DNA of 64,000 bases from Paenibacillus graminis. Its GTDB lineage: Bacteria > Bacillota > Bacilli > Paenibacillales > Paenibacillaceae. Positions within the stretch are counted from its first letter, which is position 1. Each line of letters starts with the position of its first letter. The translations under genes were made by a program, and so were the position numbers. Positions 1-64,000 of the stretch are shown here, one piece after another. Location: the NCBI RefSeq assembly GCF_000758705.1, contig NZ_CP009287.1, positions 2,232,001-2,296,000 of the forward strand. The letters are read 5' to 3'. The notes beneath the pieces are model-generated. The model made no database searches, had not been told where the DNA came from, and was given only the letters and a program-made list of their open reading frames with translations.

Positions 1-1
1 G

Positions 2-1858
2 CTTGACGTGATCCTGATGCGTTTTGAAGACAGTTTGGGGCAGCTTTTTTACAACAGGGATATTCAGGATGCAATTCGTCAAGGAGGTATCTCCGCTGCC
101 AGCAGCGCTGAACGGAACAGTCAAACCGAACGGATTAATAGTGAATTGGACCGCTGGATCACTTCGGTAAAGGGAGTGCAGGCGGTATACCTGGTACCCT
201 TGAATGAGGAGTTTTCTGTGTCTGCCACGGGAACAAAAGATAACGTTTTTATGAAAGGAATCAGGGAGGCTTCCTGGTTCAAGCAGCTGAAAGAGAAACC
301 CCACAGCTTATGGATTACGCAAGGATTGAAGCAGGGGGATACATCGGGCGTATTTCATTTTGCCAAATCCATGGCGGATGAATCGGGCGGGACAGGCTAC
401 ATTGCTGTCTGCGATATCAGTACCAAAGAATTGGACAGCCAGCTGAGCAAGGTCAATCTCGGCCTGGATTCCTACATCCAGCTTCTGACCAGCAAGGACG
501 AGCTGATTGCCTCCTCCCAGCAGCAGACGGATTCCTATCTTCGCCTCGGCGGGACATTGTTTAAAGGTCTGACCGAAGCTTCGGGGTCTTTGCCGACCCA
601 AGATGAAAAAGGCAAATCCATTCTCGCCGTGTATGGCACACTGCAGAGTTCGGGCTGGAGAGTGCTGGGTGTTGTGCCCTCGGAGAATCTGGTCAAAGAT
701 GCAGGCCGTATTTTGGGGACGACCTACATTGCTGTTGCTGCCGCAGCCCTTATAGCGATTCTAATCGGCTTATGGATGGTCAGAATGGTATCGAGGCCGC
801 TCTCACGGCTTAGGGATCTGATGTTCCAGGGGGCGGAAGGCGATCTGCGGGTGCGGACCAGGGTTGCTTCCCGTGATGAAATCGGCCAGCTGTCGTCTTC
901 CTTCAATGTGATGATGGAGCGGATCACGGAACTGGTGGTTCATACCAACGAGACGGCACGCGAGGTCCTCGAAACAGCAGATGCGCTGGGCAATGCTTCG
1001 CGTAAGACGGCTGCGTCGGCCAGGGATATTGCCGCGGCGACCGAAGAGATTGCCGGAGGAGCCGGAAGCCTGGCGCTGGAAGCGGACCGCGGCCATGAGA
1101 TGACGGCGCAGATATCCGACCGGATGGATATGGTGATCTCTGCTGCCCATGAGATGGGCAGCATGGCACATCATGTGGGGCAATCCAGCCAGGAAGGTGT
1201 CGTGAAGCTGCAGGAGCTGCTGCGCCAGACGCATACAACAGGCGGTATGACCGATAAGCTCGTGCTGAAGGTCAATGAACTCAAGGATACCGCTTCATCC
1301 GTAATGAAAGTGCTGGAGGCTATGCAGAGCATTACGCAGCAGACGAATATTCTGTCGCTGAACGCTTCCATTGAAGCTGCACGTGCAGGGGAAGCGGGCA
1401 GAGGGTTTACAGTCGTAGCCGATGAAATCCGCCAGCTGTCCGAACAGTCCAAACGCTCGATTGCGATGGCGGCTGAAATAACGGATAAGATTATGACGGA
1501 TATGCATGAGACTGTTGCTGCGCTGTCGGAGGTATCGCCCCTGTTCGACGGGCAGATCGTTTCAGTCCAGAACACAAGCGAAATCTTTGTCTCAGTACAG
1601 GGACAAATGAATCATTTTATTTCCCGTTTGGATTCCGTAGGAGCTTCTATTGAGGGGCTGAATCAATCGCAGCATGTGCTGTCGGATGCGATCAGCAGCG
1701 TCAGCTCTTTTGCCGAGGAATCCTCGGCTGCTTCACAGGAAGTGGCCTCCCTCAGCGGGGAACAGCAGAATGTGAGCGATTATCTCGTGGACCTTTCTGC
1801 CCAATTGGAGAAGGCTTCCTCAATGCTGAAGGAAAGACTCTCAAAGTTTACGGTATAA
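2..1858 (+). CDS. Methyl-accepting chemotaxis protein, 5'-truncated by the window edge
   Basis: Chemoreceptor that relays ligand binding to the CheA/CheW kinase complex. The frame is open to the window start with no credible ribosome binding site, so the first transmembrane helix and part of the extracellular Cache-like sensor domain lie outside. Visible in order: the remainder of the sensor (about residues 1-235), a transmembrane helix (about 238-260, rich in Ala/Ile), a HAMP segment, and a long cytoplasmic methyl-accepting coiled coil. The signalling hairpin tip is recognisable from the conserved stretch with [17 protein letters not shown]. The ligand cannot be predicted from sequence. A strong terminator follows 58 bp downstream, so this is the last gene of its transcript. 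Confidence 0.93.
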
Positions 1859-1916
1859 TACAGGCTGCTGGAGGAAGTGCAGCTGCCGCCGTAGAGATGT
1901 TATAAGCAGGAACTCA

Positions 1917-1950
1917 AACCGTTTCTTCCTATGAAGAGGCGGTTTTTGTT
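1917..1950 (+). terminator. Intrinsic terminator after the chemoreceptor gene
   Basis: A 12-bp stem (AACCGTTTCTTC pairing GAAGAGGCGGTT with G-U pairs), a four-base loop CTAT, then TTTTTGTT. Confidence 0.85.
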
Positions 1951-2075
1951 CATATATTGGGATTTCCTCTTGTGTTGGGATATATCGAGATGAACCTGTC
2001 GAATCTTTTTTTGTAGGAGGGCCGCCTGGGAAGAAGCTTGGAAATGGTTGAGAAGAGGGTAGTTTGAAGGAGGCT

Positions 2076-2272
2076 ATAGTGGAACTAGTATACTTAATTG
2101 AATAAAATATCCTCAGAATGAGGATATAGTGGGAAAAAGTAGAGTTATTTTAAGCAATTCCTCCCGAAAAGCGGCGCATCGACAGAATTAGTTATCCTTT
2201 TTCCAACTAGCACTTACGGGGAAGCAGATTGGGAAGAATTAAGTTTACTTTCTCCTCTTGCACTTCCCACCG
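2076..2272. repeat. Dispersed four-motif element, copy 1 (degenerate)
   Basis: Two forward motifs (AGTGGAACTAGTATACTTAA near 2078; AGTGGGAAAAAGTAGAGTTA near 2128) are followed by two reversed motifs (AATTAGTTATCCTTTTTCC near 2187; AATTAAGTTTACTTTCTCC near 2238). This is the same two-forward, two-reverse plan as at 7704, 16407, 23109 and 45509, but more diverged. Confidence 0.6.
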
Positions 2273-2326
2273 GGTCCAAGCAAGAAGGAGTAGGGACTTG
2301 GGCGGGGGGCAGAGGTTCATCGTTGC

Positions 2327-2366
2327 TGCAAAATACAGCTTCAAGCTGTAACTGTATTTGGTTGCA
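2327..2366. repeat. Nested palindrome
   Basis: Outer arms TGCAAAATACAG and CTGTATTTGGTTGCA flank an inner perfect palindrome TACAGCTT-C-AAGCTGTA. The two pairings compete for the same TACAG bases. No T-tract follows, so this is not a terminator. Function unknown. Confidence 0.5.
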
Positions 2367-2607
2367 ATAATATGATTTGAAATTTTACGGGCTTTCTAGT
2401 TGGCTGTACCATTTACAGATAGCGTTTAAGTTCCATGGGGTGCATGCAGGGCAATAAGTCGAGTAATAAGTCAGGTAATAAATCCGCAAGGTGGGCATAA
2501 TAGATGCCATGAAGCCCGTCTGGCAAACAGGATATCATTGAATTGTATCTTCCATAACCCTTGCCGGCAGGCGGCTTTAGTCTCACCAAACCTCAGGAGG
2601 AATGGCT

Positions 2608-4407
2608 TTGCACAAGCTTATTCATAAACGTATTTTTTGGGGCTCGCTTATCCTGTGCTTACTGGTGGCGGTGCTGATTGTCCGGCTGGCTTGGGTACAG
2701 CTGCTTCTGAAGGACCGCAAAGTGCCGGGAGCGGAGTACTCCATGGCCCAGATGGCCGCGATCCAGAGTGAGCGGGAGGTAGTGCTCGACAGCGGCCGGG
2801 GGCGGATGTACGACCGCAGCGGCCAGCCGCTGGCCGGCGAAACGGTGTGGACGGCGGCTTTTTTTCCCCAGGACGAAGCGGAAGCGGAAGCAGCGGAGAG
2901 TGCTGCCGGCAAAGAGAAGCTGCAGCAGCTTGCCACGGTGCTGGGAGTAACCTACGAGCAGCTTCAGGCTGGACGCAGCGGGCTGAAAGAGCCGCTGCTC
3001 TGGCCTTCAGGCAGCGGCAAAAATCCGCTGGAGCTGACGCCGGGGCAGGCTGAAGCGGTTGAAGCGCTGGCTGTCGGCGGTGTGCGGGCGCTGCCTTTTG
3101 CCCGCCGGTATACGGGGGAAGCGACAGGCCGCCAGTGGCTGGGCTACCTGTCGGAAGCTAAGGCGGCGGAGGCGAAGGAATCGCCGACCGGTCTGAGAAT
3201 TCCTTTGACGGGAACCGATGGTCTGGAGAAGACGCTGGAGCCGCTTATGCAGGGAGTAGGCCATACCGAAGCTTATGCCCGGGTGGATGCGCGCGGCAAC
3301 CGTCTTCCTGACAGTCCCATTAAGGTGAGAGCGCCGGGGAATCCTTATTATCCGCTGTCTTTGTATACGACTATAGACAAGAAGCTTCAGGAGAATATTG
3401 AGAAGCTGGCTGTGAAATCTGGAGTCAAAGAAGGTGCTGTAGTAGTGCTGGATACCTCCACCAGTGATATTGAAGCTATGGTTTCATTGCCGTTCTATAA
3501 TCCCGCGCTGATTTCGCCAGAAGGAGGCGAGTGGAATAACCGGGCGCTTCAGGCTGCGGTTCCCGGCTCTATTTTCAAGATTGTAACCGCCGCTGCGGCA
3601 CTGGAAGCCGGTGTGACTTCGCCCGGGGAAAAGTTTTACTGCTCCGGGCATTACGGAAAATATGGCCTGTCCTGCCTGAAAGGAAAAGGACACGGCTCCC
3701 TTACCATGGCGCAAGGGTTCGCCGTGTCCTGCAATACCGTATTTGCCTCGCTGGCTGAGCGGCTGAGCGGAGCCCAGCTCCAGTCCGCCGCACTGGCGCT
3801 GGGGCTGGGCCGGGATATCAGCTGGCAAGCGGAAAATACGTTTGGCCTGCCGCTGCTCCGTCCGCTGTCCGGGGAACAGCCGGGGACAATCTTTACCACT
3901 CTGCTGCCCGATGACGGCGGAGCGAGGGTACAGACAGCAATTGGCCAGCGCGATGTCCGGGTCACACCGCTTCAGGCAGCCAACCTGCTGGTTACGCTGC
4001 TGCATGGTGGAGAAGTCCATGCGCCGCGTATACTTCAGCGGGTAGCATTCGCCAACGGACAGACGCTGAAAGAGCTTCCTGCCCATTTAGCCCCGTCCCC
4101 CCAAGGCAGAATCTCGCCGTCGACAGCCCATGAGCTGCTCTCCCTGCTGCGGAAGGTTGTGACCGGGGGAACCGGCAAAAGCCTGCAGGGCACGAAATGG
4201 CCTCTTGCAGGCAAGTCAGGTACAGCCCAGACATGGGTGAAGGGCATGCCCCGCAATAACCAATGGTTCGTCGGCTACGGACCGGCCGAGCACCCCAGAT
4301 TTGCGGTGTCCGTCCTGGTGGAGAATGTGGCCCCAGGGAGCCCGCATGTGGCCACCAGGCTGTTTGGTCAGGTATTTGATCTGCTGGCGGAATCCTCCGG
4401 CGCATGA
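2608..4407 (+). CDS. Class B penicillin-binding protein (PBP2/FtsI-type transpeptidase)
   Basis: D,D-transpeptidase that cross-links peptidoglycan outside the membrane. There is one N-terminal transmembrane helix (about 8-26), a non-catalytic N-terminal region, then the transpeptidase domain with all three active-site motifs: SIFK with the catalytic Ser near 321, SCN near 374 and KSG near 536. It lacks a PASTA tail. TTG at 2608 is preferred because AGGAGG at 2595-2600 lies seven bases before it, whereas the ATG at 2602 is only one base from the box. The length, 599 residues, is normal for class B PBPs. The particular role (elongation, division or sporulation) is not evident. Its 3' end overlaps the convergent gene by 40 bp. 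Confidence 0.9.
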   Translation: MHKLIHKRIFWGSLILCLLVAVLIVRLAWVQLLLKDRKVPGAEYSMAQMAAIQSEREVVLDSGRGRMYDRSGQPLAGETVWTAAFFPQDEAEAEAAESAAGKEKLQQLATVLGVTYEQLQAGRSGLKEPLLWPSGSGKNPLELTPGQAEAVEALAVGGVRALPFARRYTGEATGRQWLGYLSEAKAAEAKESPTGLRIPLTGTDGLEKTLEPLMQGVGHTEAYARVDARGNRLPDSPIKVRAPGNPYYPLSLYTTIDKKLQENIEKLAVKSGVKEGAVVVLDTSTSDIEAMVSLPFYNPALISPEGGEWNNRALQAAVPGSIFKIVTAAAALEAGVTSPGEKFYCSGHYGKYGLSCLKGKGHGSLTMAQGFAVSCNTVFASLAERLSGAQLQSAALALGLGRDISWQAENTFGLPLLRPLSGEQPGTIFTTLLPDDGGARVQTAIGQRDVRVTPLQAANLLVTLLHGGEVHAPRILQRVAFANGQTLKELPAHLAPSPQGRISPSTAHELLSLLRKVVTGGTGKSLQGTKWPLAGKSGTAQTWVKGMPRNNQWFVGYGPAEHPRFAVSVLVENVAPGSPHVATRLFGQVFDLLAESSGA

Positions 4408-5567
4408 GTGCCATCCGGATCACCGGAAACCGCCTCACCTCCCGGAGTGGAAGGCTCGCCGGATGCTGCGAATGGCGATACAATAAACTCTTCCTTCGGC
4501 AGGAAGATCCAGCGCTGGAGATACCCCTGCTGAAGCAGTTCCTTGAGCAGAATGAGCAGGATCGGCGAGAGAATCAAGCCGGCGAAGCCAAAGATGGAGC
4601 TGGACAGAATCACGAACGACAGCATCAGGAAAGCGGAGGATACGCCGATGGAATTACCGGTGATCTTCGGCTCCAGCAGCTGCCGCACAATCAGCACCAC
4701 CGCAAGCAGCACAATTAGGCCAATGGCCAGCGAAGTATTGCCGATGATGAACAGATATACAATCCAGGGGATCAGTATCGTCGACACCCCGAGCAGCGGA
4801 AGCACATCAAATACGGCGCAGACTATGGCCATAGTGATTTCATTGCCGCTTCTAAGGATAAAGAGCCCAACCAGGACAATGGCGAAGGTAATACTGATCA
4901 GAATCAGCTGTGCTTTGAGATAGGACCCGATGGCCTTGAAGACATTCCCCTGTAAAAAAGCATAAGCTGTCTTGAATGTTTTGGGCATCTTGTCATGAGC
5001 AATTTTGCGCCAGTCCTTAATCTCCATGCTGAGAAAAAAGGCCAGAATAATCGCAATGCCAAAATTAGCCATAAATGAAGAGAAGGAGCCAAGCACTCCG
5101 ATCATATATTTAAGGGAGATTACCAGCCAGCCCGAAAGCACATTGGTTGCTTCCTTAAAATAGCCGTTGATTTTGTTGGTAAGATCCGGCGGGAGTGCAT
5201 CAATCTTGTGCTGCAAATAAGTGGTCGTCTCAGCAAATTGCTGCTGTACGATATATGTATATCTGGGCAGATCGTCCTGGAATTGTAGTGCCTGCATCGT
5301 AATGAGCAGCCCGGCGCCGAACAACACACCCAGCAGCACAATCAGGAACAGGATGACCGAAATCGCGGAAGCAAACGGTTTGGCCATTCCCCGGCGGTTC
5401 AGAAAACGGGCCAGCGGCTCAATCATCAGAAATACAAAAAATGATAAGAACACAGGCGCGGCGAGCCGGTACACCGTACTGAAAGCGAACATCACAAGAT
5501 ACACGGTCAGCACGACTAAACCGATGTCGAATATGGTGCGCCAATATTTTTTGTACAGCGGCAACAT
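4368..5567 (-). CDS. AI-2E/YtvI-family membrane permease
   Basis: Polytopic membrane protein of the AI-2E transporter family (PF01594), the family of the B. subtilis sporulation protein YtvI. It is 399 residues long with paired hydrophobic helices near the N-terminus (about 15-80), a helical soluble segment (about 100-155), then five or six further helices up to about 350, including the family-typical run ending GFAGLILSPILLILLKE. The C-terminal 40 residues are polar, rich in Pro/Ser/Gly, and lie partly in the stretch that overlaps antisense with the PBP gene. AAGGAG is 12 bases before the ATG, a somewhat long spacing. Substrate is unknown; many members do not transport AI-2. Confidence 0.8.
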   Translation of the reverse strand: MLPLYKKYWRTIFDIGLVVLTVYLVMFAFSTVYRLAAPVFLSFFVFLMIEPLARFLNRRGMAKPFASAISVILFLIVLLGVLFGAGLLITMQALQFQDDLPRYTYIVQQQFAETTTYLQHKIDALPPDLTNKINGYFKEATNVLSGWLVISLKYMIGVLGSFSSFMANFGIAIILAFFLSMEIKDWRKIAHDKMPKTFKTAYAFLQGNVFKAIGSYLKAQLILISITFAIVLVGLFILRSGNEITMAIVCAVFDVLPLLGVSTILIPWIVYLFIIGNTSLAIGLIVLLAVVLIVRQLLEPKITGNSIGVSSAFLMLSFVILSSSIFGFAGLILSPILLILLKELLQQGYLQRWIFLPKEEFIVSPFAASGEPSTPGGEAVSGDPDGTHAPEDSASRSNT

Positions 5568-5809
5568 GAATATGAACGACTCCTTTTTAGATAAAGTAAC
5601 AAATTCAGCTTTAATTCATTGTACACGATTTTAACAAAAAAGCGTCTATTTCTTTGATACCTGTGTTAAAATAGGGGGTAACGTTTTTTCGTGGGAATCT
5701 GCCTACTTAAAAACCGCGAGGCATACTTTACTCTACTTGGCCGTATCACTGAATCTGCTTGCAGACCTAACGCGAGCCAAAGTCAACTCTGGAAAAGCGG
5801 GGAATTTAT

Positions 5810-7189
5810 ATGCAGACTTTGCTGCTCTGGTTATTTTATATTTCAACATTTTATGCCTTTATCCCTGGGATGATCAGCCGCTTATTTGGATATCGTGTCT
5901 TCCGCAAAGGGATGGGCCGCGGTGATTTTGCGCTTACTTTTGACGACGGTCCGGACTCGCTCTATACACCGCTGCTGCTTGATTTGCTGAAACGCTACGG
6001 TGCCAAGGCTACTTTTTTTGTTGTCGGCTCCCATGCCGAGCAGAACCCAGAAATTATCAAGCGTATGCATGATGAAGGGCATTTGATCGGAATCCATAAT
6101 TATGTTCACAAGACGAACTGGCTGATGCGTCCGGCTACCGTCAAACGCCAGATACAGCGCACGGATGATATTATTTTCAGTATTACCGGTGAACGGAGCA
6201 CGTATTACCGCCCGCCCTGGGGGATCGTTAATCTGTTCGACTTTTCGAAGCGCCGCCAGGTGCAGATCGTGCTGTGGTCGGCAATGTTCGGCGACTGGAA
6301 GGAAAAGCTCGGCGCAGAACGGCTGACAGAAAAGCTGCTTACCAAGCTGAATCCGGGCGAAGTGATGCTGCTGCATGACTGCGGCACCACACTCGGAGCG
6401 GACCCCAAAGCGCCTGAGCATATGCTGGTCGCCCTGGAGCGGATGCTGCAGGAGGCAGAACGGCGCGGACTGCGCAGCATCCGGGTCGATGAGATGATCA
6501 AGATGGGGCAGAGCTCTCCGATCCAAAAGCTTTCTTTTAGCAAAAGGCTGCTTGTCGGCTTATGGTTGGCTTGGGAGAAGGTTTTCCAGCTAATATTCCA
6601 GATTAAGACCCTCTCACCGGCAGATCCGTTCCTGCATTACCGTATACGCAAATATAAGGGAAAACCTGTACAGATGGAAGGCGGCGAACTGCTGGCCAAA
6701 GGCGACAAGGTGATTGAACTGCATATTGACAACAGGCAGCTCTTCGAGCTTGGCATTCATTCACGTTCCTCGGCACAGCTGGCGATCCGCATGATCCGCC
6801 GGATGGAGAAGGATATGCCGGTGCTGGCGCAGCGGATTGCCGGGGATATAGACCTGGCCGAAGCGAAAGCGCTGTACGGTGTCAGTATGATCAACCGCGG
6901 ACCGGAGAAATTCGGGTTCATGGTGCTGGATCTGCCGAAAGGGTGGTTTGCCCGGTCGGCCAAGTTTTACCTGAGTATACTGCTGAGTGTCATCCACCCG
7001 GCAGGAGGGGCAAGGCTAAAGGAACGGAGCGAGGTGCTGATTCCCAAAATGATGCTGATGCCCGTCTCCCAACTGCTTGACCAGATGAACCAGCAGCGTC
7101 CGCAGAAACAGGTGAAGCCCCGTGAGCAGCGTCGGGAAGAAGATTTGTCCCTGGAGGCTGAGCTGCCGGCAGCTACGGTTGTGCACTAA
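5810..7189 (+). CDS. Polysaccharide deacetylase (NodB homology) with C-terminal YkoP-like domain
   Basis: Carbohydrate esterase family 4 enzyme predicted to remove N-acetyl groups from peptidoglycan or another surface polymer. A hydrophobic N-terminal segment (about 3-22) acts as membrane anchor. The NodB motifs are complete: TFDDGPD (metal-binding and base Asp), HNYVH (metal His pair), RPPWG, GDW and LLHD. After about residue 225 comes a roughly 200-residue extension that resembles the YkoP-type domain found behind deacetylases in Bacillales, ending in a basic, Gln-rich tail. The ribosome binding site is weak (GCGGGGA), so the exact start is less certain. It is a single-gene transcript closed by a terminator. 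Confidence 0.87.
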   Translation: MQTLLLWLFYISTFYAFIPGMISRLFGYRVFRKGMGRGDFALTFDDGPDSLYTPLLLDLLKRYGAKATFFVVGSHAEQNPEIIKRMHDEGHLIGIHNYVHKTNWLMRPATVKRQIQRTDDIIFSITGERSTYYRPPWGIVNLFDFSKRRQVQIVLWSAMFGDWKEKLGAERLTEKLLTKLNPGEVMLLHDCGTTLGADPKAPEHMLVALERMLQEAERRGLRSIRVDEMIKMGQSSPIQKLSFSKRLLVGLWLAWEKVFQLIFQIKTLSPADPFLHYRIRKYKGKPVQMEGGELLAKGDKVIELHIDNRQLFELGIHSRSSAQLAIRMIRRMEKDMPVLAQRIAGDIDLAEAKALYGVSMINRGPEKFGFMVLDLPKGWFARSAKFYLSILLSVIHPAGGARLKERSEVLIPKMMLMPVSQLLDQMNQQRPQKQVKPREQRREEDLSLEAELPAATVVH

Positions 7190-7238
7190 TGATCACTGTT
7201 AAATGAAATGAAACAGCAAACAGCAATTATAAGATAAG

Positions 7239-7271
7239 CTTCTGTGACCTCAGGTTACAGGAGTTTTTTTG
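7239..7271 (+). terminator. Intrinsic terminator after the deacetylase gene
   Basis: An 11-bp stem CTTCTGTGACC / GGTTACAGGAG with loop TCA, followed directly by seven T. Confidence 0.88.
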
Positions 7272-7483
7272 ATTTTAAGGAAACTATGGTTTCCTGCTCT
7301 TGTGAAAAAACGCATGGGAGCTGCGGGGAAGTGAAGTGAAATTCACCTGGAAAGAGGGGAATCAGGCGGAGGAGATATCTATTTTCTAACTAGCGCTTGC
7401 GAAGAGCCGGGTCCCTGTGAACAATCCGGTGAACAAGTGCTGTATAGATTGAATTTGAAAATATAAAAAACAGGGAAAAGTGG

Positions 7484-7652
7484 CGGAACTAGAAGTATGG
7501 ATACTTACGGAGCGGTAGGGAGCGCCTGAAGGCTTTCTTGCAGGAAAGCTCGCTATCTTCAGCATAACCAGTCTGCGGATTTTAACCGCGAACAGCAATA
7601 TACCATCAAGAAATCTGCAGTTGGGCAGAGGTTGGAAGTCCAAGCATCCTCT
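7484..7652. repeat. Dispersed repeat C, copy 1
   Basis: Shares ordered blocks with 40220-40333: GGAACT, GTAGG(G)AGCG, CCGC(G/C)AACAGC, ATC(A/G)AGAAATCTG and GGAAGTCCAA(G/A)CAT(C/T)CTCT, separated by variable stretches. It contains the stem GAAGGCTTTCTTG/CAGGAAAGC around 7530-7550. Confidence 0.6.
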
Positions 7653-7703
7653 ATAGTTACGACCCATCCCGGAATCGAAAATCACAAGTTCAATTTATAT
7701 AGC

Positions 7704-7888
7704 AGTTGGAAAAAGGAAACTTATTTCTCCCCAAAGTCAACAATTGTGAGGTTTAAGTGGAAAAAAGAAACTTAATTGGACAATATTACTCCTTCATGGG
7801 TGAAATGAGCTGAATTAGTGTACCTTTTTCCACTTACGTTGCAGCGTACATGGTGCTTAGACAAATTAGTTATCCTTTTTCCACTTAT
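7704..7888. repeat. Dispersed four-motif element, copy 2
   Basis: Forward motifs at about 7705 (TTGGAAAAAGGAAACTTATT) and 7756 (AGTGGAAAAAAGAAACTTAA) are followed by reversed motifs at about 7815 (AATTAGTGTACCTTTTTCC) and 7864 (AATTAGTTATCCTTTTTCC). It is closely related along its full length to the copy at 45509-45692. Confidence 0.85.
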
Positions 7889-7943
7889 CCAGCTAACGAT
7901 GCCCCGAGAAGATACGTATGCTTCTTACACTATCTTCTTGACG

Positions 7944-9264
7944 CACCCGCCGCAGCGTCAGAGCTCCGCAACAACGGCAGAAATGCCGTTGTTTGCCCCG
8001 CCGCAGCGTCAGAGCTCCGCAACAACGGCAAAAACGCCGTTGTTTGACCCGCCGCAGGCAACAACGGCAAAAACGCCGTTGTTTGCCCCGCCGCAGTGGC
8101 AGAGCCCCGCAACAACGGCAAAAACGCCGTTGTTTGACCCGCCGCAGCGTCAGAGCTCCGCAACAACGGCAGAAATGCCGTTGTTTGCCCCGCCGCAGCG
8201 TCAGAGCTCCGCAACAACGGCAGAAATGCCGTTGTTTGCCCCGCCGCAGCGTCAGAGCTCCGCAACAACGGCAGAAATGCCGTTGTTTGCCCCGCCGCAG
8301 CGTCAGAGCTCCGCAACAACGGCAGAAATGCCGTTGTTTGCCCCACCGCAGCGTCAGAGCTCCGCAACAACGGCAGAAATGCCGTTGTTTGCCCCGCCGC
8401 AGCGTCAGAGCTCCGCAACAACGGCAGAAATGCCGTTGTTTGCCCCGCCGCAGCGTCAGAGCTCCGCAACAACGGCAGAAATGCCGTTGTTTGCCCCGCC
8501 GCAGCGTCAGAGCTCCGCAACAACGGCAGAAATGCCGTTGTTTGCCCCGCCGCAGCGTCAGAGCTCCGCAACAACGGCAGAAATGCCGTTGTTTGCCCCG
8601 CCGCAGCGTCAGAGCTCCGCAACAACGGCAGAAATGCCGTTGTTTGCCCCGCCGCAGCGTCAAAGCCCCGCAACAACGGCAGAAATGCCGTTGTTTGCCC
8701 CGCCGCAGCGTCAGAGCTCCGCAACAACGGCAGAAATGCCGTTGTTTGCCCCGCCGCAGTGGCAGAGCCCCGCAACAACGGCAGAAACGCCGTTGTTTGC
8801 CCCGCCGCAGCGTCAGAGCTCCGCAACAACGGCAGAAATGCCGTTGTTTGCCCCGCCGCAGCGTCAGAGCTCCGCAACAACGGCAGAAATGCCGTTGTTT
8901 GCCCCGCCGCAGCGTCAGAGCTCCGCAACAACGGCAGAAATGCCGTTGTTTGCCCCGCCGCAGCGTCAAAGCCCCGCAACAACGGCAGAAATGCCGTTGT
9001 TTGCCCCGCCGCAGCGTCAGAGCTCCGCAACAACGGCAGAAATGCCGTTGTTTGCCCCGCCGCAGCGTCAGAGCTCCGCAACAACGGCAGAAATGCCGTT
9101 GTTTGCCCCGCCGCAGCGTCAGAGCTCCGCAACAACGGCAGAAATGCCGTTGTTTGCCCCGCCGCAGCGTCAAAGCCCCGCAACAACGGCAGAAATGCCG
9201 TTGTTTGCCCCGCGCAGCAGAAAAGCTCCGCAACAACGGCAGAAATGCCGTTGTTGCGGAGCTT
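7944..9264. repeat. Tandem array of 51-bp units, each carrying a GAAA-looped hairpin
   Basis: There are 24 full 51-bp units and one 39-bp unit (8048-8086 region), then a final altered unit. Each full unit contains AACAACGGCA-GAAA-TGCCGTTGTT, a 10-bp perfect stem with a GNRA-type loop when read on the plus strand. A minority have AAAAAC or AGAAAC in the loop region. The final unit (9223-9264) extends the palindrome to 19-bp arms: AAGCTCCGCAACAACGGCA, loop GAAA, then the exact complement. Units with the variant CAAAGCCCC lie at 8661, 8967 and 9171, six and four units apart, which shows block duplication. No unique spacers exist, so it is not a CRISPR array. No protein is convincing in any frame. 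Confidence 0.95.
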
Positions 9265-9396
9265 ACGTGAACCAACATCTGTTGATTCTCCTGGCAAGTG
9301 TCTTAGCCAGGAAACCTTCGAAGCACATTCACTTACCGTTCCCAGTGCTTCCCGCACGGTAACTTTAGCGGTGCTGTGCAAATTGCCCAGCACCCA

Positions 9397-11082
9397 TTAG
9401 ATCTTCAGCACGCCGCCCTTGCTGGCATTGGTTACCAGCTTGGAGTAGCGGGCCAAGTAGCCTGTCTTCACCTTCGGCTCGAAGCCTTTCCAGCCGCTGC
9501 GGCGGACAGCCAGCACTTCCTCGTCAACCAGCAGCTCGATCTTGCGGTTGTTGAGGTCCAGCTCGATGATGTCGCCGTCCTCGACAAAGGCGATCGGTCC
9601 GCCTTCCGCAGCCTCAGGCGAGATATGCCCGATGCTGATGCCGCGCGATGCGCCCGAGAAGCGGCCATCGGTGATTAGACCCACCTTGGCGCCAAGACCC
9701 ATGCCGACGATCTGGGAGGTTGGAGCAAGCATTTCCGGCATGCCCGGTCCGCCCTTCGGACCTTCATAACGGATAACAACCACATGGCCTTCTTTGACTT
9801 TGCCGTTGGCAATGCCTTCAAGCGCCTCTTCCTGCGAATCGAAGCAGATGGCCGGTCCTTTGTGGTAGCCGCCTACGGAAGCATCCACCGCACCGACTTT
9901 GATGATCGAGCCTTCAGGTGCAAGGTTGCCGTAGAGGACAGACAGACCGCCCACTTCGGAATACGGGTTGTCCAGCGGATGAATAACCGTCGTATCCAGG
10001 ATTTCATGCCCGGTAACATTTTCGGCCAGCGTTTTGCCGGTAACGGTCATGCAATCCCCGAAGATGGCCCCCGGTTTTTTCAAAAGCTCATTCAGTACAG
10101 CACTCACGCCGCCCGCCCGGTCAACGTCTTCAATGAAGATGTCGGAGGCCGGAGCCAGCTTGGACAGGTAAGGCACGCGGTTAGCAACTTCGTTGATGCG
10201 TTCCAGAGGGTAATCAATTTCAGCTTCCTGAGCGAGTGCCAGGGTGTGAAGTACGGTATTGGTGGAGCCGCCCATCGCCATATCCAGTGCGAACGCGTTG
10301 TCGAGCGATTCCTTGGTTACGATATCACGCGGCTTCAGATCCAGCTTGATCAGCTCCATGAGCTGGGTTGCCGATTTGCGGACGAATTCCCTGCGTTCTT
10401 CGGCTACGGCGAGAATGGTGCCGTTGCCCGGCAGCGCGAGGCCCAGTGCCTCGGCCAGACAGTTCATGGAGTTCGCGGTGAACATCCCGGAGCAGGAGCC
10501 GCAGGTTGGACAGCCGTATTGTTCCAGTTCAAGCAGCTCATCATCATTGATTTTGCCGACCTGGTGAGCGCCTACGCCTTCGAATACGGAAGTCAGGGAG
10601 AGCTTTTTCCCCTTGCTGTCCACACCCGCTTTCATAGGGCCGCCGCTGACAAAAATCGTCGGGATATTGACCCGCAGGGCGCCCATCATCATGCCCGGCG
10701 TGATTTTATCACAGTTGGGAATGCAGACCATGCCGTCGAACCAGTGGGCGGAAACAACGGTTTCCAGGGAATCGGCAATGATCTCGCGGCTTGGCAGGGA
10801 ATAACGCATCCCGATATGTCCCATGGCGATCCCGTCATCGACGCCGATGGTATTGAATTCAAAAGGAACGCCGCCGGCTTCGCGGATCGCTTCCTTGACG
10901 ATTTTGCCGAATTCCTGCAAATGCACGTGGCCAGGCACGATGTCGATATAGGAGTTGCAGACCGCGATGAACGGCTTGCCGAAATCCTCCTCTTTTACGC
11001 CTGCTGCCCGCAGAAGACTGCGGTGCGGAGCGCGGTCAAAGCCTTTTTTGATCATGTCTGAACGCATTTTCTTGACTGCCAT
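9397..11082 (-). CDS. ilvD: Dihydroxy-acid dehydratase
   Basis: Iron-sulfur dehydratase converting 2,3-dihydroxy-isovalerate and 2,3-dihydroxy-3-methylvalerate to the 2-keto acids in valine, leucine and isoleucine synthesis. The 561 residues align over the whole family length. The cluster-ligand cysteines are present in NCDKITPG and [13 protein letters not shown], and the signature [15 protein letters not shown] is intact near the C-terminus. The ATG at 11082 is preceded by AGGAGGGGA at an 11-base spacing. It stands alone, away from any other ilv gene in the window, and is read towards the repeat array. No T-box or other amino-acid-responsive leader is visible upstream. Confidence 0.97.
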
Positions 11083-11231
11083 GATGACATTCCCCTCCTA
11101 ATTAAATATGAACCGGATATAGTGTCGCATTAACGCATTGCAATCCCAAAAGCTGCGTATCTGCGGTTTATAGAAAGAACGGGGTCCAGCTTCTTGCAGA
11201 AAACAGAAGGCGGTCGAAGCCGTTTCTATAA

Positions 11232-11260
11232 AATATAAGCGGATATAATACGAACGTTAA
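11232..11260 (-). promoter_or_regulatory. Candidate sigma-A promoter for ilvD
   Basis: On the minus strand TTAACG (-35, four of six consensus bases), a 17-bp spacer and TATATT (-10, five of six), about 150 bp before the start codon. Confidence 0.4.
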
Positions 11261-11341
11261 TAGTGAGTCTATCACAAAAGACCTCTTTTTTCTACCGGGC
11301 AATGTGAAGTTTGTCATTAGAAGATTCCCTTGCCGGACGCG

Positions 11342-11370
11342 GAAAAAGCCCATCCCGGAGGGGATAGGCT
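11342..11370 (-). terminator. Intrinsic terminator of the acyltransferase gene
   Basis: On the minus strand AGCCTATCCC / GGGATGGGCT (10 bp, one G-U) with loop CTCC, followed by TTTTTCC. Confidence 0.85.
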
Positions 11371-11384
11371 GATTTGGAATTATG

Positions 11385-12425
11385 TTACAGGGAACGCCGC
11401 AGGGCCGCGCGCTGCAGGGAAATCATCCAGTCCACAGAAGGCTCGACCAGGGGATGCAGCAATCGTTTGACTGCGGGCTGGGCCAGCAGCACTGTAAAGG
11501 ATACAGCGCAGAGCAGCACAAGCGCCGCCCCGGCAGCATTGCCCAGATAAGCGTAAATCCCGGACACGGCAGCCAAGCGAACCGCAAATCCGTGCAGCAG
11601 GAAGACATACAGTGTGCGGCGGCCCCAGTCGGTCATCCGGCTCAGCCGGTAAGGGACCCACCCCAGAAAAGCGAGGGAAGCGGCAAGCTGCAGCCCGTAC
11701 ATTCCCAGCCGGTACACACCTGCATACCATTCAGGCGCGTCAAGCTGCATGTAGGTCATGCTGCCGTACAGCCAGCCCAGCGGAAGCTCCGAACCGAACG
11801 TGCTCAGCAGGAGGAGCAGCAGGACCGATGCGGCAGCGGCAGCGGTTTTGACATATTTATTGTAGATCCGGGCAAAAGCCTCGAAGGAGAAATGATAGCC
11901 GACCACGAAAAACGGCAGATAGACAAAAGTACGGCTGATGCTGAACCAGACACCGTCAAGCTGCAAATAACCGACAGCAACACCGGCCGAAACGGCAAAA
12001 ATAATTTGTGCGGTTGTGCTCCATCTGCCCATGCCCAGCATCAAGAGGCGCCAGCAGGCATGACTGGCCAGGAACCACAGCAGCAGATAAGGCGCGAAAA
12101 AGGAATGATGGATATTGTCTGCATGGAAGACGGATACGTCCAGCGCAGAGTACAGAGTCTGAAAAATAAGGTATTGGAGTCCGATTTGCAGCAGCACCTT
12201 GCGTCCGGCGGCTCCGGTGAGGCTTTTTCCGGCAAAATAGCCTGTAACCAGCACGAACAGCGGCATATGAAAACTGAAAATCCACAAATACAGGCTGTGC
12301 ATTCCGCTCAGGGAGCGAATCAGAGGTTCAATGGCATTGCCGGCAAAAACGGTGACTATAAGCATAAAGCGCAGGTTAAGAAAAAAAGTTTCTCCGCGTG
12401 CTGTAAGTGAGCTGTTACCTACCAT
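11385..12425 (-). CDS. Membrane acyltransferase (COG3594, fucose 4-O-acetylase-like)
   Basis: Integral membrane acetyltransferase of the acyltransferase-3 superfamily, most similar in pattern to the NolL/fucose 4-O-acetylase group, which moves acetyl groups onto extracytoplasmic glycans. It has about ten hydrophobic helices, and the early conserved segment FHMPLFVLVTGYFAGKSL contains the family His. I set the start at the ATG at 12425 (MVGNSSL...), giving 346 residues, because GGAGG lies eight bases upstream. The 11-codon longer reading has no ribosome binding site. The acceptor is unknown. It is transcribed alone and has its own terminator. Confidence 0.82.
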   Translation of the reverse strand: MVGNSSLTARGETFFLNLRFMLIVTVFAGNAIEPLIRSLSGMHSLYLWIFSFHMPLFVLVTGYFAGKSLTGAAGRKVLLQIGLQYLIFQTLYSALDVSVFHADNIHHSFFAPYLLLWFLASHACWRLLMLGMGRWSTTAQIIFAVSAGVAVGYLQLDGVWFSISRTFVYLPFFVVGYHFSFEAFARIYNKYVKTAAAAASVLLLLLLSTFGSELPLGWLYGSMTYMQLDAPEWYAGVYRLGMYGLQLAASLAFLGWVPYRLSRMTDWGRRTLYVFLLHGFAVRLAAVSGIYAYLGNAAGAALVLLCAVSFTVLLAQPAVKRLLHPLVEPSVDWMISLQRAALRRSL

Positions 12426-12631
12426 GACTTTTACCTCCAATAGGGTTGCGCTAAGCAAATTACTTTAATTTTAAAATACTAGATTTTCGGAAAAACAATT
12501 GTGAATTACATCACAAAAGCCAGTTTGGTAAGCGCTGTCATAGCGGATAATTGTGGCGATGTGTTGAAGGTTGTTTGAATGCATTGATTCCTCTATAATT
12601 TTCTGTATGCAGTCATCGGGAGTGAGCACTA

Positions 12632-13372
12632 TTGGGGAAAAAATTAACGAAACGCCGTGTTCTTCTGGGGATTTTTGCCGTTCTGATTGCGGCAGGTTTT
12701 TTTCTATGGAGATATTTAACACCTTATGCGCCGGAGGAAAGGGCTGAGAGTGCACTGGTCTCCGCAGGTGGCGTCCGGGTGGAACAAAATGATAACTGGA
12801 TTTCATTTGAGCCTTCGGTCACTCTTGGAGCGGCCGTAATCTTTTACCCGGGGGCGCTGGTTGCAGCGGAGGCTTATGCTCCTCTGGCCAAAAAAATCGC
12901 CGCTGCCGGACACCCGTTCTATATCGCCAAAATGCCGCTGAACCTCGCAGTCATCAAAAGCGATGCGGCCGGAGAGATTATCCGTGTGCATCCGAAGCTG
13001 TCTTTTGTGCTGGGCGGCCATTCGCTGGGCGGGGTTATGGCTTCACGTTATGCGGCGGAGCATGCGGACCAGTTGAAAGGGGTATATTATCTGGCCTCCT
13101 ACCCGGATGAGAAGGGCAGTCTGAAGGATACTACGCTGTCTGTTCTGTCAATATTGGGTACAGAGGACCATGTGGTTGACCAGGAAAAATATAATGAAGG
13201 GCGTTCCTATCTGCCCGGCAACACGGTATATTATTCGGTCAAAGGCGGGAATCATGCCCAGTACGGAAGTTATGGCGAGCAGAAGGGCGACGGGAGAGCT
13301 GCGATTTCCGAGGAGGAGCAGCAGGCCCTCACCGCGCGGGCGATGCTGGATTGGATGGGCAATCTGCGTTAA
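12632..13372 (+). CDS. Membrane-anchored alpha/beta hydrolase
   Basis: Serine hydrolase of the alpha/beta fold (Abhydrolase_5-like). An N-terminal basic stretch and one hydrophobic helix (about 9-26) suggest an anchored, outward-facing enzyme. The nucleophile elbow is GGHSLGG (about 128-134). The acid is probably the Asp in LGTEDHVVD, and the His lies in GGNHAQYGSYG. The total is 246 residues. The start is TTG at 12632 with GGGAG nine bases upstream; no ATG is available. The substrate cannot be read from sequence. The following HAD gene begins 32 bp later, so the two may be cotranscribed. Confidence 0.8.
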   Translation: MGKKLTKRRVLLGIFAVLIAAGFFLWRYLTPYAPEERAESALVSAGGVRVEQNDNWISFEPSVTLGAAVIFYPGALVAAEAYAPLAKKIAAAGHPFYIAKMPLNLAVIKSDAAGEIIRVHPKLSFVLGGHSLGGVMASRYAAEHADQLKGVYYLASYPDEKGSLKDTTLSVLSILGTEDHVVDQEKYNEGRSYLPGNTVYYSVKGGNHAQYGSYGEQKGDGRAAISEEEQQALTARAMLDWMGNLR

Positions 13373-13404
13373 GCTGCCCTGTACCTTAGGAGAGGAGCTG
13401 AACA

Positions 13405-14178
13405 ATGGCTGTACTGTATGTAAATGATCTGGCCATACCCTGCAAGGGCATTTTGTTCGACAAGGACGGCACCTTGCTTGATCTGCTTGAGACCTGGGGA
13501 ACCTGGGCTGATCTGATGCTGAGGGGGCTGGAGAACCAGTTGGCGTTAATCGGAAAAGACAGCTCTGGCTCCGGCCCGGGCCTTGCCAAGGTGCTGGGCA
13601 CGGTGCATGACGGCGCCGGGCGGGTGATCGGCTATGATCCTGCCGGGCCGCTGTCCATGGCTACCGCGGAGGAGACCAATGGCATTCTGGCCTGGCAGCT
13701 GTATACAGCGGGAATTGCCTGGAACGAAGCGCTTGCCCGGGTAACGGCCATCGGCAAGGAAGCGATGAACGAGCTGCGCCGCCAACGGAAGGCACATCCC
13801 CTGCCGGAGCTGCTGCCGTTTCTCCAGCAGTGTGCCGCAGCTTCATTGAAGCTTGGCGTCGTTACTTCCGATGGGGCGGTGACCACCAGCGAGCAGCTGG
13901 AATGGATGGGGATTGCCGGTTATTTTGACACGGTGGTTACAAGAGACCGTGTCACCCACGGCAAGCCCGCACCAGAAATGGCGGAGACCGCCTGCCGGGA
14001 GCTGGGCCTTGACCCGGAGGAGACTGTGATTATCGGCGACAGTAATGCCGATATGCAGCTGGGCAAAGGTGCGGGCCTGCGCCTGTCCATTGGCATATCG
14101 CCATCCGGGAGCACGGCTCACCTGCTGGAGGCGGACACTGTCATTTCCGGCTATCATCAGCTTCGTCTCACAATCTGA
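13405..14178 (+). CDS. HAD-superfamily hydrolase (phosphatase)
   Basis: Probable small-molecule phosphatase of the haloacid dehalogenase superfamily. Motif I is FDKDGTLLD (nucleophile Asp19, acid/base Asp21), motif II is VVTSDGA, motif III is the Lys in HGKPAPEM, and motif IV is GDSNADM. A helical cap domain lies between motifs I and II (about 30-125), as in the phosphoglycolate-phosphatase/beta-phosphoglucomutase branch. The ATG at 13405 follows AGGAGAGGAG. It is one of a run of co-oriented small metabolic genes (hydrolase, HAD, sirtuin, aldo/keto reductase). The substrate is unknown. Confidence 0.88.
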   Translation: MAVLYVNDLAIPCKGILFDKDGTLLDLLETWGTWADLMLRGLENQLALIGKDSSGSGPGLAKVLGTVHDGAGRVIGYDPAGPLSMATAEETNGILAWQLYTAGIAWNEALARVTAIGKEAMNELRRQRKAHPLPELLPFLQQCAAASLKLGVVTSDGAVTTSEQLEWMGIAGYFDTVVTRDRVTHGKPAPEMAETACRELGLDPEETVIIGDSNADMQLGKGAGLRLSIGISPSGSTAHLLEADTVISGYHQLRLTI

Positions 14179-14210
14179 ATATTATATATGGAAAGGATGC
14201 GTGCAGGCTT

Positions 14211-14948
14211 ATGGACCCATTGCAGACACTGGTTTCCTGGATTAAGGACAGCGGCAGCATTGTTTTTTTTGGAGGGGCGGGAACATCCACAGAAAGCGGA
14301 ATCCCGGATTTCCGCTCAGCGGCAGGGCTGTATCAGACACAGCACAATTCTCCTTATCCGCCTGAGGTAATGCTGAGCCGCAGCTTTTTTATGTCCTCCC
14401 CGGACATTTTTTTTGACTTTTACCGCAGCAAAATGATTCACCCGGAAGCGAAGCCGAACGGGGCGCATCAGCTTCTTGCCCAGCTGGAGCGTGACGGCAA
14501 GCTCAAAGCGGTCATTACGCAAAACATCGACGGCCTGCATCAGCTCGCCGGGAGCCGGCGCGTGCTGGAACTGCATGGCTCGATTCACCGCAACCATTGT
14601 ATGGATTGCTCGCGTTATTACGGGCTGGACCAGGTGCTTGCCTCCGAGGCCGGAGTTCCGCGCTGCCCGGAATGCGGGGGGATCATCAAGCCGGATGTGG
14701 TGCTCTATGAAGAGGAGCTGGATCATGATGTTCTTGTTGAATCGGTCGCGGCCATTGCAGCTGCGGATCTGCTCATTATCGGAGGGACTTCGCTTACGGT
14801 GCAGCCGGCAGCCAGCCTGATTACTTATTTCCGGGGCCGGCACACGGTGCTGCTGAACGGCGATCCGACTCCGTATGATCATCAGGCCGATCTGATTATT
14901 ACAGACCGGATCGGAGCTGTGATGGGGAAGATCCAGGAACTGCTGTAA
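14211..14948 (+). CDS. cobB: NAD-dependent protein deacylase (sirtuin)
   Basis: Class III lysine deacylase using NAD+ as co-substrate. The Rossmann signature GGAGTSTESGIPDFRS spans residues 21-36. TQNIDGLH and LELHGSIHRN (catalytic His) follow. The structural zinc is held by CMDC...CPEC, all four Cys present. GGTSLTVQPA and LLNGDPT line the NAD pocket. The length of 245 residues is typical of bacterial CobB/SrtN. Only a weak ribosome binding site (AAAGGA, distant) precedes the ATG at 14211, and no other in-frame start lies nearby. The symbol is by family and was not tested by phylogeny. Confidence 0.9.
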   Translation: MDPLQTLVSWIKDSGSIVFFGGAGTSTESGIPDFRSAAGLYQTQHNSPYPPEVMLSRSFFMSSPDIFFDFYRSKMIHPEAKPNGAHQLLAQLERDGKLKAVITQNIDGLHQLAGSRRVLELHGSIHRNHCMDCSRYYGLDQVLASEAGVPRCPECGGIIKPDVVLYEEELDHDVLVESVAAIAAADLLIIGGTSLTVQPAASLITYFRGRHTVLLNGDPTPYDHQADLIITDRIGAVMGKIQELL

Positions 14949-15085
14949 GGCGGCCGGCAGCCATGCCGGGAGAAGAAAGGAAGTATATTTTATCGACTGC
15001 CTGGTTCTCAGGAGATTACATTCACCTTCAGCGGTTTAAAATAGGGTAGCGTGTCTATTAGCGAAACGAGAGGCAGGGATGAAGA

Positions 15086-16087
15086 ATGGTATATGTGGCT
15101 AGCGATGAACGGTATGAAGGAATGCGTTACAACCGCACGGGCAGATCCGGCCTCAAGCTTCCGGCAATTTCCCTGGGACTTTGGCATAATTTTGGCGGCA
15201 TTAATACCTATGAAAATGGCCGGGAGATGATCACCCGCTCGTTCGACCTCGGGATTACCCATTTTGATCTTGCCAATAACTATGGGCCGCCTGCCGGGTC
15301 GGCGGAGGAAATGTTCGGCAAGGTGCTTGCCCGTGACCTGGCTCCCTACCGTGATGAGATGATTATTTCAACCAAGGCAGGGTATTATATGTGGCCCGGC
15401 CCCTATGGGGACTGGGGTTCACGTAAATACATGCTCGCGAGCCTCGACCAGAGCCTGAAGCGGCTGGGGCTGGATTATGTGGATATTTTTTATTCGCACC
15501 GGCCTGACCCGGAGACGCCGCTGGAAGAAACAATGGGTGCTCTGGATACAGCGGTCCGTTCCGGCAAGGCGCTGTATGTCGGGCTGTCCAATTATACGGC
15601 GGAGCAGACCGTGGAGGCTGTCCGTATTCTGACCAGCCTCGGCACGCCGCTGCTGATCCATCAGCCGCGGTATTCCATGCTGGACCGCTGGATCGAAGGC
15701 GGGCTGCAGGATGTGCTCGAGGAGCACGGCATCGGAAGCATCGCCTTCACCCCGCTGGCGCAGGGCCTGTTGACCAGCAAATATCTGAACGGGATTCCGG
15801 AGGATTCCCGCGCGGCGGGCCCGTCCGCTTTTCTGAACGAAAGCCGGATTACCCCCGATGTGCTGCGCAAAATTCACGCGCTCAATCAGCTTGCCGTCTC
15901 CCGCGGCCTGTCGCTGGCGCAGTTTGCGCTGCTCTGGACTCTGCGCGGCGGCCGGATTACCTCTGCGCTGATCGGTGCCAGCCGGGTCAGCCAAATTGAA
16001 GAGAATATCGCCGCATTATCCCACGGCGAGTTCTCGCAGGAGGAGCTCGACCGGATCGAGACGATCCTGAAGACGGACAGCGAGTAG
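15086..16087 (+). CDS. Aldo/keto reductase, L-glyceraldehyde-3-phosphate reductase (YghZ/MgrA-like)
   Basis: NADPH-dependent aldo/keto reductase of the AKR14 type. The product resembles E. coli YghZ through long conserved stretches: SGLKLPAISLGLWHNFG, FDLANNYGPPAGSAE (Asp/Tyr of the tetrad), STKAGYYMWPGPYGDWGS (Lys), IFYSHRPDPETPLEE (His) and ALIGASRVSQIEEN near the C-terminus. The 333 residues match the usual length. YghZ-type enzymes reduce methylglyoxal and L-glyceraldehyde 3-phosphate. That role is by family knowledge. The ATG at 15086 has a GGCAGGGA-type box. A terminator follows 42 bp after the stop. Confidence 0.9.
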   Translation: MVYVASDERYEGMRYNRTGRSGLKLPAISLGLWHNFGGINTYENGREMITRSFDLGITHFDLANNYGPPAGSAEEMFGKVLARDLAPYRDEMIISTKAGYYMWPGPYGDWGSRKYMLASLDQSLKRLGLDYVDIFYSHRPDPETPLEETMGALDTAVRSGKALYVGLSNYTAEQTVEAVRILTSLGTPLLIHQPRYSMLDRWIEGGLQDVLEEHGIGSIAFTPLAQGLLTSKYLNGIPEDSRAAGPSAFLNESRITPDVLRKIHALNQLAVSRGLSLAQFALLWTLRGGRITSALIGASRVSQIEENIAALSHGEFSQEELDRIETILKTDSE

Positions 16088-16128
16088 TTCCGAATAAGCT
16101 GTCCGGTATAAACAGCCTCACACCTGAA

Positions 16129-16163
16129 AGCCCGCTTCCTGATGATCCGGAAACGGGCTTTTT
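16129..16163 (+). terminator. Intrinsic terminator after the aldo/keto reductase gene
   Basis: AGCCCGCTTCC / GGAAACGGGCT (one internal mismatch), then TTTTTG. The next 240 bp, up to the repeat at 16407, show nothing recognisable. Confidence 0.8.
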
Positions 16164-16406
16164 GTACAGACGTCCGGCTAGAGTCCGGTCATATGAAGCA
16201 TTGGCATTGGCATGAACTGTTCACATCGCTATGGCTTTATAGGAGAGAAGGAAGATGCGGAAGGCTAAGAATAGGTCCAGTGTTGGCCTGTTATCACAAT
16301 TTCCTGTGCAAAAGCATTGTCCATAGGCCAGTTTATCTTAGAAGGTTGTTACTGAATAGGACAAAGGTACATGTAATCCAGGACTTTTAGTCTCTATGAC
16401 GTATTT

Positions 16407-16591
16407 TAGTGGAAAAAGTATCACTAATCCGGCCTAACTGGCCCCTGGGGCACTTTTAGTGGGAAAAAGTATCACTAATCCGGTCATAAACGTCCGGATG
16501 GGATGAAACAGCTTGAATTAAGTGTACAAAATCCCACTAAAACCCGTTTCCGTCAGATTTCCGGCGAATTAGTTTTACTTTTTCCACTTAA
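16407..16591. repeat. Dispersed four-motif element, copy 3
   Basis: Forward motifs begin at about 16408 (TAGTGGAAAAAGTATCACTA) and 16458 (AGTGGGAAAAAGTATCACTA). Reversed motifs lie at about 16514 (ATTAAGTGTACAAAATCCCA) and 16567 (AATTAGTTTTACTTTTTCC). It is nearly colinear with the copy at 23109-23293, including the central GGATGGGATGAAACAGCTTG. Confidence 0.88.
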
Positions 16592-16611
16592 CACTCTGCC
16601 ACCAGCTCCGT

Positions 16612-16664
16612 CCACCAGCCGCCAGCCCCACCAGCCCGTCCACCCGCCAGCCCCACCAGCCCCG
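16612..16664. repeat. Short CCACCAGCC-rich direct repeat
   Basis: The block CGCCAGCCCCACCAGCCC occurs twice within 53 bp, next to further CCACCAGCC copies, just downstream of the AraC gene on the minus strand. Confidence 0.7.
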
Positions 16665-16692
16665 GCCGTTTGCCGGCTCCCAGGGCGGAAGT

Positions 16693-17550
16693 TTACTTCT
16701 CCCCATGCCTTGCCGTAGCAATACGGTAAGCGGTGGGGGATTGCGCGCAGAAGCGTTTGAACTGCCGGGAGAAGTACAGGGCATCCGTCAGCCCGACGGA
16801 TGCCGCTACCTGCTCGACGGACAGCTCCGGGCGCTCCCGCAGCAGCAGCCGGGATTTCTCGATACGCAGCTTCAGCAGGTAAGTCACGGGCGACAGGCCC
16901 GTTTCCTGCTTGAAGATGCGTGACAGATAAGCGCGGTTGTAGCCAAGGCTGGCGCACATCTGCTCAATGGAGACGGGATGGGCGTACTGTGCCGACATGT
17001 AGTGGATCATTTGCTTCACGGTGCGCTTAACCTGGGATTCCGCGCCGGGCAGCCGGGAAGAGGCGAGAAGCAGCTCGGCTGCTTCGCCGACGAGCAGATA
17101 GAGATAGCCCAGCGAGGTGAGATGGGCGCTCTCCTTGCCCGTATAGAAGGCACGCATCATCCCGGCCAGGGCGCCGGGGAAGACGCTGCCTTCGGCGGTG
17201 GACAGAACCGGCTTCTGCGGAGTGAAGCCGGTCTGCAGCACGAGCGCGTCCGCGTCCGTGCCGGTGAAGGCCGCCCAGCGGTAGCGCCAGGGCTGCCCCT
17301 GGTCCGAGACATAGCTGACCAGCTGTCCGGGATGAATCAGGAAGCAGTCACCCGGCCCAAGCTCGTACTTCCGCTCTTCGGTGCGGAAGGTTCCGGAGCC
17401 GGATTCAATGAAGTGCATGAGGTAGTAATCGTAGATCTTGGGACCGGCCTGATGCAGCGGCAGAGTCTGGCTCTCGCCGGCAAAAAGCACATGCAAATGC
17501 TGCCGGTCATAAACCACGGGATTTGATCCTACGGAATAAGTATGTTCCAT
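16693..17550 (-). CDS. AraC-family transcriptional regulator, divergent from galK
   Basis: The N-terminal 150 residues form a cupin-type sensor (DYYLMHFIESGSGTF... and ...LGPGDCFLIHPGQ are typical of sugar-responsive AraC proteins). Residues about 180-280 carry two helix-turn-helix units with the conserved end SVEQVAASVGLTDALYFSRQFKRFCAQSPTAYR. The length is 285 residues. The gene is divergent from galK with a 234-bp gap, so the simplest proposal is that it activates the gal operon in response to a galactoside. That is inference from position and family. The sequence before its ATG holds AAAGGCGG as a probable ribosome binding site. Confidence 0.88.
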   Translation of the reverse strand: MEHTYSVGSNPVVYDRQHLHVLFAGESQTLPLHQAGPKIYDYYLMHFIESGSGTFRTEERKYELGPGDCFLIHPGQLVSYVSDQGQPWRYRWAAFTGTDADALVLQTGFTPQKPVLSTAEGSVFPGALAGMMRAFYTGKESAHLTSLGYLYLLVGEAAELLLASSRLPGAESQVKRTVKQMIHYMSAQYAHPVSIEQMCASLGYNRAYLSRIFKQETGLSPVTYLLKLRIEKSRLLLRERPELSVEQVAASVGLTDALYFSRQFKRFCAQSPTAYRIATARHGEK

Positions 17551-17709
17551 GCTGATGCCGCCTTTCCCCAGTTAGTGCTGCTATAACCGTGCAGACAGGT
17601 GAATGTGCTGAAGGAACCTGCTCCTGATTATATCCCTTCTTTTCCGGAAAGTCACATTTGTCCATACATTACGCACATGATTGCATTATCAGGGCAAGTC
17701 TGATTTTAT

Positions 17710-17715
17710 TATAAT
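17710..17715 (+). promoter_or_regulatory. -10 box of the gal operon, without a good -35
   Basis: TATAAT lies 70 bp before galK. The hexamer 17 bp upstream is TATCAG, a poor -35, which would fit a promoter dependent on an activator such as the divergent AraC protein. Confidence 0.45.
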
Positions 17716-17784
17716 GTAAGCATAAACGAACAATATGATTTCCAAAGTTCAAGCGAGAAGCAGCGAAAGGATGGAGTGGCATTA

Positions 17785-18963
17785 ATGAGCGTACAGGATC
17801 TGAAGGGCAAATTTATCGGGAAATACGGAGAAAGCACAGAAGAGGCACGTGTATTCTATGCTCCGGGGCGGGTGAATCTCATCGGAGAGCATTTGGATTA
17901 CAACGGAGGATACGTGTTTCCGGCAGCGCTGGATTTCGGAACTACACTGATCGTGCGGCCGCGCAGCGACGGCAAGGTTCAGTTCGCATCGACGAATTTT
18001 CCATATGAAGCTTCTATTGACTACAGTGAAATCGGCAAAGCCAAAACCGGGGAATGGGTGGACTATCCGGTAGGGGTGATGGTGGAACTGGCCAAAAAAG
18101 ATCTTCCGGTCTCTGCAGGCTTTGATCTTCTGTTCCATGGCGAGATTCCGAACGGCTCGGGCTTGTCCTCTTCGGCTTCCATCGAAGTGGTCACCGGCTT
18201 CGCCTTCCTGACGCTGCTCGGCGGAGATACGGATACTGTGGAAATCGCTTTGCTGTCGCAGCGTGCAGAGAACCAGTACGTGGGCGTAAACTCCGGGATA
18301 ATGGACCAGTTCGCCGTGGCCAACGGCAAGCGCGACCAGGCCATCCTGCTGATGTGCGACACGCTGGAGTACAGCCTGATTCCTTTTGTGACAGGCTCTT
18401 ACAAGCTGGTAATCAGCAACACGAATAAGAAGAGAGGTCTGGTGGACTCCAAATACAATGAGCGCCGCAGCCAATGCGAGGAGGCCCTGGCGGTTTTGAA
18501 GCAGGAGGTTCCGGGCTTGTCTTACCTGGCAGAGCTTACGCCTGAGCAATTTGAAGCCCACAAGGACAAAATCACTGACGAAGCTGTACAGCGCCGCGCC
18601 CGCCATGTAGTGGAAGAGAACCAGCGTGTGCTCGACTCTGTGGAAGTGCTGAAGCAGAACGACCTGAAGCAGTTCGGCCTGTATATGAATGATTCCCATA
18701 TCTCGCTGCGCGACCTCTATGAAGTCAGCTGTGAAGAACTGGATGTCATGGTGGAAGAAGCACAGAAAATTCCCGGCACGCTCGGCTCCCGTATGACCGG
18801 CGCAGGGTTCGGCGGCTGTACTGTATCGCTGGTGCATGAGAATGACGTGGAACGCTTTATTCGTGAAGTAGGGGAAGCCTACAGAACCAGAACCGGTTTA
18901 ATCGGCGAGTTCTATGTATGCGGGATTGGCAATGGAGTAGAAGAACTGAAGGGAGTGGAGTAA
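17785..18963 (+). CDS. galK: Galactokinase
   Basis: Phosphorylates galactose to galactose 1-phosphate with ATP, the first step of the Leloir pathway. All GHMP-kinase signatures are present: the galactokinase motif GRVNLIGEHLDYNGGYV, the ATP loop PNGSGLSSSAS and the C-terminal GSRMTGAGFGGCTV. It is 392 residues when started at the ATG at 17785, which has GGAG eight bases before it; a GTG three codons earlier is the alternative. It is the first gene of galK-galE-galT. The galE start codon follows its stop by one base. Confidence 0.97.
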   Translation: MSVQDLKGKFIGKYGESTEEARVFYAPGRVNLIGEHLDYNGGYVFPAALDFGTTLIVRPRSDGKVQFASTNFPYEASIDYSEIGKAKTGEWVDYPVGVMVELAKKDLPVSAGFDLLFHGEIPNGSGLSSSASIEVVTGFAFLTLLGGDTDTVEIALLSQRAENQYVGVNSGIMDQFAVANGKRDQAILLMCDTLEYSLIPFVTGSYKLVISNTNKKRGLVDSKYNERRSQCEEALAVLKQEVPGLSYLAELTPEQFEAHKDKITDEAVQRRARHVVEENQRVLDSVEVLKQNDLKQFGLYMNDSHISLRDLYEVSCEELDVMVEEAQKIPGTLGSRMTGAGFGGCTVSLVHENDVERFIREVGEAYRTRTGLIGEFYVCGIGNGVEELKGVE

Positions 18964-18964
18964 G

Positions 18965-19951
18965 ATGGCGATTCTAGTAACAGGTGGAGCAGGGTATATC
19001 GGTTCCCATACCGTAGCGGAGCTGCTGGAGCGGGGCGAAGAGGTGGTGGTGATCGACAATCTGCTGACAGGACACCGCGAGGCGCTGCTGGGCGGCAGGC
19101 TGTATGAGGGGGATCTGCGTGACAAGGTAACGCTCAATAAGCTTTTTTCAGAAAATAAAATCGACGCTGTCATCCACTTTGCCGCAAGCTCACTGGTTGG
19201 CGAGAGCATGAAGGACCCGGTCAAATACTACGACAACAACGTCTATGGCACTCAATGCCTATTGGAAGCCATGCAGCAGGCCGGTGTGGACAAAATTGTC
19301 TTCTCCTCCACAGCCGCAACCTACGGCGAACCGGAGAAGGTGCCGATTGAGGAAACCGACCGCACAGAGCCGGCCAATGTGTACGGTGAAACCAAGCTGA
19401 CCATGGAACGGATGATGGCCTGGTTCGACAAGGTGCTGGGCATCAAATATGTGGCGCTGCGCTACTTCAACGCCGCAGGTGCTCATAGAAGCGGCAAAAT
19501 CGGAGAAGACCACCGACCGGAGAGCCATCTGATTCCGCTGGTGCTGCAGACCGCGCTGAAGCAGCGCGAGAGCATTGCGGTTTTCGGTGACGATTACCCG
19601 ACAGAAGACGGCACCTGTGTGCGCGACTATATCCATGTCAGCGATTTGGCGGATGCCCATGTGCGGGCAGTAAACTACCTGCGCAGCGGCAGTGCCAGCA
19701 ACATTTTCAACCTGGGCAACGGGCTGGGCTTCTCCGTCAAGCAGGTCATAGAAACGGCGAAGAAGGTAACCGGTCTGGATATTCCGGTAGTGATTCAGGA
19801 ACGCCGTGCGGGAGATCCGGCTGTTCTGGTCGCTTCCTCGGATAAAGCCCGGTCTGTCCTTGGCTGGAATCCGCAGCACGCCGATGTCGAAGGCATTATC
19901 CAAAGCGCCTGGAATTGGCATTCGGCCAATCCGCAGGGCTATGGGGAATAG
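18965..19951 (+). CDS. galE: UDP-glucose 4-epimerase
   Basis: Interconverts UDP-galactose and UDP-glucose using tightly bound NAD+. It is a short-chain dehydrogenase/reductase with the N-terminal GGAGYIGSH nucleotide loop, catalytic Ser/Thr in FSSTAATYG and the Tyr-Lys pair in NVYGETKLTMER. The length of 328 residues is normal. The ribosome binding site GGAG lies inside the last codons of galK, which indicates translational coupling. It works with GalT to regenerate UDP-glucose. Confidence 0.97.
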   Translation: MAILVTGGAGYIGSHTVAELLERGEEVVVIDNLLTGHREALLGGRLYEGDLRDKVTLNKLFSENKIDAVIHFAASSLVGESMKDPVKYYDNNVYGTQCLLEAMQQAGVDKIVFSSTAATYGEPEKVPIEETDRTEPANVYGETKLTMERMMAWFDKVLGIKYVALRYFNAAGAHRSGKIGEDHRPESHLIPLVLQTALKQRESIAVFGDDYPTEDGTCVRDYIHVSDLADAHVRAVNYLRSGSASNIFNLGNGLGFSVKQVIETAKKVTGLDIPVVIQERRAGDPAVLVASSDKARSVLGWNPQHADVEGIIQSAWNWHSANPQGYGE

Positions 19952-20015
19952 ATATCCGGGACGGAGCGAATATCTACACCATTAGGGTAAGCACAGCAGA
20001 TGAAGGAGTAATGAA

Positions 20016-21596
20016 ATGGACAACGAAAAGAATGCCGCTCCCGCCGCACAGAAGGCGCTGCATGCGATCGAACAGCTGGTGCTGTTTGCCAGCCACTGGG
20101 AGCTGATTCAGCCTGCAGATATCGATTACAGCCGCAATGAGCTGCTGGACCAGTTCGGCTTCAGCGAGCCGTATGCTGCAGAATTCACAGAGACTCCGCT
20201 TGAGAGCCCGCAGGCTCCGCTGGATGTTCTGATTGACTACGGCTTTGCAACCGGTCTGATTCCCGAGAATACAGATACGTACCGCGACCTGCTGGATGCC
20301 AGAATCATGGGCCTTCTCATGGCCCGGCCTTCCGAGGTCAATGCCGAGTTCTACAGGCTTTCCGCGGAGAAGGGCATTGAGGCGGCAACCGACCGCTTTT
20401 ATAAGCTGAGCATTGATTCCAATTATATCCGTATGGATCGTATCTCCAAAAATGTGTTCTGGCTGCAGGATTCTCCGTACGGCGATATTGAGATGACGAT
20501 CAATCTGTCCAAGCCGGAGAAAAATCCGAAGGAAATCGCCATGGCCCGGCTGCTTCCGCCGCCCGTGTATCCGAAATGCCTGCTCTGCCGCGAGAATGTA
20601 GGTTATGCCGGAAGGCTCAATCACCCGCCGCGGCAGAATCTGCGTGTCATTCCGTTGAAGCTGAACAATGAGAATTGGTTTCTCCAGTATTCTCCTTACG
20701 TCTACTACAATGAGCACTGCATTGTGTTCCACCACGATCATGTGCCGATGAAGCTGACGAAGGATTCGCTGAAGCGCCTGTTGAGCTTTGTGGAGACTTT
20801 TCCGCATTACTTCATTGGCTCCAATGCCGATCTGCCAATCGTTGGCGGCTCGATTCTGACCCATGACCATTTCCAGGGCGGGCGCCACACCTTCCCGATC
20901 CAGAAAGCGCCGAAGGAAGTGACCTTCACCCACGATGCTTACCCGGGCGTCAGCCTCAGCATCGTGAAGTGGCCAATGTCGGTGCTGCGTCTGAGTGGTG
21001 CAGACCCGGCAGTGCTGCTGGAATGCGGCAATGAAATCTATGAAGCCTGGAAAGTCTACAGTGATCCTGAAGCCGAAGTCCTGGCCGCAAGTGAGGTGGA
21101 CGGGGAGCAGACGCGGCATAATACCGTAACTCCTATCGTACGCCGGTCGGAAGACGGAGGATTCGAAATGGATCTGGTGCTGCGTAACAACCGGACCAGC
21201 GGGGAGCATCCCGAAGGGATTTTCCACCCGCACCGGGAGATGCACCATATCAAGAAAGAAAATATCGGCCTGATTGAAGTGATGGGCTTGGCCATTCTGC
21301 CGGGACGCCTGAAGGATGAGCTGGATGCCATCGCCGGTATTCTCGCCGGAGACACGGCACTGCTGGAAGCCGTACAGTCCCAGGCAGATCACGCGCTGGC
21401 CCAGCATGCTTCCTGGATTCAGGAGCTGGCAGGACGCTTTGGCACAGCTATGGAGCGTGAAGAAGCAGTCAGGGCCGTACAGAATGAGGCCGGCATCAAG
21501 TTCACCCATATTCTGGAGCATGCCGGTGTCTACAAGCGGACACCGGAAGGCCAGGCGGCTTTCCGCCGTTTTGCCCACAGCCTGGGCTTCCGCTGA
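20016..21596 (+). CDS. galT: UDP-glucose--hexose-1-phosphate uridylyltransferase, class 2 (Firmicute type)
   Basis: Transfers UMP between UDP-glucose and galactose 1-phosphate, completing the Leloir pathway. This is the long class-2 form (526 residues). It is recognised from EIAMARLLPPPVYPKCLLC, GGSILTHDHFQGGRH and the C-terminal HILEHAGVYK. AAGGAG lies seven bases before the ATG at 20016; the nearby ATG at 20011 is out of frame. It follows galE by 64 bp in the same operon and ends in a terminator. Confidence 0.96.
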   Translation: MDNEKNAAPAAQKALHAIEQLVLFASHWELIQPADIDYSRNELLDQFGFSEPYAAEFTETPLESPQAPLDVLIDYGFATGLIPENTDTYRDLLDARIMGLLMARPSEVNAEFYRLSAEKGIEAATDRFYKLSIDSNYIRMDRISKNVFWLQDSPYGDIEMTINLSKPEKNPKEIAMARLLPPPVYPKCLLCRENVGYAGRLNHPPRQNLRVIPLKLNNENWFLQYSPYVYYNEHCIVFHHDHVPMKLTKDSLKRLLSFVETFPHYFIGSNADLPIVGGSILTHDHFQGGRHTFPIQKAPKEVTFTHDAYPGVSLSIVKWPMSVLRLSGADPAVLLECGNEIYEAWKVYSDPEAEVLAASEVDGEQTRHNTVTPIVRRSEDGGFEMDLVLRNNRTSGEHPEGIFHPHREMHHIKKENIGLIEVMGLAILPGRLKDELDAIAGILAGDTALLEAVQSQADHALAQHASWIQELAGRFGTAMEREEAVRAVQNEAGIKFTHILEHAGVYKRTPEGQAAFRRFAHSLGFR

Positions 21597-21709
21597 GCTG
21601 ACATCCGGATGGCTTCCGGTGGACTGATTACTGCGCAGTTAACGGTGGAAATCCGCGGCTACCGCTAAAGTCCGTACACCTTTTGCAATCGTATAGTGTT
21701 ACCTTATGA

Positions 21710-21746
21710 AATGTCCCCGGCCATTACGGTGCGGGGACATTCTTTT
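21710..21746 (+). terminator. Intrinsic terminator of the gal operon
   Basis: A 9-bp perfect stem AATGTCCCC / GGGGACATT followed by CTTTTG. Just upstream, 21642-21660 contains GGTGGAAATCCGCGG, which resembles an inverted fragment of repeat C. Confidence 0.8.
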
Positions 21747-21858
21747 GCGTTTCTTTTTGCTCAGCTGCTGTTTAGATGAGCTGATTTGAATGCTGCGGGC
21801 GAGAGGTCTATAATAAATTATTGCATCACATTCCAGAAATAATGGAGGGTTCTTCCTT

Positions 21859-23022
21859 ATGCGCAAGTTTGAATTTTATAATCCTACCAAGTTGATTTTT
21901 GGACAAGGTACCCTAAGCGCGCTTCAGACTGAAGTGCCGAAATACGGCACAAATGTACTGCTTATGTACGGCGGCGGCAGCATCAAGCGCAGCGGTCTGT
22001 ATGATAATGTAATTAAAGAGCTGAAGGCCATCGGTGCTGTGGTTACAGAATTGTCCGGCGTAGAACCGAATCCGCGCCTGTCCACCGTACATAGAGGGGT
22101 AGCCCTGTGCCGTGAGAATGGCATTGAACTGATTCTCGCCGTAGGCGGCGGGAGTGTGCTGGACTGCGCCAAGGCGGTTGCGGTTGGTGCGAAATATGAC
22201 GGAGACATGTGGGACTTCGTAGAGCGCAAGGCAGCTCCGCAGGGAGCTTTGCCGCTGGGGACAGTGCTGACTATGGCGGCTACAGGTTCTGAAATGAACA
22301 ACGGCTCCGTAATTACCAATGAAGTCACCAAAGAAAAAATGGGCTGGGGCAGTGTTCATGCCTTCCCGGTCTTTTCGATCCTTGATCCGGAGAATACTTT
22401 CTCGCTTCCGCGTGACCAGACCGTGTACGGAATGGTAGATATTATGTCCCACGTGCTGGAGCATTATTTCCATACCGACGGCAATACTCCGGTCCAGGAC
22501 GGGTTCTGTGAGACGCTGCTGCGCACGGTGATTGAAACAGCGCCGAAGCTGATTGAAGACCTGAACAACTACGAGCTGCGTGAAACGATCATGTACTGCG
22601 GTACAATGGCGCTCAACGGCATGGTCAGCATGGGCTTTGCCGGTGACTGGGCCACCCACAATATTGAGCATGCCGTATCGGCGGTTTACGATATTCCGCA
22701 CGGCGGCGGGCTGGCAATTCTCTTCCCGCACTGGATGAAATACAACCTCAGCACGAATCCTGCCCGTTTCCGCCAGCTGGCTGTGAACGTATTCGGCATT
22801 GATGCTGCCGGCAGATCCGATGAAGAGGTTGGTCTTGAGGGCATTGAAGCGCTGCGCCGCTTCTGGGATTCCATCGGTGCGCCAAAATCGCTGGGCGACT
22901 ATGATATCGACAGCAGTGAAATCGGCAGCATGGCTGACAAAGCTGTCCGCTTTGGACCATTCGGCAATTTCCGCAAGCTGCAGCGTGAAGACGTTGTGGA
23001 AATTTATACAATGGCATTGTAA
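21859..23022 (+). CDS. Iron-containing alcohol dehydrogenase (butanol dehydrogenase/YugJ-like)
   Basis: NAD(P)H-dependent group III alcohol dehydrogenase. The 387-residue product keeps all metal ligands at positions matching characterised butanol dehydrogenases: Asp194 and His198 ([13 protein letters not shown]), His267 (ATHNIEH) and His281 ([15 protein letters not shown]). The nucleotide loop [11 protein letters not shown] is present. Physiological substrates are unclear; homologues reduce butyraldehyde and other aldehydes. GGAGG lies ten bases before the ATG. It is monocistronic with a clear terminator. Confidence 0.94.
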
Positions 23023-23065
23023 CAGCACCCGGCAGCCTGCTGCCGCTTCAGTGGATAAGAAGAAT

Positions 23066-23094
23066 AAGCTGCCCCTTTTGGGGCGGCTTTTTTT
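23066..23094 (+). terminator. Intrinsic terminator after the alcohol dehydrogenase gene
   Basis: A 10-bp stem AAGCTGCCCC / GGGGCGGCTT with loop TTTT, then TTTTTTT. Confidence 0.9.
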
Positions 23095-23108
23095 ATGGAG
23101 CAGCCTAT

Positions 23109-23293
23109 GTGGGAAAAAGTACCACTATTTCGGCTCAACTGTCACCCGGGGCGTTTTTAGTGGGAAAAAGTACCACGATTCTGTCCATAAACGGCCGAAT
23201 GGGATGAAACAGCTTGAATTAGGTATACCAAATCCAACTAAAGCCTGTTGCAGCCCGATTTTCAGCTCATTAGGTTTACTTTTTCCCACTTAG
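23109..23293. repeat. Dispersed four-motif element, copy 4
   Basis: Forward motifs begin at about 23109 (GTGGGAAAAAGTACCACTA) and 23159 (AGTGGGAAAAAGTACCACGA). Reversed motifs lie at about 23217 and 23269 (ATTAGGTTTACTTTTTCCCA). Relative to copy 3, the small stem GTGG/TCAC has become GTGG/CCAC, which keeps pairing. Confidence 0.88.
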
Positions 23294-23368
23294 CTTTCGT
23301 TCCAGATTAACTTCTCCTGCAGCATTGCCCTTTGTCCCACACATTTTTGAGATAAATACCCAGGATTG

Positions 23369-23397
23369 TGAAACCAAGGACATGGTTTATACGTTTA
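23369..23397 (+). promoter_or_regulatory. Sigma-W-like (ECF) promoter of yuaF-floT
   Basis: TGAAAC, a 17-bp spacer and CGTTTA, 44 bp before the yuaF start. The B. subtilis yuaFGI operon is controlled by sigma-W (TGAAAC...CGTA), so both the motif and the gene content agree. Confidence 0.55.
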
Positions 23398-23440
23398 AGC
23401 TATTATGACAGTCCGGAAGTAAAGACGGGAGGAGAACGAC

Positions 23441-23977
23441 ATGGAAACGCTGTATTTGGGCTGTTTGGCGCTTGGCGTCATTTTTGCCGTAGTCAGCGTG
23501 CTTTTGGGAGATCTGATCGGCAGTGCTTTGGACGGAATTTTTGATGTGGTTTCCTTTCATTTTATCAGCCCTGCAGTTCTGGCCGGAGGCATCACCGTAT
23601 TCGGGGGAGCAGGCATTCTGCTGACCCGCTACAGCAGTCTGGACAATGGGCCGATTCTGGCATTGTCTCTCTTGACGGCAGCGTTTATGGGCGTTGTCAT
23701 GTATCTGGGCGTAGTGAAACCTGTGAACAAGAGCGAAATGTCCAGCGGGTTTTCCATGAATGAACTGCCCGGCAAAATCGGGGAGATTACAGTCCCTGTT
23801 CCGGCACAAGGCTACGGCGAGATTATGGTGAAGTTCGGTGCAGGCAACAGTCTGCATACGGCGGCTAGCTTTGATCATCATCCTCTTCCTGCCGGAATTA
23901 AGGTTGTAGTGGTTGAGGTTGAAGATGGTGTTGCGCTTGTGTCTGAATTCGAACAGCGAAGAGGAGTGGATGCGTAA
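23441..23977 (+). CDS. yuaF: YuaF/NfeD-like membrane protein, partner of flotillin
   Basis: A 178-residue membrane protein with an N-terminal hydrophobic helix, two further helices (about 47-65 and 70-90) and a C-terminal soluble beta-rich OB-like domain (about 105-175), the short NfeD1b plan. In B. subtilis YuaF works with flotillin YuaG in membrane-domain organisation and cell-envelope stress tolerance. GGGAGGAG precedes the ATG. The stop codon overlaps the floT start (TAATG), so the two are translationally coupled. No NfeD protease domain is present. Confidence 0.85.
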   Translation: METLYLGCLALGVIFAVVSVLLGDLIGSALDGIFDVVSFHFISPAVLAGGITVFGGAGILLTRYSSLDNGPILALSLLTAAFMGVVMYLGVVKPVNKSEMSSGFSMNELPGKIGEITVPVPAQGYGEIMVKFGAGNSLHTAASFDHHPLPAGIKVVVVEVEDGVALVSEFEQRRGVDA

Positions 23978-25518
23978 TGTTTGGTTTGCCTGATTTTTTG
24001 TTTATTCCAGCTGTGGTAGTTGCTGTGCTCCTTGTGCTTGGGATTGCCTTCTGGGCGCGGTACAAGACGGTAGGCCCTGATGAAGGGATGATCGTTACCG
24101 GTTCATTCCTTGGCAGCAATCATATATCCGATGACGGCTCCGGCCGCAAAATCAAGATTGTCCGCGGTGGCGGGGCATTCATCCTGCCGGTCTTCCAGAA
24201 GGCGGAATTTATGTCGCTGCTCTCCCACAAGCTCGATGTGACAACACCGGAGGTGTACACAGAGCAAGGGGTGCCTGTGATTGCAGACGGGGTGGCAATT
24301 ATCAAGGTGGGCAGCTCCACCGAGGATGTGGCTACTGCAGCCGAGCAGTTCATGGGCAAGCCGATTGAAGCGCTGAAGAGCGAAGCCCAGGAGGTACTGG
24401 AGGGTCATCTGCGGGCAATTCTCGGCTCGATGACCGTGGAGGAGGTCTACCGCAACCGTGACCGTTTTGCCCAGGAGGTTCAGGGGGTAGCCGCACGTGA
24501 TCTTAAGAAAATGGGGCTGCAGATCGTCTCCTTCACGATAAAGGATGTGCGCGACAAGCATGGATATCTGGAAGCGCTAGGGAAGCCGCGGATTGCAGCG
24601 GTTAAGCGGGATGCTGAGATTGCCGAAGCGGAAGCGCTGCGGGATGCGCGGATTCAAAAGGCCAATGCCGAAGAGCAGGGGCAGAAGGCCGAACTGCTGC
24701 GCGACACGAACATTGCCGAAGCCTCCAAGGATAACCAGCTCAAGGTTGCTGCGTTTAAGCGAGATCAGGATACTGCGAAGGCGGAAGCCGACCAGGCATA
24801 TCACATTCAGGAGGCGCGTGCCAAACAGACAGTAGTTGAAGAGCAGATGAAGGTCGAATTGGTCCGCAAGGAACGTGAAATTGACCTCCAGGCTAAGGAA
24901 ATCCAGGTCCGCGAGAAACAGTATGATGCTGAAGTGAAGAAAAAAGCCGAAGCCGACCGCTATGCGGTGGAACAAGCAGCGGAAGCCGACAAGGCGAAGA
25001 GAATGCGCGAAGCGGATGCCCTGCAGTACAGTATCGAAACTCAGGCCCGGGCAACTTCAGAGCAGAAACGTCTGGAAGGCCAGGCGGTAGCGGATGCCGA
25101 GCTGGCCAAAGGTAAGGCGGAATCCGAGGTAATCCGGCTGCGCGGTCTTGCGGAAGCAGAGGCCAAAGAGAAGCTGGCGGAAGCGTTCCAGAAATTCGGC
25201 GAGGCTGCTGTACTCGATATTATCGTCAAAATGCTGCCTGAGCTGGCCGGACGCATCGCTGAGCCGCTCGCTTCGATTGATAAGCTTACGGTGGTGGATA
25301 CCGGCAACGGAGAGGGTGCAGCGCGGGTCAGCAACTATGTGACCCAGCTGATGTCCACGGCTCCTGAAATGCTGAAGAGTGTCTCCGGGATTGATGTGGA
25401 GGCGTTGATCAAGGGGCTGACCAAAGGGAAAACGCACGCGCCGGCATCTCCCGTTACGGCTGTAACCCAGCCTGCAGCTTCTGCTCCTGCAGCACTGGCT
25501 GAGAAACGCGAAGAATAG
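23977..25518 (+). CDS. floT: Flotillin-like protein
   Basis: Scaffold protein of membrane microdomains. An N-terminal membrane-inserting hairpin (about 3-25) is followed by the SPFH/PHB domain (about 50-240) with DEGMIVTGSF..., then a long Ala/Glu/Lys-rich coiled coil with repeated EA-rich segments (about 240-420), and a C-terminal region with a Pro/Ala linker. The 513 residues match B. subtilis YuaG. It is second in the yuaF-floT operon and followed by a terminator, with no yuaI homologue behind it here. Confidence 0.95.
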   Translation: MFGLPDFLFIPAVVVAVLLVLGIAFWARYKTVGPDEGMIVTGSFLGSNHISDDGSGRKIKIVRGGGAFILPVFQKAEFMSLLSHKLDVTTPEVYTEQGVPVIADGVAIIKVGSSTEDVATAAEQFMGKPIEALKSEAQEVLEGHLRAILGSMTVEEVYRNRDRFAQEVQGVAARDLKKMGLQIVSFTIKDVRDKHGYLEALGKPRIAAVKRDAEIAEAEALRDARIQKANAEEQGQKAELLRDTNIAEASKDNQLKVAAFKRDQDTAKAEADQAYHIQEARAKQTVVEEQMKVELVRKEREIDLQAKEIQVREKQYDAEVKKKAEADRYAVEQAAEADKAKRMREADALQYSIETQARATSEQKRLEGQAVADAELAKGKAESEVIRLRGLAEAEAKEKLAEAFQKFGEAAVLDIIVKMLPELAGRIAEPLASIDKLTVVDTGNGEGAARVSNYVTQLMSTAPEMLKSVSGIDVEALIKGLTKGKTHAPASPVTAVTQPAASAPAALAEKREE

Positions 25519-25537
25519 TAAAAAAGCACCAAGATCC

Positions 25538-25576
25538 AGGGGATGACCGGCTTCCGCCTGTCGTCCCTTTCTTTTT
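25538..25576 (+). terminator. Intrinsic terminator of yuaF-floT
   Basis: A 14-bp stem AGGGGATGACCGGC / GCCTGTCGTCCCTT with G-U pairs and one mismatch, loop TTCC, then TCTTTTT. Confidence 0.75.
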
Positions 25577-25612
25577 AAACATCCGAAGATATGAGAAGTG
25601 GAGGTGGCCCGG

Positions 25613-26320
25613 TTGCAACTGATCCTGGATAATATCCGCAAAAGCTTTGATAACAAAACAGTGCTAAAAGGCATCGACTTTACCTTTGAGCAAGGCAAAA
25701 TCTACGGCTTGCTGGGGCGCAACGGAGCTGGGAAGACTTCGCTCTTCAACTGCCTGAGCGGAGAAACCCGTATGGACAGCGGGGGAGCTTTTTTACGGAG
25801 GAATGAAGTAAGCCTGCCGCTGCGGGAGGAGGAGATCGGGTATGTATTCTCCCTGCCGATCCTTCCCGAATTCCTGACAGGCTATGAATTTGTGAAGTTT
25901 TATATGGACATCAATCAGGATAAAATACAGTCTGGCAGAACCATTGACGACTATTTTGACATTATCCGGTTTGAGCAAGAGGACCGGCACCGGCTGATCA
26001 AGGGCTATTCCCACGGGATGAAGAACAAAATCCAAATGCTGTGCTTTATCATCACACGTCCGCCGCTGATCCTCCTGGATGAGCCGCTGACCTCGTTTGA
26101 TGTCGTCGTTGCGCTGGAGATCAAGAAGCTGCTGCGTGAGATGAAACAGGATCATATTATTATTTTTTCGACCCATATTCTGCAGCTGGCCGCCGATCTG
26201 TGCGATGAACTGGTCATATTGAACAACGGTGTGCTTCAGGAGATTCCCGCTGATACCCTGCACAGTCCGGAATTCGAGGAACAGATTATCGCACTGCTGA
26301 AGGATGGCAGCCATGATTAG
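25613..26320 (+). CDS. ABC transporter ATP-binding protein
   Basis: Nucleotide-binding subunit of an ABC exporter: Walker A GRNGAGKTS (about 34-42), signature YSHGMKNK, Walker B LILLDEP and the switch His in FSTHIL. It is 235 residues when started at TTG 25613. GGAGG lies eight bases before that codon, whereas the GTG at 25598 overlaps the box. It overlaps the permease gene by 8 bp, so the two form one transporter. The substrate is unknown. Related pairs in Firmicutes handle peptides or lipids. Confidence 0.9.
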   Translation: MQLILDNIRKSFDNKTVLKGIDFTFEQGKIYGLLGRNGAGKTSLFNCLSGETRMDSGGAFLRRNEVSLPLREEEIGYVFSLPILPEFLTGYEFVKFYMDINQDKIQSGRTIDDYFDIIRFEQEDRHRLIKGYSHGMKNKIQMLCFIITRPPLILLDEPLTSFDVVVALEIKKLLREMKQDHIIIFSTHILQLAADLCDELVILNNGVLQEIPADTLHSPEFEEQIIALLKDGSHD

Positions 26321-27929
26321 CACGCTAAATACCATAATGAAGATCCGCGGAGCCTCTGGGGCCAATCGTCTGCTGTACTATTTTGGACGGCTGCCTCTCA
26401 TCGGTAAACGGATGAATGACAGCGTGTACTCCAAGGTATCCCTCAAAAAAACATTTACCATAGGAGCTCTTATCCTAAAAATTATCTGGGGGTTTTTGAC
26501 CAAATTTGCCTATCTGGGGCTTGTGGTATACCTGCCTGTCCAGCTGGCCGTCAAGGAGCTGCCGCTTGCTGATCAGTACGATCTGTATCTGTATGTGCTG
26601 GTTCTGCTAAGCTTTGGGGTGGGGACTGTGTCGAATGCTGTTATTTTGGAACCGAAGCGGGATAAATATATCTGCGTCAAACTGATGAGACTGCCTGCCG
26701 ATAAATACATGCATGCTGTCCTGTCCCTCAGGGCGCTGACCTTTTTTATATACTTTGTTCCCGCAATGCTGGTATTTGCCCAGATCTATGGTGCACCACT
26801 CTGGCAAGGTCTGCTGTTGTCCCTGCTGCTGTCCTTATGGCGTATAGCTGGTGAAGCGCTGCATTTGTGGATTTTTGACCGGCAGGAAATTGTTCTGGTG
26901 AAAAAAACTGGCTTCGTCTGGACTGTCATAGGTGCAGGCTATCTGCTGGCCTTTGCCCCATTGTACATGGGAAGCCCTGTGCCTGATATGGATAGCGTAC
27001 TGTTTAGCCTTCCCTTGAGTCTCGCGCTTGTGGTTCTGGGGGCTGTTTCCGCTGTATATATTGCAAGGTATGCCGGCTACCGGAACGCAGTGGATGCGGT
27101 CACCAAAATAGATGATCCGCTGCTGGACATGGGAAGAATGATGAAAGAGGCAAACATGAAGCAGGTCGAGACTAAGGAGAAGGACTTTGCGGCGGAGGAG
27201 CTGCGGCCAGGCCAATTTGCGGGGAAAAGCGGCTTTGCCTACTTGAACGCGATTTTTTTCTCCCGGCATAAGCGTTTCCTGGTTCAGCCCATTCAGCGGC
27301 GGCTGGTGATCATTAGCGCACTTTCTGCTGCCGGGGTGCTTGCGCTGTTTGCCGCACCGGACACCTTCTCGAAGCTGGCCCGGTATTTAATCAGCAGTCT
27401 GCCTGTCCTGGTCATTGCCATGAATTTCACCTCTATCGGGGAACGGGTCTGCAAAGCGATGTTCTTCAACTGTGACCTGAGTCTGCTGCGGTATGGCTTT
27501 TACCGTGAACGCTCGGCGATTCTAAGCAATTTCCGCACCCGCCTGCTCCGCATCAGCGGGCTTAATCTGATTCCGGCCGCAGCCATTTGTGTTGCAGTGA
27601 ATCTGCTTCTTTTCCTGTCCGGGGAGCGTTGGGGGGTCGGAGAAGCATTGTCCGTCAGTGGCGCGGTTCTGGGGTTATCGCTGTTTTTCTCAGTGCATCA
27701 TTTGTTTATGTATTATATCTTCCAGCCTTACAGCACGGAGCTGAATGTGAAGAATCCCTTTTTCAGCATCGTGAACAGTATTGTTCTGGCTGCGGGTGTT
27801 GTCTGCATGCAGTTTCAGAGCACACCGGCCCGGTTTGCTATAGTGGTGGTGCTTGCGGCGGCGGCCTACATGCTGATTGCCTTGTTTTTGGTATACAGAT
27901 ATTCGGACAGAACCTTCCGCGTAAAATGA
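26313..27929 (+). CDS. ABC transporter permease, large multi-span subunit
   Basis: A 538-residue, very hydrophobic protein with about twelve predicted membrane helices in two sets, separated by a charged loop (about 265-315, with EANMKQVETKEKDFAAEELRPGQ). I do not recognise a named family with certainty. The coupling to the ATPase gene and the helix layout mark it as the membrane half of an ABC-2-like exporter. I prefer the ATG at 26313 over 26304, since AAGGA sits eight bases before it. No terminator is evident in the 130 bp before glcT. Confidence 0.8.
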   Translation: MISTLNTIMKIRGASGANRLLYYFGRLPLIGKRMNDSVYSKVSLKKTFTIGALILKIIWGFLTKFAYLGLVVYLPVQLAVKELPLADQYDLYLYVLVLLSFGVGTVSNAVILEPKRDKYICVKLMRLPADKYMHAVLSLRALTFFIYFVPAMLVFAQIYGAPLWQGLLLSLLLSLWRIAGEALHLWIFDRQEIVLVKKTGFVWTVIGAGYLLAFAPLYMGSPVPDMDSVLFSLPLSLALVVLGAVSAVYIARYAGYRNAVDAVTKIDDPLLDMGRMMKEANMKQVETKEKDFAAEELRPGQFAGKSGFAYLNAIFFSRHKRFLVQPIQRRLVIISALSAAGVLALFAAPDTFSKLARYLISSLPVLVIAMNFTSIGERVCKAMFFNCDLSLLRYGFYRERSAILSNFRTRLLRISGLNLIPAAAICVAVNLLLFLSGERWGVGEALSVSGAVLGLSLFFSVHHLFMYYIFQPYSTELNVKNPFFSIVNSIVLAAGVVCMQFQSTPARFAIVVVLAAAAYMLIALFLVYRYSDRTFRVK

Positions 27930-28063
27930 TGTCTCCTTCCAGCCCCTTCTAAAATGGAATTCTTGATGTTATGATGGTAGCTCAAGAATAATCCACAGAT
28001 GCTGCTATGTTAACGGGTTGCTTTAAAAAGAAAGGGTATTCAGAAGTAAAAGAGGTGTCGGAA

Positions 28064-28933
28064 GTGAGCAGCATAACAGTAGCTAAGGTACTGAACAATA
28101 ACGTGATTATAGCCCAGCATCCCCAATATGCCGAGGTAGTTGTCATTGGCAAGGGCATCGGGTTCAACCGTAAAGTACGCGATCTGATCAATCTGTCCTC
28201 CGTGGAGAAGATGTTTATTCTCCGCAACCAGGAAGAGCAGGAACAATATAAGCAGCTCGTTCCCCAGGTGGACGAGAAGCTGATTGAGGTTGTGCAGGAG
28301 ATTGTGCTGCATATTCTGCAGAGCAGCCGCCAGCCGCTGAATGAGCATATTCATATTGCGTTAACCGACCACATCTCATTCGCCATCCGCCGCAACGAGC
28401 AGAATATTGCCATACATAATCCGTTTCTGTACGAAACCAAAGAAATCTATCCAGAAGAGTACAGCCTGGCGGAGTATGCGGTAGGGAGGATTAACGAGGC
28501 GATGGGGGTAAGACTGCCTCCGGACGAAATTGGTTTTGTCGCCCTGCATATTGTCAGCGCACTCAGCAACCGGCATATTTCCGAGGTCAAGGAGCATTCG
28601 CTGCTGATTGGGGACTTGGTGAATCTGGTGGAGGATCATCTGGAATATCATATTCCGCGCGATTCCCTGGATTACTCCCGGCTGGTGACTCACCTGCGCT
28701 TCGTGCTGGAGCGGCTGCGCCGGGGCGAAACGGTCCGGGAAACCTCCTCGCTTGACGGGTTGATGAAACGGGAATATCCGGAGATGTATATGCTGGCCTG
28801 GAAGCTGACCAAAGTTATCGAGAAGCGGGTGCGTATTCCTGTATATGCGGCAGAGGTAAGCTACCTGACGATTCATCTGCAGCGGCTTGCCCAGAAAAAA
28901 GAGGATGAGGCGGGTATGCAGCAGCCGGATTAG
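28064..28933 (+). CDS. glcT: PtsGHI operon antiterminator of the BglG family
   Basis: RNA-binding antiterminator that lets transcription proceed into ptsG when glucose is present. The N-terminal CAT domain has SSITVAKVLNNNVIIAQ and VVVIGKGIGFNRK, close to B. subtilis GlcT. Two PRD domains follow with the regulatory His residues (HIHIALTDHISFAI in PRD1, FVALHIVSAL and YLTIHLQ in PRD2), targets of phosphorylation by PtsG/HPr. I choose GTG 28064, with AGAGG seven to eight bases upstream and good agreement with GlcT N-termini. The longer reading from 28007 has no ribosome binding site. It lies directly upstream of its target leader. Confidence 0.92.
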   Translation: MSSITVAKVLNNNVIIAQHPQYAEVVVIGKGIGFNRKVRDLINLSSVEKMFILRNQEEQEQYKQLVPQVDEKLIEVVQEIVLHILQSSRQPLNEHIHIALTDHISFAIRRNEQNIAIHNPFLYETKEIYPEEYSLAEYAVGRINEAMGVRLPPDEIGFVALHIVSALSNRHISEVKEHSLLIGDLVNLVEDHLEYHIPRDSLDYSRLVTHLRFVLERLRRGETVRETSSLDGLMKREYPEMYMLAWKLTKVIEKRVRIPVYAAEVSYLTIHLQRLAQKKEDEAGMQQPD

Positions 28934-28949
28934 CCGCTACAAAGAAGAG

Positions 28950-29028
28950 CCGGATGTGCTCTCCGCTAAAAAAGCGGTTTCGTATGCATTCTTATATTTG
29001 GAGCCAAGCTTCACGTTCCGGTTTTTTT
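28950..29028 (+). terminator. Probable glcT terminator, extended stem
   Basis: CCGGATGTG pairs with CACG-T-TCCGG around an internal hairpin (CCGCT/AGCGG), followed by seven to eight T just before the ptsG -35 box. Confidence 0.5.
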
Positions 29029-29032
29029 TAGC

Positions 29033-29061
29033 TTGCATGTTCAAATAAACGGTGCTACAAT
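29033..29061 (+). promoter_or_regulatory. Sigma-A promoter of ptsG-ptsH-ptsI
   Basis: TTGCAT, a 17-bp spacer and TACAAT. It lies about 30 bp before the antiterminator target. Confidence 0.75.
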
Positions 29062-29088
29062 GTTCCCTGGTAAAACAAAACAGAATTC

Positions 29089-29215
29089 AAAGCGTGTAAC
29101 TGATTCGATCAGGCATGAGTGATTTACAGTATTTTGGTTGTTCAGCCCCAAGTCGGGGTAATCTAACCTTGTGTTAGAGGAACAACCTGTATGCTGTGTT
29201 GCTCATGCCTTTTTT
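29089..29215 (+). promoter_or_regulatory. GlcT-responsive leader (RAT plus terminator) of ptsG, with a branched insert
   Basis: The RAT-like sequence contains the palindrome CTGATTCGATCAG (29100-29112) and runs into AGGCATGAG (29111-29119), which pairs with CTCATGCCT (29202-29210) before TTTTT. The two structures share bases, as expected for antitermination. Between the terminator arms lies a second stem, GGTTGTTC (29136-29143) with GAACAACC (29180-29187), enclosing two hairpins: CCCC/GGGG (29146-29158) and CTAAC/GTTAG (29163-29177). GlcT control is family knowledge; the fold is read by eye. Confidence 0.8.
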
Positions 29216-29258
29216 GGCTTCTGTTTGAACGAAATAAACTAAAAAGGAAGTGAACTCC

Positions 29259-31322
29259 ATGTTCAAAAAGTTGTTTGGCGTGCTGCAGAGGGTTGGTAAG
29301 GCGCTTATGCTGCCTGTTGCCATTCTGCCTGCCGCGGGTCTGCTTCTTGGGATTGGCAACATGCTGGTTAACCCCGACTTCCTTCAATACGTTCCGGCAC
29401 TGGAAAATGATGTAGTTCAAGCCATTGCCACCGTATTGATGAATTCCGGGCAAATTGTTTTTGACAATCTGTCGCTGCTGTTCGCGGTTGGTGTGGCCAT
29501 CGGTCTGGCCGGAGGCGAAGGCGTGGCCGGTCTGGCCGCCATCATCGGTTTCCTCGTTATGAACGTAACGATGGGAACGGTCGTCGGCGTGAATGCTTAC
29601 GTGCTAACCTGGAAGGATTTTGCCTACTCCAGTGTGCTCGGCATTCCTACATTGCAGACTGGTGTCTTCGGCGGTATTCTGGTAGGTATTCTAGCCTCTG
29701 CAATGTATAAACGGTTTTTCCGCATAGAGCTGCCGTCCTATCTCGGTTTCTTTGCGGGTAAACGTTTCGTGCCGATTATGACCGCAGTAACCTCACTGTT
29801 GCTAGGTCTCCTGCTTACACTGGTCTGGCCGCCGATTCAGCACGGCCTGAACTATGTATCGCAGAGTATGATCAACACGAACCTGACGCTGTCGGCGTTC
29901 ATCTTTGGGGTCATCGAGCGTTCACTGATTCCCTTTGGCCTGCATCACATCTTCTATTCGCCATTCTGGTATGAATTTGGAAGCTATGTGGATAAAGCGG
30001 GCGAGCTGATTCGCGGGGACCAGCGGATCTTCATGCAGCAGCTCCGTGATGGTGTTGATTTTACAGCGGGTACCTTTACAACCGGTAAATATCCATTCAT
30101 GATGTTCGGTCTGCCGGCTGCGGCGCTGGCGATCTATCATGAAGCCAGACCCGAGAACAAACGGGTGGTCGGCAGCTTGATGATCTCTGCGGCCCTGACT
30201 TCTTTCCTGACCGGGATTACCGAGCCGCTGGAATTCTCGTTCCTGTTCGTGGCCCCGCTGCTGTTCGCAGTACATGCCGTATTCGCAGGCCTGTCGTTCA
30301 TGACCATGCACATTCTGAATGTCAAAATCGGGATGACCTTCTCCGGCGGGTTCATCGACTATATGCTCTTCGGGGTTATCCCAAACCGTACAGCATGGTG
30401 GCTGGTTATCCCGGTAGGGCTTGTGCTTGCGGTCATCTACTACTTCGGATTCCGCTTCGTAATCCGGAAGTTCAACCTTAGAACACCGGGGCGTGAAGAT
30501 CCGGCCGATGATGTTGAAGAGACTAACACAGAGAATGTATCCAGGAGCGGCGACGATCTGCCGCGCAACATCTTGTCCGCACTCGGCGGCAAAGAAAACA
30601 TTACCCACCTCGATGCTTGTATTACACGCCTTCGTGTAGAGGTTAAAGATAAAGCCGGTGTTGACAAGAACCGCCTGAAGAAGCTGGGCGCATCCGGTGT
30701 GCTTGAAGTCGGCAACAACGTGCAGGCGATCTTCGGAACCCGGTCCGATACGATCAAATCGCAGATCCAGGATGTCATGGACGGCAGAACGCCTGCCGCT
30801 GCACCTGCCGCAGCCGCTCCGCAGCCTGACCTTGAGAAGCAGGCAGGTGAAGAAGGCGCGGCCATTATCCCTGAAGATATCGTGTCTCCGGTCAACGGGG
30901 AACTGCTCGATATCACTCAGGTTCCGGATGCAGTCTTCTCACAGAAGATGACCGGTGACGGGTTTGCATTCCTGTCGGATGACGGCAAGATTGCCTCGCC
31001 GGTATACGGCAAAGTGTTCAACGTCTTCCCGAGCAAGCATGCGGTCGGCATTATGTCGGATGGCGGCAAGGAAGTGCTGGTTCATATCGGCGTCAACACG
31101 GTTAAGCTCAAAGGGAAGGGCTTTACGGTCCTGGTTGAAGAAGGCGATCTGGTTGCCGCAGGACAGCCGATTATGGAGGTTGATCTGGAGTACGTCAAGG
31201 CAAATGCGCCTTCCGTAATCTCACCAGTGATTTTCTCCAATCTGCCCGAAGGTTCCACGGTGACTTTGAAGAAGCCGGGTAAAGTGGTTACCGGCGACAA
31301 AGATATCATCAGCATCCAGTAA
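29259..31322 (+). CDS. ptsG: PTS glucose transporter EIICBA
   Basis: Glucose permease that phosphorylates its substrate during uptake. Domains in order: membrane EIIC (about 1-400, starting [29 protein letters not shown]), EIIB (about 430-505) with phosphocysteine Cys454 in [10 protein letters not shown], a Pro/Ala-rich linker, and EIIA of the Crr type (about 530-687) with His594 (KHAVGI) and the phospho-acceptor His609 ([10 protein letters not shown]). It is 687 residues long. The ATG at 29259 follows AAAGGAAG at eight bases; the GTG at 29250 overlaps that box. First gene of ptsG-ptsH-ptsI. Confidence 0.96.
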
Positions 31323-31422
31323 AATGTGCAATGGCGCAGCGCTTCCTTTATAATCAAAGGGAGCGCGGCCTTCACCATATAATACAAAACCTATATGAAC
31401 AGAAAGCGAGTTGGATATTATC

Positions 31423-31698
31423 ATGCAAAAAACATTCAGAATTATTGACGAAGACGGAATCCACGCACGCCCGGCAACAGCGCTGGTAAATACAGCAACT
31501 AAATTTAAAGGCACAGAAGCTTTTGCAGAAGCTAAAGGTAAAAAAGTCACACTTAAATCCATTCTCGGCGTATTGTCTTTGGGTCTTGAAGCCGGCGACA
31601 CGTTGACTCTGATTACAGAAGGCAGTGAAGAAGCTGAAGCGCTAAGCGCTCTTCAGGAAGTTATGGTTAAAGAAGGGCTGGGAGAACTGCATGAGTAA
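31423..31698 (+). CDS. ptsH: Phosphocarrier protein HPr
   Basis: Carries phosphate from Enzyme I to the sugar-specific EII proteins and, when phosphorylated on Ser, acts as co-repressor with CcpA. The catalytic His14 is in GIHARPA, and the HPr-kinase site Ser46 is in [11 protein letters not shown]. It is 91 residues when started at the ATG at 31423. The TTG at 31411 would add four residues not usual in the family. Its last 8 bp overlap ptsI. Confidence 0.97.
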
Positions 31699-33403
31699 AA
31701 TTTCAGGAATCGCGGCTTCAGCAGGCATTGCCGTAGCCCGTGCCTTTATCCTGGAACATCCGGACTATACCATTACAAAAACGGCTGCCGCCGACGTGGA
31801 AGCAGAGGTTGCTAAACTGACAGACGCGCTGGAGAAATCCAAAGCCGAGCTGCAGAGCATCAAGGAGCGCACACTCGCTGAGCTGGGGGAGAAGAAAGCG
31901 GAGATTTTTGAATCCCATCTGCTGATTCTGGATGATCCCGAGCTGATCAGCCCGGTAATGGACAAAATCCGCGAGGAAATGGTTAATGCGGACTACGCCT
32001 TAAATGAAGTGGCCACACAATTTATTGAAATGTTCGAAAATATGAAAAGTGCTTACCTGCAGGAACGTGCAGCTGATATGCGTGATGTGACCAAACGCGT
32101 GCTGAACCACCTGCTCGGTATTCATTATGTCAGTCCTGCCGAGATCAGCGAGGAAGTCATCGTGATCGCACAGGATTTGACGCCTTCCGATACAGCACAG
32201 CTGAACCGCAACTTCGTCAAGGGCTTCACTACGAATATCGGCGGACGCACTTCACACTCGGCCATCATGGCCCGGTCCCTGGAAATCCCGGCGGTTGTCG
32301 GCACCAAGAATGTACTGTCTGAAGTCAAGGCAGGAGATTTGGTAATTGTCGACGGCCTGAACGGTGATGTGCTGATCAATCCGAGCGATGCCGAAGTGGC
32401 CGAGTACAAAGCCAAGCAAGCCGCTTATGATCTGCAAATCGCTGAGTGGAAAAAGCTCCGCGACGAGCCGACGGTATCGGCAGACGGCAAGCATGTGGAG
32501 CTGGCGGCCAACATCGGCACACCTAACGATGTGAACGGTGTGATCGATAACGGCGGCGAAGGAGTGGGCCTGTACCGCACCGAGTTCCTGTACATGGGCC
32601 GCGACAAGCTGCCTTCGGAGGAAATCCAGTACAACGCTTACCGCACCGTACTGGAGAACATGAAGGGCAAGCCGGTTGTGGTGCGCACGCTGGATATCGG
32701 CGGCGACAAGGAGCTGCCTTACCTGGATCTGCCGAAGGAAATGAACCCGTTCCTCGGTTTCCGGGCAATCCGCCTCTGTCTGGACCGTCAGGATATTTTC
32801 CGCACCCAGCTTCGTGCCTTGCTCAGAGCAAGCGCCCACGGTGATCTGCGGATTATGTTCCCGATGATCGCCACGCTTGGCGAATTCCGTGCAGCCCGTG
32901 ATTTGCTGCTGGAAGAGAAGGCCAAGCTGCGTGAAGAAGGCAAGGAAGTATCGGACAACATTCAGTTGGGTATCATGGTGGAGATTCCTTCCACAGCTGT
33001 CCTGGCTGACCAGTTCGCCAAAGAAGTAGATTTCTTCAGTATCGGAACCAATGACCTTATCCAATATACAATGGCTGCTGACCGTATGAATGAACGGGTA
33101 TCGTACCTGTATCAGCCATACAACCCGGCCATTCTGCGCCTGGTCAAAATTGTGATTGACGCCGCCCATTCGCAAGGCAAATGGACGGGAATGTGCGGTG
33201 AAATGGCTGGCGACAGCACAGCTATTCCGCTGCTGCTTGGCCTTGGCCTTGATGAATTCAGCATGAGCGCCACTTCCATCCTGCCGGCACGCAGCCAGAT
33301 CTCCAAGCTGTCTGCTGCAGAGATGAAGGAAATGGCTGCTAAGGCGCTGCAGCTCGGCACCGCCGAGGAAGTTGCTGCCCTGGTGCAGAGCAGTGTCAAA
33401 TAA
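31691..33403 (+). CDS. ptsI: PEP-protein phosphotransferase (Enzyme I)
   Basis: Autophosphorylates from PEP and passes the phosphate to HPr. The N-terminal domain holds the active His189 in [17 protein letters not shown]. The C-terminal PEP-binding barrel contains [32 protein letters not shown] and the Cys in GMCGEMAGD. It is 570 residues long, as in other Firmicutes. GGGAG lies six bases before the ATG, inside the end of ptsH. It ends the pts operon. Confidence 0.97.
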
Positions 33404-33460
33404 TTACGGCTTCAGGAATTACTCCGTTTGACCGCAAGTCACTTTTCCAACTACTCTATG

Positions 33461-33490
33461 CCGGCCTCCTTTGGGAGGCCGGTTTTTTTT
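33461..33490 (+). terminator. Intrinsic terminator of ptsGHI
   Basis: A 9-bp perfect stem CCGGCCTCC / GGAGGCCGG with loop TTTG, then eight T. The following 320 bp up to the pullulanase start show no further structure I can name. Confidence 0.9.
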
Positions 33491-33816
33491 GCAGTCTAAC
33501 ATCAATTTACAGTAGCTATCCAAACCATAGAAGGTTATACTTCCGGTAGACTAGCTGTTTTCGCTGGATAAGCTTAAGCGGGAGGCCATAGCAGCCGATA
33601 TAGGATTGTAGACAGCAGAATAGGTTCTTGGACCCAAACTTGTGAACATAGTGTTACATATAATAAGTTGAGCCAAGTACGTAATGGTTGGAATGGAACA
33701 AGATCCTCAAGGCCCTGCTTGCAAAGCCGTGCAAGTATTATTGCTCATCCATGCGGAAAGAGTTGGATAATAATAGCGGAAAATTTGTTTTCCGGCAGCT
33801 ATGCGGAGAACATGGG

Positions 33817-36225
33817 ATGGTGATTAAGATGAACAGTAATTATATAAATACAGAAAAAGAAATAGAAATCTATACGGGCAAAGATCTGGGTTTGACCTAT
33901 ACTGCCGAGTACAGCCTGTTCAAGGTATGGGTACCCACAGCATTTACAGTGTCGCTGGTGCTGTATCAGACCGGCGGGAACAATAGAGAAAGCGCGGTTT
34001 CCGGTGATAGGGACAGCGGCCGGATCGTGAATATGCAGCGCCAGGAGGGAGGAATCTGGACAGCCCGTCTCCCGGAGGATCTGAAGGGCATGTATTACAT
34101 GTATCGTGCCGTATTTGAAGACGGCACGCTTAATGAAGCTGCCGATCCTTATGCCAAGGCGGTGTCGGCAAACGGTGTGCGTTCGGCCATTGTGGACCTG
34201 CAGGATACCGACCCCGAAGGCTGGGACCGGGATGTGTCCCCGGCTTTGCCTCATCCTGCCGATGCTGTGATTTATGAGCTGCATGTGCGGGACTTCTCGT
34301 CTGCTGCCGATTCAGGCATGCGGCATAAGGGCAAATTCAAGGCTTTTACTGAATTCGGGCTGAAGGATTCCGCAGGGCATGCCATTGGTGTAGATCATTT
34401 GGCTGACCTGGGCATCACGCATGTGCATCTGATGCCGGTAGCTGATTTTCAGACCGTAAACGAACTTGGAACGATTGTTGAACCGTCTGCTGAGCCTCAT
34501 TTCAGCGAATATAACTGGGGATATGATCCGCAGCACTATAACGTGCCGGAGGGGTCTTACAGCACCAATCCGGCTGATCCGGGCACCCGTATCCGCGAAA
34601 TGAAGGAAATGGTGCAGGCCCTGCACAGCAAGGGGATAGCCGTGATTATGGATGTCGTATACAATCATACCTATTCTGTGGAAAAAGGGCCTTTTCAGCC
34701 GTTGGTGCCGGATTATTTCTACCGGCATGATTATGCTGGCCGGCTCTCCGACGGCTCCGGCGTGGGCAATGAGCTGGCCACGGAACGTCCAATGGTCCGC
34801 AAATATATCAAGGATTCTTTGGCCTACTGGGCTTCCGAATATCACATCGACGGTTTCCGTTTTGATCTTATGGGTCTGATGGACAGTGTAACCATGCGTG
34901 AAATTACGGAAGAGCTGCGGCTTGCGGTTAAACCTGATCTTCTGCTCTATGGTGAACCGTGGACCGGAGGCGACTCTCCGCTAGCCACCAAAACGCTTAA
35001 GGGTGTGCAGAAGGGCAAGGGATATGCCGTCTTCAATGACCATTTCCGTTCTGCGATCAAAGGCGACAGCGACGGCTGGGGCAAAGGCTTTGCAACCGGA
35101 GAGTATGGCAAGGAAGGTGCAGTTGCATCCGGAATCAAGGGAGCCATTCATGAATTCACCGACTCCCCGGTGGAGGCGGTGAATTATGTCACCGCCCACG
35201 ACAATTTGAATTTGTGGGATAAAGTGCTTGCGGTGCAAGGTTTGCGCCAAGCAGCAAGGCTGCCGGAGCTGGAAAACGGGCGGCTGAAGTACGGGGGTTC
35301 TGTGGAAGCGGCGGTTGCCGCAGCCGATCCATACATTGGGATTGATCCGGATGACATTCTCGGCAATGAAACGGTGCGCCGGACACTGCTGGCGAACGGG
35401 ATGATCCTGACCTCACAGGGGATTCCTTTTCTGCAGGCCGGTGATGAGCTTCTGCGCAGCAAATACGGTGACCACAACAGCTACCGCAGTCCCGACGCGG
35501 TTAACGCCATCCGCTGGGAGAACAAAAGGAAGTTTCTCCCCGTTTTTGAATACTACAAAGGGTTGATTACGCTGCGCAGGGAGCATCCGGCCTTCCGGCT
35601 GCATGGACGCCAGGAGATTGAGCGGTCTCTGGAGTTCCTTCGCTGTGACGGTGGAGTAGTAGCTTATGTACTGAAGAATAACGCAGGCGGTGACGCCTGG
35701 AATAATATCGTGGTGATTTTTAATGCCAATCCCGGACCCGTCAGCCAAAGGCTTCCTGAAACGGACAGCTGCTGGAATATTGTTGTTGACCATACTGCTG
35801 CCGGGGCCGATGCCTTCCGCAGTGTCCAGGACCCGGAGGTACAGCTTGAAGGCTTGTCCATGATGGTACTCTACGATAAATACGGCCAGCCCGAGCCAAG
35901 GTCCAAGATGATCGAAATCCGTTATGAACGACCGGATGGCGATTACCGGGGCTGGAATCTATGGGTATGGGGTACAGGCATTCAGGATGGACAGCATGAT
36001 TTCCGGCAGATGGAAGACGGTTATGCGGTGGCGCGGATCGAAGTGCTCCCGGAGACTTCTTCGGTAGGCTACATTCTCAGACTGAATGACTGGGAAGAAA
36101 AAGACGGCGCCGGAGACCGTTTCATCGACTGTTCCGGCAGCAGGGAACGGGTTAAAGTGACGATCCGTGACCGTGAACAGGAGAACAGCGGCGATAAGAA
36201 TGATCCGCTGCAGATGACCAGTTAG
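33817..36225 (+). CDS. Type I pullulanase (GH13 debranching enzyme)
   Basis: Hydrolyses alpha-1,6 branches in pullulan, glycogen or limit dextrins. No signal peptide is present, so the enzyme is predicted cytoplasmic. An N-terminal CBM48-type module (about 15-120) is followed by the barrel with the type I signature YNWGYDP (232-238), nucleophile Asp350 (DGFRFDLMG), acid/base Glu380 (YGEPWTGG) and Asp462 (TAHDNLNLW). After the C-terminal beta domain comes an extra segment (about 697-790) with IRYERPDGDYRGWNLWVW, which looks like a CBM41/pullulanase-associated domain. I use the ATG at 33817 (GGAG eight bases upstream). A longer frame to 33688 lacks such a site. AmyX is the B. subtilis counterpart. 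Confidence 0.92.
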   Translation: MVIKMNSNYINTEKEIEIYTGKDLGLTYTAEYSLFKVWVPTAFTVSLVLYQTGGNNRESAVSGDRDSGRIVNMQRQEGGIWTARLPEDLKGMYYMYRAVFEDGTLNEAADPYAKAVSANGVRSAIVDLQDTDPEGWDRDVSPALPHPADAVIYELHVRDFSSAADSGMRHKGKFKAFTEFGLKDSAGHAIGVDHLADLGITHVHLMPVADFQTVNELGTIVEPSAEPHFSEYNWGYDPQHYNVPEGSYSTNPADPGTRIREMKEMVQALHSKGIAVIMDVVYNHTYSVEKGPFQPLVPDYFYRHDYAGRLSDGSGVGNELATERPMVRKYIKDSLAYWASEYHIDGFRFDLMGLMDSVTMREITEELRLAVKPDLLLYGEPWTGGDSPLATKTLKGVQKGKGYAVFNDHFRSAIKGDSDGWGKGFATGEYGKEGAVASGIKGAIHEFTDSPVEAVNYVTAHDNLNLWDKVLAVQGLRQAARLPELENGRLKYGGSVEAAVAAADPYIGIDPDDILGNETVRRTLLANGMILTSQGIPFLQAGDELLRSKYGDHNSYRSPDAVNAIRWENKRKFLPVFEYYKGLITLRREHPAFRLHGRQEIERSLEFLRCDGGVVAYVLKNNAGGDAWNNIVVIFNANPGPVSQRLPETDSCWNIVVDHTAAGADAFRSVQDPEVQLEGLSMMVLYDKYGQPEPRSKMIEIRYERPDGDYRGWNLWVWGTGIQDGQHDFRQMEDGYAVARIEVLPETSSVGYILRLNDWEEKDGAGDRFIDCSGSRERVKVTIRDREQENSGDKNDPLQMTS

Positions 36226-36236
36226 CAAACTAATTA

Positions 36237-36295
36237 AGGAGCTGCTCTGTTCGGCTTCCCTCTTAGAGGGTTGCCGGCAGAACAGCTCCTTTTTC
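36237..36295 (+). terminator. Intrinsic terminator of the pullulanase gene
   Basis: A 13-position stem AGGAGCTGCTCTG / CAGAACAGCTCCT with one mismatch and an inner CCCTC/GAGGG hairpin, then TTTTTC. Confidence 0.85.
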
Positions 36296-36364
36296 TAATA
36301 ATTTAGGGCTCCCTCACGCAAAGTACTGAGCCGACTTAAGTTAAGGCCCACTATGAAGGGAATT

Positions 36365-37969
36365 TTATTTAGGCTGGTCCTTATATTCTTCATCCACAAG
36401 CTCACTGTAGAGATTGGCTTCGTTGCCGCCGTGTTTCTTGGAGCGGTACATCGCCAGATCGGCGGCGCGAAGAAGCTCATTGATGCTGCTGCCGTGCTGC
36501 GGATACAGCGCGACCCCGATGCTGGCTGATGTATGGAAGCTGGAGCCTTTGTTGATCGACCAGGACTTATTGAAAAGCTGCAGCAGCCGGTCCAGGATTT
36601 CATCCAGCATCTCGGGACTGGTAAAGCGGTGAAGCACGACGGCGAATTCATCCCCTCCGATCCGGAAGGCCTGGCCGGAACCCTTCACGGTCTGCTGCAG
36701 CTCCCGTGAGAGCAGCTGCAGGAATTCATCCCCGGCAAGATGGCCGAGGGTGTCATTGAGCTGCTTGAACCGGTCGCAATCGAGCAGGGCAAGCGCAATT
36801 TCCTGCTTACGTTCCTCCGGCTGGCTGATCAGATTCTCCATGTACATTTTGAAATGGGCTCTGTTGGGGATGGCGGTGAGATGATCATAGAAGGCCAGCT
36901 TATGCAGGCGTTCTTCGTATTGCTTCCGCTCGGTGATCTCGCGGGATACCAGCATGAACTGCGCAGGAACAGCACCACCCCCCTTAATGGGGGTAACCTT
37001 GGTTTCCAGCCATACCCAGTGGCCATCCGCTGCACGCATGCGCAGCTCTGAAATCCGGGGCGTGGACTGGACTACACTTTTGAGCTTCGCCCAGGTGAAT
37101 TCCGCTTCACGGATATAATTGGAGAGCGGAGTCCCCCTGCCGGGAAGATAGCCTAGCAAGCTGGAATGGGAGGGGGAAGCATACATAATCTGTCCGTCTG
37201 AGTCGGTCAAAATAATAAAGTCGGACATCGTCTCTCCGATTAACTGATACAGCGACTTCTCCTCAAGCATTTCGTTCTGGAGGTCAATCAGCTTGCGGCA
37301 AAGATAGATAATGATAAGTACCAGTAAGAATAGGAAGAGTGAATACAGCGCAAACAGTGAGCTTTTTTGGTCCCGGAAATCCTGTGTAACCTGACGGGCG
37401 TAACCGTCAATTAACTGCTCGGACTTATCGAGAGGATCCCGCACATTTTGCAGAAGGATATTGGCATCCGGGGCAGAGTAGGATTCGGGCTTCCAGCCGC
37501 TCCGGGCCAGCTGAGTCATAAGATTCGTGCCTGTATCCTTCCAGATTTGAAAGGGGGCATCCATTCCGTCCAGTACCTCCCTCAGCTCGGTTAGCAGCAG
37601 TTCGCTCTGCTTCATTCCGCTGAACGGGTTCTTCACGGAGTTAATGTTATCGCGGGCCATACGGAGACGCTGTTCCGCCTGGGCATTGTTCTCTTGGAAA
37701 TCCTGGGACAATTGACTGTACTCCCCGCTGGCCAGATTTCCGTTCATCGCCGTATGGAAGGCCAGGGATGCCTGATACAGGTCACGGTCGGCGTTCAGGA
37801 TAAGCTGGGAATTCTGATAGACATCGCTATATAAGGAGTCGGACAATTTGTTCATCGTATGATTCAGATATAAAAGGGAAGCAATACTGATGCCGACCAG
37901 CAGAACGGAGATAGCGGTGAATAAAAGGATTAATCTGCGTGTGTTTTTGATCTCGGGAAAACCTGCCAC
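36365..37969 (-). CDS. PAS-GGDEF diguanylate cyclase with extracellular sensor
   Basis: Predicted membrane-bound diguanylate cyclase making c-di-GMP. Two transmembrane helices (about 14-36 and 202-222) flank a helical extracellular sensor of about 165 residues. A cytoplasmic PAS/PAC unit (about 240-365, FIILTDSDGQIMYASPSHSSLLGY) follows, then GGDEF (about 370-530) with the intact active-site loop IGGDEFAVVL. The inhibitory RxxD site is absent: the aligned positions read KGSG. No EAL domain is present. The start is uncertain. I use GTG 37969 behind GGGGGTGG; TTG 37993 is an alternative. It converges on the pullulanase terminator region. Confidence 0.88.
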   Translation of the reverse strand: MAGFPEIKNTRRLILLFTAISVLLVGISIASLLYLNHTMNKLSDSLYSDVYQNSQLILNADRDLYQASLAFHTAMNGNLASGEYSQLSQDFQENNAQAEQRLRMARDNINSVKNPFSGMKQSELLLTELREVLDGMDAPFQIWKDTGTNLMTQLARSGWKPESYSAPDANILLQNVRDPLDKSEQLIDGYARQVTQDFRDQKSSLFALYSLFLFLLVLIIIYLCRKLIDLQNEMLEEKSLYQLIGETMSDFIILTDSDGQIMYASPSHSSLLGYLPGRGTPLSNYIREAEFTWAKLKSVVQSTPRISELRMRAADGHWVWLETKVTPIKGGGAVPAQFMLVSREITERKQYEERLHKLAFYDHLTAIPNRAHFKMYMENLISQPEERKQEIALALLDCDRFKQLNDTLGHLAGDEFLQLLSRELQQTVKGSGQAFRIGGDEFAVVLHRFTSPEMLDEILDRLLQLFNKSWSINKGSSFHTSASIGVALYPQHGSSINELLRAADLAMYRSKKHGGNEANLYSELVDEEYKDQPK

Positions 37970-37993
37970 TTCATCCACCCCCTGCAATAACAA

Positions 37994-38639
37994 TTAAGTG
38001 TTCTCTATTGCTGTGTACATGAACACGCGAAGTATATCCATATTGGGGACCAATTGCTGTGTGCAGGGCATTGAAGAGATAACGATCCAAGCGAGTCATA
38101 CAGAGCTGGAAAAGGAGGAGGTGGCAGAAATGGGATCTCCCGGTATGATCGAAGTTTCTTCTCATCAGTATATAGGAAGCACTCATGCAGGGCAATTGTC
38201 TGGAAAATAATGGATACTACGTAATAATCTTAGAGACTTCCGCTGTCTCGGATCAAGAATAGGTCTTATGTATAACCTGCTACCTTATGAGTATTTTCCA
38301 ACCCTTGAGTCCTATTACCCAACTTTGCTGCAAACGATACCCTCCCCGGAATAATCCGCAGATATCGGTCCCGGGTTGCCTAGGCATATGGCAGCAGTCT
38401 GGATAGAAATAAACCGCAAGCCCCAGGAAAAAGCAGCTTGCGGTTCAATTGGCTGCAGGAATTCAAAAGGTATAGTTGCCGGCTGCCCGGCAGATACTGA
38501 GTCCCAAGCCGCCACTAAAAAAAGATAAAGGTTAGACTAAAGTTGGCCCACTTGCCAAAGTGGCTGATTTTGCATATAATAAATGGACATATCTTCTTAA
38601 ACAGAAGATGCCATTGATTTAGCAGCATCCAAATGAAAT
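37994..38639. other. Interval between the divergent GGDEF gene and the pheS leader
   Basis: About 640 bp without a secure gene. It holds one small ORF with a good ribosome binding site (38130-38210) and a 10-bp perfect stem AACCGCAAGC / GCTTGCGGTT (about 38409-38442). That stem has no T-tract on the plus strand and only TTTATTTC on the minus strand. A GCCGG/CCGGC hairpin follows near 38475. I see no match to known c-di-GMP riboswitch cores. Confidence 0.5.
38130..38210 (+). CDS. Candidate 26-residue small protein
   Basis: The ORF starts MGSPGMIEVSSHQY and ends QLSGK. AAAAGGAGGAGG lies 8-14 bases before the ATG, an unusually strong site in an otherwise gene-free stretch. The peptide is polar, with no membrane segment or recognised family. 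It could be chance. Confidence 0.25.
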   Translation: MGSPGMIEVSSHQYIGSTHAGQLSGK

Positions 38640-38949
38640 GCAGTGATGGAGAAGAGTACGCAGTGCCTGGCTTACAGGGAGGAGACGCCGCAGATTGAGA
38701 GCGTTTCTAGGAGAGCAGAGCTGCCGAAGTTCACTCCGGAGCAGTTCCCTGAATTTTTTTCCACTCCTAATGGAAGGAAAGCGTAGGGGAAACCGGCCGC
38801 AGACCGTTATTTCTGCTAAAGTGAGACAGGTCTCTGTCATGCCATTAGGGGAATCGATTTCTCTTGAGGGGTGCGGCTCAGGACGGTCTAACAAGGGTGG
38901 TACCACGGTCTTTTCGTCCCTTACCGGGAGGAAAGGCCTTTTTTTGTTG
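38640..38949 (+). promoter_or_regulatory. T-box leader (tRNA-Phe-sensing) of pheS-pheT
   Basis: The diagnostic T-box bulge sequence AAGGGTGGTACCACGG is at 38893-38908, followed by the terminator GGTCTTTTCGTCCC / GGGAGGAAAGGCC and seven T (38907-38946). In Stem I, GGAG-AAGAGTA-CGCAG (38648-38663) faces CTGC-CGAAG-TTC-A-CTCC (38721-38737). This places TTC (38730-38732, Phe) in the specifier position, followed by a purine, opposite the AGTA S-turn. Uncharged tRNA-Phe is therefore predicted to prevent termination. Confidence 0.93.
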
Positions 38950-39081
38950 GAAATATAAGAATTTATAGGCTTCGCGCTATAAGTTATCCTTATATTTCTC
39001 GCTGAAACGGATACCGTCCCTAAAAGGGCGGTGTAGCCGTTTACACTTGATAACACCATGATAAGGGGGCAGTACACGGCC

Positions 39082-40116
39082 ATGAAAGAGAAGCTTGAAG
39101 CATTGAAGGTCGAAGCATTGGCGAAACTGCAGGAAGTTACCGATCCGCAGGTTCTGAATGATTTACGCGTGAAGTATCTGGGCAAAAAAGGTGAACTTAC
39201 AGAGGTCCTGCGCGGTATGGGCGGACTCAGCGCAGAGGAGCGCCCGGTGATCGGCCAGGTGGCCAATCTGGTGCGGGGCGCCATTGAGGAGATTATTGGT
39301 GCAAAGCAGGAGGCCTTCCAGCAGCAGGAGACGCTAAACCGCCTGAACGCGGAGAAGGTAGACGTTACCCTGCCGGGCCGCAGGCTGCCGCAAGGAGGCA
39401 TACACCCTATAAGCCGGGTAGTGCAGGAGATTGAGGATATTTTCATCGGCATGGGCTATCGGGTGGCGGAAGGCCCTGAAGTCGAAACGGATTACTACAA
39501 CTTTGAAGCACTCAACCTGCCGAAGAACCATCCGGCCCGCGATATGCAGGATTCCTTCTATTTGACAGAAGACATCCTGATGCGCACACAGACCTCGCCG
39601 GTGCAGATCCGCACCATGCAGGCGATGAAGGGGGAGACGCCGGTCAAAATCATCTGTCCGGGCAAGGTGTTCCGCCGCGATGACGACGATGCGACCCACT
39701 CCTTCCAGTTCCACCAGATCGAAGGGCTTGTAATCGGCCCCAACATCCGCATGAGCGATCTGAAGGGCACGCTGCAGCAGTTTGTGCAGGAAATGTTCGG
39801 ACCGAACACGGGCATCCGCCTGCGTCCCAGCTTCTTCCCGTTCACCGAACCTAGTGTTGAGGTGGACGTGAGCTGCTTCAAATGCGGCGGCCATGGCTGC
39901 CGTCTCTGCAAGCAGAGCGGCTGGCTGGAAATCCTCGGCGCCGGCATGGTTCACCCGAACGTGCTGGAAATAGGCGGCTATGATCCTGCCGAGTACAGCG
40001 GCTTCGCTTTCGGTATGGGCGCGGAGCGGATTGCGATGCTGAAATACGGCATTGATGACATCCGCTATTTCTACACGAATGATATGGCTTTTGTGAAACA
40101 GTTCAAGGGGATTTAG
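39082..40116 (+). CDS. pheS: Phenylalanyl-tRNA synthetase alpha subunit
   Basis: Catalytic subunit of the alpha2-beta2 enzyme that charges tRNA-Phe. An N-terminal helical arm (about 1-85) is followed by the class II core with motif 2 ([19 protein letters not shown]) and motif 3 ([17 protein letters not shown]). It is 344 residues when started at the ATG at 39082, matching known PheS N-termini (MKEKLEAL). The in-frame ATG at 39058 lacks a ribosome binding site. It is controlled by the upstream T-box. pheT lies 350 bp downstream. Confidence 0.96.
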
Positions 40117-40219
40117 ATTTTTGGCGGGTGTGCGTGGGGGAGCGGGACTGGATACTGCAAGCCCGATGGATGACGGCTGTTCTAATTAAATGACTGTAAT
40201 CAAAGGGCCGGAGGGGAAT

Positions 40220-40333
40220 TTTGGAACTGTAGGAGCGATAGCGACCGCCTTTGTCACCGGATTTCCACCGCCAACAGCGGGTTAAATCGAGAAATCTGGG
40301 GACAACAGCGGCCGGAAGTCCAAACATTCTCTG
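40220..40333. repeat. Dispersed repeat C, copy 2, between pheS and pheT
   Basis: Shares ordered blocks with 7484-7652, including CCGCCAACAGC, ATCGAGAAATCTG and GGAAGTCCAAACATTCTCT. It carries the local stem TAGGAGCGATAGCGACCGCC. It occupies most of the 350-bp pheS-pheT gap, where B. subtilis has almost no spacer. No terminator or new promoter is evident. Confidence 0.6.
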
Positions 40334-40466
40334 CAGGAACACTGCCATACAGGAATTTCTATAGGACGAAGTTGGCACCACGGCTTGTTCTATCCCTCTT
40401 TTTCGCTCGCCAAGCACAGACGGCACGTAGATAAATACATCTGATACAAAAAGGAAGTGTGCGAAC

Positions 40467-42911
40467 ATGAAAGTATCAACCTCCTGGCTCACGGATTACA
40501 TCTCGCTTGAGGGCGTGACCGCACTTGAGCTGGCAGACCGGATCACCACCGCCGGCATCGAGATCGACGGTGTGGAGCCCCGCAATAAAGGCCTTTCCGG
40601 CATTGTTGTCGGCTATGTGAAATCGAAAGAAAAGCACCCTGACGCCGACAAGCTGAATGTGTGCATCGTGGACGCCGGACAAGGCGAGGATCTGCAGATT
40701 GTCTGCGGAGCCAAGAATGTAGCCGCAGGCCAAAAGGTTCCGGTTGCCCTGGTGGGCGCCAAGCTGCCGGGCCTGGATATCAAGAAGGCCAAGCTTCGCG
40801 GTGTATTGTCGCAGGGCATGATCTGCTCCGCAAAGGAGCTGGGCCTTAATGACAAGCTGCTCCCTAAGGAACTGCAGGAGGGCATTCTGGTTCTGCCCGA
40901 GAACACAGAAATCGGCCAGGATATTCTGAAGGTGCTGGGTCTGAACGATGAAATCCTGGATTTCGATCTGACCCCGAACCGTTCCGACTGTCTCAGCATG
41001 ATCGGGGCGGCTTATGAAGTGAGTGCGATTCTGGGCCGTGACCTCAAGCTGCCAGACCCGGCAGCGGACTTGGTGGAGGCAGGCGGTTTGGCTTCCGGCT
41101 CCATCTCGGTCAAGATAGAGAATGAAGAGTACTGCAAGCATTACGCAGTTCGCTACATTTCCGGGGTGAAGCCTGCCCCGTCACCGCTCTGGATTCAGAA
41201 CCGCCTCATGGCGGCGGGTGTGCGTCCAATCAACAACATCGTGGACATTACCAACTATGTGATGCTGGAGTATGGACAGCCGCTGCATGCATTCGACGGC
41301 GACAAAGTGGAAGGCGGTGTGCTGGGTGTGCGGTTTGCCCGCGAAGGCGAGCTGCTGACCACACTTGACGGACAGGAACGCAAGCTGGAGCCGCAGATGC
41401 TGGTTATTGCTGATGGTGCCAAGGCTGTGGCCCTGGCCGGAGTCATGGGCGGCCTGGAGACAGAAGTTACGGCGGATACCGTGAACATTGTTCTGGAATC
41501 TGCCAAGTTCGACGGAGGAACCGTCCGTAAAACCTCGCGCCAGCTGGGTCTGCGCTCTGAAGCTTCCCTTCGCTTCGAGAAGGAAGTTGATCCGGATGCC
41601 GTGATCCCCGCATTGAACCGTGCCGCTGCCCTGATTGCCCGTTATGCCGGAGGCACTGTGCATGAAGGTATAGTGCAGGCCGGAAACGGAACGGTGGATG
41701 AGAAGGTGCTGACTTTATCCCTGGAGAAGCTGAACCGTTATCTTGGTACAGACCTGTCGCTGCTGGAAGTGAAAACTTTGTTCAGCCGTCTGCATTTCAA
41801 GTGCGGTGATGCGGATCAAGGGCTCGTAGAGGTGCAGGTGCCGGCAAGACGCGGTGATATCAGCTATGATGTTGATCTGATCGAAGAAGTCGCCCGTTTA
41901 TACGGCTATGACAATATTCCTACAACCCTGATTGAGGGTGTGACTACACCGGGAGCCTTGACCAGACGGCAGTTTCAGCGCCGTGAATTGCGGCGCCTGC
42001 TGGCAGACGGGGGCTACCAGGAGGTTATGGGGTATTCCTTCATTCAGCCGGAACAGAGTAAATTATTCCCGGCCCTTGCCGATGGTCTTCTATCTGTGAA
42101 GCTGGCGATGCCGATGAGCGAGGAGCGCAGCGTTCTGCGCACCAGTCTGATTCCCCAGCTGCTGGACATTGCCCGCTACAATACGAACCGCCGCCAAAGT
42201 GATCTGGCGCTGTTCGAGATCGGGAATGTCTTCTTCACGGACGAAGAGCAGCTGACCCGCCAGCCGCGTGAACAGGCGGTGCTGGGCCTCCTGCTGAGCG
42301 GCAGCCGGGCAGCCAAGCAATGGAATGTGGAAGAGCAGCCTGTGGATTTCTTCGACCTCAAGGGTGCGCTGGAAACTGTGTTTAACTATCTGGGCCTTGC
42401 GGACCGCGTGAGCTATGAAGGCGATGCGCCGGAGAATTACCACCCGGGCCGCTCTGCCTCCATCTATTTGCAGGGCACTGAAGGGCGTGTGAAGCTGGGA
42501 ACCCTCGGCCAGCTCCATCCGGAACTGCAGCGTGGGCTGGACCTGGAAGATACCTACGTGGCCGAGCTGCTGCTTCAGCCGCTCTACAGCGCCGCCCGCA
42601 CCAGTCTGCAGTACACTGAACTGCAGCGCTTCCCGGGAATGGAGCGGGATATCGCTGTTGTGGTGGATTCCGCAGTGCCTGCCGGGCACCTGCTGGCTTC
42701 CATCCGTGAGAACGGCGGAACTCTGCTGCAGAACGTTCAGGTATTTGATGTGTACACAGGCGGCAAGATGGAGAGCGGCAAGAAAAGCATAGCCATTTCG
42801 CTGCTGTACCGTCATACCGACCATACACTGACCGACGAAGAGGTTGTAGAGGTGCATGACAAGGTTGTTTCCGCGCTTCAGCAAACTTTTGGCGCAGAAT
42901 TAAGAAAGTAG
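40467..42911 (+). CDS. pheT: Phenylalanyl-tRNA synthetase beta subunit
   Basis: Large subunit of the Phe-tRNA synthetase, carrying tRNA recognition and editing functions. The N-terminal tRNA-binding EMAP-like domain (about 40-150, VVGYVKSKEKHPDADKLNVCIVDAG) is followed by B3/B4 (about 200-400), B5, the inactive synthetase-like core and the C-terminal ferredoxin-fold anticodon-binding domain (about 720-814, SIALSLLYRHTDHTLTDEEV-like). The 814 residues are normal. AAGGAAG precedes the ATG. Confidence 0.96.
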   Translation: MKVSTSWLTDYISLEGVTALELADRITTAGIEIDGVEPRNKGLSGIVVGYVKSKEKHPDADKLNVCIVDAGQGEDLQIVCGAKNVAAGQKVPVALVGAKLPGLDIKKAKLRGVLSQGMICSAKELGLNDKLLPKELQEGILVLPENTEIGQDILKVLGLNDEILDFDLTPNRSDCLSMIGAAYEVSAILGRDLKLPDPAADLVEAGGLASGSISVKIENEEYCKHYAVRYISGVKPAPSPLWIQNRLMAAGVRPINNIVDITNYVMLEYGQPLHAFDGDKVEGGVLGVRFAREGELLTTLDGQERKLEPQMLVIADGAKAVALAGVMGGLETEVTADTVNIVLESAKFDGGTVRKTSRQLGLRSEASLRFEKEVDPDAVIPALNRAAALIARYAGGTVHEGIVQAGNGTVDEKVLTLSLEKLNRYLGTDLSLLEVKTLFSRLHFKCGDADQGLVEVQVPARRGDISYDVDLIEEVARLYGYDNIPTTLIEGVTTPGALTRRQFQRRELRRLLADGGYQEVMGYSFIQPEQSKLFPALADGLLSVKLAMPMSEERSVLRTSLIPQLLDIARYNTNRRQSDLALFEIGNVFFTDEEQLTRQPREQAVLGLLLSGSRAAKQWNVEEQPVDFFDLKGALETVFNYLGLADRVSYEGDAPENYHPGRSASIYLQGTEGRVKLGTLGQLHPELQRGLDLEDTYVAELLLQPLYSAARTSLQYTELQRFPGMERDIAVVVDSAVPAGHLLASIRENGGTLLQNVQVFDVYTGGKMESGKKSIAISLLYRHTDHTLTDEEVVEVHDKVVSALQQTFGAELRK

Positions 42912-42923
42912 CAGGAATTGTGC

Positions 42924-42971
42924 AAAGCCGCAGCGAATCCATTTACAAACGGAATTCGCTGCGGCTTTTTC
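42924..42971 (+). terminator. Intrinsic terminator of pheT
   Basis: AAAGCCGCAGCGAA / TTCGCTGCGGCTTT, a perfect 14-bp stem continued by TCC/GGA, then TTC after the T-run. Confidence 0.9.
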
Positions 42972-43107
42972 TCACTTTTTTTTGAGCTGCGGCGGTTACC
43001 GGAAATCTATGAAATCAGCGCCTTTTGGCAAAAGAGAATGAATCACGCTACAATAGGAGCAGAGAGACCAGCTTAGAATCCGCACACATACAAAGGAGGG
43101 CACAACT

Positions 43108-45279
43108 GTGGCTATGGACCGGACTCGTGTCGCCGTGGAGATATATGGAACTTCTTATAAACTTGTCGGAAGCAGCACTGAATATATGAAACAGGTTGCC
43201 CGTTATGTAGACGAGCATATGCGGGCCATTTCCAAATCACATACCAGACTGGATACCCCGCGGATTGCAGTGCTTGCTGCCGTACATATGGCGGAACAGG
43301 CTATTCAGGTACAGGACTTTAAGAACGAGCTGAACATGCTGACCGGAGAGCGCACGGAGCTGCGTGTAGAAGTTGCACGTCTTACGGAGGCCCAGAAGGA
43401 ACGGCAGGAAGAATATGAACGGCTGGAAGCGGCAGCCCGAGAGGAAGCATCCCGTCTGGCCGCTGAAGCCGAAGAGGAGCGCAGGCGGCACCTGGAGATT
43501 CAGGAGCAGGAACGGAAGCTTCACGCTGAGGCACTGCTGGAAGCGGAGAGGGCAGCGGCTGCGGCCCGTGAGCAGCTGGCTGAAGAGCTGAAGGCGCGTG
43601 AAGCGGAGCTGAAATCGCTCAGAGAGCGTTATGAGCGGGAGCAGGCAGCGGGGCGTGAGAGCCACCGGCAGGAGCTGGCTGCAACTGAGGCGGCCCGTCT
43701 GCAGCAGCTTGAAGAGCTGAAAGCTGCACATCTGCAGGAACTGGAGCAGCTGCGTGAAACGCTGGACAAGGAAAAAGCAGAGTCGCTGTCCCGGCTTGAG
43801 CAGGAACTTGCCCAGACCCGCGAGTCTCTTGGAGGGGAGATTGTGGAGATCCGCTCATCGCTCAGCAAGGAACTGGCGGATACCAAGTCCACGCTTGAGA
43901 AGGAGCTTGCGGAGGAGCACGAGGCGCGGCAGAAGGAGCTTGCCAAGAACAAGGAGCTGCGGCAGTCGCAGGGCACGCAGGAGCATCGCCATAAGCAGCA
44001 GCTCCAGGAGATGGAGAAGCAGCTTGGCGAGCTGCGCGGCGGCACCGGACAGCTGCAATCCAGGCTGCGTGCGGCTGAAGCTGGTCTTAAGAGCGAGCGC
44101 GAGGGCCGTTTGACGCTGCTGGCCCAGTACGAAGCCGTGCTGAAGCGGGAAGAGCAGCTGACGGAAGAGCTTCGTGCTGCTGCCGAGCAGGGAGCGCTGC
44201 AGCAGGAAGAGCTTGAGGCCCTGCGCCAGCGTTATGAGGCTGTGCAGCAGGAGGCTGACGGGCTTAAGGAATCGCTGCAGGAAACCGCAGAGAGCCTGAG
44301 CCGGGTAAAGGCTGAGCTGCACTCTGCCAATGAGCTTGGAGATCTTCTTAGCGATGAGCTGGAGGAATTGCGCCAGCGCCATGACAGGAAGCAGGAGGAA
44401 GCTGCTGTGCTTCACCAATCATTGGAAGAAACCAAGAGCAGCCTGCATCAGCTGGAAGGTGAGCTCACCCAGGCCGCTTCGGAAGCAGCAACCTGGCAGG
44501 AGCTGGCCGGTAAGCACATGGAGGATATCGGAGAACTGGAAATGAAGCTGCTGGAAGCGGAGGAAAAGTCTTCGGCGCTGCAGAAGGAGATTGAGACGCT
44601 GCGCGGACAGGCGGACGGCATGGTCCAGCAGCTTGACCGTGAATCCGGCCTGCGGGCTGAAGCGGAAGCCGAGAGCCGGCAGTATCGGGCGGAGGCGGAA
44701 GCCGCCCGCAAGGAGCTGGCTGCACTGCGCGGCCGTTACGAAGAGCTTATCGCACAGTATGACGAGGTGCTGCAGGATGGCGAGCAGCTGAAGGAAAGAT
44801 ATGAGCTGCTCGAGGCGGAAGGCGAAGAAACGGCCCGCCGCCTGGAAGAGCTGTACGAGGCTGGGCGTGAAGCTGCCGCTGCGGCGGCAGAGCAGCAGGA
44901 GGCGCTGCGGGAAACCCGCGAGATCGAAGCTTCCTGGAAGCGGAAATACGAGGAACTCCTGCAGAGCCAGCAGGAGTGGAGCGAGACGGAAGCGCAGCTC
45001 CGCGAGGAAATCGAGATTTGGGAGCAGGAAGCCAGCAAGGCGGAAGCGGAAGCCGAATCCATGAACCGGGAGCACACTCAGGTGCAGCAGCAGCTTGACG
45101 AGATCGGCGAGAGCTATGAGCTGGTTCAGGGCCAGCTGCGCCTGATGCAGGCGCAGTCTGAGATGCGGCAGGGCGAGCTGGAGAAGCTGTCCCAGGAGCA
45201 CCAGAGCCTGCAGGCGGAATATGCCAAGCTGCAGCGTGAATATAATGAATGGATTCAACTGATCGAACAGGACAGTTGA
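43108..45279 (+). CDS. zapA: ZapA-domain protein with a very long C-terminal coiled coil
   Basis: The first 80-90 residues are a ZapA domain (RVAVEIYGTSYKLVGSSTEYMKQVARYVDEHM...TPRIAVLAAVHMAEQ), the FtsZ-bundling factor. In B. subtilis that is essentially the entire protein (85 residues). Here the frame continues for about 630 more residues of nearly uninterrupted Glu/Ala/Leu/Arg-rich heptads without a membrane segment, 723 residues in all. GTG 43108 has AGGAGG at an eight-base spacing. The position behind pheT matches the pheS-pheT-zapA order in Bacillales. The N-terminal identity is secure. The purpose of the rod is inferred: a spacer or scaffold at the Z-ring. Confidence 0.85.
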   Translation: MAMDRTRVAVEIYGTSYKLVGSSTEYMKQVARYVDEHMRAISKSHTRLDTPRIAVLAAVHMAEQAIQVQDFKNELNMLTGERTELRVEVARLTEAQKERQEEYERLEAAAREEASRLAAEAEEERRRHLEIQEQERKLHAEALLEAERAAAAAREQLAEELKAREAELKSLRERYEREQAAGRESHRQELAATEAARLQQLEELKAAHLQELEQLRETLDKEKAESLSRLEQELAQTRESLGGEIVEIRSSLSKELADTKSTLEKELAEEHEARQKELAKNKELRQSQGTQEHRHKQQLQEMEKQLGELRGGTGQLQSRLRAAEAGLKSEREGRLTLLAQYEAVLKREEQLTEELRAAAEQGALQQEELEALRQRYEAVQQEADGLKESLQETAESLSRVKAELHSANELGDLLSDELEELRQRHDRKQEEAAVLHQSLEETKSSLHQLEGELTQAASEAATWQELAGKHMEDIGELEMKLLEAEEKSSALQKEIETLRGQADGMVQQLDRESGLRAEAEAESRQYRAEAEAARKELAALRGRYEELIAQYDEVLQDGEQLKERYELLEAEGEETARRLEELYEAGREAAAAAAEQQEALRETREIEASWKRKYEELLQSQQEWSETEAQLREEIEIWEQEASKAEAEAESMNREHTQVQQQLDEIGESYELVQGQLRLMQAQSEMRQGELEKLSQEHQSLQAEYAKLQREYNEWIQLIEQDS

Positions 45280-45299
45280 ATGGCGGACGCATGAGAGAA

Positions 45300-45331
45300 G
45301 GGCCCCAGGCAGTTCCTACTGCCTGGGGCCC
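45300..45331 (+). terminator. Strong hairpin after zapA
   Basis: A perfect 13-bp stem GGGCCCCAGGCAG / CTGCCTGGGGCCC with loop TTCCTA. The T-run (eight T) comes about 18 bases later, so efficiency as an intrinsic terminator is uncertain. Confidence 0.7.
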
Positions 45332-45508
45332 GCCTTATTTGTTCTTTTTTTTGAAATTACTGGTTGCCTGCATCTATGAAAATAATGTGCATAAGGTTGC
45401 GGGTAAGTAGACGTACGTGAATTGGCGGCGCATTTGGGTGGAAAATCAGCCAGCTTCGATAGCCCTTTTCCAACTCAAGCTGTCGATTCAACAGGTGGAA
45501 CAACCGCT

Positions 45509-45692
45509 GGTTGGAAAAAGGGAACTTATTTCCCCTCCAAATCAACAAATGAGGGATTTAGGTGGAGAAAGGGAACCTAATGGGGCAATTGTACTCCTTC
45601 AGGAACGAGATGAGCTGAAATAGTGAACCTTTTTCCACTTAAGCTGCGGAGATCGGTGTGCTGGGGCAAATTAGTGATCCTTTTTCCACTTG
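45509..45692. repeat. Dispersed four-motif element, copy 5
   Basis: Forward motifs at about 45511 (TTGGAAAAAGGGAACTTATT) and 45561 (AGGTGGAGAAAGGGAACCTAA) are followed by reversed motifs at about 45618 (AAATAGTGAACCTTTTTCC) and 45668 (AAATTAGTGATCCTTTTTCC). A further reversed half (CCCTTTTCCAACTC) lies at 45462. It is the closest relative of the copy at 7704-7888. Confidence 0.85.
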
Positions 45693-45733
45693 GAATGGCC
45701 GCCTGACTCATGAAGACTCTCTATGCCGTTGCC

Positions 45734-46126
45734 CTACTCGACAATTACCTTGGCGCTCATGCCGCTGTGGCCTGAGCCGCACATGATCGCACAGGTCATT
45801 TCGAACGTTCCGGCTTCCTCTGGAACTATGACGCGCGAGGACTCTTTTCCGTCCAGCCGCAGGTCCAGCTCCGGAACAAGGATGCCATGATTGCCGCTTT
45901 CATTTTTAAACACAATATTGACGGGAACCCCTTTTTTCAAATGATATTCGTTTTGATCGAAGCTGTAATTGGTTGCCGAAATAATGAGTTCCTCTTCTGC
46001 GGTGATGCCGGCAGCGGCTGCTCCATCCTCGTTGTTTGCAGTGCCGGTGTTATTGCCTGTCCCGCCGCAAGCCGCAAGAATAAGCAGGAAACCGACGGAC
46101 AGCAGCATGGCAAATCTTCGGATCAT
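45734..46126 (-). CDS. Cupredoxin lipoprotein with a CuA-type metal site
   Basis: Small secreted lipoprotein: a signal peptide with lipobox LLILAAC (Cys20), a low-complexity Asn/Gly/Thr linker, then a beta-barrel of about 95 residues. Predicted copper ligands are His80 (GNHGI) and the run CAIMCGSGHSGM (Cys112, Cys116, His120, Met123). The spacing Cys-x3-Cys-x3-His-x2-Met is that of the binuclear CuA site of cytochrome c oxidase subunit II. No membrane helices or oxidase genes are nearby. I set the start at the ATG at 46126, six bases after the second AGGAGG; the ATG at 46132 is possible. It is probably an electron carrier or copper-binding protein on the outer membrane face. Confidence 0.85.
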   Translation of the reverse strand: MIRRFAMLLSVGFLLILAACGGTGNNTGTANNEDGAAAAGITAEEELIISATNYSFDQNEYHLKKGVPVNIVFKNESGNHGILVPELDLRLDGKESSRVIVPEEAGTFEMTCAIMCGSGHSGMSAKVIVE

Positions 46127-46335
46127 CTTCATCCTCCTCCTGGAATCATATTGAGCCTTGCGTGACCCTAGCATAACTTAATTTGCCTAAGAAGTCTTGG
46201 GAAATTGAAGGAGGTTTTTCTGCTGTCGAAGAGACTCCAAAGTTTGTCGAAATATGCAAAAATATGATGCAAAATTCATTAAAATTCATTATAATTAGTG
46301 CTATATATTACTAGGCTAAGAAGTAGGGGATCCAT

Positions 46336-47469
46336 ATTAATATCGCCGAATATTCGCTGAATACAGACAAATGGCACCGTAAAATATTGACCGGTTACTG
46401 GATCGTAGTGTTTTGCATGCTGGTGGCACAGCTTCTGTTTGTTATGTCGAATCATGTCATTGAGATCGAATCTATCCTGCTTCCCAGTAAAGGACACTTG
46501 TTCATCGGCTGCAATCTGATGATTGTTATAGCCATGATCACGGCCGAAATGTGGCTGCGGTCGACCTCGCAGTATCATAAGCAGGCGGTTGTGGGATGCG
46601 GATTTGTGGTTTCTTATCTGATGTATTTTGTGCTTGAGCCATTTGTCGACGGTGCGCAGATGACTCTTATGATGCCTATAATGATTTCCCTTGTCTACTT
46701 TGACCAGCGGCTGCTTTATGCGCTGGGAGCCTTCAGCCTGCTGTTTTATGCCGCCATCTATTTGGGGCTGGAGCAGAGGCTGCTGGACAAGCCGCTGCTG
46801 GAGTTTTTGATGATGGAATGTGTGTTTATTGTGTTCGTTGTAATGGCCCAGGCGGTCATTATCCGTGCCCGTGAGGTGCGCGAGCATCTGGAGCAGCTGA
46901 CCAAGTCCGAGCAGGGGCTGATGGTGGAGCGGGCGATTTCCGACAAGCTCCTGAAGATTGACGCGCTGACCGGACTGTACAACCATAAGACCTTTCATGA
47001 ATATCTGGTTTCGCTGCTGGAGCAGTGTGAGAGCAATGGTCTAAGGTTACAGCTCGCATTATTCGATATCGATAACTTCAAGCGGGTGAATGATACCTAC
47101 GGCCACTGGGTTGGCGACCTTGTTCTGAAGGAGGTTGCAGCCAAGGTAGGCGGATTGATTGGATTAAATGATTTTGCGGCCAGATATGGCGGGGAGGAAT
47201 TTGCGGTTATTTTTACGGATAAAAGTGTTCACGATGCCTATGCCGCTGCCGAGGAACTTCGTCTGAACATTGCGGCCATGGAGCATCCCTATGCCGGGGG
47301 GAAGCCGATTACCGTCAGCATCGGGTTATGTGACTACCAGCTCGGGGACGGCAAGGAGAAGCTGTTCCGCAAAACGGACCATGCCTTGTATGCCGCCAAA
47401 CATTCCGGAAAGAATGCCGTAGTTACTGCGTCCACCCACGAAGATGACAATATTCTCTCCTATGCCTAA
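46336..47469 (+). CDS. Membrane GGDEF diguanylate cyclase with an apparent non-canonical start
   Basis: Five or six transmembrane helices (about 20-170) precede a GGDEF domain (about 205-370) with active loop YGGEEFAVIF, so the product is predicted to make c-di-GMP. The inhibitory RxxD site is incomplete: Asp is present but Arg is replaced by Gly. The frame is open from 46327 and reads NIAEYSLNTDKWHRKILTGYW before the first helix, but it has no ATG, GTG or TTG before TTG 46387. AGGGGA at 46325-46330 lies six bases before ATT 46336, which I take as the likely start. The conventional alternative is TTG 46387, which cuts into the first helix region and has no ribosome binding site. Confidence 0.8.
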   Translation: MNIAEYSLNTDKWHRKILTGYWIVVFCMLVAQLLFVMSNHVIEIESILLPSKGHLFIGCNLMIVIAMITAEMWLRSTSQYHKQAVVGCGFVVSYLMYFVLEPFVDGAQMTLMMPIMISLVYFDQRLLYALGAFSLLFYAAIYLGLEQRLLDKPLLEFLMMECVFIVFVVMAQAVIIRAREVREHLEQLTKSEQGLMVERAISDKLLKIDALTGLYNHKTFHEYLVSLLEQCESNGLRLQLALFDIDNFKRVNDTYGHWVGDLVLKEVAAKVGGLIGLNDFAARYGGEEFAVIFTDKSVHDAYAAAEELRLNIAAMEHPYAGGKPITVSIGLCDYQLGDGKEKLFRKTDHALYAAKHSGKNAVVTASTHEDDNILSYA

Positions 47470-47480
47470 AAGAATACAAC

Positions 47481-47520
47481 AAACCCCCTAATTCCGTTAA
47501 ATTCCGGAGCAGGGGGTTTT
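47481..47520. terminator. Bidirectional terminator between the GGDEF and YvlD-like genes
   Basis: AAACCCCCT / AGGGGGTTT with an inner TTCCG/CCGGA pairing. T-runs appear on both strands (TTTTG on plus, TTTGTTG on minus). Confidence 0.75.
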
Positions 47521-47547
47521 GTGTCTGCAAATGCTGTGCAGTTGCTT

Positions 47548-47895
47548 TTATTTCCCGGCTTCAAACGGCGTGGATACCGGCAGGAACAAGTCGATAATCC
47601 CAATGACCAGTGCTGCCAGAAGTGCTCCCAGAACGGTGACGCTGACACCGCTCACGATGAACTGGGCAATCCAAATGACCAGGGCGCTGACAAGGAAGCC
47701 AACGATGCCCCGGCCGAAGGGCGTTGTTTTTTTGCCGAAGATGCCCTCAATCACCCAGCCGAGAAGTGCAATGACCAGGGCGAGAATAAGCGCGCTCCAG
47801 AAACCGCCAACCGTAAACTGGGGAACAATCCAGCCAACCACCATCAGCACAATCGCTGCCACGATAAAACGGATCACATGACCTAAAAATCTCAC
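47548..47895 (-). CDS. YvlD-like four-helix membrane protein (phage holin 4_2 family)
   Basis: A 115-residue protein consisting of four hydrophobic helices with the family stretch IVPQFTVGGFWSALILALV and a polar GIFGKKTTPFGRG loop, typical of PF04020. B. subtilis YvlD belongs here. Despite the family name, no phage genes are nearby. The start is GTG 47895, eight bases after AGGAGG. The longer open frame to 48024 runs through the mutS2 promoter and has no ribosome binding site. Its function is not established. Confidence 0.82.
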   Translation of the reverse strand: MRFLGHVIRFIVAAIVLMVVGWIVPQFTVGGFWSALILALVIALLGWVIEGIFGKKTTPFGRGIVGFLVSALVIWIAQFIVSGVSVTVLGALLAALVIGIIDLFLPVSTPFEAGK

Positions 47896-48048
47896 TGAAC
47901 TAACCTCCTTTGGCCTTCGCATAAGGATATGTGCAGTTGTTATTGTGGCCTGCGGCAAAATTTCTATTCCCTGAAAACATACCCAAATAGCGAAACCCGG
48001 CTGAATTAGGTATAATGTAACCATCTATGAAGGGAGCTGTGACTGTAA

Positions 48049-50415
48049 TTGGACGACAAGATTTTGCATACGCTTGAATATCGCAAGATTTTAAATAAAT
48101 TGACGCAATATACGCAGACCCCGATGGGGCGGCTGGAGGCGGAAAGCCTGAAGCCATCCGGTGATTTTGAAGGCGTGAAAAAGCTGCTGCAGGCTACGGA
48201 TGAGGCGGCGAACGTCGACCGGCTGAAAGGCATCCCTTCCTTTGGCGGCGTAACGGACATCAAGATGGCCCTGAAGCGGGCTTCCATTGGAGGGCTGCTG
48301 GGGACCAGCGAGCTGCTGTCCGTGGGGAATACGATCGGCGGCGCGCGCAGGGTCAAGCGGTTTTTGGCGGCGATGCATGAAGATGAGAATATCCCGCTTC
48401 TGTTCGCGCAGAGCGATCTGCTGTCGGAGCAGAAGCATGTGGAGGATGCCATCCGCGCCTGCATTGACGAGAACGCTGAGGTGCTGGACACGGCAAGCCC
48501 TGAGCTGGCGGCCATCCGCCGCGAGCTGCGCGGAGGCGAGACGCGTATCCGGGAGAAGCTGGATTCCATGATCCGTTCTTCCTCTGTAGCCAAAATGCTG
48601 CAGGACCAGCTTGTGACCATTCGCGGTGACCGCTTCGTCATTCCGGTCAAGGCGGAATACCGCGCCCATTTCGGCGGGATTGTCCATGACCAGTCGGGTT
48701 CAGGTGCCACACTCTTTATTGAGCCGGAATCGATTGTGGCCATGAACAACAAGCTCCGCGAGACCCGGCTGCGCGAGGAGCGGGAGATTGAAATCATCCT
48801 GCACCGGTTAACCGCGCTTGTTGGCGACATTGCCGAGGAAATGGCTTATGATGTGGATATCCTGGGCGAGCTTGACTTCATCTTCGCCAAAGCACGTCTG
48901 GCCCGTGACATGAAGGCGACCCAGCCGCGGATGAATGACCGGGGATACCTCAAGCTGCGCAAAGGACGGCATCCGCTGATTCCGGCGGAGCAGGTCGTGC
49001 CGCTGGATGTGGAGCTTGGCAACCAGTACAGCTCCATCATCGTAACCGGACCGAATACGGGCGGGAAGACGGTCACGCTGAAGACCATTGGCCTGCTGAG
49101 CCTGATGTCGATGTCGGGATTGTTCATCCCGGCGGAAGAAGGCAGCCAGATGTGTGTATTTGACGCGATTTATGCCGATATTGGCGATGAACAGAGTATC
49201 GAGCAGAGCCTCAGTACCTTTTCCAGCCATATGACTAATATTATCTCCATTCTGCACAGAATGACTCCGAAGAGTCTGATTCTCCTGGATGAGGTAGGCG
49301 CAGGAACCGATCCCGCTGAAGGCTCCGCTCTGGCGATTGCGATTCTGGAGAATATTCACCGGACGGAGTGCCGGATGGTGGCCACCACCCATTACAGTGA
49401 GCTGAAAGCCTATGCTTATGAACGCAAAGGCGTCATCAATGCCAGCATGGAATTTGATGTACAGACTCTAAGTCCCACCTACCGGCTGCTGATCGGTGTG
49501 CCGGGACGAAGCAATGCATTTGCTATTGCTGAGCGTCTGGGCCTGCCGAATGCGATACTGGAACACGCGCGCGGAGAGGTCAAGGAAGAGGACCTGCGCG
49601 TCGAGCACATGATTGCCTCGCTGGAAGAAAACCGCCTGGGTGCGGAGAACGAGCGTGAACGTGCCGAAGTGATCCGCCGTGAAGCGGAGGAATTCCGCAA
49701 GCGGCAGCAGCTGGAGCTGGAGAAGCTGGAGAGCCAGCGTGACAAGCGGCTGGAGAAGGCCGAGAAGGATGCCAGCGCGATTCTTGACAAGGCGCGCAAG
49801 GAAGCGGAGCAGATTATCAGCGACCTGCGCCGCCTGGCTCTGGAGGAAGGGGCTTCCGTCAAAGAGCATAAACTGATTGAAGCGCGCCGCCGGCTGGATG
49901 AAGCGGAGCCCGCACCCCGCAAGAAGACTGTGGCCCGCAGCAGCGTCAAGGCGCCGCGGAAGATTCAGCCCGGCGATGAGGTGAAGGTGCAGAATGTGAA
50001 CCAGAAAGGCTATGTTGTGGAGCTTAGCGGTCCCAAAGAAGCCATTGTGCAGTTTGGCATTATGAAGATGAAGGTCAATCTGGAGGATTTGGAATTTCTG
50101 GCCTCCGCACCGGATTCACCGCCTCCTGCACTCCGCCGGGCAACTACGGTAAAACGCACCCGTGATGAGAATATCCGCAGTGAGCTGGACCTGCGCGGGA
50201 CGAATCTGGAGGAAGCCATAATGGAAACAGACCGCTTCATTGACGAGGCTTTTCTGGGCAATTTGGGGCAAATCTCCATCATTCACGGCAAGGGGACCGG
50301 AGTGCTGCGCACCGGGATTCAGGAATATCTGCGCAAGCATAAGCATGTAAAGAGCTACCGGCTCGGGAATTATAATGAAGGCGGCGCGGGAGTCACCGTG
50401 GCTGAACTGCAATAG
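48049..50415 (+). CDS. mutS2: Endonuclease MutS2
   Basis: MutS-family ATPase with a nuclease tail. It inhibits recombination between diverged sequences and, in B. subtilis, splits collided ribosomes. The order is an N-terminal core and clamp, Walker A GPNTGGKT (334-341), DEQSIEQSLSTFSSHM, Walker B LILLDEVGAGTDP, a coiled coil (about 510-620), a KOW-like segment (about 640-685) and a C-terminal Smr domain with LDLRGTNLEEA and HGKGTGVLRTGI. It is 788 residues. TTG 48049 is the only possible start, because a stop codon precedes it. GGGAG is 12 bases away. TATAAT at 48011-48016 is a probable -10 box. Confidence 0.95.
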   Translation: MDDKILHTLEYRKILNKLTQYTQTPMGRLEAESLKPSGDFEGVKKLLQATDEAANVDRLKGIPSFGGVTDIKMALKRASIGGLLGTSELLSVGNTIGGARRVKRFLAAMHEDENIPLLFAQSDLLSEQKHVEDAIRACIDENAEVLDTASPELAAIRRELRGGETRIREKLDSMIRSSSVAKMLQDQLVTIRGDRFVIPVKAEYRAHFGGIVHDQSGSGATLFIEPESIVAMNNKLRETRLREEREIEIILHRLTALVGDIAEEMAYDVDILGELDFIFAKARLARDMKATQPRMNDRGYLKLRKGRHPLIPAEQVVPLDVELGNQYSSIIVTGPNTGGKTVTLKTIGLLSLMSMSGLFIPAEEGSQMCVFDAIYADIGDEQSIEQSLSTFSSHMTNIISILHRMTPKSLILLDEVGAGTDPAEGSALAIAILENIHRTECRMVATTHYSELKAYAYERKGVINASMEFDVQTLSPTYRLLIGVPGRSNAFAIAERLGLPNAILEHARGEVKEEDLRVEHMIASLEENRLGAENERERAEVIRREAEEFRKRQQLELEKLESQRDKRLEKAEKDASAILDKARKEAEQIISDLRRLALEEGASVKEHKLIEARRRLDEAEPAPRKKTVARSSVKAPRKIQPGDEVKVQNVNQKGYVVELSGPKEAIVQFGIMKMKVNLEDLEFLASAPDSPPPALRRATTVKRTRDENIRSELDLRGTNLEEAIMETDRFIDEAFLGNLGQISIIHGKGTGVLRTGIQEYLRKHKHVKSYRLGNYNEGGAGVTVAELQ

Positions 50416-50446
50416 CGGCTGGAGTCCAGCAGAAAGAGGGAGAAGG

Positions 50447-50866
50447 ATGCAAGAAAATATTGATCTTTTGCTGGATCATCCGCTGGGTGCGCTGCTCGGT
50501 TATTTCACTGTGGCCATACTTGGCCTGGTGGTATTCCTTTCCTTTTTTGAAATGGTGACCAAATATAACTGCTGGGAAGAAATACGCAAGGGGAACGTGG
50601 CGGTCGCTATGGCAACCGGAGGCAAAATTTTCGGCATTTGCAATATTCTCCGCTTCAGCATTTCAGCAGGCGTCTCGATCTACGAAACGATGAAATGGTC
50701 GGTTGTGGGGTTTTTGCTGCTGATTCTGGCGTATTTCCTGTTCGAGTTTCTGACTCCGGTTTTTTCCATTGACGATGAGATCGCCAAAGATAACCGGGCT
50801 GTGGGCTTGACCGCCATGATCATTTCCGTGTCCCTTTCGTACGTTATTGGTGCTGCTATTTTCTGA
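50447..50866 (+). CDS. DUF350 membrane protein
   Basis: A 139-residue protein with four hydrophobic helices arranged in two pairs, with the motif GNVAVAMATGGKIFGICNILRFS in the first pair and DNRAVGLTAMIISVSLSYVIGAA in the second, the internal duplication typical of PF03994. Its function is unknown; family members often sit near membrane-stress genes. The ATG at 50447 lies directly behind AGAGGGAGAAGG. It follows mutS2 by 31 bp and could be cotranscribed with it. Confidence 0.8.
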   Translation: MQENIDLLLDHPLGALLGYFTVAILGLVVFLSFFEMVTKYNCWEEIRKGNVAVAMATGGKIFGICNILRFSISAGVSIYETMKWSVVGFLLLILAYFLFEFLTPVFSIDDEIAKDNRAVGLTAMIISVSLSYVIGAAIF

Positions 50867-50882
50867 TACGGGGGTAGAATAC

Positions 50883-50963
50883 ATGAAGATGTTGGTTCGG
50901 GTTCTGTTTTTTTCTGCCCTCGCTTTTATAGCGGCCGGTATAATATATCTAATGATCAACTGA
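50883..50963 (+). CDS. Candidate 26-residue single-span membrane peptide
   Basis: Reads MKMLVRVLFFSALAFIAAGI followed by IYLMIN and a stop: a short basic start and one hydrophobic helix. GGGGG lies about ten bases before the ATG. It sits 16 bp behind the DUF350 gene and 33 bp before the next gene, so it could be part of the operon. Confidence 0.5.
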   Translation: MKMLVRVLFFSALAFIAAGIIYLMIN

Positions 50964-50996
50964 ATTCAAATGTGAGGTAAGAAGGAGATAGTTCAG

Positions 50997-51542
50997 ATGG
51001 AAACAACAGTTTGTCCTTGGTGTCATACAGAGATTGTATGGGACGAGGAGTTCGGGCCGGAGGATACCTGTCCCCATTGCAACAATGAGCTTAGCGGCTA
51101 CCGTACGGTGACCCTGGGGATCGATGACCTGGAAGATGAAGATGAACCGGAAGGGGCCGGGGAGCCGGACCAAGATTCGGTTAGTGACGATGATTTATGG
51201 GATGATGAGGATAAGGAAAGTGTAGTGCCGATCTTCAATACGCTGGTTCAATTCGGTGAAGATTACGATTTGAAGCACTACGAGTCCAAAGTGGCGGCTA
51301 TTCTGGCGGCTCAGCTGGAGGCGCCTGAATGTCCGCAGTGCCATGAGCTGATGCTGCTGTCCGGCACGCAGAAGGTAGAGGGTTTTGAGCCGTCATCCCC
51401 TGAAGCTCTGGGCGGGCCGGTGCTGAAACCGCCATTCTCGCTTAATCTCTTCGTCTGCCCCTCTTGCTTCCATGTGCAGCACAGCCTGGCCCAGGAAGAC
51501 CGCATTCAGCTGGTGCGCAATCTCAGCATAGGGGTCAAGTAA
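50997..51542 (+). CDS. Double zinc-ribbon protein of unknown function
   Basis: A 181-residue protein with an N-terminal zinc ribbon (CPWC...CPHC, residues about 6-30), an acidic linker (about 42-75, strings of Asp/Glu), and a C-terminal second ribbon (CPQC at about 113 and CPSC at about 154). I do not recognise a named family. The layout suggests a nucleic-acid- or protein-binding adaptor. AAGGAG lies nine bases before the ATG. It is co-oriented with the DUF350 gene and the small membrane peptide. Confidence 0.8.
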   Translation: METTVCPWCHTEIVWDEEFGPEDTCPHCNNELSGYRTVTLGIDDLEDEDEPEGAGEPDQDSVSDDDLWDDEDKESVVPIFNTLVQFGEDYDLKHYESKVAAILAAQLEAPECPQCHELMLLSGTQKVEGFEPSSPEALGGPVLKPPFSLNLFVCPSCFHVQHSLAQEDRIQLVRNLSIGVK

Positions 51543-51620
51543 TCCAAGTATGCAGGTTATGCTTTCTCCTTGAGCTGGGCATGTTAAAGCAAACACGTCC
51601 AGTTGGCAAGGAGGAGCAGT

Positions 51621-52835
51621 ATGAAGGATTCAGCGCATAAACAGGAGGTACTGCTGCTTGCAGTCAATGGGTTATGTTCACTTGCAAGCGTGCTGGCAGG
51701 AACCTTCTTGAACGTTTATTTATGGAAAAACCAGCAGAATTTTGCCATGATCGGCTGGTTTACGGTAGCTCAGCAAATAGCCGTGGGGTTAAGCTTCTGG
51801 CTGGGCGGCAAATGGGTCAAGGAACATAACAAGATGAACGCCCTGCGGCTGGGCCTGGCCGTTTCGGGCCTTTTTTATTTGCTCGTACTGTGGCTTGGTA
51901 ATCGGGCGGTTCATTACATTTGGCCGCTTGGTTTGGTTTTGGGCATAGCTATCGGTTTATTCTGGCTAGCGTATAATATTGTTTATTTTGAAATTACGGA
52001 TGCCGGGAACCGGGATTTTTTCAATGGCTGGATGGGGCTGCTGGGTTCATTTACCGGCATATTGGGCCCTTGGGTATCGGGCTGGATCATTTCTGCCCTG
52101 CATGGAGAGCGCGGGTATCGCCTGGTCTTCCTTTTGTCCCTCTCCATTTATGGAATTGCTGTAGTCTTAAGCTTTTTCCTTAAGAAACGCAAGAGTGAAG
52201 GGGCGTACTTATGGATGGAGCCTTGGAGGGAGCTGCACCGCAAAGGCAGTGCCTGGAGGCCGGCAGCGGCAGCCTTGGTGTTTCAGGGGTTAAGGGAGGG
52301 GGTGTTTTCCTTTCTGATCGGTCTTCTTGTGTACATAGCCGCTAAGCAAGAAAGCAAGCTGGGGCAATTTGCACTGATTACTTCAGCGGTTGCCCTGGTC
52401 AGCTACTGGGCTGCGGGCAAATGGTTCACACCGAAACTCCGCTCGGGAGGAATGCTTGTTGGCGGTATTCTGCTGGTTGCGGTTATCACACCGCTTCTCT
52501 GGAACGTCAGCTACGGCACCTTGCTGATTATGGGCATAGGCACCTCACTTTTTCTTCCATTATATATGCTGCCAATGACCTCAAGTGTCTTTGACCTTAT
52601 GGGAGAGTCGAAAGAAAGCGCGGGGAAAAGGGTGGAGCTTGTAGTTCTGCGGGAGCTTTGCTTGATGTGCGGCCGCATGCTGGGCGTCTTTGTGTTCATT
52701 GCCGTACTTTCGGTGAACGATTCGCCGCGTGTTATTACCTGGTTGATGCTGCTCCTGGGGGCGGCTCCGCTGGGAAGCTGGATTACACTGCACCATCTGC
52801 TGAAGCGAAAGGCCGATGCCTCCCTCTTGCAATGA
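51621..52835 (+). CDS. Major facilitator superfamily transporter
   Basis: A 404-residue protein with about twelve predicted transmembrane helices in two halves joined by a basic cytoplasmic loop (KKRKSEG...MEPWRELHRKGSAWR, about 194-215). The FWLGGKWVKEHNKMNALRLG loop between helices 2 and 3 matches the MFS motif A region in a relaxed form. The substrate is unknown. The ATG at 51621 is six bases behind AAGGAGG. TTG 51603, which opens the longer frame, is not needed. The gene ends 29 bp before the sensor-kinase start. Confidence 0.85.
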   Translation: MKDSAHKQEVLLLAVNGLCSLASVLAGTFLNVYLWKNQQNFAMIGWFTVAQQIAVGLSFWLGGKWVKEHNKMNALRLGLAVSGLFYLLVLWLGNRAVHYIWPLGLVLGIAIGLFWLAYNIVYFEITDAGNRDFFNGWMGLLGSFTGILGPWVSGWIISALHGERGYRLVFLLSLSIYGIAVVLSFFLKKRKSEGAYLWMEPWRELHRKGSAWRPAAAALVFQGLREGVFSFLIGLLVYIAAKQESKLGQFALITSAVALVSYWAAGKWFTPKLRSGGMLVGGILLVAVITPLLWNVSYGTLLIMGIGTSLFLPLYMLPMTSSVFDLMGESKESAGKRVELVVLRELCLMCGRMLGVFVFIAVLSVNDSPRVITWLMLLLGAAPLGSWITLHHLLKRKADASLLQ

Positions 52836-52864
52836 TTTAAAGAATGGACAGGGGGAAAAGAGTA

Positions 52865-54475
52865 TTGGTCAAAACAAAGGATTACGGTCTGAGGACAAAG
52901 GTTACCATCATGGTCTCCGCCGTGGTGATGCTGGTCATGGTGGTGCTCTACATTATTTTCAGAAATCAGATTATTCCCCAGACCAGACATGCCCTGGAGG
53001 ACAAGGCAACGGCCATCGCCCGGACCATTGCCCTGATTCCCCTGGTGTCAGAAGGGCTTAATGAAGGACGCAGTAAAGAGATCCAGGCCTATACCTCCAA
53101 AATCACCCGCCGCAATGATATTATGTTTGTAGTCGTGATCGACATGCACAGCATCCGTTATTCACATCCCGATCCGTCGCGGATCGGCAAGCCCTTTGTC
53201 GGGGGAGGGCAAAAGGCTGCGCTGCACGGTGAAGAAAGCATTTCAGAAGGTGAGGGGCTGCTCGGGAAGTCCCTGCGGGCCTTTGTGCCTGTGTATAATA
53301 ACAGAGGTTCCCAGGTAGGTGTAGTAGTTGTAGGCCTCTCTATGGAACGAATTCACCTGCTCATCCGGCAGAATGAATGGACCATTATCGTGATTCTGCT
53401 ATCCGGTGCCGTACTTGGAGCGGCAGGAGCGATGGTCCTGGCCCGGAAAATCAAGCAGATGATGTTCGGCATGGAGCCATCGGATATCTCCAAGCTGCTC
53501 CAAGAACGCAGTGCCATGCTGCAGTCCACGCGCGAGGGGATTATTGCGGTCGATCATGCAGCCCGGATCAGCATGATCAACAGGGAAGCGGAGAGGCTGC
53601 TGGGCACTGCCGGGATTACAGGCAATGGAATGACCCGGCATATCGCCGATTATTGGCCGGAGCTGCGCCTGGAGCAGGTGCTGTCCAGCGGCGAGTCCAG
53701 GCAGGACCAGGAGCTGGAGCTGAACGGGGTCACTTTGCTGGTGAGCAGTGTGCCCATTCAGGTGAATGGGCGGATTGCGGGGGCCATCGCTACCTTTCGG
53801 GACAAGACAGAGCTTGCTGTACTGGCGGAGCGGCTGTCCGGCATATCCGTCTATGCGGACGCCCTGCGGGCAGGGGCACATGAATATATGAATAAGCTGC
53901 ATGTGATTATGGGCATGACGCATATGGGCCTCTACGATGAGCTGCAGCAATATATTTCGGGAACCGTGAGCAACTATCAGAATGAGATCGGTTCGATCAC
54001 CAGGTCAATCAAGGACCCGGTTATGGCCGGCTTTCTGCTTGGGAAGCTTAGCAGAGCCCGTGAAGCTGGAATTGAGCTGCTGCTTACAGAAGACAGCTAC
54101 CTCCCGGAATCTGCCGATCCGCAGGTGATTCATCAGCTGATTACCATCGTAGGCAATCTGCTCGACAACGCTATGGAGGTGTTGGAAGGGCAGCGCCTGA
54201 AGGAAATCGGGCTTTCTTTTCAATATGAACGGGGACGTCTGATCTGTACAGTGCGGGACAATGGTCCGGGAATCCCCGAGACTTTGCGGGAACAGATATT
54301 TGTCCAGGGGTTTTCCACCAAGGGAGAGCAGCGGGGGATGGGCCTATACCTGGTTCGTAAAAGTGTGGAGAAGCTCCAGGGCCAGCTTCAGATAATACCC
54401 GGCCCGGAGCCGGGAACGACATTTATGGCCGATGTGCCATATGCAGTAAAGGGTGAGGAGACCAATGACCATTAA
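52865..54475 (+). CDS. DcuS/CitA-type sensor histidine kinase
   Basis: Membrane sensor kinase of the C4-dicarboxylate/citrate family. Transmembrane helix 1 (about 13-33), an extracellular single-Cache domain (about 35-165), transmembrane helix 2 (about 170-190), a PAS domain (about 215-315), then a SpoOB-like helical pair with phospho-acceptor His339 in AHEYMNKLHVIMGM. The HATPase domain has GNLLDNAMEVL, DNGPGIPE and GMGLYLVRKSVEKL. I favour TTG 52865 (GGGGGA eight bases upstream) over ATG 52844. It overlaps the regulator gene by 11 bp. The ligand class (dicarboxylate or citrate) is inferred from the family and the fumarate-reductase-like gene downstream. Confidence 0.9.
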   Translation: MVKTKDYGLRTKVTIMVSAVVMLVMVVLYIIFRNQIIPQTRHALEDKATAIARTIALIPLVSEGLNEGRSKEIQAYTSKITRRNDIMFVVVIDMHSIRYSHPDPSRIGKPFVGGGQKAALHGEESISEGEGLLGKSLRAFVPVYNNRGSQVGVVVVGLSMERIHLLIRQNEWTIIVILLSGAVLGAAGAMVLARKIKQMMFGMEPSDISKLLQERSAMLQSTREGIIAVDHAARISMINREAERLLGTAGITGNGMTRHIADYWPELRLEQVLSSGESRQDQELELNGVTLLVSSVPIQVNGRIAGAIATFRDKTELAVLAERLSGISVYADALRAGAHEYMNKLHVIMGMTHMGLYDELQQYISGTVSNYQNEIGSITRSIKDPVMAGFLLGKLSRAREAGIELLLTEDSYLPESADPQVIHQLITIVGNLLDNAMEVLEGQRLKEIGLSFQYERGRLICTVRDNGPGIPETLREQIFVQGFSTKGEQRGMGLYLVRKSVEKLQGQLQIIPGPEPGTTFMADVPYAVKGEETNDH

Positions 54476-55181
54476 GGTGCTGATCGTTGAAGATGATCCG
54501 ATGGTGGCGAAGTTCAATCGGCACTATTTGGAGCAGGTTCAGGGCTTCGAGTTCGCCGGCTGGGCCGCTTCGGTCGATGAGGCCAGGATGCTGCTTGCTG
54601 AGCTGAAGGTGGATCTCATTCTGCTGGATATCTATATGCCGCGTACCAGCGGGCTGCAGCTGCTGTCCTCTTTGCGTGAGCAGGGCAGTGTAGTCGATAT
54701 TATCGTCATTTCTGCAGCCAGCGACAATGCCAGTATCCGCAAGGCCCTCCAGCTGGGGGCCGTCGATTATTTGATCAAACCGTTCGAGTTCGCCCGCTTT
54801 CAGGCTGCATTGTCCGCCTATCGGGAGGATTACATGCTGATGAAACACAGGGAGCATCTCAGCCAGGAGCAGCTGGACAAGCTGCTGCGCCATTCCATGG
54901 GAACGGAGGAGGAAAAGAGCGGCACGCTGCCCAAGGGTCTTACCGAAGGGACGCTGGAGAGCATATGGCGCACCATTCAGAAGCTGGAGAGTCCGGTGTT
55001 TTCCACCGAGGAAATCACGGCAGGGGCTCCGATTTCGCGGATCTCCGTACGCAAATACCTGGCTTTTCTCACAGAGGCCGGTGTGCTGGAGATGGAGATC
55101 AGCTACGGTGCGGTGGGCAGGCCGGTATATATGTATACCGTGACCGCTTCAGGACATGAAATTATAGCTGCATATATTTAA
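54465..55181 (+). CDS. CitT/DcuR-type response regulator
   Basis: Receiver domain (1-120) with acidic pocket EDD (residues 9-11), phospho-acceptor Asp55 in LLDIYMPRTSG and Lys in YLIKPFEF. The C-terminal half (about 160-238) carries a winged helix-turn-helix of the CitB/DcuR type (ITAGAPISRISVRKYLAFLTEAGVLE). It is 238 residues. The ATG at 54465 overlaps the kinase stop, so the pair is coupled. It probably regulates transport or metabolism of a C4-dicarboxylate. The flavoprotein gene at 56015 is a candidate target by position only. Confidence 0.92.
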   Translation: MTIKVLIVEDDPMVAKFNRHYLEQVQGFEFAGWAASVDEARMLLAELKVDLILLDIYMPRTSGLQLLSSLREQGSVVDIIVISAASDNASIRKALQLGAVDYLIKPFEFARFQAALSAYREDYMLMKHREHLSQEQLDKLLRHSMGTEEEKSGTLPKGLTEGTLESIWRTIQKLESPVFSTEEITAGAPISRISVRKYLAFLTEAGVLEMEISYGAVGRPVYMYTVTASGHEIIAAYI

Positions 55182-55200
55182 TCGGGCTGGCCGCGAACAG

Positions 55201-55222
55201 GGGACCTTTGGGTCCTTTTTTT
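55201..55222 (+). terminator. Intrinsic terminator of the two-component operon
   Basis: GGACC / GGTCC with loop TTTG, followed by TTTTTTTG. Confidence 0.8.
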
Positions 55223-55326
55223 GTAAATATTTGTTTGGCTGAAATGCCATCTGAAAGCGAGTAGCCTGATAGTGTTTGATTAATTTATATTATCATTTGT
55301 TTTACCAAGTTATAGAAGGTGAGTGC

Positions 55327-55746
55327 ATGTACAAAAAAATTGAATGGCAATCTGAATACAGTCCTGCCGATATAAATTCAATAAGAACTGTAGAGAATAA
55401 CTTTGGAATTGTATTTCCCAAGGACTATCTTGAAGTAGCCCAAAAATACCAAGGAGGAGAGCCTTCTTCAAAAACTATCTTTATAAACGATAAGAAAGTT
55501 ATGTTTGGGTATTTATTGACATTTCTAGCATTTGATGAACTTGATATTTTGGACAAATACAACTCGGAAAGAAATTGTTTGCCTAAAAAGCATTTTCCTT
55601 TTGCAATTGATGAATATGGTAATATGTTTTGTTTTGATTTCACTAACAGCAATGCTCCTAATATTGTTTTCGTTGAAAAAGGGAACACGGCTACAGCTAG
55701 TTTTGTTGCTCAAAACTTTCTAGATTTCGTTCATTTATTTGGTTAG
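55327..55746 (+). CDS. SMI1/KNR4-family protein (orphan immunity-like)
   Basis: A 139-residue protein of the SUKH/SMI1_KNR4 fold, recognised from ENNFGIVFPKDYLEVAQKYQGG near the N-terminus, the central LLTFLAFDELD and FPFAIDEYGNMFCFDF. In bacteria many members neutralise polymorphic toxins. No toxin gene lies beside it. It is much more AT-rich than its neighbours, as are the flanking 250 bp, suggesting acquisition. The ATG at 55327 follows AAGGTGAG; the 17-codon upstream extension is not supported by a ribosome binding site. Confidence 0.85.
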   Translation: MYKKIEWQSEYSPADINSIRTVENNFGIVFPKDYLEVAQKYQGGEPSSKTIFINDKKVMFGYLLTFLAFDELDILDKYNSERNCLPKKHFPFAIDEYGNMFCFDFTNSNAPNIVFVEKGNTATASFVAQNFLDFVHLFG

Positions 55747-55793
55747 TAATTTTTGGTTATAATTACCCCAAATAACACACTTTCGTTACATCG

Positions 55794-55836
55794 AACAGGT
55801 CGATTATGGTCTACCACCATAATTGACCTGTTTTTA
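55794..55836 (+). terminator. Intrinsic terminator after the SMI1/KNR4 gene
   Basis: A 16-bp stem ACAGGTCGATTATGGT / ACCATAATTGACCTGT (one G-U), loop CTACC, then TTTTTATT. From 55837 to 56014 the DNA is AT-rich apart from a C-tract near 55890-55908. Confidence 0.88.
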
Positions 55837-56014
55837 TTATTTCTGTTAATTACGTTTTTTAAATTCATTCACACAAGTGTTCATCCTGTTCCCCCGCCCC
55901 CCACCCCCGCTTACTTTAATTACTAAACTATTTTTTTAATTACGTAAGCTTCCAAGAACCGCACCTTTGCCGCTATGATTATTGTGAAAATATGCACAAG
56001 GGGGCAATAACACC

Positions 56015-57547
56015 ATGAAAAAGAAAGCAGCAGCTGCTCTTATTCTCATTCTCTCGGTCATGCTCGTTATCGCAGGATGCGGCAACAATGGCAGCAGTAA
56101 CAGCACTGGGAACAAGAGTAAGGACAATGAGGCCAAAAAAGAAACGACTGAAGCAGTTTCGGGGGCATCGGAAGCAAGCTATACACCGTACGATCAATTA
56201 AAAGATAAATATGATATCATCATCGTTGGTGCGGGTGGTGCCGGGATGTCGGCAGCGCTTGAGGCTAAAGCGAAAGGCTTGAATCCGGTGATTCTGGAGA
56301 AAATGCCGGTAGCGGGCGGAAATACGTCCAAATCCTCTTCGGGGATGAACGCTTCGCAGACGAAGTTCCAGAAAGAGCAAGGCATTGAAGACAGCAATGA
56401 TTTATTTTATGAAGAAACGCTAAAAGGCGGCCATGATACCAATGATAAAGAGCTGCTCCGTTTCTTCGTGGACAATTCAGCGAGTGCCATCGACTGGCTG
56501 GATTCCATCGGAATCCGCCTGAACAATATCACCATTACCGGCGGGATGAAGGAAAAACGCACACACCGTCCTGAAGACGGCTCTGCGGTAGGGCAGTATC
56601 TTGTCAAGGGATTAGTGAAAAACGTGCAAGAGCAAGGCATTCCACTATTTGTGAACGCTGATGTCAAAGAAATTACCGAAAAAGACGGTAAGGTAACCGG
56701 CGTTAAAGTCCTGTTCAACCAGGCAGACGAAAAAACAATTACAGGTTCTGCTGTCATTGTCACCACCGGAGGTTTCGGCGCCAATAAGGAAATGATTGCC
56801 GAGGTTAGACCTGATCTGGAAGGGCTGGTAACCACCAACCAGATTGGCAGTACCGGTGACGGCATCAAAATGATTGAGAAGCTCGGCGGCACCACCGTCG
56901 ATATGGATCAAATCCAGGTTCACCCGACCGTGCAGCAGGAGAAATCCTATCTGATCGGGGAAGCCGTTCGCGGTGAAGGCGCAATCCTCGTATCCAGTGA
57001 AGGCAAACGGTTCACCAATGAAATGGATACACGTGACCATGTCACTGCAGCCATTAATAAGCTTCCAGAGAAAGCCGCGATCCTTGTTTTTGATTCCGGC
57101 GTGAAATCCCGTGTCAAAGCGATTGAGCAGTATGAGAAAATGGGATTTGTTCTGACCTCGGATTCGATTGAAGGCCTGGCTAAAGAAATGAAGGTTCCGG
57201 CAGACCAGCTGCAAAAGACAATGGATACCTGGAACAGCGCAGTGAAGAATAAGAAGGATGCTGAATTCGGCAGAACGACAGGGATGGATAACGACTTGTC
57301 CGGCGCGCCATTCTACGCGATCAAAATCGGGCCTGGGATTCACTACACCATGGGCGGTGTAAAAATCAACACCAACACAGAAGTATTAAATAAAGAAGGC
57401 CAACCGATTACAGGTCTGTTCGCTGCTGGTGAAGTAGTAGGCGGACTGCACGGCCAAAACCGGATCGGCGGCAACTCTGTTGCGGAAATTATTATCTTTG
57501 GCCGTCAAGCAGGAATTAAATCGGCTGAATTTGTAAAAGCACAATAA
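56015..57547 (+). CDS. Lipoprotein flavoprotein of the fumarate reductase (flavocytochrome c) family
   Basis: Predicted extracytoplasmic FAD-dependent reductase. The signal peptide ends in lipobox VIAGC (Cys22). A Ser/Asn/Lys linker follows, then the FAD loop GAGGAG (72-77) and the full flavocytochrome c catalytic set: HPT, GEAVRGEGAILVSSEGKRFTNE, GIHYTMGGV and HGQNRIGGNSV (the His and Arg residues that bind and protonate fumarate-like substrates). It lacks haem-binding CxxCH motifs and any FMN-binding flavinylation domain, so the electron donor is unknown. It is 510 residues. AGGGGG lies ten bases before the ATG. Substrates of relatives include fumarate, urocanate and other enoates. Confidence 0.9.
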   Translation: MKKKAAAALILILSVMLVIAGCGNNGSSNSTGNKSKDNEAKKETTEAVSGASEASYTPYDQLKDKYDIIIVGAGGAGMSAALEAKAKGLNPVILEKMPVAGGNTSKSSSGMNASQTKFQKEQGIEDSNDLFYEETLKGGHDTNDKELLRFFVDNSASAIDWLDSIGIRLNNITITGGMKEKRTHRPEDGSAVGQYLVKGLVKNVQEQGIPLFVNADVKEITEKDGKVTGVKVLFNQADEKTITGSAVIVTTGGFGANKEMIAEVRPDLEGLVTTNQIGSTGDGIKMIEKLGGTTVDMDQIQVHPTVQQEKSYLIGEAVRGEGAILVSSEGKRFTNEMDTRDHVTAAINKLPEKAAILVFDSGVKSRVKAIEQYEKMGFVLTSDSIEGLAKEMKVPADQLQKTMDTWNSAVKNKKDAEFGRTTGMDNDLSGAPFYAIKIGPGIHYTMGGVKINTNTEVLNKEGQPITGLFAAGEVVGGLHGQNRIGGNSVAEIIIFGRQAGIKSAEFVKAQ

Positions 57548-57568
57548 ATTACACAATGCTATTAATAT

Positions 57569-57623
57569 AGAAGGGTTGTCCCTCAGTAGATTATTTCTAC
57601 TGTTGGGACAACCCTTCTTTTTT
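57569..57623. terminator. Terminator between the flavoprotein and DAO-type genes
   Basis: A long stem AGAAGGGTTGTCCC / GGGACAACCCTTCT continued by CAGTAGA / TCTACTG, then TTTTTT on the plus strand. It may also serve the converging minus-strand gene. Confidence 0.88.
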
Positions 57624-57639
57624 GAGCGTGGAACAGCTT

Positions 57640-58884
57640 CTAAGTTTTGAATGGTCGCGGAGAAGGAGGAGAAGGTCTGGACGTCCGGGTCAGCGAAAAG
57701 AGTTCAAGCTCCGGCCGGGAAATGCCGGCCAGGGTATCGGCCAGGAGCTCTGCTGCGATCATGCTGTAGACGGTTCCATTGCCGCCATAGCCTTCTATGA
57801 AGTAACAATGAGGATAATCCGGATGTGGGCCTATAAAAGGCAAGCCGTCGTGAGAGAATCCAAATACACCGCCCCAGGCGAACTCTGCAGATAACCCCTT
57901 AATCCCGGGGAAGAGCGCTTCCAGCTCTTCAAGCAGCCGCTGGCTCTGAGACCGGACCCTGGCCTCGCGTTGCCCAGGATCAGTTAGCTGCTCATCCTTG
58001 CCCCCGGCAATGATACGTCCGTCATTCGTTGTGCGGAAATACAAATAAGGCCGGGCCGTTTCCCAGATCAAGCTTTGTTCATGCCAGTGGGGGAGGTTCT
58101 TCAAGGGCTGGGTCATAATTGCGTAGGTATGAATCAGCTCGGCCCCCCGGTCCTTTTTCATCTCCTGCGTTTCATAACCCATGGCAAATATTACCTGGTT
58201 GGCAAAGATGCGGCCAGTCTCTGTGTAACAGGTAACCCCTTGCGGCCCAAATTCAAAATGACTGGCCTTCGTATGTTCATATACGCGGACACCACTTGCG
58301 CATGCCTTATGAATGAGACTGTGCAGCATCCGGAACGGGTTCGTTTCCGCATCCCCTCTGGAGTAGATGGCCGCTGGTTTGGCGAAGGAGTAATGGGCCC
58401 TGATTTTGTCTTCCTCCCAGAATTCTGTGTCAAAACCATGGGCGGCCAGATGGTCATGCTCCAGCTTCAGAGCGGAAACATCCTCTGGAAAGCTTGCATA
58501 GAGCAGGCTGCTTCGGGGTATAATGTGCGGATCAATATCCAGTGTGCCCGGCAGCTTCAGAATATCCCCTATAGCCTTACGGCATAGTTTGTAGAATAAT
58601 AGGCCGTTGTCTGCTCCAAAAGTATTCATGCAGGAGGTAAGGGATTTGTCGTTGGCAACTTGGAGCAGTCCGGTGTTGGCAGAGGTGCTGCCTTTTCCCA
58701 CTGCATGTTTATCAATCAATACGGTATTGGCTCCGCTTGAGGACAAGCGGTAAGAAGCCATCGCCCCTCCCATACCTCCGCCTACAATCAGACAATCGCA
58801 GGTGATATCCCCATCCAGCACAGGATATACAGGGAAATGAGGAAGGGTTCTCTCCCAGGGCACCAGCCCGCTGATTAATTTCAT
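57640..58884 (-). CDS. FAD-dependent oxidoreductase of the DAO (D-amino-acid/glycine oxidase) family
   Basis: A 414-residue flavoprotein with the N-terminal dinucleotide loop IVGGGMGGAMASYRLS (about 31-46), the DAO substrate region in the middle, and the C-terminal FAD contact GFSHDGLPFIGPHPDYP...GYGGNGTVYS. It resembles the YurR/OrdL branch. The substrate (an amino acid or related amine) is not evident. The ATG at 58884 has AGGGGGAG about eight bases upstream. The frame extends 36 codons further but without a ribosome binding site. The C-terminus is Ser/Pro/Arg-rich. Confidence 0.88.
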   Translation of the reverse strand: MKLISGLVPWERTLPHFPVYPVLDGDITCDCLIVGGGMGGAMASYRLSSSGANTVLIDKHAVGKGSTSANTGLLQVANDKSLTSCMNTFGADNGLLFYKLCRKAIGDILKLPGTLDIDPHIIPRSSLLYASFPEDVSALKLEHDHLAAHGFDTEFWEEDKIRAHYSFAKPAAIYSRGDAETNPFRMLHSLIHKACASGVRVYEHTKASHFEFGPQGVTCYTETGRIFANQVIFAMGYETQEMKKDRGAELIHTYAIMTQPLKNLPHWHEQSLIWETARPYLYFRTTNDGRIIAGGKDEQLTDPGQREARVRSQSQRLLEELEALFPGIKGLSAEFAWGGVFGFSHDGLPFIGPHPDYPHCYFIEGYGGNGTVYSMIAAELLADTLAGISRPELELFSLTRTSRPSPPSPRPFKT

Positions 58885-59050
58885 CTGTTGATCTCCCCCT
58901 AAATGAGATTCGGATAAGGTAGTATTGGTCGCTGTACTGACTCTCATACATCTGCTTTCTTCATAGGTAAGGAGTTGTGCATATAAGCACATATTTAGCC
59001 TTCATGCACCGCATACTAAAGCTGCTTGAACCATTTTGAAGGAGGGAACA

Positions 59051-59293
59051 GTGAATATGCAATCTACGCAAATGCAACCACTTACCGGAAAAGAACTGGA
59101 ATATATTTCCGATTCCATCTCCAATGAGGATCTGCTGATTAAGCAGTTGGCGGCTACCGCCGGCAGCACCCAGAACTCCACAGTTAACCAAATCTGCAAT
59201 CAGCAGATCCAGAGCCATACCCACCATTTGGGAATGCTCGTTCAGCTTCTGCAGCAGCACCAGCAATATGCACCTACGCAACCCCAGCAGTAA
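59051..59293 (+). CDS. CotF-domain spore coat protein (small)
   Basis: An 80-residue Gln-rich helical protein with the coat F pattern LTGKELEYISDSISNEDLLIK...QIQSHTHHLGMLVQLLQQH. It is expected in the spore coat or at the forespore surface. I favour GTG 59051, five bases behind AGGAGG; the ATG at 59057 is the alternative. CATACTA at 59012-59018 resembles the -10 box of late sporulation sigma factors, without a convincing -35. It forms a pair with the next gene. Confidence 0.8.
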   Translation: MNMQSTQMQPLTGKELEYISDSISNEDLLIKQLAATAGSTQNSTVNQICNQQIQSHTHHLGMLVQLLQQHQQYAPTQPQQ

Positions 59294-59342
59294 GTGAGTT
59301 TTCAGCATGCTGAATCTAATGAATATTCAAGGAGGTTATTAA

Positions 59343-59729
59343 GTGAACACACAAAACGGAACGCAATTTATGGCGGATGAAGATCTGTTGACTATGATTT
59401 TGGATGACCTGAAACGGACAGTACGCGAATACACGACAGCGGCGACAGAATCAAACTGTCAAACTGTGCGCCGGGTCTTCAATGACCTGACCATGGATAC
59501 TCTGCGGATTCAAGGAGATCTGTACTACCAGATGTCTCAGATGGGAATGTACCAGGCACCAGACAAAGCCCTTCGGCAAGCCGTGGACAAGCAGATTCAA
59601 AGCGCACAGCAGACCCAGCAGAAAAGCCAGCAATTTGTACAGCAAAAAATGAATGGAACCGGTCAGTTCAGACAGGCTCCAAATGTGCCGCAGCATCAGC
59701 CTAACGTGCACAGTTCCTATTATATGTAA
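59343..59729 (+). CDS. CotF-domain spore coat protein
   Basis: A 128-residue protein, with a helical coat F-like core (MADEDLLTMILDDLKRTVREYTTAATESNCQTVRRVFNDL..., about 10-75) and a Gln/Asn/His-rich disordered tail ending HSSYYM. GTG 59343 stands seven bases behind AAGGAGG. It lies 49 bp after the other coat gene, same strand, probably one sporulation transcript. Confidence 0.85.
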   Translation: MNTQNGTQFMADEDLLTMILDDLKRTVREYTTAATESNCQTVRRVFNDLTMDTLRIQGDLYYQMSQMGMYQAPDKALRQAVDKQIQSAQQTQQKSQQFVQQKMNGTGQFRQAPNVPQHQPNVHSSYYM

Positions 59730-59811
59730 CCCAACTGCCTTCCGCCCGACGCAGCAGAGCTAATCTCTCCGGTCCCTGGCGGAAGCGGCTGCTAAGAACA
59801 ATGCACTGTGT

Positions 59812-59841
59812 TAACCCCGCGCCTGCGGGGTTATTTTGTTT
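59812..59841 (+). terminator. Intrinsic terminator after the coat genes
   Basis: TAACCCCGC / GCGGGGTTA, a perfect 9-bp stem with loop GCCT, then TTTTGTTTG. Confidence 0.88.
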
Positions 59842-59899
59842 GCAGAAGTGCCATTTTCATGTCATATTAGTATTAAACTCTTTTCGCAGGAGGGAAGGC

Positions 59900-60400
59900 A
59901 TGAAGGAAATGAATGAACTAAAGAGGAAAGTGCTGGAACTGCTCAAGGAGGACGCGCGCAGCTCTACGGCGCTGATGGCGACATTGCTTGGAGCGGATGA
60001 AGAGAATGTCAAACAGGCGATTGAAGAAATGGAAAGAGACCATGTCATCGTAAAATATGCGACAGTCGTGAATTGGGATAAGGTCAGCGATGAACGGGTA
60101 ACCGCACTCATTGAGGTACAGATTACACCGGAGCGGGGCCGCGGCTTTGAAGGCATTGCCGAACGGATCTATTTATATCCGCAGGTGAAATCGGTCTATC
60201 TGATGTCAGGCGCCTATGATCTCTTGGTAGAAGTCGAAGGCCGGAATCTGCGGGAGGTAGCGAACTTTGTCTCCGAGAAGCTGTCGCCGATTGATGCAGT
60301 GCTCTCTACCAAAACCAATTTTACGCTTAAAAAATACAAACAGGATGGTATCATCTTTGAAGAGCATGAGGAAGACAACCGTCTCATGATATCTCCGTAA
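59900..60400 (+). CDS. Lrp/AsnC-family regulator, AlaR-like
   Basis: A 166-residue regulator with an N-terminal helix-turn-helix (about 10-60) and a C-terminal RAM ligand-binding domain (about 70-150, VTALIEVQITPERGRGFEGIAERI...GAYDLLVEVEGRN). It is followed 13 bp later by an aminotransferase gene, the same order as B. subtilis alaR (yugG)-alaT (yugH), where the regulator activates alanine synthesis. That assignment is by synteny and family. The ATG at 59900 is six bases behind AGGAGG. Confidence 0.88.
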   Translation: MKEMNELKRKVLELLKEDARSSTALMATLLGADEENVKQAIEEMERDHVIVKYATVVNWDKVSDERVTALIEVQITPERGRGFEGIAERIYLYPQVKSVYLMSGAYDLLVEVEGRNLREVANFVSEKLSPIDAVLSTKTNFTLKKYKQDGIIFEEHEEDNRLMISP

Positions 60401-60413
60401 AGGAAGTAATCAT

Positions 60414-61634
60414 ATGATCACGAATAACAGTCAGCAAACCGGAGATACAGGCAAATCCATGCATTCCTATTTGGCCCCGCTGGTCCAGCAGATTCAGCCT
60501 TCGGGCATCCGCAAGTTTTTTGATCTGGCGGCAGGCAGCAAAGATATTATCTCCCTTGGGGTCGGGGAGCCGGACTTCAAGACGCCTTGGCATGTCAGGG
60601 AAGCCTGCGTTTATTCGCTGGAGAGAGGCTTCACCGGCTATACCTCGAATGCGGGCATGCCTGAGCTGCGGGAAGGCATCTCCGAATACCTGCACACCCG
60701 CTTCGCCGTAGAATATAATCCGGCCAATGAGATCATTGCCACAGTAGGCGGGAGTGAAGCGATTGATCTGGCGCTGCGCGCCTTGATCTCGCCCGGAGAT
60801 GAGATTCTTATTCCGGAGCCTTGTTATATTTCCTACTCGCCGATTACAGCAATAGGCGGAGGGATTCCTGTAGGCATTGAGACGTTCGGGGAGAACAACT
60901 TCAAGCTGACCGCCGAGGGGCTGGAAGCCAAGATTACCCCGCGTTCCAAAATCCTTATTCTCTGTTATCCCAGCAATCCGACAGGAGCGATCATGAGCCG
61001 TGAGGATTGGGAGCCGATTGCCAAGGTTGTGGAGAAACATGATCTCATCGTGATTTCGGATGAAATCTATGCCGAGCTGACGTACGGCAGTGCTCATGTC
61101 AGCTTCGCTTCCCTGCCGGGCATGAAGGACCGGACCATTCTGGTCAGCGGTTTCTCCAAGGCGTTCGCCATGACGGGCTGGCGGATGGGTTATGCCTGCG
61201 GCCACCCGGATTTGATCTCCGCGATGCTGAAGATTCACCAGTATACGGTCATGTGCGCGCCTTCCATGGGACAGGTGGCCGCGCTGGAGGCACTGACCAA
61301 CGGCATGGAGGAGAAGGACCGGATGGTTGATTCGTATAACCAGCGCCGCCGCCTGATTGTCAAAGGCTTGCGCGATGCCGGTCTGGATTGCCATGAACCG
61401 CAGGGCGCATTTTACGCGTTTCCGAGCATTCGCCGGACCGGACTGACCTCTGATGAGTTCGCCCAGCGCCTGCTGCTTGAATACAAGGTGGCTGCCGTTC
61501 CAGGCAGTGTTTTCGGATTAGGGGGCGAAGGGTATCTGCGCTGCTCCTACGCCACTTCCGTCTCCCAGCTCAATGAAGCTGTTGAACGGATAGGGGCATT
61601 CGTCTTACAGCTTGAACGCGAACGAACCGAGTAA
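60414..61634 (+). CDS. Class I/II pyridoxal-phosphate aminotransferase, AlaT-like
   Basis: Fold-type I aminotransferase, probably making alanine from pyruvate and glutamate, judging by the AlaR-like partner. It has PLP contacts in YPSNPTG and ISDEIYAEL, and the Schiff-base Lys249 in SGFSKAFAMTGWRMGY. The C-terminal Arg that binds the substrate carboxylate is in YLRCSYATS. It is 406 residues, starting at ATG 60414 with AAGGAAG. PatA-type activity on other substrates cannot be excluded. Confidence 0.9.
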   Translation: MITNNSQQTGDTGKSMHSYLAPLVQQIQPSGIRKFFDLAAGSKDIISLGVGEPDFKTPWHVREACVYSLERGFTGYTSNAGMPELREGISEYLHTRFAVEYNPANEIIATVGGSEAIDLALRALISPGDEILIPEPCYISYSPITAIGGGIPVGIETFGENNFKLTAEGLEAKITPRSKILILCYPSNPTGAIMSREDWEPIAKVVEKHDLIVISDEIYAELTYGSAHVSFASLPGMKDRTILVSGFSKAFAMTGWRMGYACGHPDLISAMLKIHQYTVMCAPSMGQVAALEALTNGMEEKDRMVDSYNQRRRLIVKGLRDAGLDCHEPQGAFYAFPSIRRTGLTSDEFAQRLLLEYKVAAVPGSVFGLGGEGYLRCSYATSVSQLNEAVERIGAFVLQLERERTE

Positions 61635-61772
61635 TGCAGCCAAAATGAAGTAAATCGGACTATGGCGGATATTCCTGTTCTATGGTATTATTTTACTCTG
61701 GGAACAAGAAACACCTGTATATGCATTTACAAGGATTTTCTTTTCTGAATAATACTTTTAGGAGGGATGATT

Positions 61773-62024
61773 GTGCTCAGCGCCGATTATTACTTGCCTT
61801 CCTTCGGCGGCGAATGTTTGACCGGAAGCGGCAAACGGCCCCCCAAAGGTGATATTAACGCACGAAGACTCTCCCTGGAAGATGAGATCCGCACACTCCG
61901 CAGCAGAATGGAACAGCTTTTTGTACAGGAGAATTCATTCACTTCGGCGAAGGTGATTGAAATCAGCAGCCTGCTGGACCTGAAAATAAATGAATACATG
62001 AAGGGGCATTCCCGCCGGCGCTAA
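61773..62024 (+). CDS. Spo0E-like aspartyl-phosphate phosphatase
   Basis: An 83-residue protein whose C-terminal 45 residues form the two-helix Spo0E fold: LEDEIRTLRSRMEQLF, a turn, then KVIEISSLLDLKINEYM with the core SSLLD in place of the classical SQELD. Such proteins dephosphorylate Spo0A-P and delay sporulation. The N-terminal 35 residues are unusual for the family. GTG 61773 is seven bases behind AGGAGG; the ATG at 61767 is only one base away. Confidence 0.78.
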   Translation: MLSADYYLPSFGGECLTGSGKRPPKGDINARRLSLEDEIRTLRSRMEQLFVQENSFTSAKVIEISSLLDLKINEYMKGHSRRR

Positions 62025-62045
62025 GGCTGGGGGTTGCTTTTGATC

Positions 62046-62069
62046 AGGGACCTTCGGGTCCCTTTTTTG
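62046..62069 (+). terminator. Intrinsic terminator after the Spo0E-like gene
   Basis: GGGACC / GGTCCC with the stable loop TTCG, then six T. It lies 13 bp from the end of the converging MarR gene. Confidence 0.88.
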
Positions 62070-62081
62070 TGTCCGTATCAC

Positions 62082-62519
62082 TCATGTGAAATTTTGATTG
62101 ATTTTTACCAGCAGATCTTTGAGGAGCTTCTGCTCATCGTTGGAAAGGGATTGAACGATTTCAGCCTCTACCTGTTGAAAAGACCTTTTGAACTCTTCGA
62201 TTAATTCAACTCCTTTGGGCAGTACAAAAATATTTTTTTGCCGCTCGTTATGGGCTGGGATTTTGCGTTCGATGTATCCTTTTTTTTCAAGACCCTGAAG
62301 TATGCTCGTAATGCTTGCCCCGCGGGCATGGAACCGGTCCGAGAGATCCCTCTGAATTATCCCCTTCTCTTGATGCTTATGAATATATTCGATCATTTTT
62401 CCTTGCTGGGCATTTAATCCTAATTCTCTAATGCTCTCATCAGCCCGCCTTTTCAACTTCAGCCCGATGAGCTGCAGTAATTCCAGATAGGGTGTATTCT
62501 GCTGAGTATTCATTAACAT
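62082..62519 (-). CDS. MarR-family transcriptional regulator
   Basis: A 145-residue winged-helix regulator. The MarR core has DRFHARGASITSILQGLEKKGYIERKIPAHNERQKNIFVLPKG (recognition helix and wing), with dimerising helices at both ends. The ATG at 62519 follows AAGGAGG; the second ATG two codons on is also possible. It is divergent from the amidohydrolase gene, whose promoter contains a palindrome (62619-62632) that this protein is likely to bind. The ligand is unknown. Confidence 0.9.
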   Translation of the reverse strand: MLMNTQQNTPYLELLQLIGLKLKRRADESIRELGLNAQQGKMIEYIHKHQEKGIIQRDLSDRFHARGASITSILQGLEKKGYIERKIPAHNERQKNIFVLPKGVELIEEFKRSFQQVEAEIVQSLSNDEQKLLKDLLVKINQNFT

Positions 62520-62568
62520 TTTTCCTCCTTACTCATGGACTATTAAAGTTCTAATTATCAATAAGGAA

Positions 62569-62597
62569 ACTTTATTAGGATTGAAAAGAATTGTCAA
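62569..62597 (-). promoter_or_regulatory. Promoter of the MarR gene
   Basis: On the minus strand TTGACA, a 17-bp spacer and TAAAGT. CTAAT/ATTAG half-sites flank the region (62551-62578), so it may be autoregulated. Confidence 0.6.
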
Positions 62598-62612
62598 CAT
62601 AATATTCGTATA

Positions 62613-62641
62613 TTGACAATTAGAATTCTAATAATTAAAAT
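62613..62641 (+). promoter_or_regulatory. Amidohydrolase promoter with an operator palindrome in the spacer
   Basis: Consensus TTGACA (62613-62618), 17 bp, TAAAAT (62636-62641). The spacer contains the perfect 14-bp palindrome ATTAGAATTCTAAT (62619-62632), placed to block RNA polymerase when bound, presumably by the divergent MarR protein. Confidence 0.75.
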
Positions 62642-62695
62642 ACAATCAATCGGTTCGTCGTTAAGACGACCTGAACAAACTGAGGAGGTAATAAA

Positions 62696-64000
62696 ATGAG
62701 CAGCGGCGAACAAAGATATCCAATGGCAGGGGTAACGGCTATTACGAATGCCCGTATTTTTGATGGGGAGAAGGTTATCGGAGCAAGACATATTTTGATT
62801 CAAGGAGGCACGATCATCGCTGTTGGGGGAGAGATTCCGGCACATGCGGCCGTTATTAATGCGGATAATGCGATGTTAATGCCTGGTCTTATGGATGCAC
62901 ATGTTCATACCTCCATTGGCGGCTTGCGGGATGCTTTGAAATTCGGCGTCACGACTGAACTTGAGATGAATGGCGGTTTTACGAAAAAAGGGCGTGAAAT
63001 TCAGTTACAGAATTTAAGTGACGTCGCGGACGTCCGTTCAGCCGGTATGGCTGTCACTGCTCCAGGCGGTCATCCCGACGAATTATTGCCGGATCATGAT
63101 GGTGGGATTCCTGATTTTGTGCTTAAAGAATTAGAGAAGTTAACGGAGAAAGAACGAAATGCGATGCTCGAAGCTTTTGCCCATGATCATGATGAGGCCC
63201 CTCAAGTGACGACCATAGAAGAAGCGGTCAAACATGTTCATACTCAAGTGGAGAACGGCGCCGATTATATTAAAATCATGATTGAAGAAGGAACGGTCAT
63301 GGGGGTGCCGGGACTCCCAGTTTTAAGCGAAGACATTCTAAAAGCGGCTGTGAGAGAAGCGCATAAGCTGAATAAAATCGTCCTGGCGCACGTATTGACA
63401 GCTGACTCTTCGCTATCTGCCATCCAAATGGGTGTTGACGGCCTAGCCCACTTATTTATCGACCGGCCTGAATCAACGTCCGAAGTAGTGGCAGCTATTA
63501 AAGATTCCGGTGCGTTTGTTACCCCTTGTTTGGTATTGAACGCGTCGATCATCGGAAATCCGGCGTCCGAACTGGCTGGCGATCCGCGGGTGAACTCGAA
63601 ATTAAGCCCGGAATGGATCGATATCTTGAATTCCAGCTTTAATACTTATCCGCAAGGGAGCCTGGAAAACAGCTTCAAAAGTGTCATGGATCTTCACAAG
63701 GCCGGAGTTGATATTCTCGTCGGGACTGACGTCTCTCCCGTTCCGCTCCACAACCTCGGAGGCCTTGCTCATGGGGCCAGTGTTCATCATGAGATGCAAT
63801 TGCTGGTGAAGGCGGGCTTCACTCCTGTAGAAGCCCTTCAGTCAGCTACCTCCAAGCCGGCCCGCCGCTTCGGTCTCCAGGACCGGGGGCGCATTGCCGA
63901 AGGCATGCGTGCGGATCTGGTGCTGGTAGAAGGTGACCCGACAACTAACATTTCAGACAGCCTATCCATCCAAGCAGTGTGGTTAAAAGGAGCGGGGCAG
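62696..64000 (+). CDS. Metal-dependent amidohydrolase (imidazolonepropionase-like), 3'-truncated by the window end
   Basis: At least 435 residues, still open at the window end. The amidohydrolase barrel has the metal motif DAHVHTS (about 68-74), a Lys/metal region in DYIKIMIEEG, His in IVLAHVLTADS, and Asp in LVGTDVSPVP. The C-terminal composite domain begins at about 405 (GRIAEGMRADLVLVEGDPTT). The COG1228 group hydrolyses cyclic amides and dipeptides such as prolidase substrates; the real substrate is unknown. AGGAGG lies seven bases before the ATG. Its promoter overlaps a MarR-type operator. Confidence 0.88.
   Translation, partial: MSSGEQRYPMAGVTAITNARIFDGEKVIGARHILIQGGTIIAVGGEIPAHAAVINADNAMLMPGLMDAHVHTSIGGLRDALKFGVTTELEMNGGFTKKGREIQLQNLSDVADVRSAGMAVTAPGGHPDELLPDHDGGIPDFVLKELEKLTEKERNAMLEAFAHDHDEAPQVTTIEEAVKHVHTQVENGADYIKIMIEEGTVMGVPGLPVLSEDILKAAVREAHKLNKIVLAHVLTADSSLSAIQMGVDGLAHLFIDRPESTSEVVAAIKDSGAFVTPCLVLNASIIGNPASELAGDPRVNSKLSPEWIDILNSSFNTYPQGSLENSFKSVMDLHKAGVDILVGTDVSPVPLHNLGGLAHGASVHHEMQLLVKAGFTPVEALQSATSKPARRFGLQDRGRIAEGMRADLVLVEGDPTTNISDSLSIQAVWLKGAGQ

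Follow-up and report, generated by a model that had tools for sequence, protein, structure and literature searches.

BOX elements of Streptococcus pneumoniae are modular intergenic cassettes of the form boxA-(boxB)n-boxC, in which the number of units varies. The orientation of KOPS and other polar chromosome motifs, and of fork-oriented insertions such as IS200/IS605, follows replication; to our knowledge, neither KOPS-type motifs nor IS200/IS605 come with a four-site intergenic cassette at spacings of 51, 54 and 51 bp. REP/BIME elements, including the GTAG/CGTC REP families, are short intergenic units, numerous and clustered in direct and inverted orientation; they form mosaic clusters and prefer convergent and unidirectional gaps, as described in the available part of PMC3733652. 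The sites of Noc and SlmA are single palindromes, numbering about 70 and 24–52, respectively, of which few lie near the terminus; a polarity of these sites is not mentioned (PMC4726725, available part).

The element described here occurs in five copies in a 64,000-bp stretch of the Paenibacillus graminis chromosome (hereafter the window) and resembles each of these systems in part. It shares the modular plan of BOX (a comparison of plans, not of sequences), but it is built from a single unit repeated four times in a mirror-image layout and no conserved fold was found. It is similar to REP/BIME in its short intergenic units, clustering and gap preference, but its arms pair without covariation, its 51/54/51 spacing is fixed, one subfamily has near-complete replication polarity, and no GTAG or CGTC tag appeared in the column frequencies of 104 units. 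With Noc and SlmA it has in common many chromosomal sites, few of them near the terminus in the P. graminis genome, but it is a four-site cassette and has no terminus deficit in the relative G028. No published description of the four-site element was found in the literature searched, including the available parts of PMC3733652, PMC2267715, PMC5670726 and PMC4726725, although one may exist elsewhere. We tentatively propose that it is a rigid cluster of putative protein-binding sites acting on replicating DNA and a new repeat family; if real, it would be a DNA element of precise geometry that is widespread in Paenibacillus.

Architecture of the element

All five intervals in the window were read, and in each a single ~24-bp unit (approximate consensus, TTAGTKGGAWWWWGTAMMACTAATT) was present twice in direct and then twice in inverted orientation, the four units and their filler spanning in total a 187-base intergenic cassette. 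Copy 1, which is degenerate, occupies 2075–2261 on the + strand (F1 2075–2105, F2 2126–2156, R1 2180–2210, R2 2231–2261) in a gap between two + strand genes. Copies 2 and 5 belong to family A, are oriented with replication on the + strand and lie in convergent gaps (copy 2, 7702–7888: F1 7702–7732, F2 7753–7783, R1 7807–7837, R2 7858–7888; copy 5, 45507–45693: F1 45507–45537, F2 45558–45588, R1 45612–45642, R2 45663–45693). Copies 3 and 4 belong to family T, with their best alignment on the − strand: copy 3 (16405–16591; units 16405–16435, 16456–16486, 16510–16540 and 16561–16591) lies in a convergent gap at a position common to genomes G015, G028 and G033, with a diverged form in G027 and G035, and copy 4 (23106–23292; units 23106–23136, 23157–23187, 23211–23241 and 23262–23292) lies between two + strand genes. 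An earlier sequence-only reading of this DNA had proposed the same plan of two forward and two reversed motifs in the five intervals, had grouped copy 2 with 5 and copy 3 with 4 while calling copy 1 degenerate, and had placed all copies between genes and three of them between convergent genes, all of which agrees with the 20 units found and with the gene calls made here.

In each of the five window copies, successive units started at distances of 51, 54 and 51 bp, with core centres 51, 60 and 51 bp apart. The same reading had given the centres as about 50, 60–80 and 50 bp apart; the fixed spacing stands, but the range of 60–80 bp does not, the middle distance being 60 bp in all five and the flanking ones 51 bp. 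A weight matrix, whose training set included the 20 window units, recovered 20/20 of them with 14 to 42 bits versus a maximum of 3.9 in one shuffled window, and AGTGGAAAAAG with up to two mismatches had 46 matches in the window versus 18.7 ± 4.3 in shuffles. Among P. graminis genome units of at least 12 bits, with weaker overlapping units left out, the F–R distance was exactly 54 bp in 43 of 44 near pairs, and the F–F and R–R distances were 51 or 52 bp in 38/40 and 42/47, respectively. These spacing counts were taken in place of indel counts, which were discarded because loose gap costs produced spurious gaps.

Filler identity among family A copies was 43%, and among paralogues the filler was less conserved than the units. 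In 13 comparisons of orthologues at eight loci, units had changed at 104/1137 positions (9.1%) and filler at 251/1271 (19.7%), the pairs having been picked by hand with one locus used four times and another three, so that the comparisons are not independent. Slower change of the units was seen at five of the eight loci; at copy 5 they were no slower than the filler (core 28/261, filler 27/296), and at loci 397430 and 519666 no slower unit change was seen to any extent. The proposal that it is the four motifs that are conserved is supported overall, in spacing as well as in sequence, but not at three of the eight loci including copy 5, and filler as conserved as the motifs was found neither among paralogues nor in most orthologue comparisons.

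Adjoining copy 2 is a + strand tandem array (7946–9255; period 51 bp, 25.9 copies) with the hairpin AACAACGGCA-GAAA-TGCCGTTGTT, which is a separate repeat family with the 51-bp pitch of the cassette. Phase locking of the cassette with hairpin arrays was rejected on scattered residuals. A-loop hairpin arrays are unrelated to the cassette in sequence, have the same pitch and mostly the same replication polarity, and often adjoin it.

Distribution in the genome and genus

The P. graminis genome contains hundreds of units: with up to two mismatches, AGTGGAAAAAGNNNNACTNAT had at least 190 + 190 matches versus 6 + 4 for the reversed control, so that the genome search suggested by the sequence-only reading yielded many further copies rather than none. 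The four-site plan recurred in stretches of four diverged Paenibacillus species, where 11 elements were found with the spacing left free (outer distances of 51 bp in 19/22, middle distances of 53–54 bp in 11/11) and shuffled stretches, one shuffle each, gave 0 elements. Genomes for the multi-genome element and Y1 counts were chosen, mostly for prior matches, and were no random sample; element matches were scored among the best 125 candidates at most per genome. A separate multi-genome count was set aside, as its reversed control was high in element-rich genomes (78 + 71 in P. graminis).

Judged from their sequence divergence, the P. graminis paralogues are old (319 pairs: best 88%, median 75.8%). 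A partner in G028 was present for 8 of 14 anchored P. graminis clusters and missing for 6 of 14, which indicates turnover between species. Among the G028 matches listed, the copies at 3095458 and 3258147 were identical over 80 letters, pointing to recent spread there, and among the alignments listed for G027, copies were embedded in longer repeats ~82–98% alike.

Orientation relative to replication

The strongest result of the analysis is the polarity of family A, the main subfamily. Its one-way tag, ACTAATTCAGCYCATTTCGC, followed replication in 73 of 76 whole-genome matches (five of which fall in one tandem locus), switching strand at the terminus: the skew switches near 3.65 Mb, and the tag was on the − strand in 32/33 matches before that point and on the + strand in 41/43 beyond it, versus 0 for the control. 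In the relative G028, the family A tag followed replication in 98 of the 100 matches listed out of 138 (− in 60/62 up to 4.06 Mb, + in 38/38 from 4.23 Mb). When whole elements were oriented (44 of 55 clusters, with a score over 60 and an orientation margin of 25 bits or more), replication was followed by 33 of the 35 that belong to family A, whereas family T had no polarity (4/9). Where both neighbouring genes opposed replication, family A still followed replication in 4/4 cases; gene direction does not explain its polarity. If real, the element, with a family A polarity near 97%, would be either read by a putative protein of the replicating chromosome or written at the fork by a putative mobile system.

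Scarcity round the terminus was seen in the P. graminis genome only, where 4 clusters lay in 400 kb versus 24 and 25 under the same criteria with equal gaps; among the 46 top-scored of the matches listed, 2 lay in 3.4–3.8 Mb and 2 in 4.76–5.16 Mb, and the deficit was not visible. G028 had no such deficit, with many of the matches listed between 3.0 and 4.6 Mb, so scarcity was dropped as a general feature and the likeness to Noc and SlmA is weak.

Gene context

We compared gaps with and without the element (47 of 55 clusters, three or more unit matches, overlapping matches included). Convergent gaps were favoured and divergent gaps avoided: 14/46 and 4/46 of gaps with an element were convergent and divergent, respectively, versus 16/159 and 47/159 of those without. 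A terminator preceded the element at 28/49 facing gene 3′ ends (control, 51/120), as determined with a finder that replaced a stricter one detecting only 6/128 controls. In unidirectional gaps (n = 28) the element lay at a median of 222 bp from the upstream stop, unlike REP. This preference for convergent gaps and the frequent location beyond terminators would suit an element that bounds transcription or acts on supercoiling where genes end, such as a gyrase-binding, BIME-like element or an insulator between convergent genes. We consider this unlikely, as polarity tracks replication even where both neighbours oppose it, and only 11/94 element strands contained terminator-like structures.

Folding of the element as RNA

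A structured RNA with the F and R motifs as its arms was the second reading offered earlier, beside protein binding. Copy 3 did fold better than shuffles (z = −5.8) and copy 2 weakly so (z = −1.97), but inverted repeats fold by construction, and the RNAalifold consensus energy was −0.09 kcal/mol, although two of five RNAalifold pairs had changes on both sides. In units whose core begins GGA (n = 206), the arms were more complementary than letter-shuffled arms (9.59 versus 8.55), but with arms permuted within classes the stem score was 9.96, so that these units depart from the REP pattern, in which a palindrome of 20–40 bp folds into a hairpin and changes in its stem are complementary. Pairing of F1 with R2 and of F2 with R1 was not above permutation, that of filler 1 with filler 3 in subfamily A1 was slightly above it (13/300 reach it), and family T retains a mismatched F2:R1 core. 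There was no Rfam match in the window, and the 77 intergenic novel transcripts in the RNA-seq of P. riograndensis SBR5, as given in the available part of PMC5670726, are fewer than the copies expected. Since folds, covariation and RNAalifold gave no support beyond these small exceptions, and polarity follows replication and not genes, we rejected the RNA-hairpin reading, which we regard as very improbable. Of the two earlier readings, RNA arms are not supported, and protein binding is favoured by replication polarity, lack of covariation and position beyond terminators.

Protein-binding sites or a mobile repeat

Under the protein-binding reading, a sequence-specific Paenibacillus protein would recognise each ~24-bp unit in double-stranded form. 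With four such sites, two per direction, spaced by 51, 54 and 51 bp (roughly five turns of the helix), the bound proteins could line up along the same face of the DNA and assemble into a single fixed complex. Such complexes would label DNA between genes, for the most part away from divergent promoter gaps and frequently past terminators, and in the main subfamily replication would set their polarity. From this we infer a protein, its binding and a role, most likely in organisation, segregation or a fork-related process on the replicating chromosome.

Almost as likely, though slightly less so, is a non-autonomous mobile repeat, whose enzyme would recognise the units and insert the element on one strand at the fork, polarity then being the direction of insertion. 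The many copies in subfamilies, the clusters without a G028 partner, the longer repeats around G027 copies, the independence of polarity from gene direction, and tandem extra units (FFFFFFFRR in L024, FFRRR in several) are consistent with this, and as the near-identical G028 copies among the matches listed are already polar, an insertion bias is the simpler explanation of their polarity. On the other hand, an old insertion evolving neutrally should not have cores that change more slowly than filler, as seen at five of the eight orthologous loci, and the age of the P. graminis paralogues and the lack of polarity in family T also argue against it. At five presence/absence loci read by eye, the missing stretch was longer than the element and no bounding duplication was seen, consistent with the lack of terminal target duplication noticed earlier; none of the five had an empty site of the element's size bounded by a duplication. 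Phage and plasmid collections contained no DNA similar to copy 2. The Y1 transposase PF01797 was present in 17 of 27 chosen genomes (20 loci) but absent in G050, G122, G123, G136 and G037, each with at least 93–125 element matches; since PF01797 does not track the element, unlike in REPIN/RAYT systems, mobilisation by Y1/RAYT was rejected.

A broader reading, in which the 51-bp (five-turn) pitch is a Paenibacillus chromosome standard and the cassette and A-loop hairpin arrays are docking lattices for one fork-travelling or fork-following machine, is conceivable but unlikely.

One copy of the element contained an IS3-type element (C1, 402.6–404.0 kb), the ends of which, by eye, are unlike the units. 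IS3 was accordingly rejected as a partner of the repeat; it would be a later insertion, so that the clusters at 402639 and 404045 are probably one element.

A four-unit cassette of fixed spacing recurs in Paenibacillus

One unit of about 24 bp, repeated twice in direct (F1, F2) and twice in inverted orientation (R1, R2) as the sequence-only reading proposed, was present in all five 187-bp intervals (window positions 2075–2261, 7702–7888, 16405–16591, 23106–23292 and 45507–45693, copies 1 to 5), with unit starts 51, 54 and 51 bp apart in each by a 31-bp weight matrix and a unit consensus of about TTAGTKGGAWWWWGTAMMACTAATT. The proposed subfamilies were likewise recovered: copies 2 and 5 are family A elements, with GGAAAAAG as F2 core; copies 3 and 4, which align best on the − strand and have one inner core close to GGATTTTG, are family T elements; and copy 1 is degenerate. 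By gene calls made in this analysis, all five lie between genes, three of them in convergent gaps. The F–R distance was 54 bp in 43 cases, 53 in 1 and 99–115 in 4; the F–F distance was 51 in 27, 52 in 11 and 50, 53 and 98 in one case each; and the R–R distance was 51 in 33, 52 in 9, 50 in 4 and 49 in 1. Surplus units also exist (FFFFFFFRR at locus L024, FFRRR at several loci). Mean pairwise identity was 70% in cores and 43% in filler for family A (35 elements), and 81% and 61%, respectively, for family T (26 elements).

The element is not confined to these five copies: across the 7.17-Mb genome the unit pattern matched 190 + 190 times, versus 6 + 4 for its reversed control, and a three-unit pattern of fixed spacing with at most one mismatch gave 93 + 75 genome-wide versus 2 + 1, many elements being counted on both strands. 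In the 864 kb fully scanned, 55 clusters were found (24 in 200–600 kb, 26 in 4.76–5.16 Mb, 5 in the window), 34 of them full FFRR and some only lone or weak units. In related genomes, unit matches with at most one mismatch exceeded 200 in each of G015, G027, G028 and G033, and numbered 29 in G035. A sequence-only model (57 elements; rough E-values, at most 125 candidates scored per genome) matched at least 85 times in 17 of the 20 genomes chosen; the remaining three had 14, 8 and 0 matches. When spacing was left free, 200-kb stretches of four genomes (G122, G136, G072, G037), scanned with matrices seeded with the P. graminis motif, yielded 11 elements, and one shuffle of each stretch yielded none; 19 of 22 outer distances equalled 51, and all 11 middle ones were 53–54. 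Three genomes with few standard units (G009, G011, G060) carry a recurrent variant unit, AGTGGAAAAACTCCAACTAAT or near.

Family A follows replication

Among gaps of at least 250 bp, convergent ones made up 14 of 46 with an element versus 16 of 159 without (p = 0.0015), and divergent ones 4 of 46 versus 47 of 159 (p = 0.0034). A terminator-like structure preceded the element at 28 of 49 gene 3′ ends facing it (controls: 51 of 120 3′ ends, 23 of 184 5′ sides).

Because a complete FFRR reads almost alike on both strands, orientation was read from the asymmetric filler. Family A followed replication in 33 of 35 confidently oriented elements of the samples (convergent gaps 11/12, unidirectional 22/22, divergent 0/1), including all 4 in unidirectional gaps with genes that oppose replication. 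Searched over the whole genome, a one-way tag taken from the centre of family A matched 76 times (control, 0; a single tandem locus at 5.908 Mb accounts for five). The GC skew switches near 3.65 Mb: below this point 32 of 33 matches were on the − strand, and above it 41 of 43 were on the + strand. For G028, 100 of 138 tag matches were listed: up to 4.06 Mb there are 62, of which 60 lie on −, and from 4.23 Mb there are 38, all on +; GC skew there was positive in the regions measured (0.2–0.6 and 2.46–2.52 Mb). Family T showed no polarity (4 of 9 with replication in the samples). Strand composition seems an unlikely cause of the polarity, given that the tag has a defined sequence and that family T showed no polarity.

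By most measures the P. graminis genome has a deficit near the terminus. Under equal criteria, 4 clusters were found in the 3.4–3.8 Mb sample versus 24 and 25 in the two remaining samples of 400 kb, the three having similar numbers of gaps of at least 250 bp (97, 94, 100); among exact three-unit matches listed (to 6.31 Mb), 3 elements fell in 3–4 Mb, and the remaining complete megabases had 16, 8, 18, 15 and 14. Two observations tell against it: the 46 top-scored matches listed for the P. graminis genome include 2 in 3.4–3.8 Mb and 2 in 4.76–5.16 Mb, and many of the matches listed for G028 lie between 3.0 and 4.6 Mb. The deficit is therefore no general rule.

Units are conserved at five of eight loci, and copies are gained and lost

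The claim that units are kept while filler diverges held in part. At eight loci compared with G015, G028 and G033 (13 comparisons, those with a common locus not being independent), 104 of 1137 core positions had changed versus 251 of 1271 in filler. Cores were clearly slower at five (copy 3 and loci 321704, 339249, 445810 and 535780), whereas copy 5 (28/261 vs 27/296) and locus 397430 (26/84 vs 27/85) showed no difference and locus 519666 (15/88 vs 18/99) a negligible one. Flanks had changed at 446 of 1492 positions, a figure that poor alignments underlie.

Copy 3 has counterparts in G015, G028 (two copies) and G033 (two copies), diverged ones in G027 and G035, and no unit in G050, G072 or G041, where the gap is too short for an element. 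Anchoring in G028 succeeded for 14 of the 24 P. graminis clusters in 200–600 kb, with a partner at 8 and none at 6. As the sequence-only reading had noted for the window, no terminal duplication was seen to bound the element at the five presence/absence loci read, and the missing stretch was longer than the element. P. graminis paralogues are old, judging from their identities (best pair 88%, median 75.8%, 319 pairs). In G028, many family A cassettes among the matches listed (to 4.53 Mb) are nearly identical (in copies 3095458 and 3258147 all 80 letters shown agree), so that cassettes seem to have multiplied recently in that lineage. The G027 copies lie within mosaic repeats of up to ~1.3 kb, ~82–98% alike among the alignments listed.

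Several further features were also observed: the mosaic intergenic repeats of G027 (L150–L169) include hairpin modules of other kinds besides cassettes of family T; a P. graminis cassette (402639–404127, L071) is interrupted by an IS3-type element with two reading frames; a palindrome module, GTGAATTCAGCGAATTCAC or near, lies upstream of some family A copies (near 515480 and 474745); and a short GC-rich tandem repeat (16599–16662, unit ~25 bp) adjoins copy 3, the same gap in relatives holding other GC-rich repeats.

Protein recognition is favoured over a folded RNA

The motifs had been proposed to form either a protein-binding cluster or the arms of a folded RNA; the latter found little support, with no covariation within units or between F and R. 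Unit arms are complementary on average but do not covary (score 9.59, versus 9.96 permuted within classes and 8.55 letter-shuffled; 206 units), and F1:R2 and F2:R1 pairing stayed at permutation level. Pairing of filler 1 with filler 3 in subfamily A1 was slightly above permutation (reached by 13 of 300). RNAalifold returned five pairs at −0.09 kcal/mol, two with changes on both sides. Folds of copy 3 (z = −5.8) and copy 2 (z = −1.97) were better than those of shuffled sequence, which is common for inverted repeats. Within the tests made, the element does not look like a folded RNA. Separately, a c-di-GMP-I-GGC riboswitch match above the gathering score was seen at L075 (15011–15104).

We instead favour recognition of the cassette by a predicted DNA-binding protein, located at the fork or behind it, because of the fixed spacing over diverged filler, the two-way site, the replication polarity and the location outside promoters. 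Two candidates for this recogniser stand close together. It could be a host chromosome protein, as unit conservation at five of eight old loci and the persistence of the plan in the genus would favour, or the enzyme of a mobile repeat inserted at the fork, as the young G028 cassettes, already oriented with replication, would favour. A single element may answer to both descriptions. The cassette resembles REP/BIME, BOX and polar chromosome motifs; it lacks the REP and RAYT features tested, and no description of it was found in the literature searched. Relevant to MITEs are the lack of any bounding duplication seen at the five loci and a missing stretch longer than the element; relevant to Noc/SlmA-type site sets is the terminus deficit, present in P. 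graminis by most measures and lacking in G028.

Period-51 hairpin arrays

A tandem array of GAAA-loop hairpins lies at window 7946–9255 (period 51 bp, 25.9 copies), and related period-51 arrays occur elsewhere in the genome. The 864 kb contain 54 tandem arrays, 10 of them with period 51 (other periods at most 3 times each): two arrays of cassette units and eight of hairpins, with cores such as CAACGGCA-GAAA-TGCCGTTG and CAAAGGTA-GAAA-TACCTTTG. By eye, hairpin arrays of period 50–52 were seen in stretches of six of seven genomes (G122, G136, G072, G028, G027 and G033), and none in that of G037. Hairpin loci near cassettes had no common phase; 8 of 14 lay within 450 bp of a cassette (binomial p = 0.005). 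By pattern, 14 of 14 hairpin loci point with replication; of the arrays in the terminus sample, three do likewise and one (3577829) does not, besides two weak single matches.
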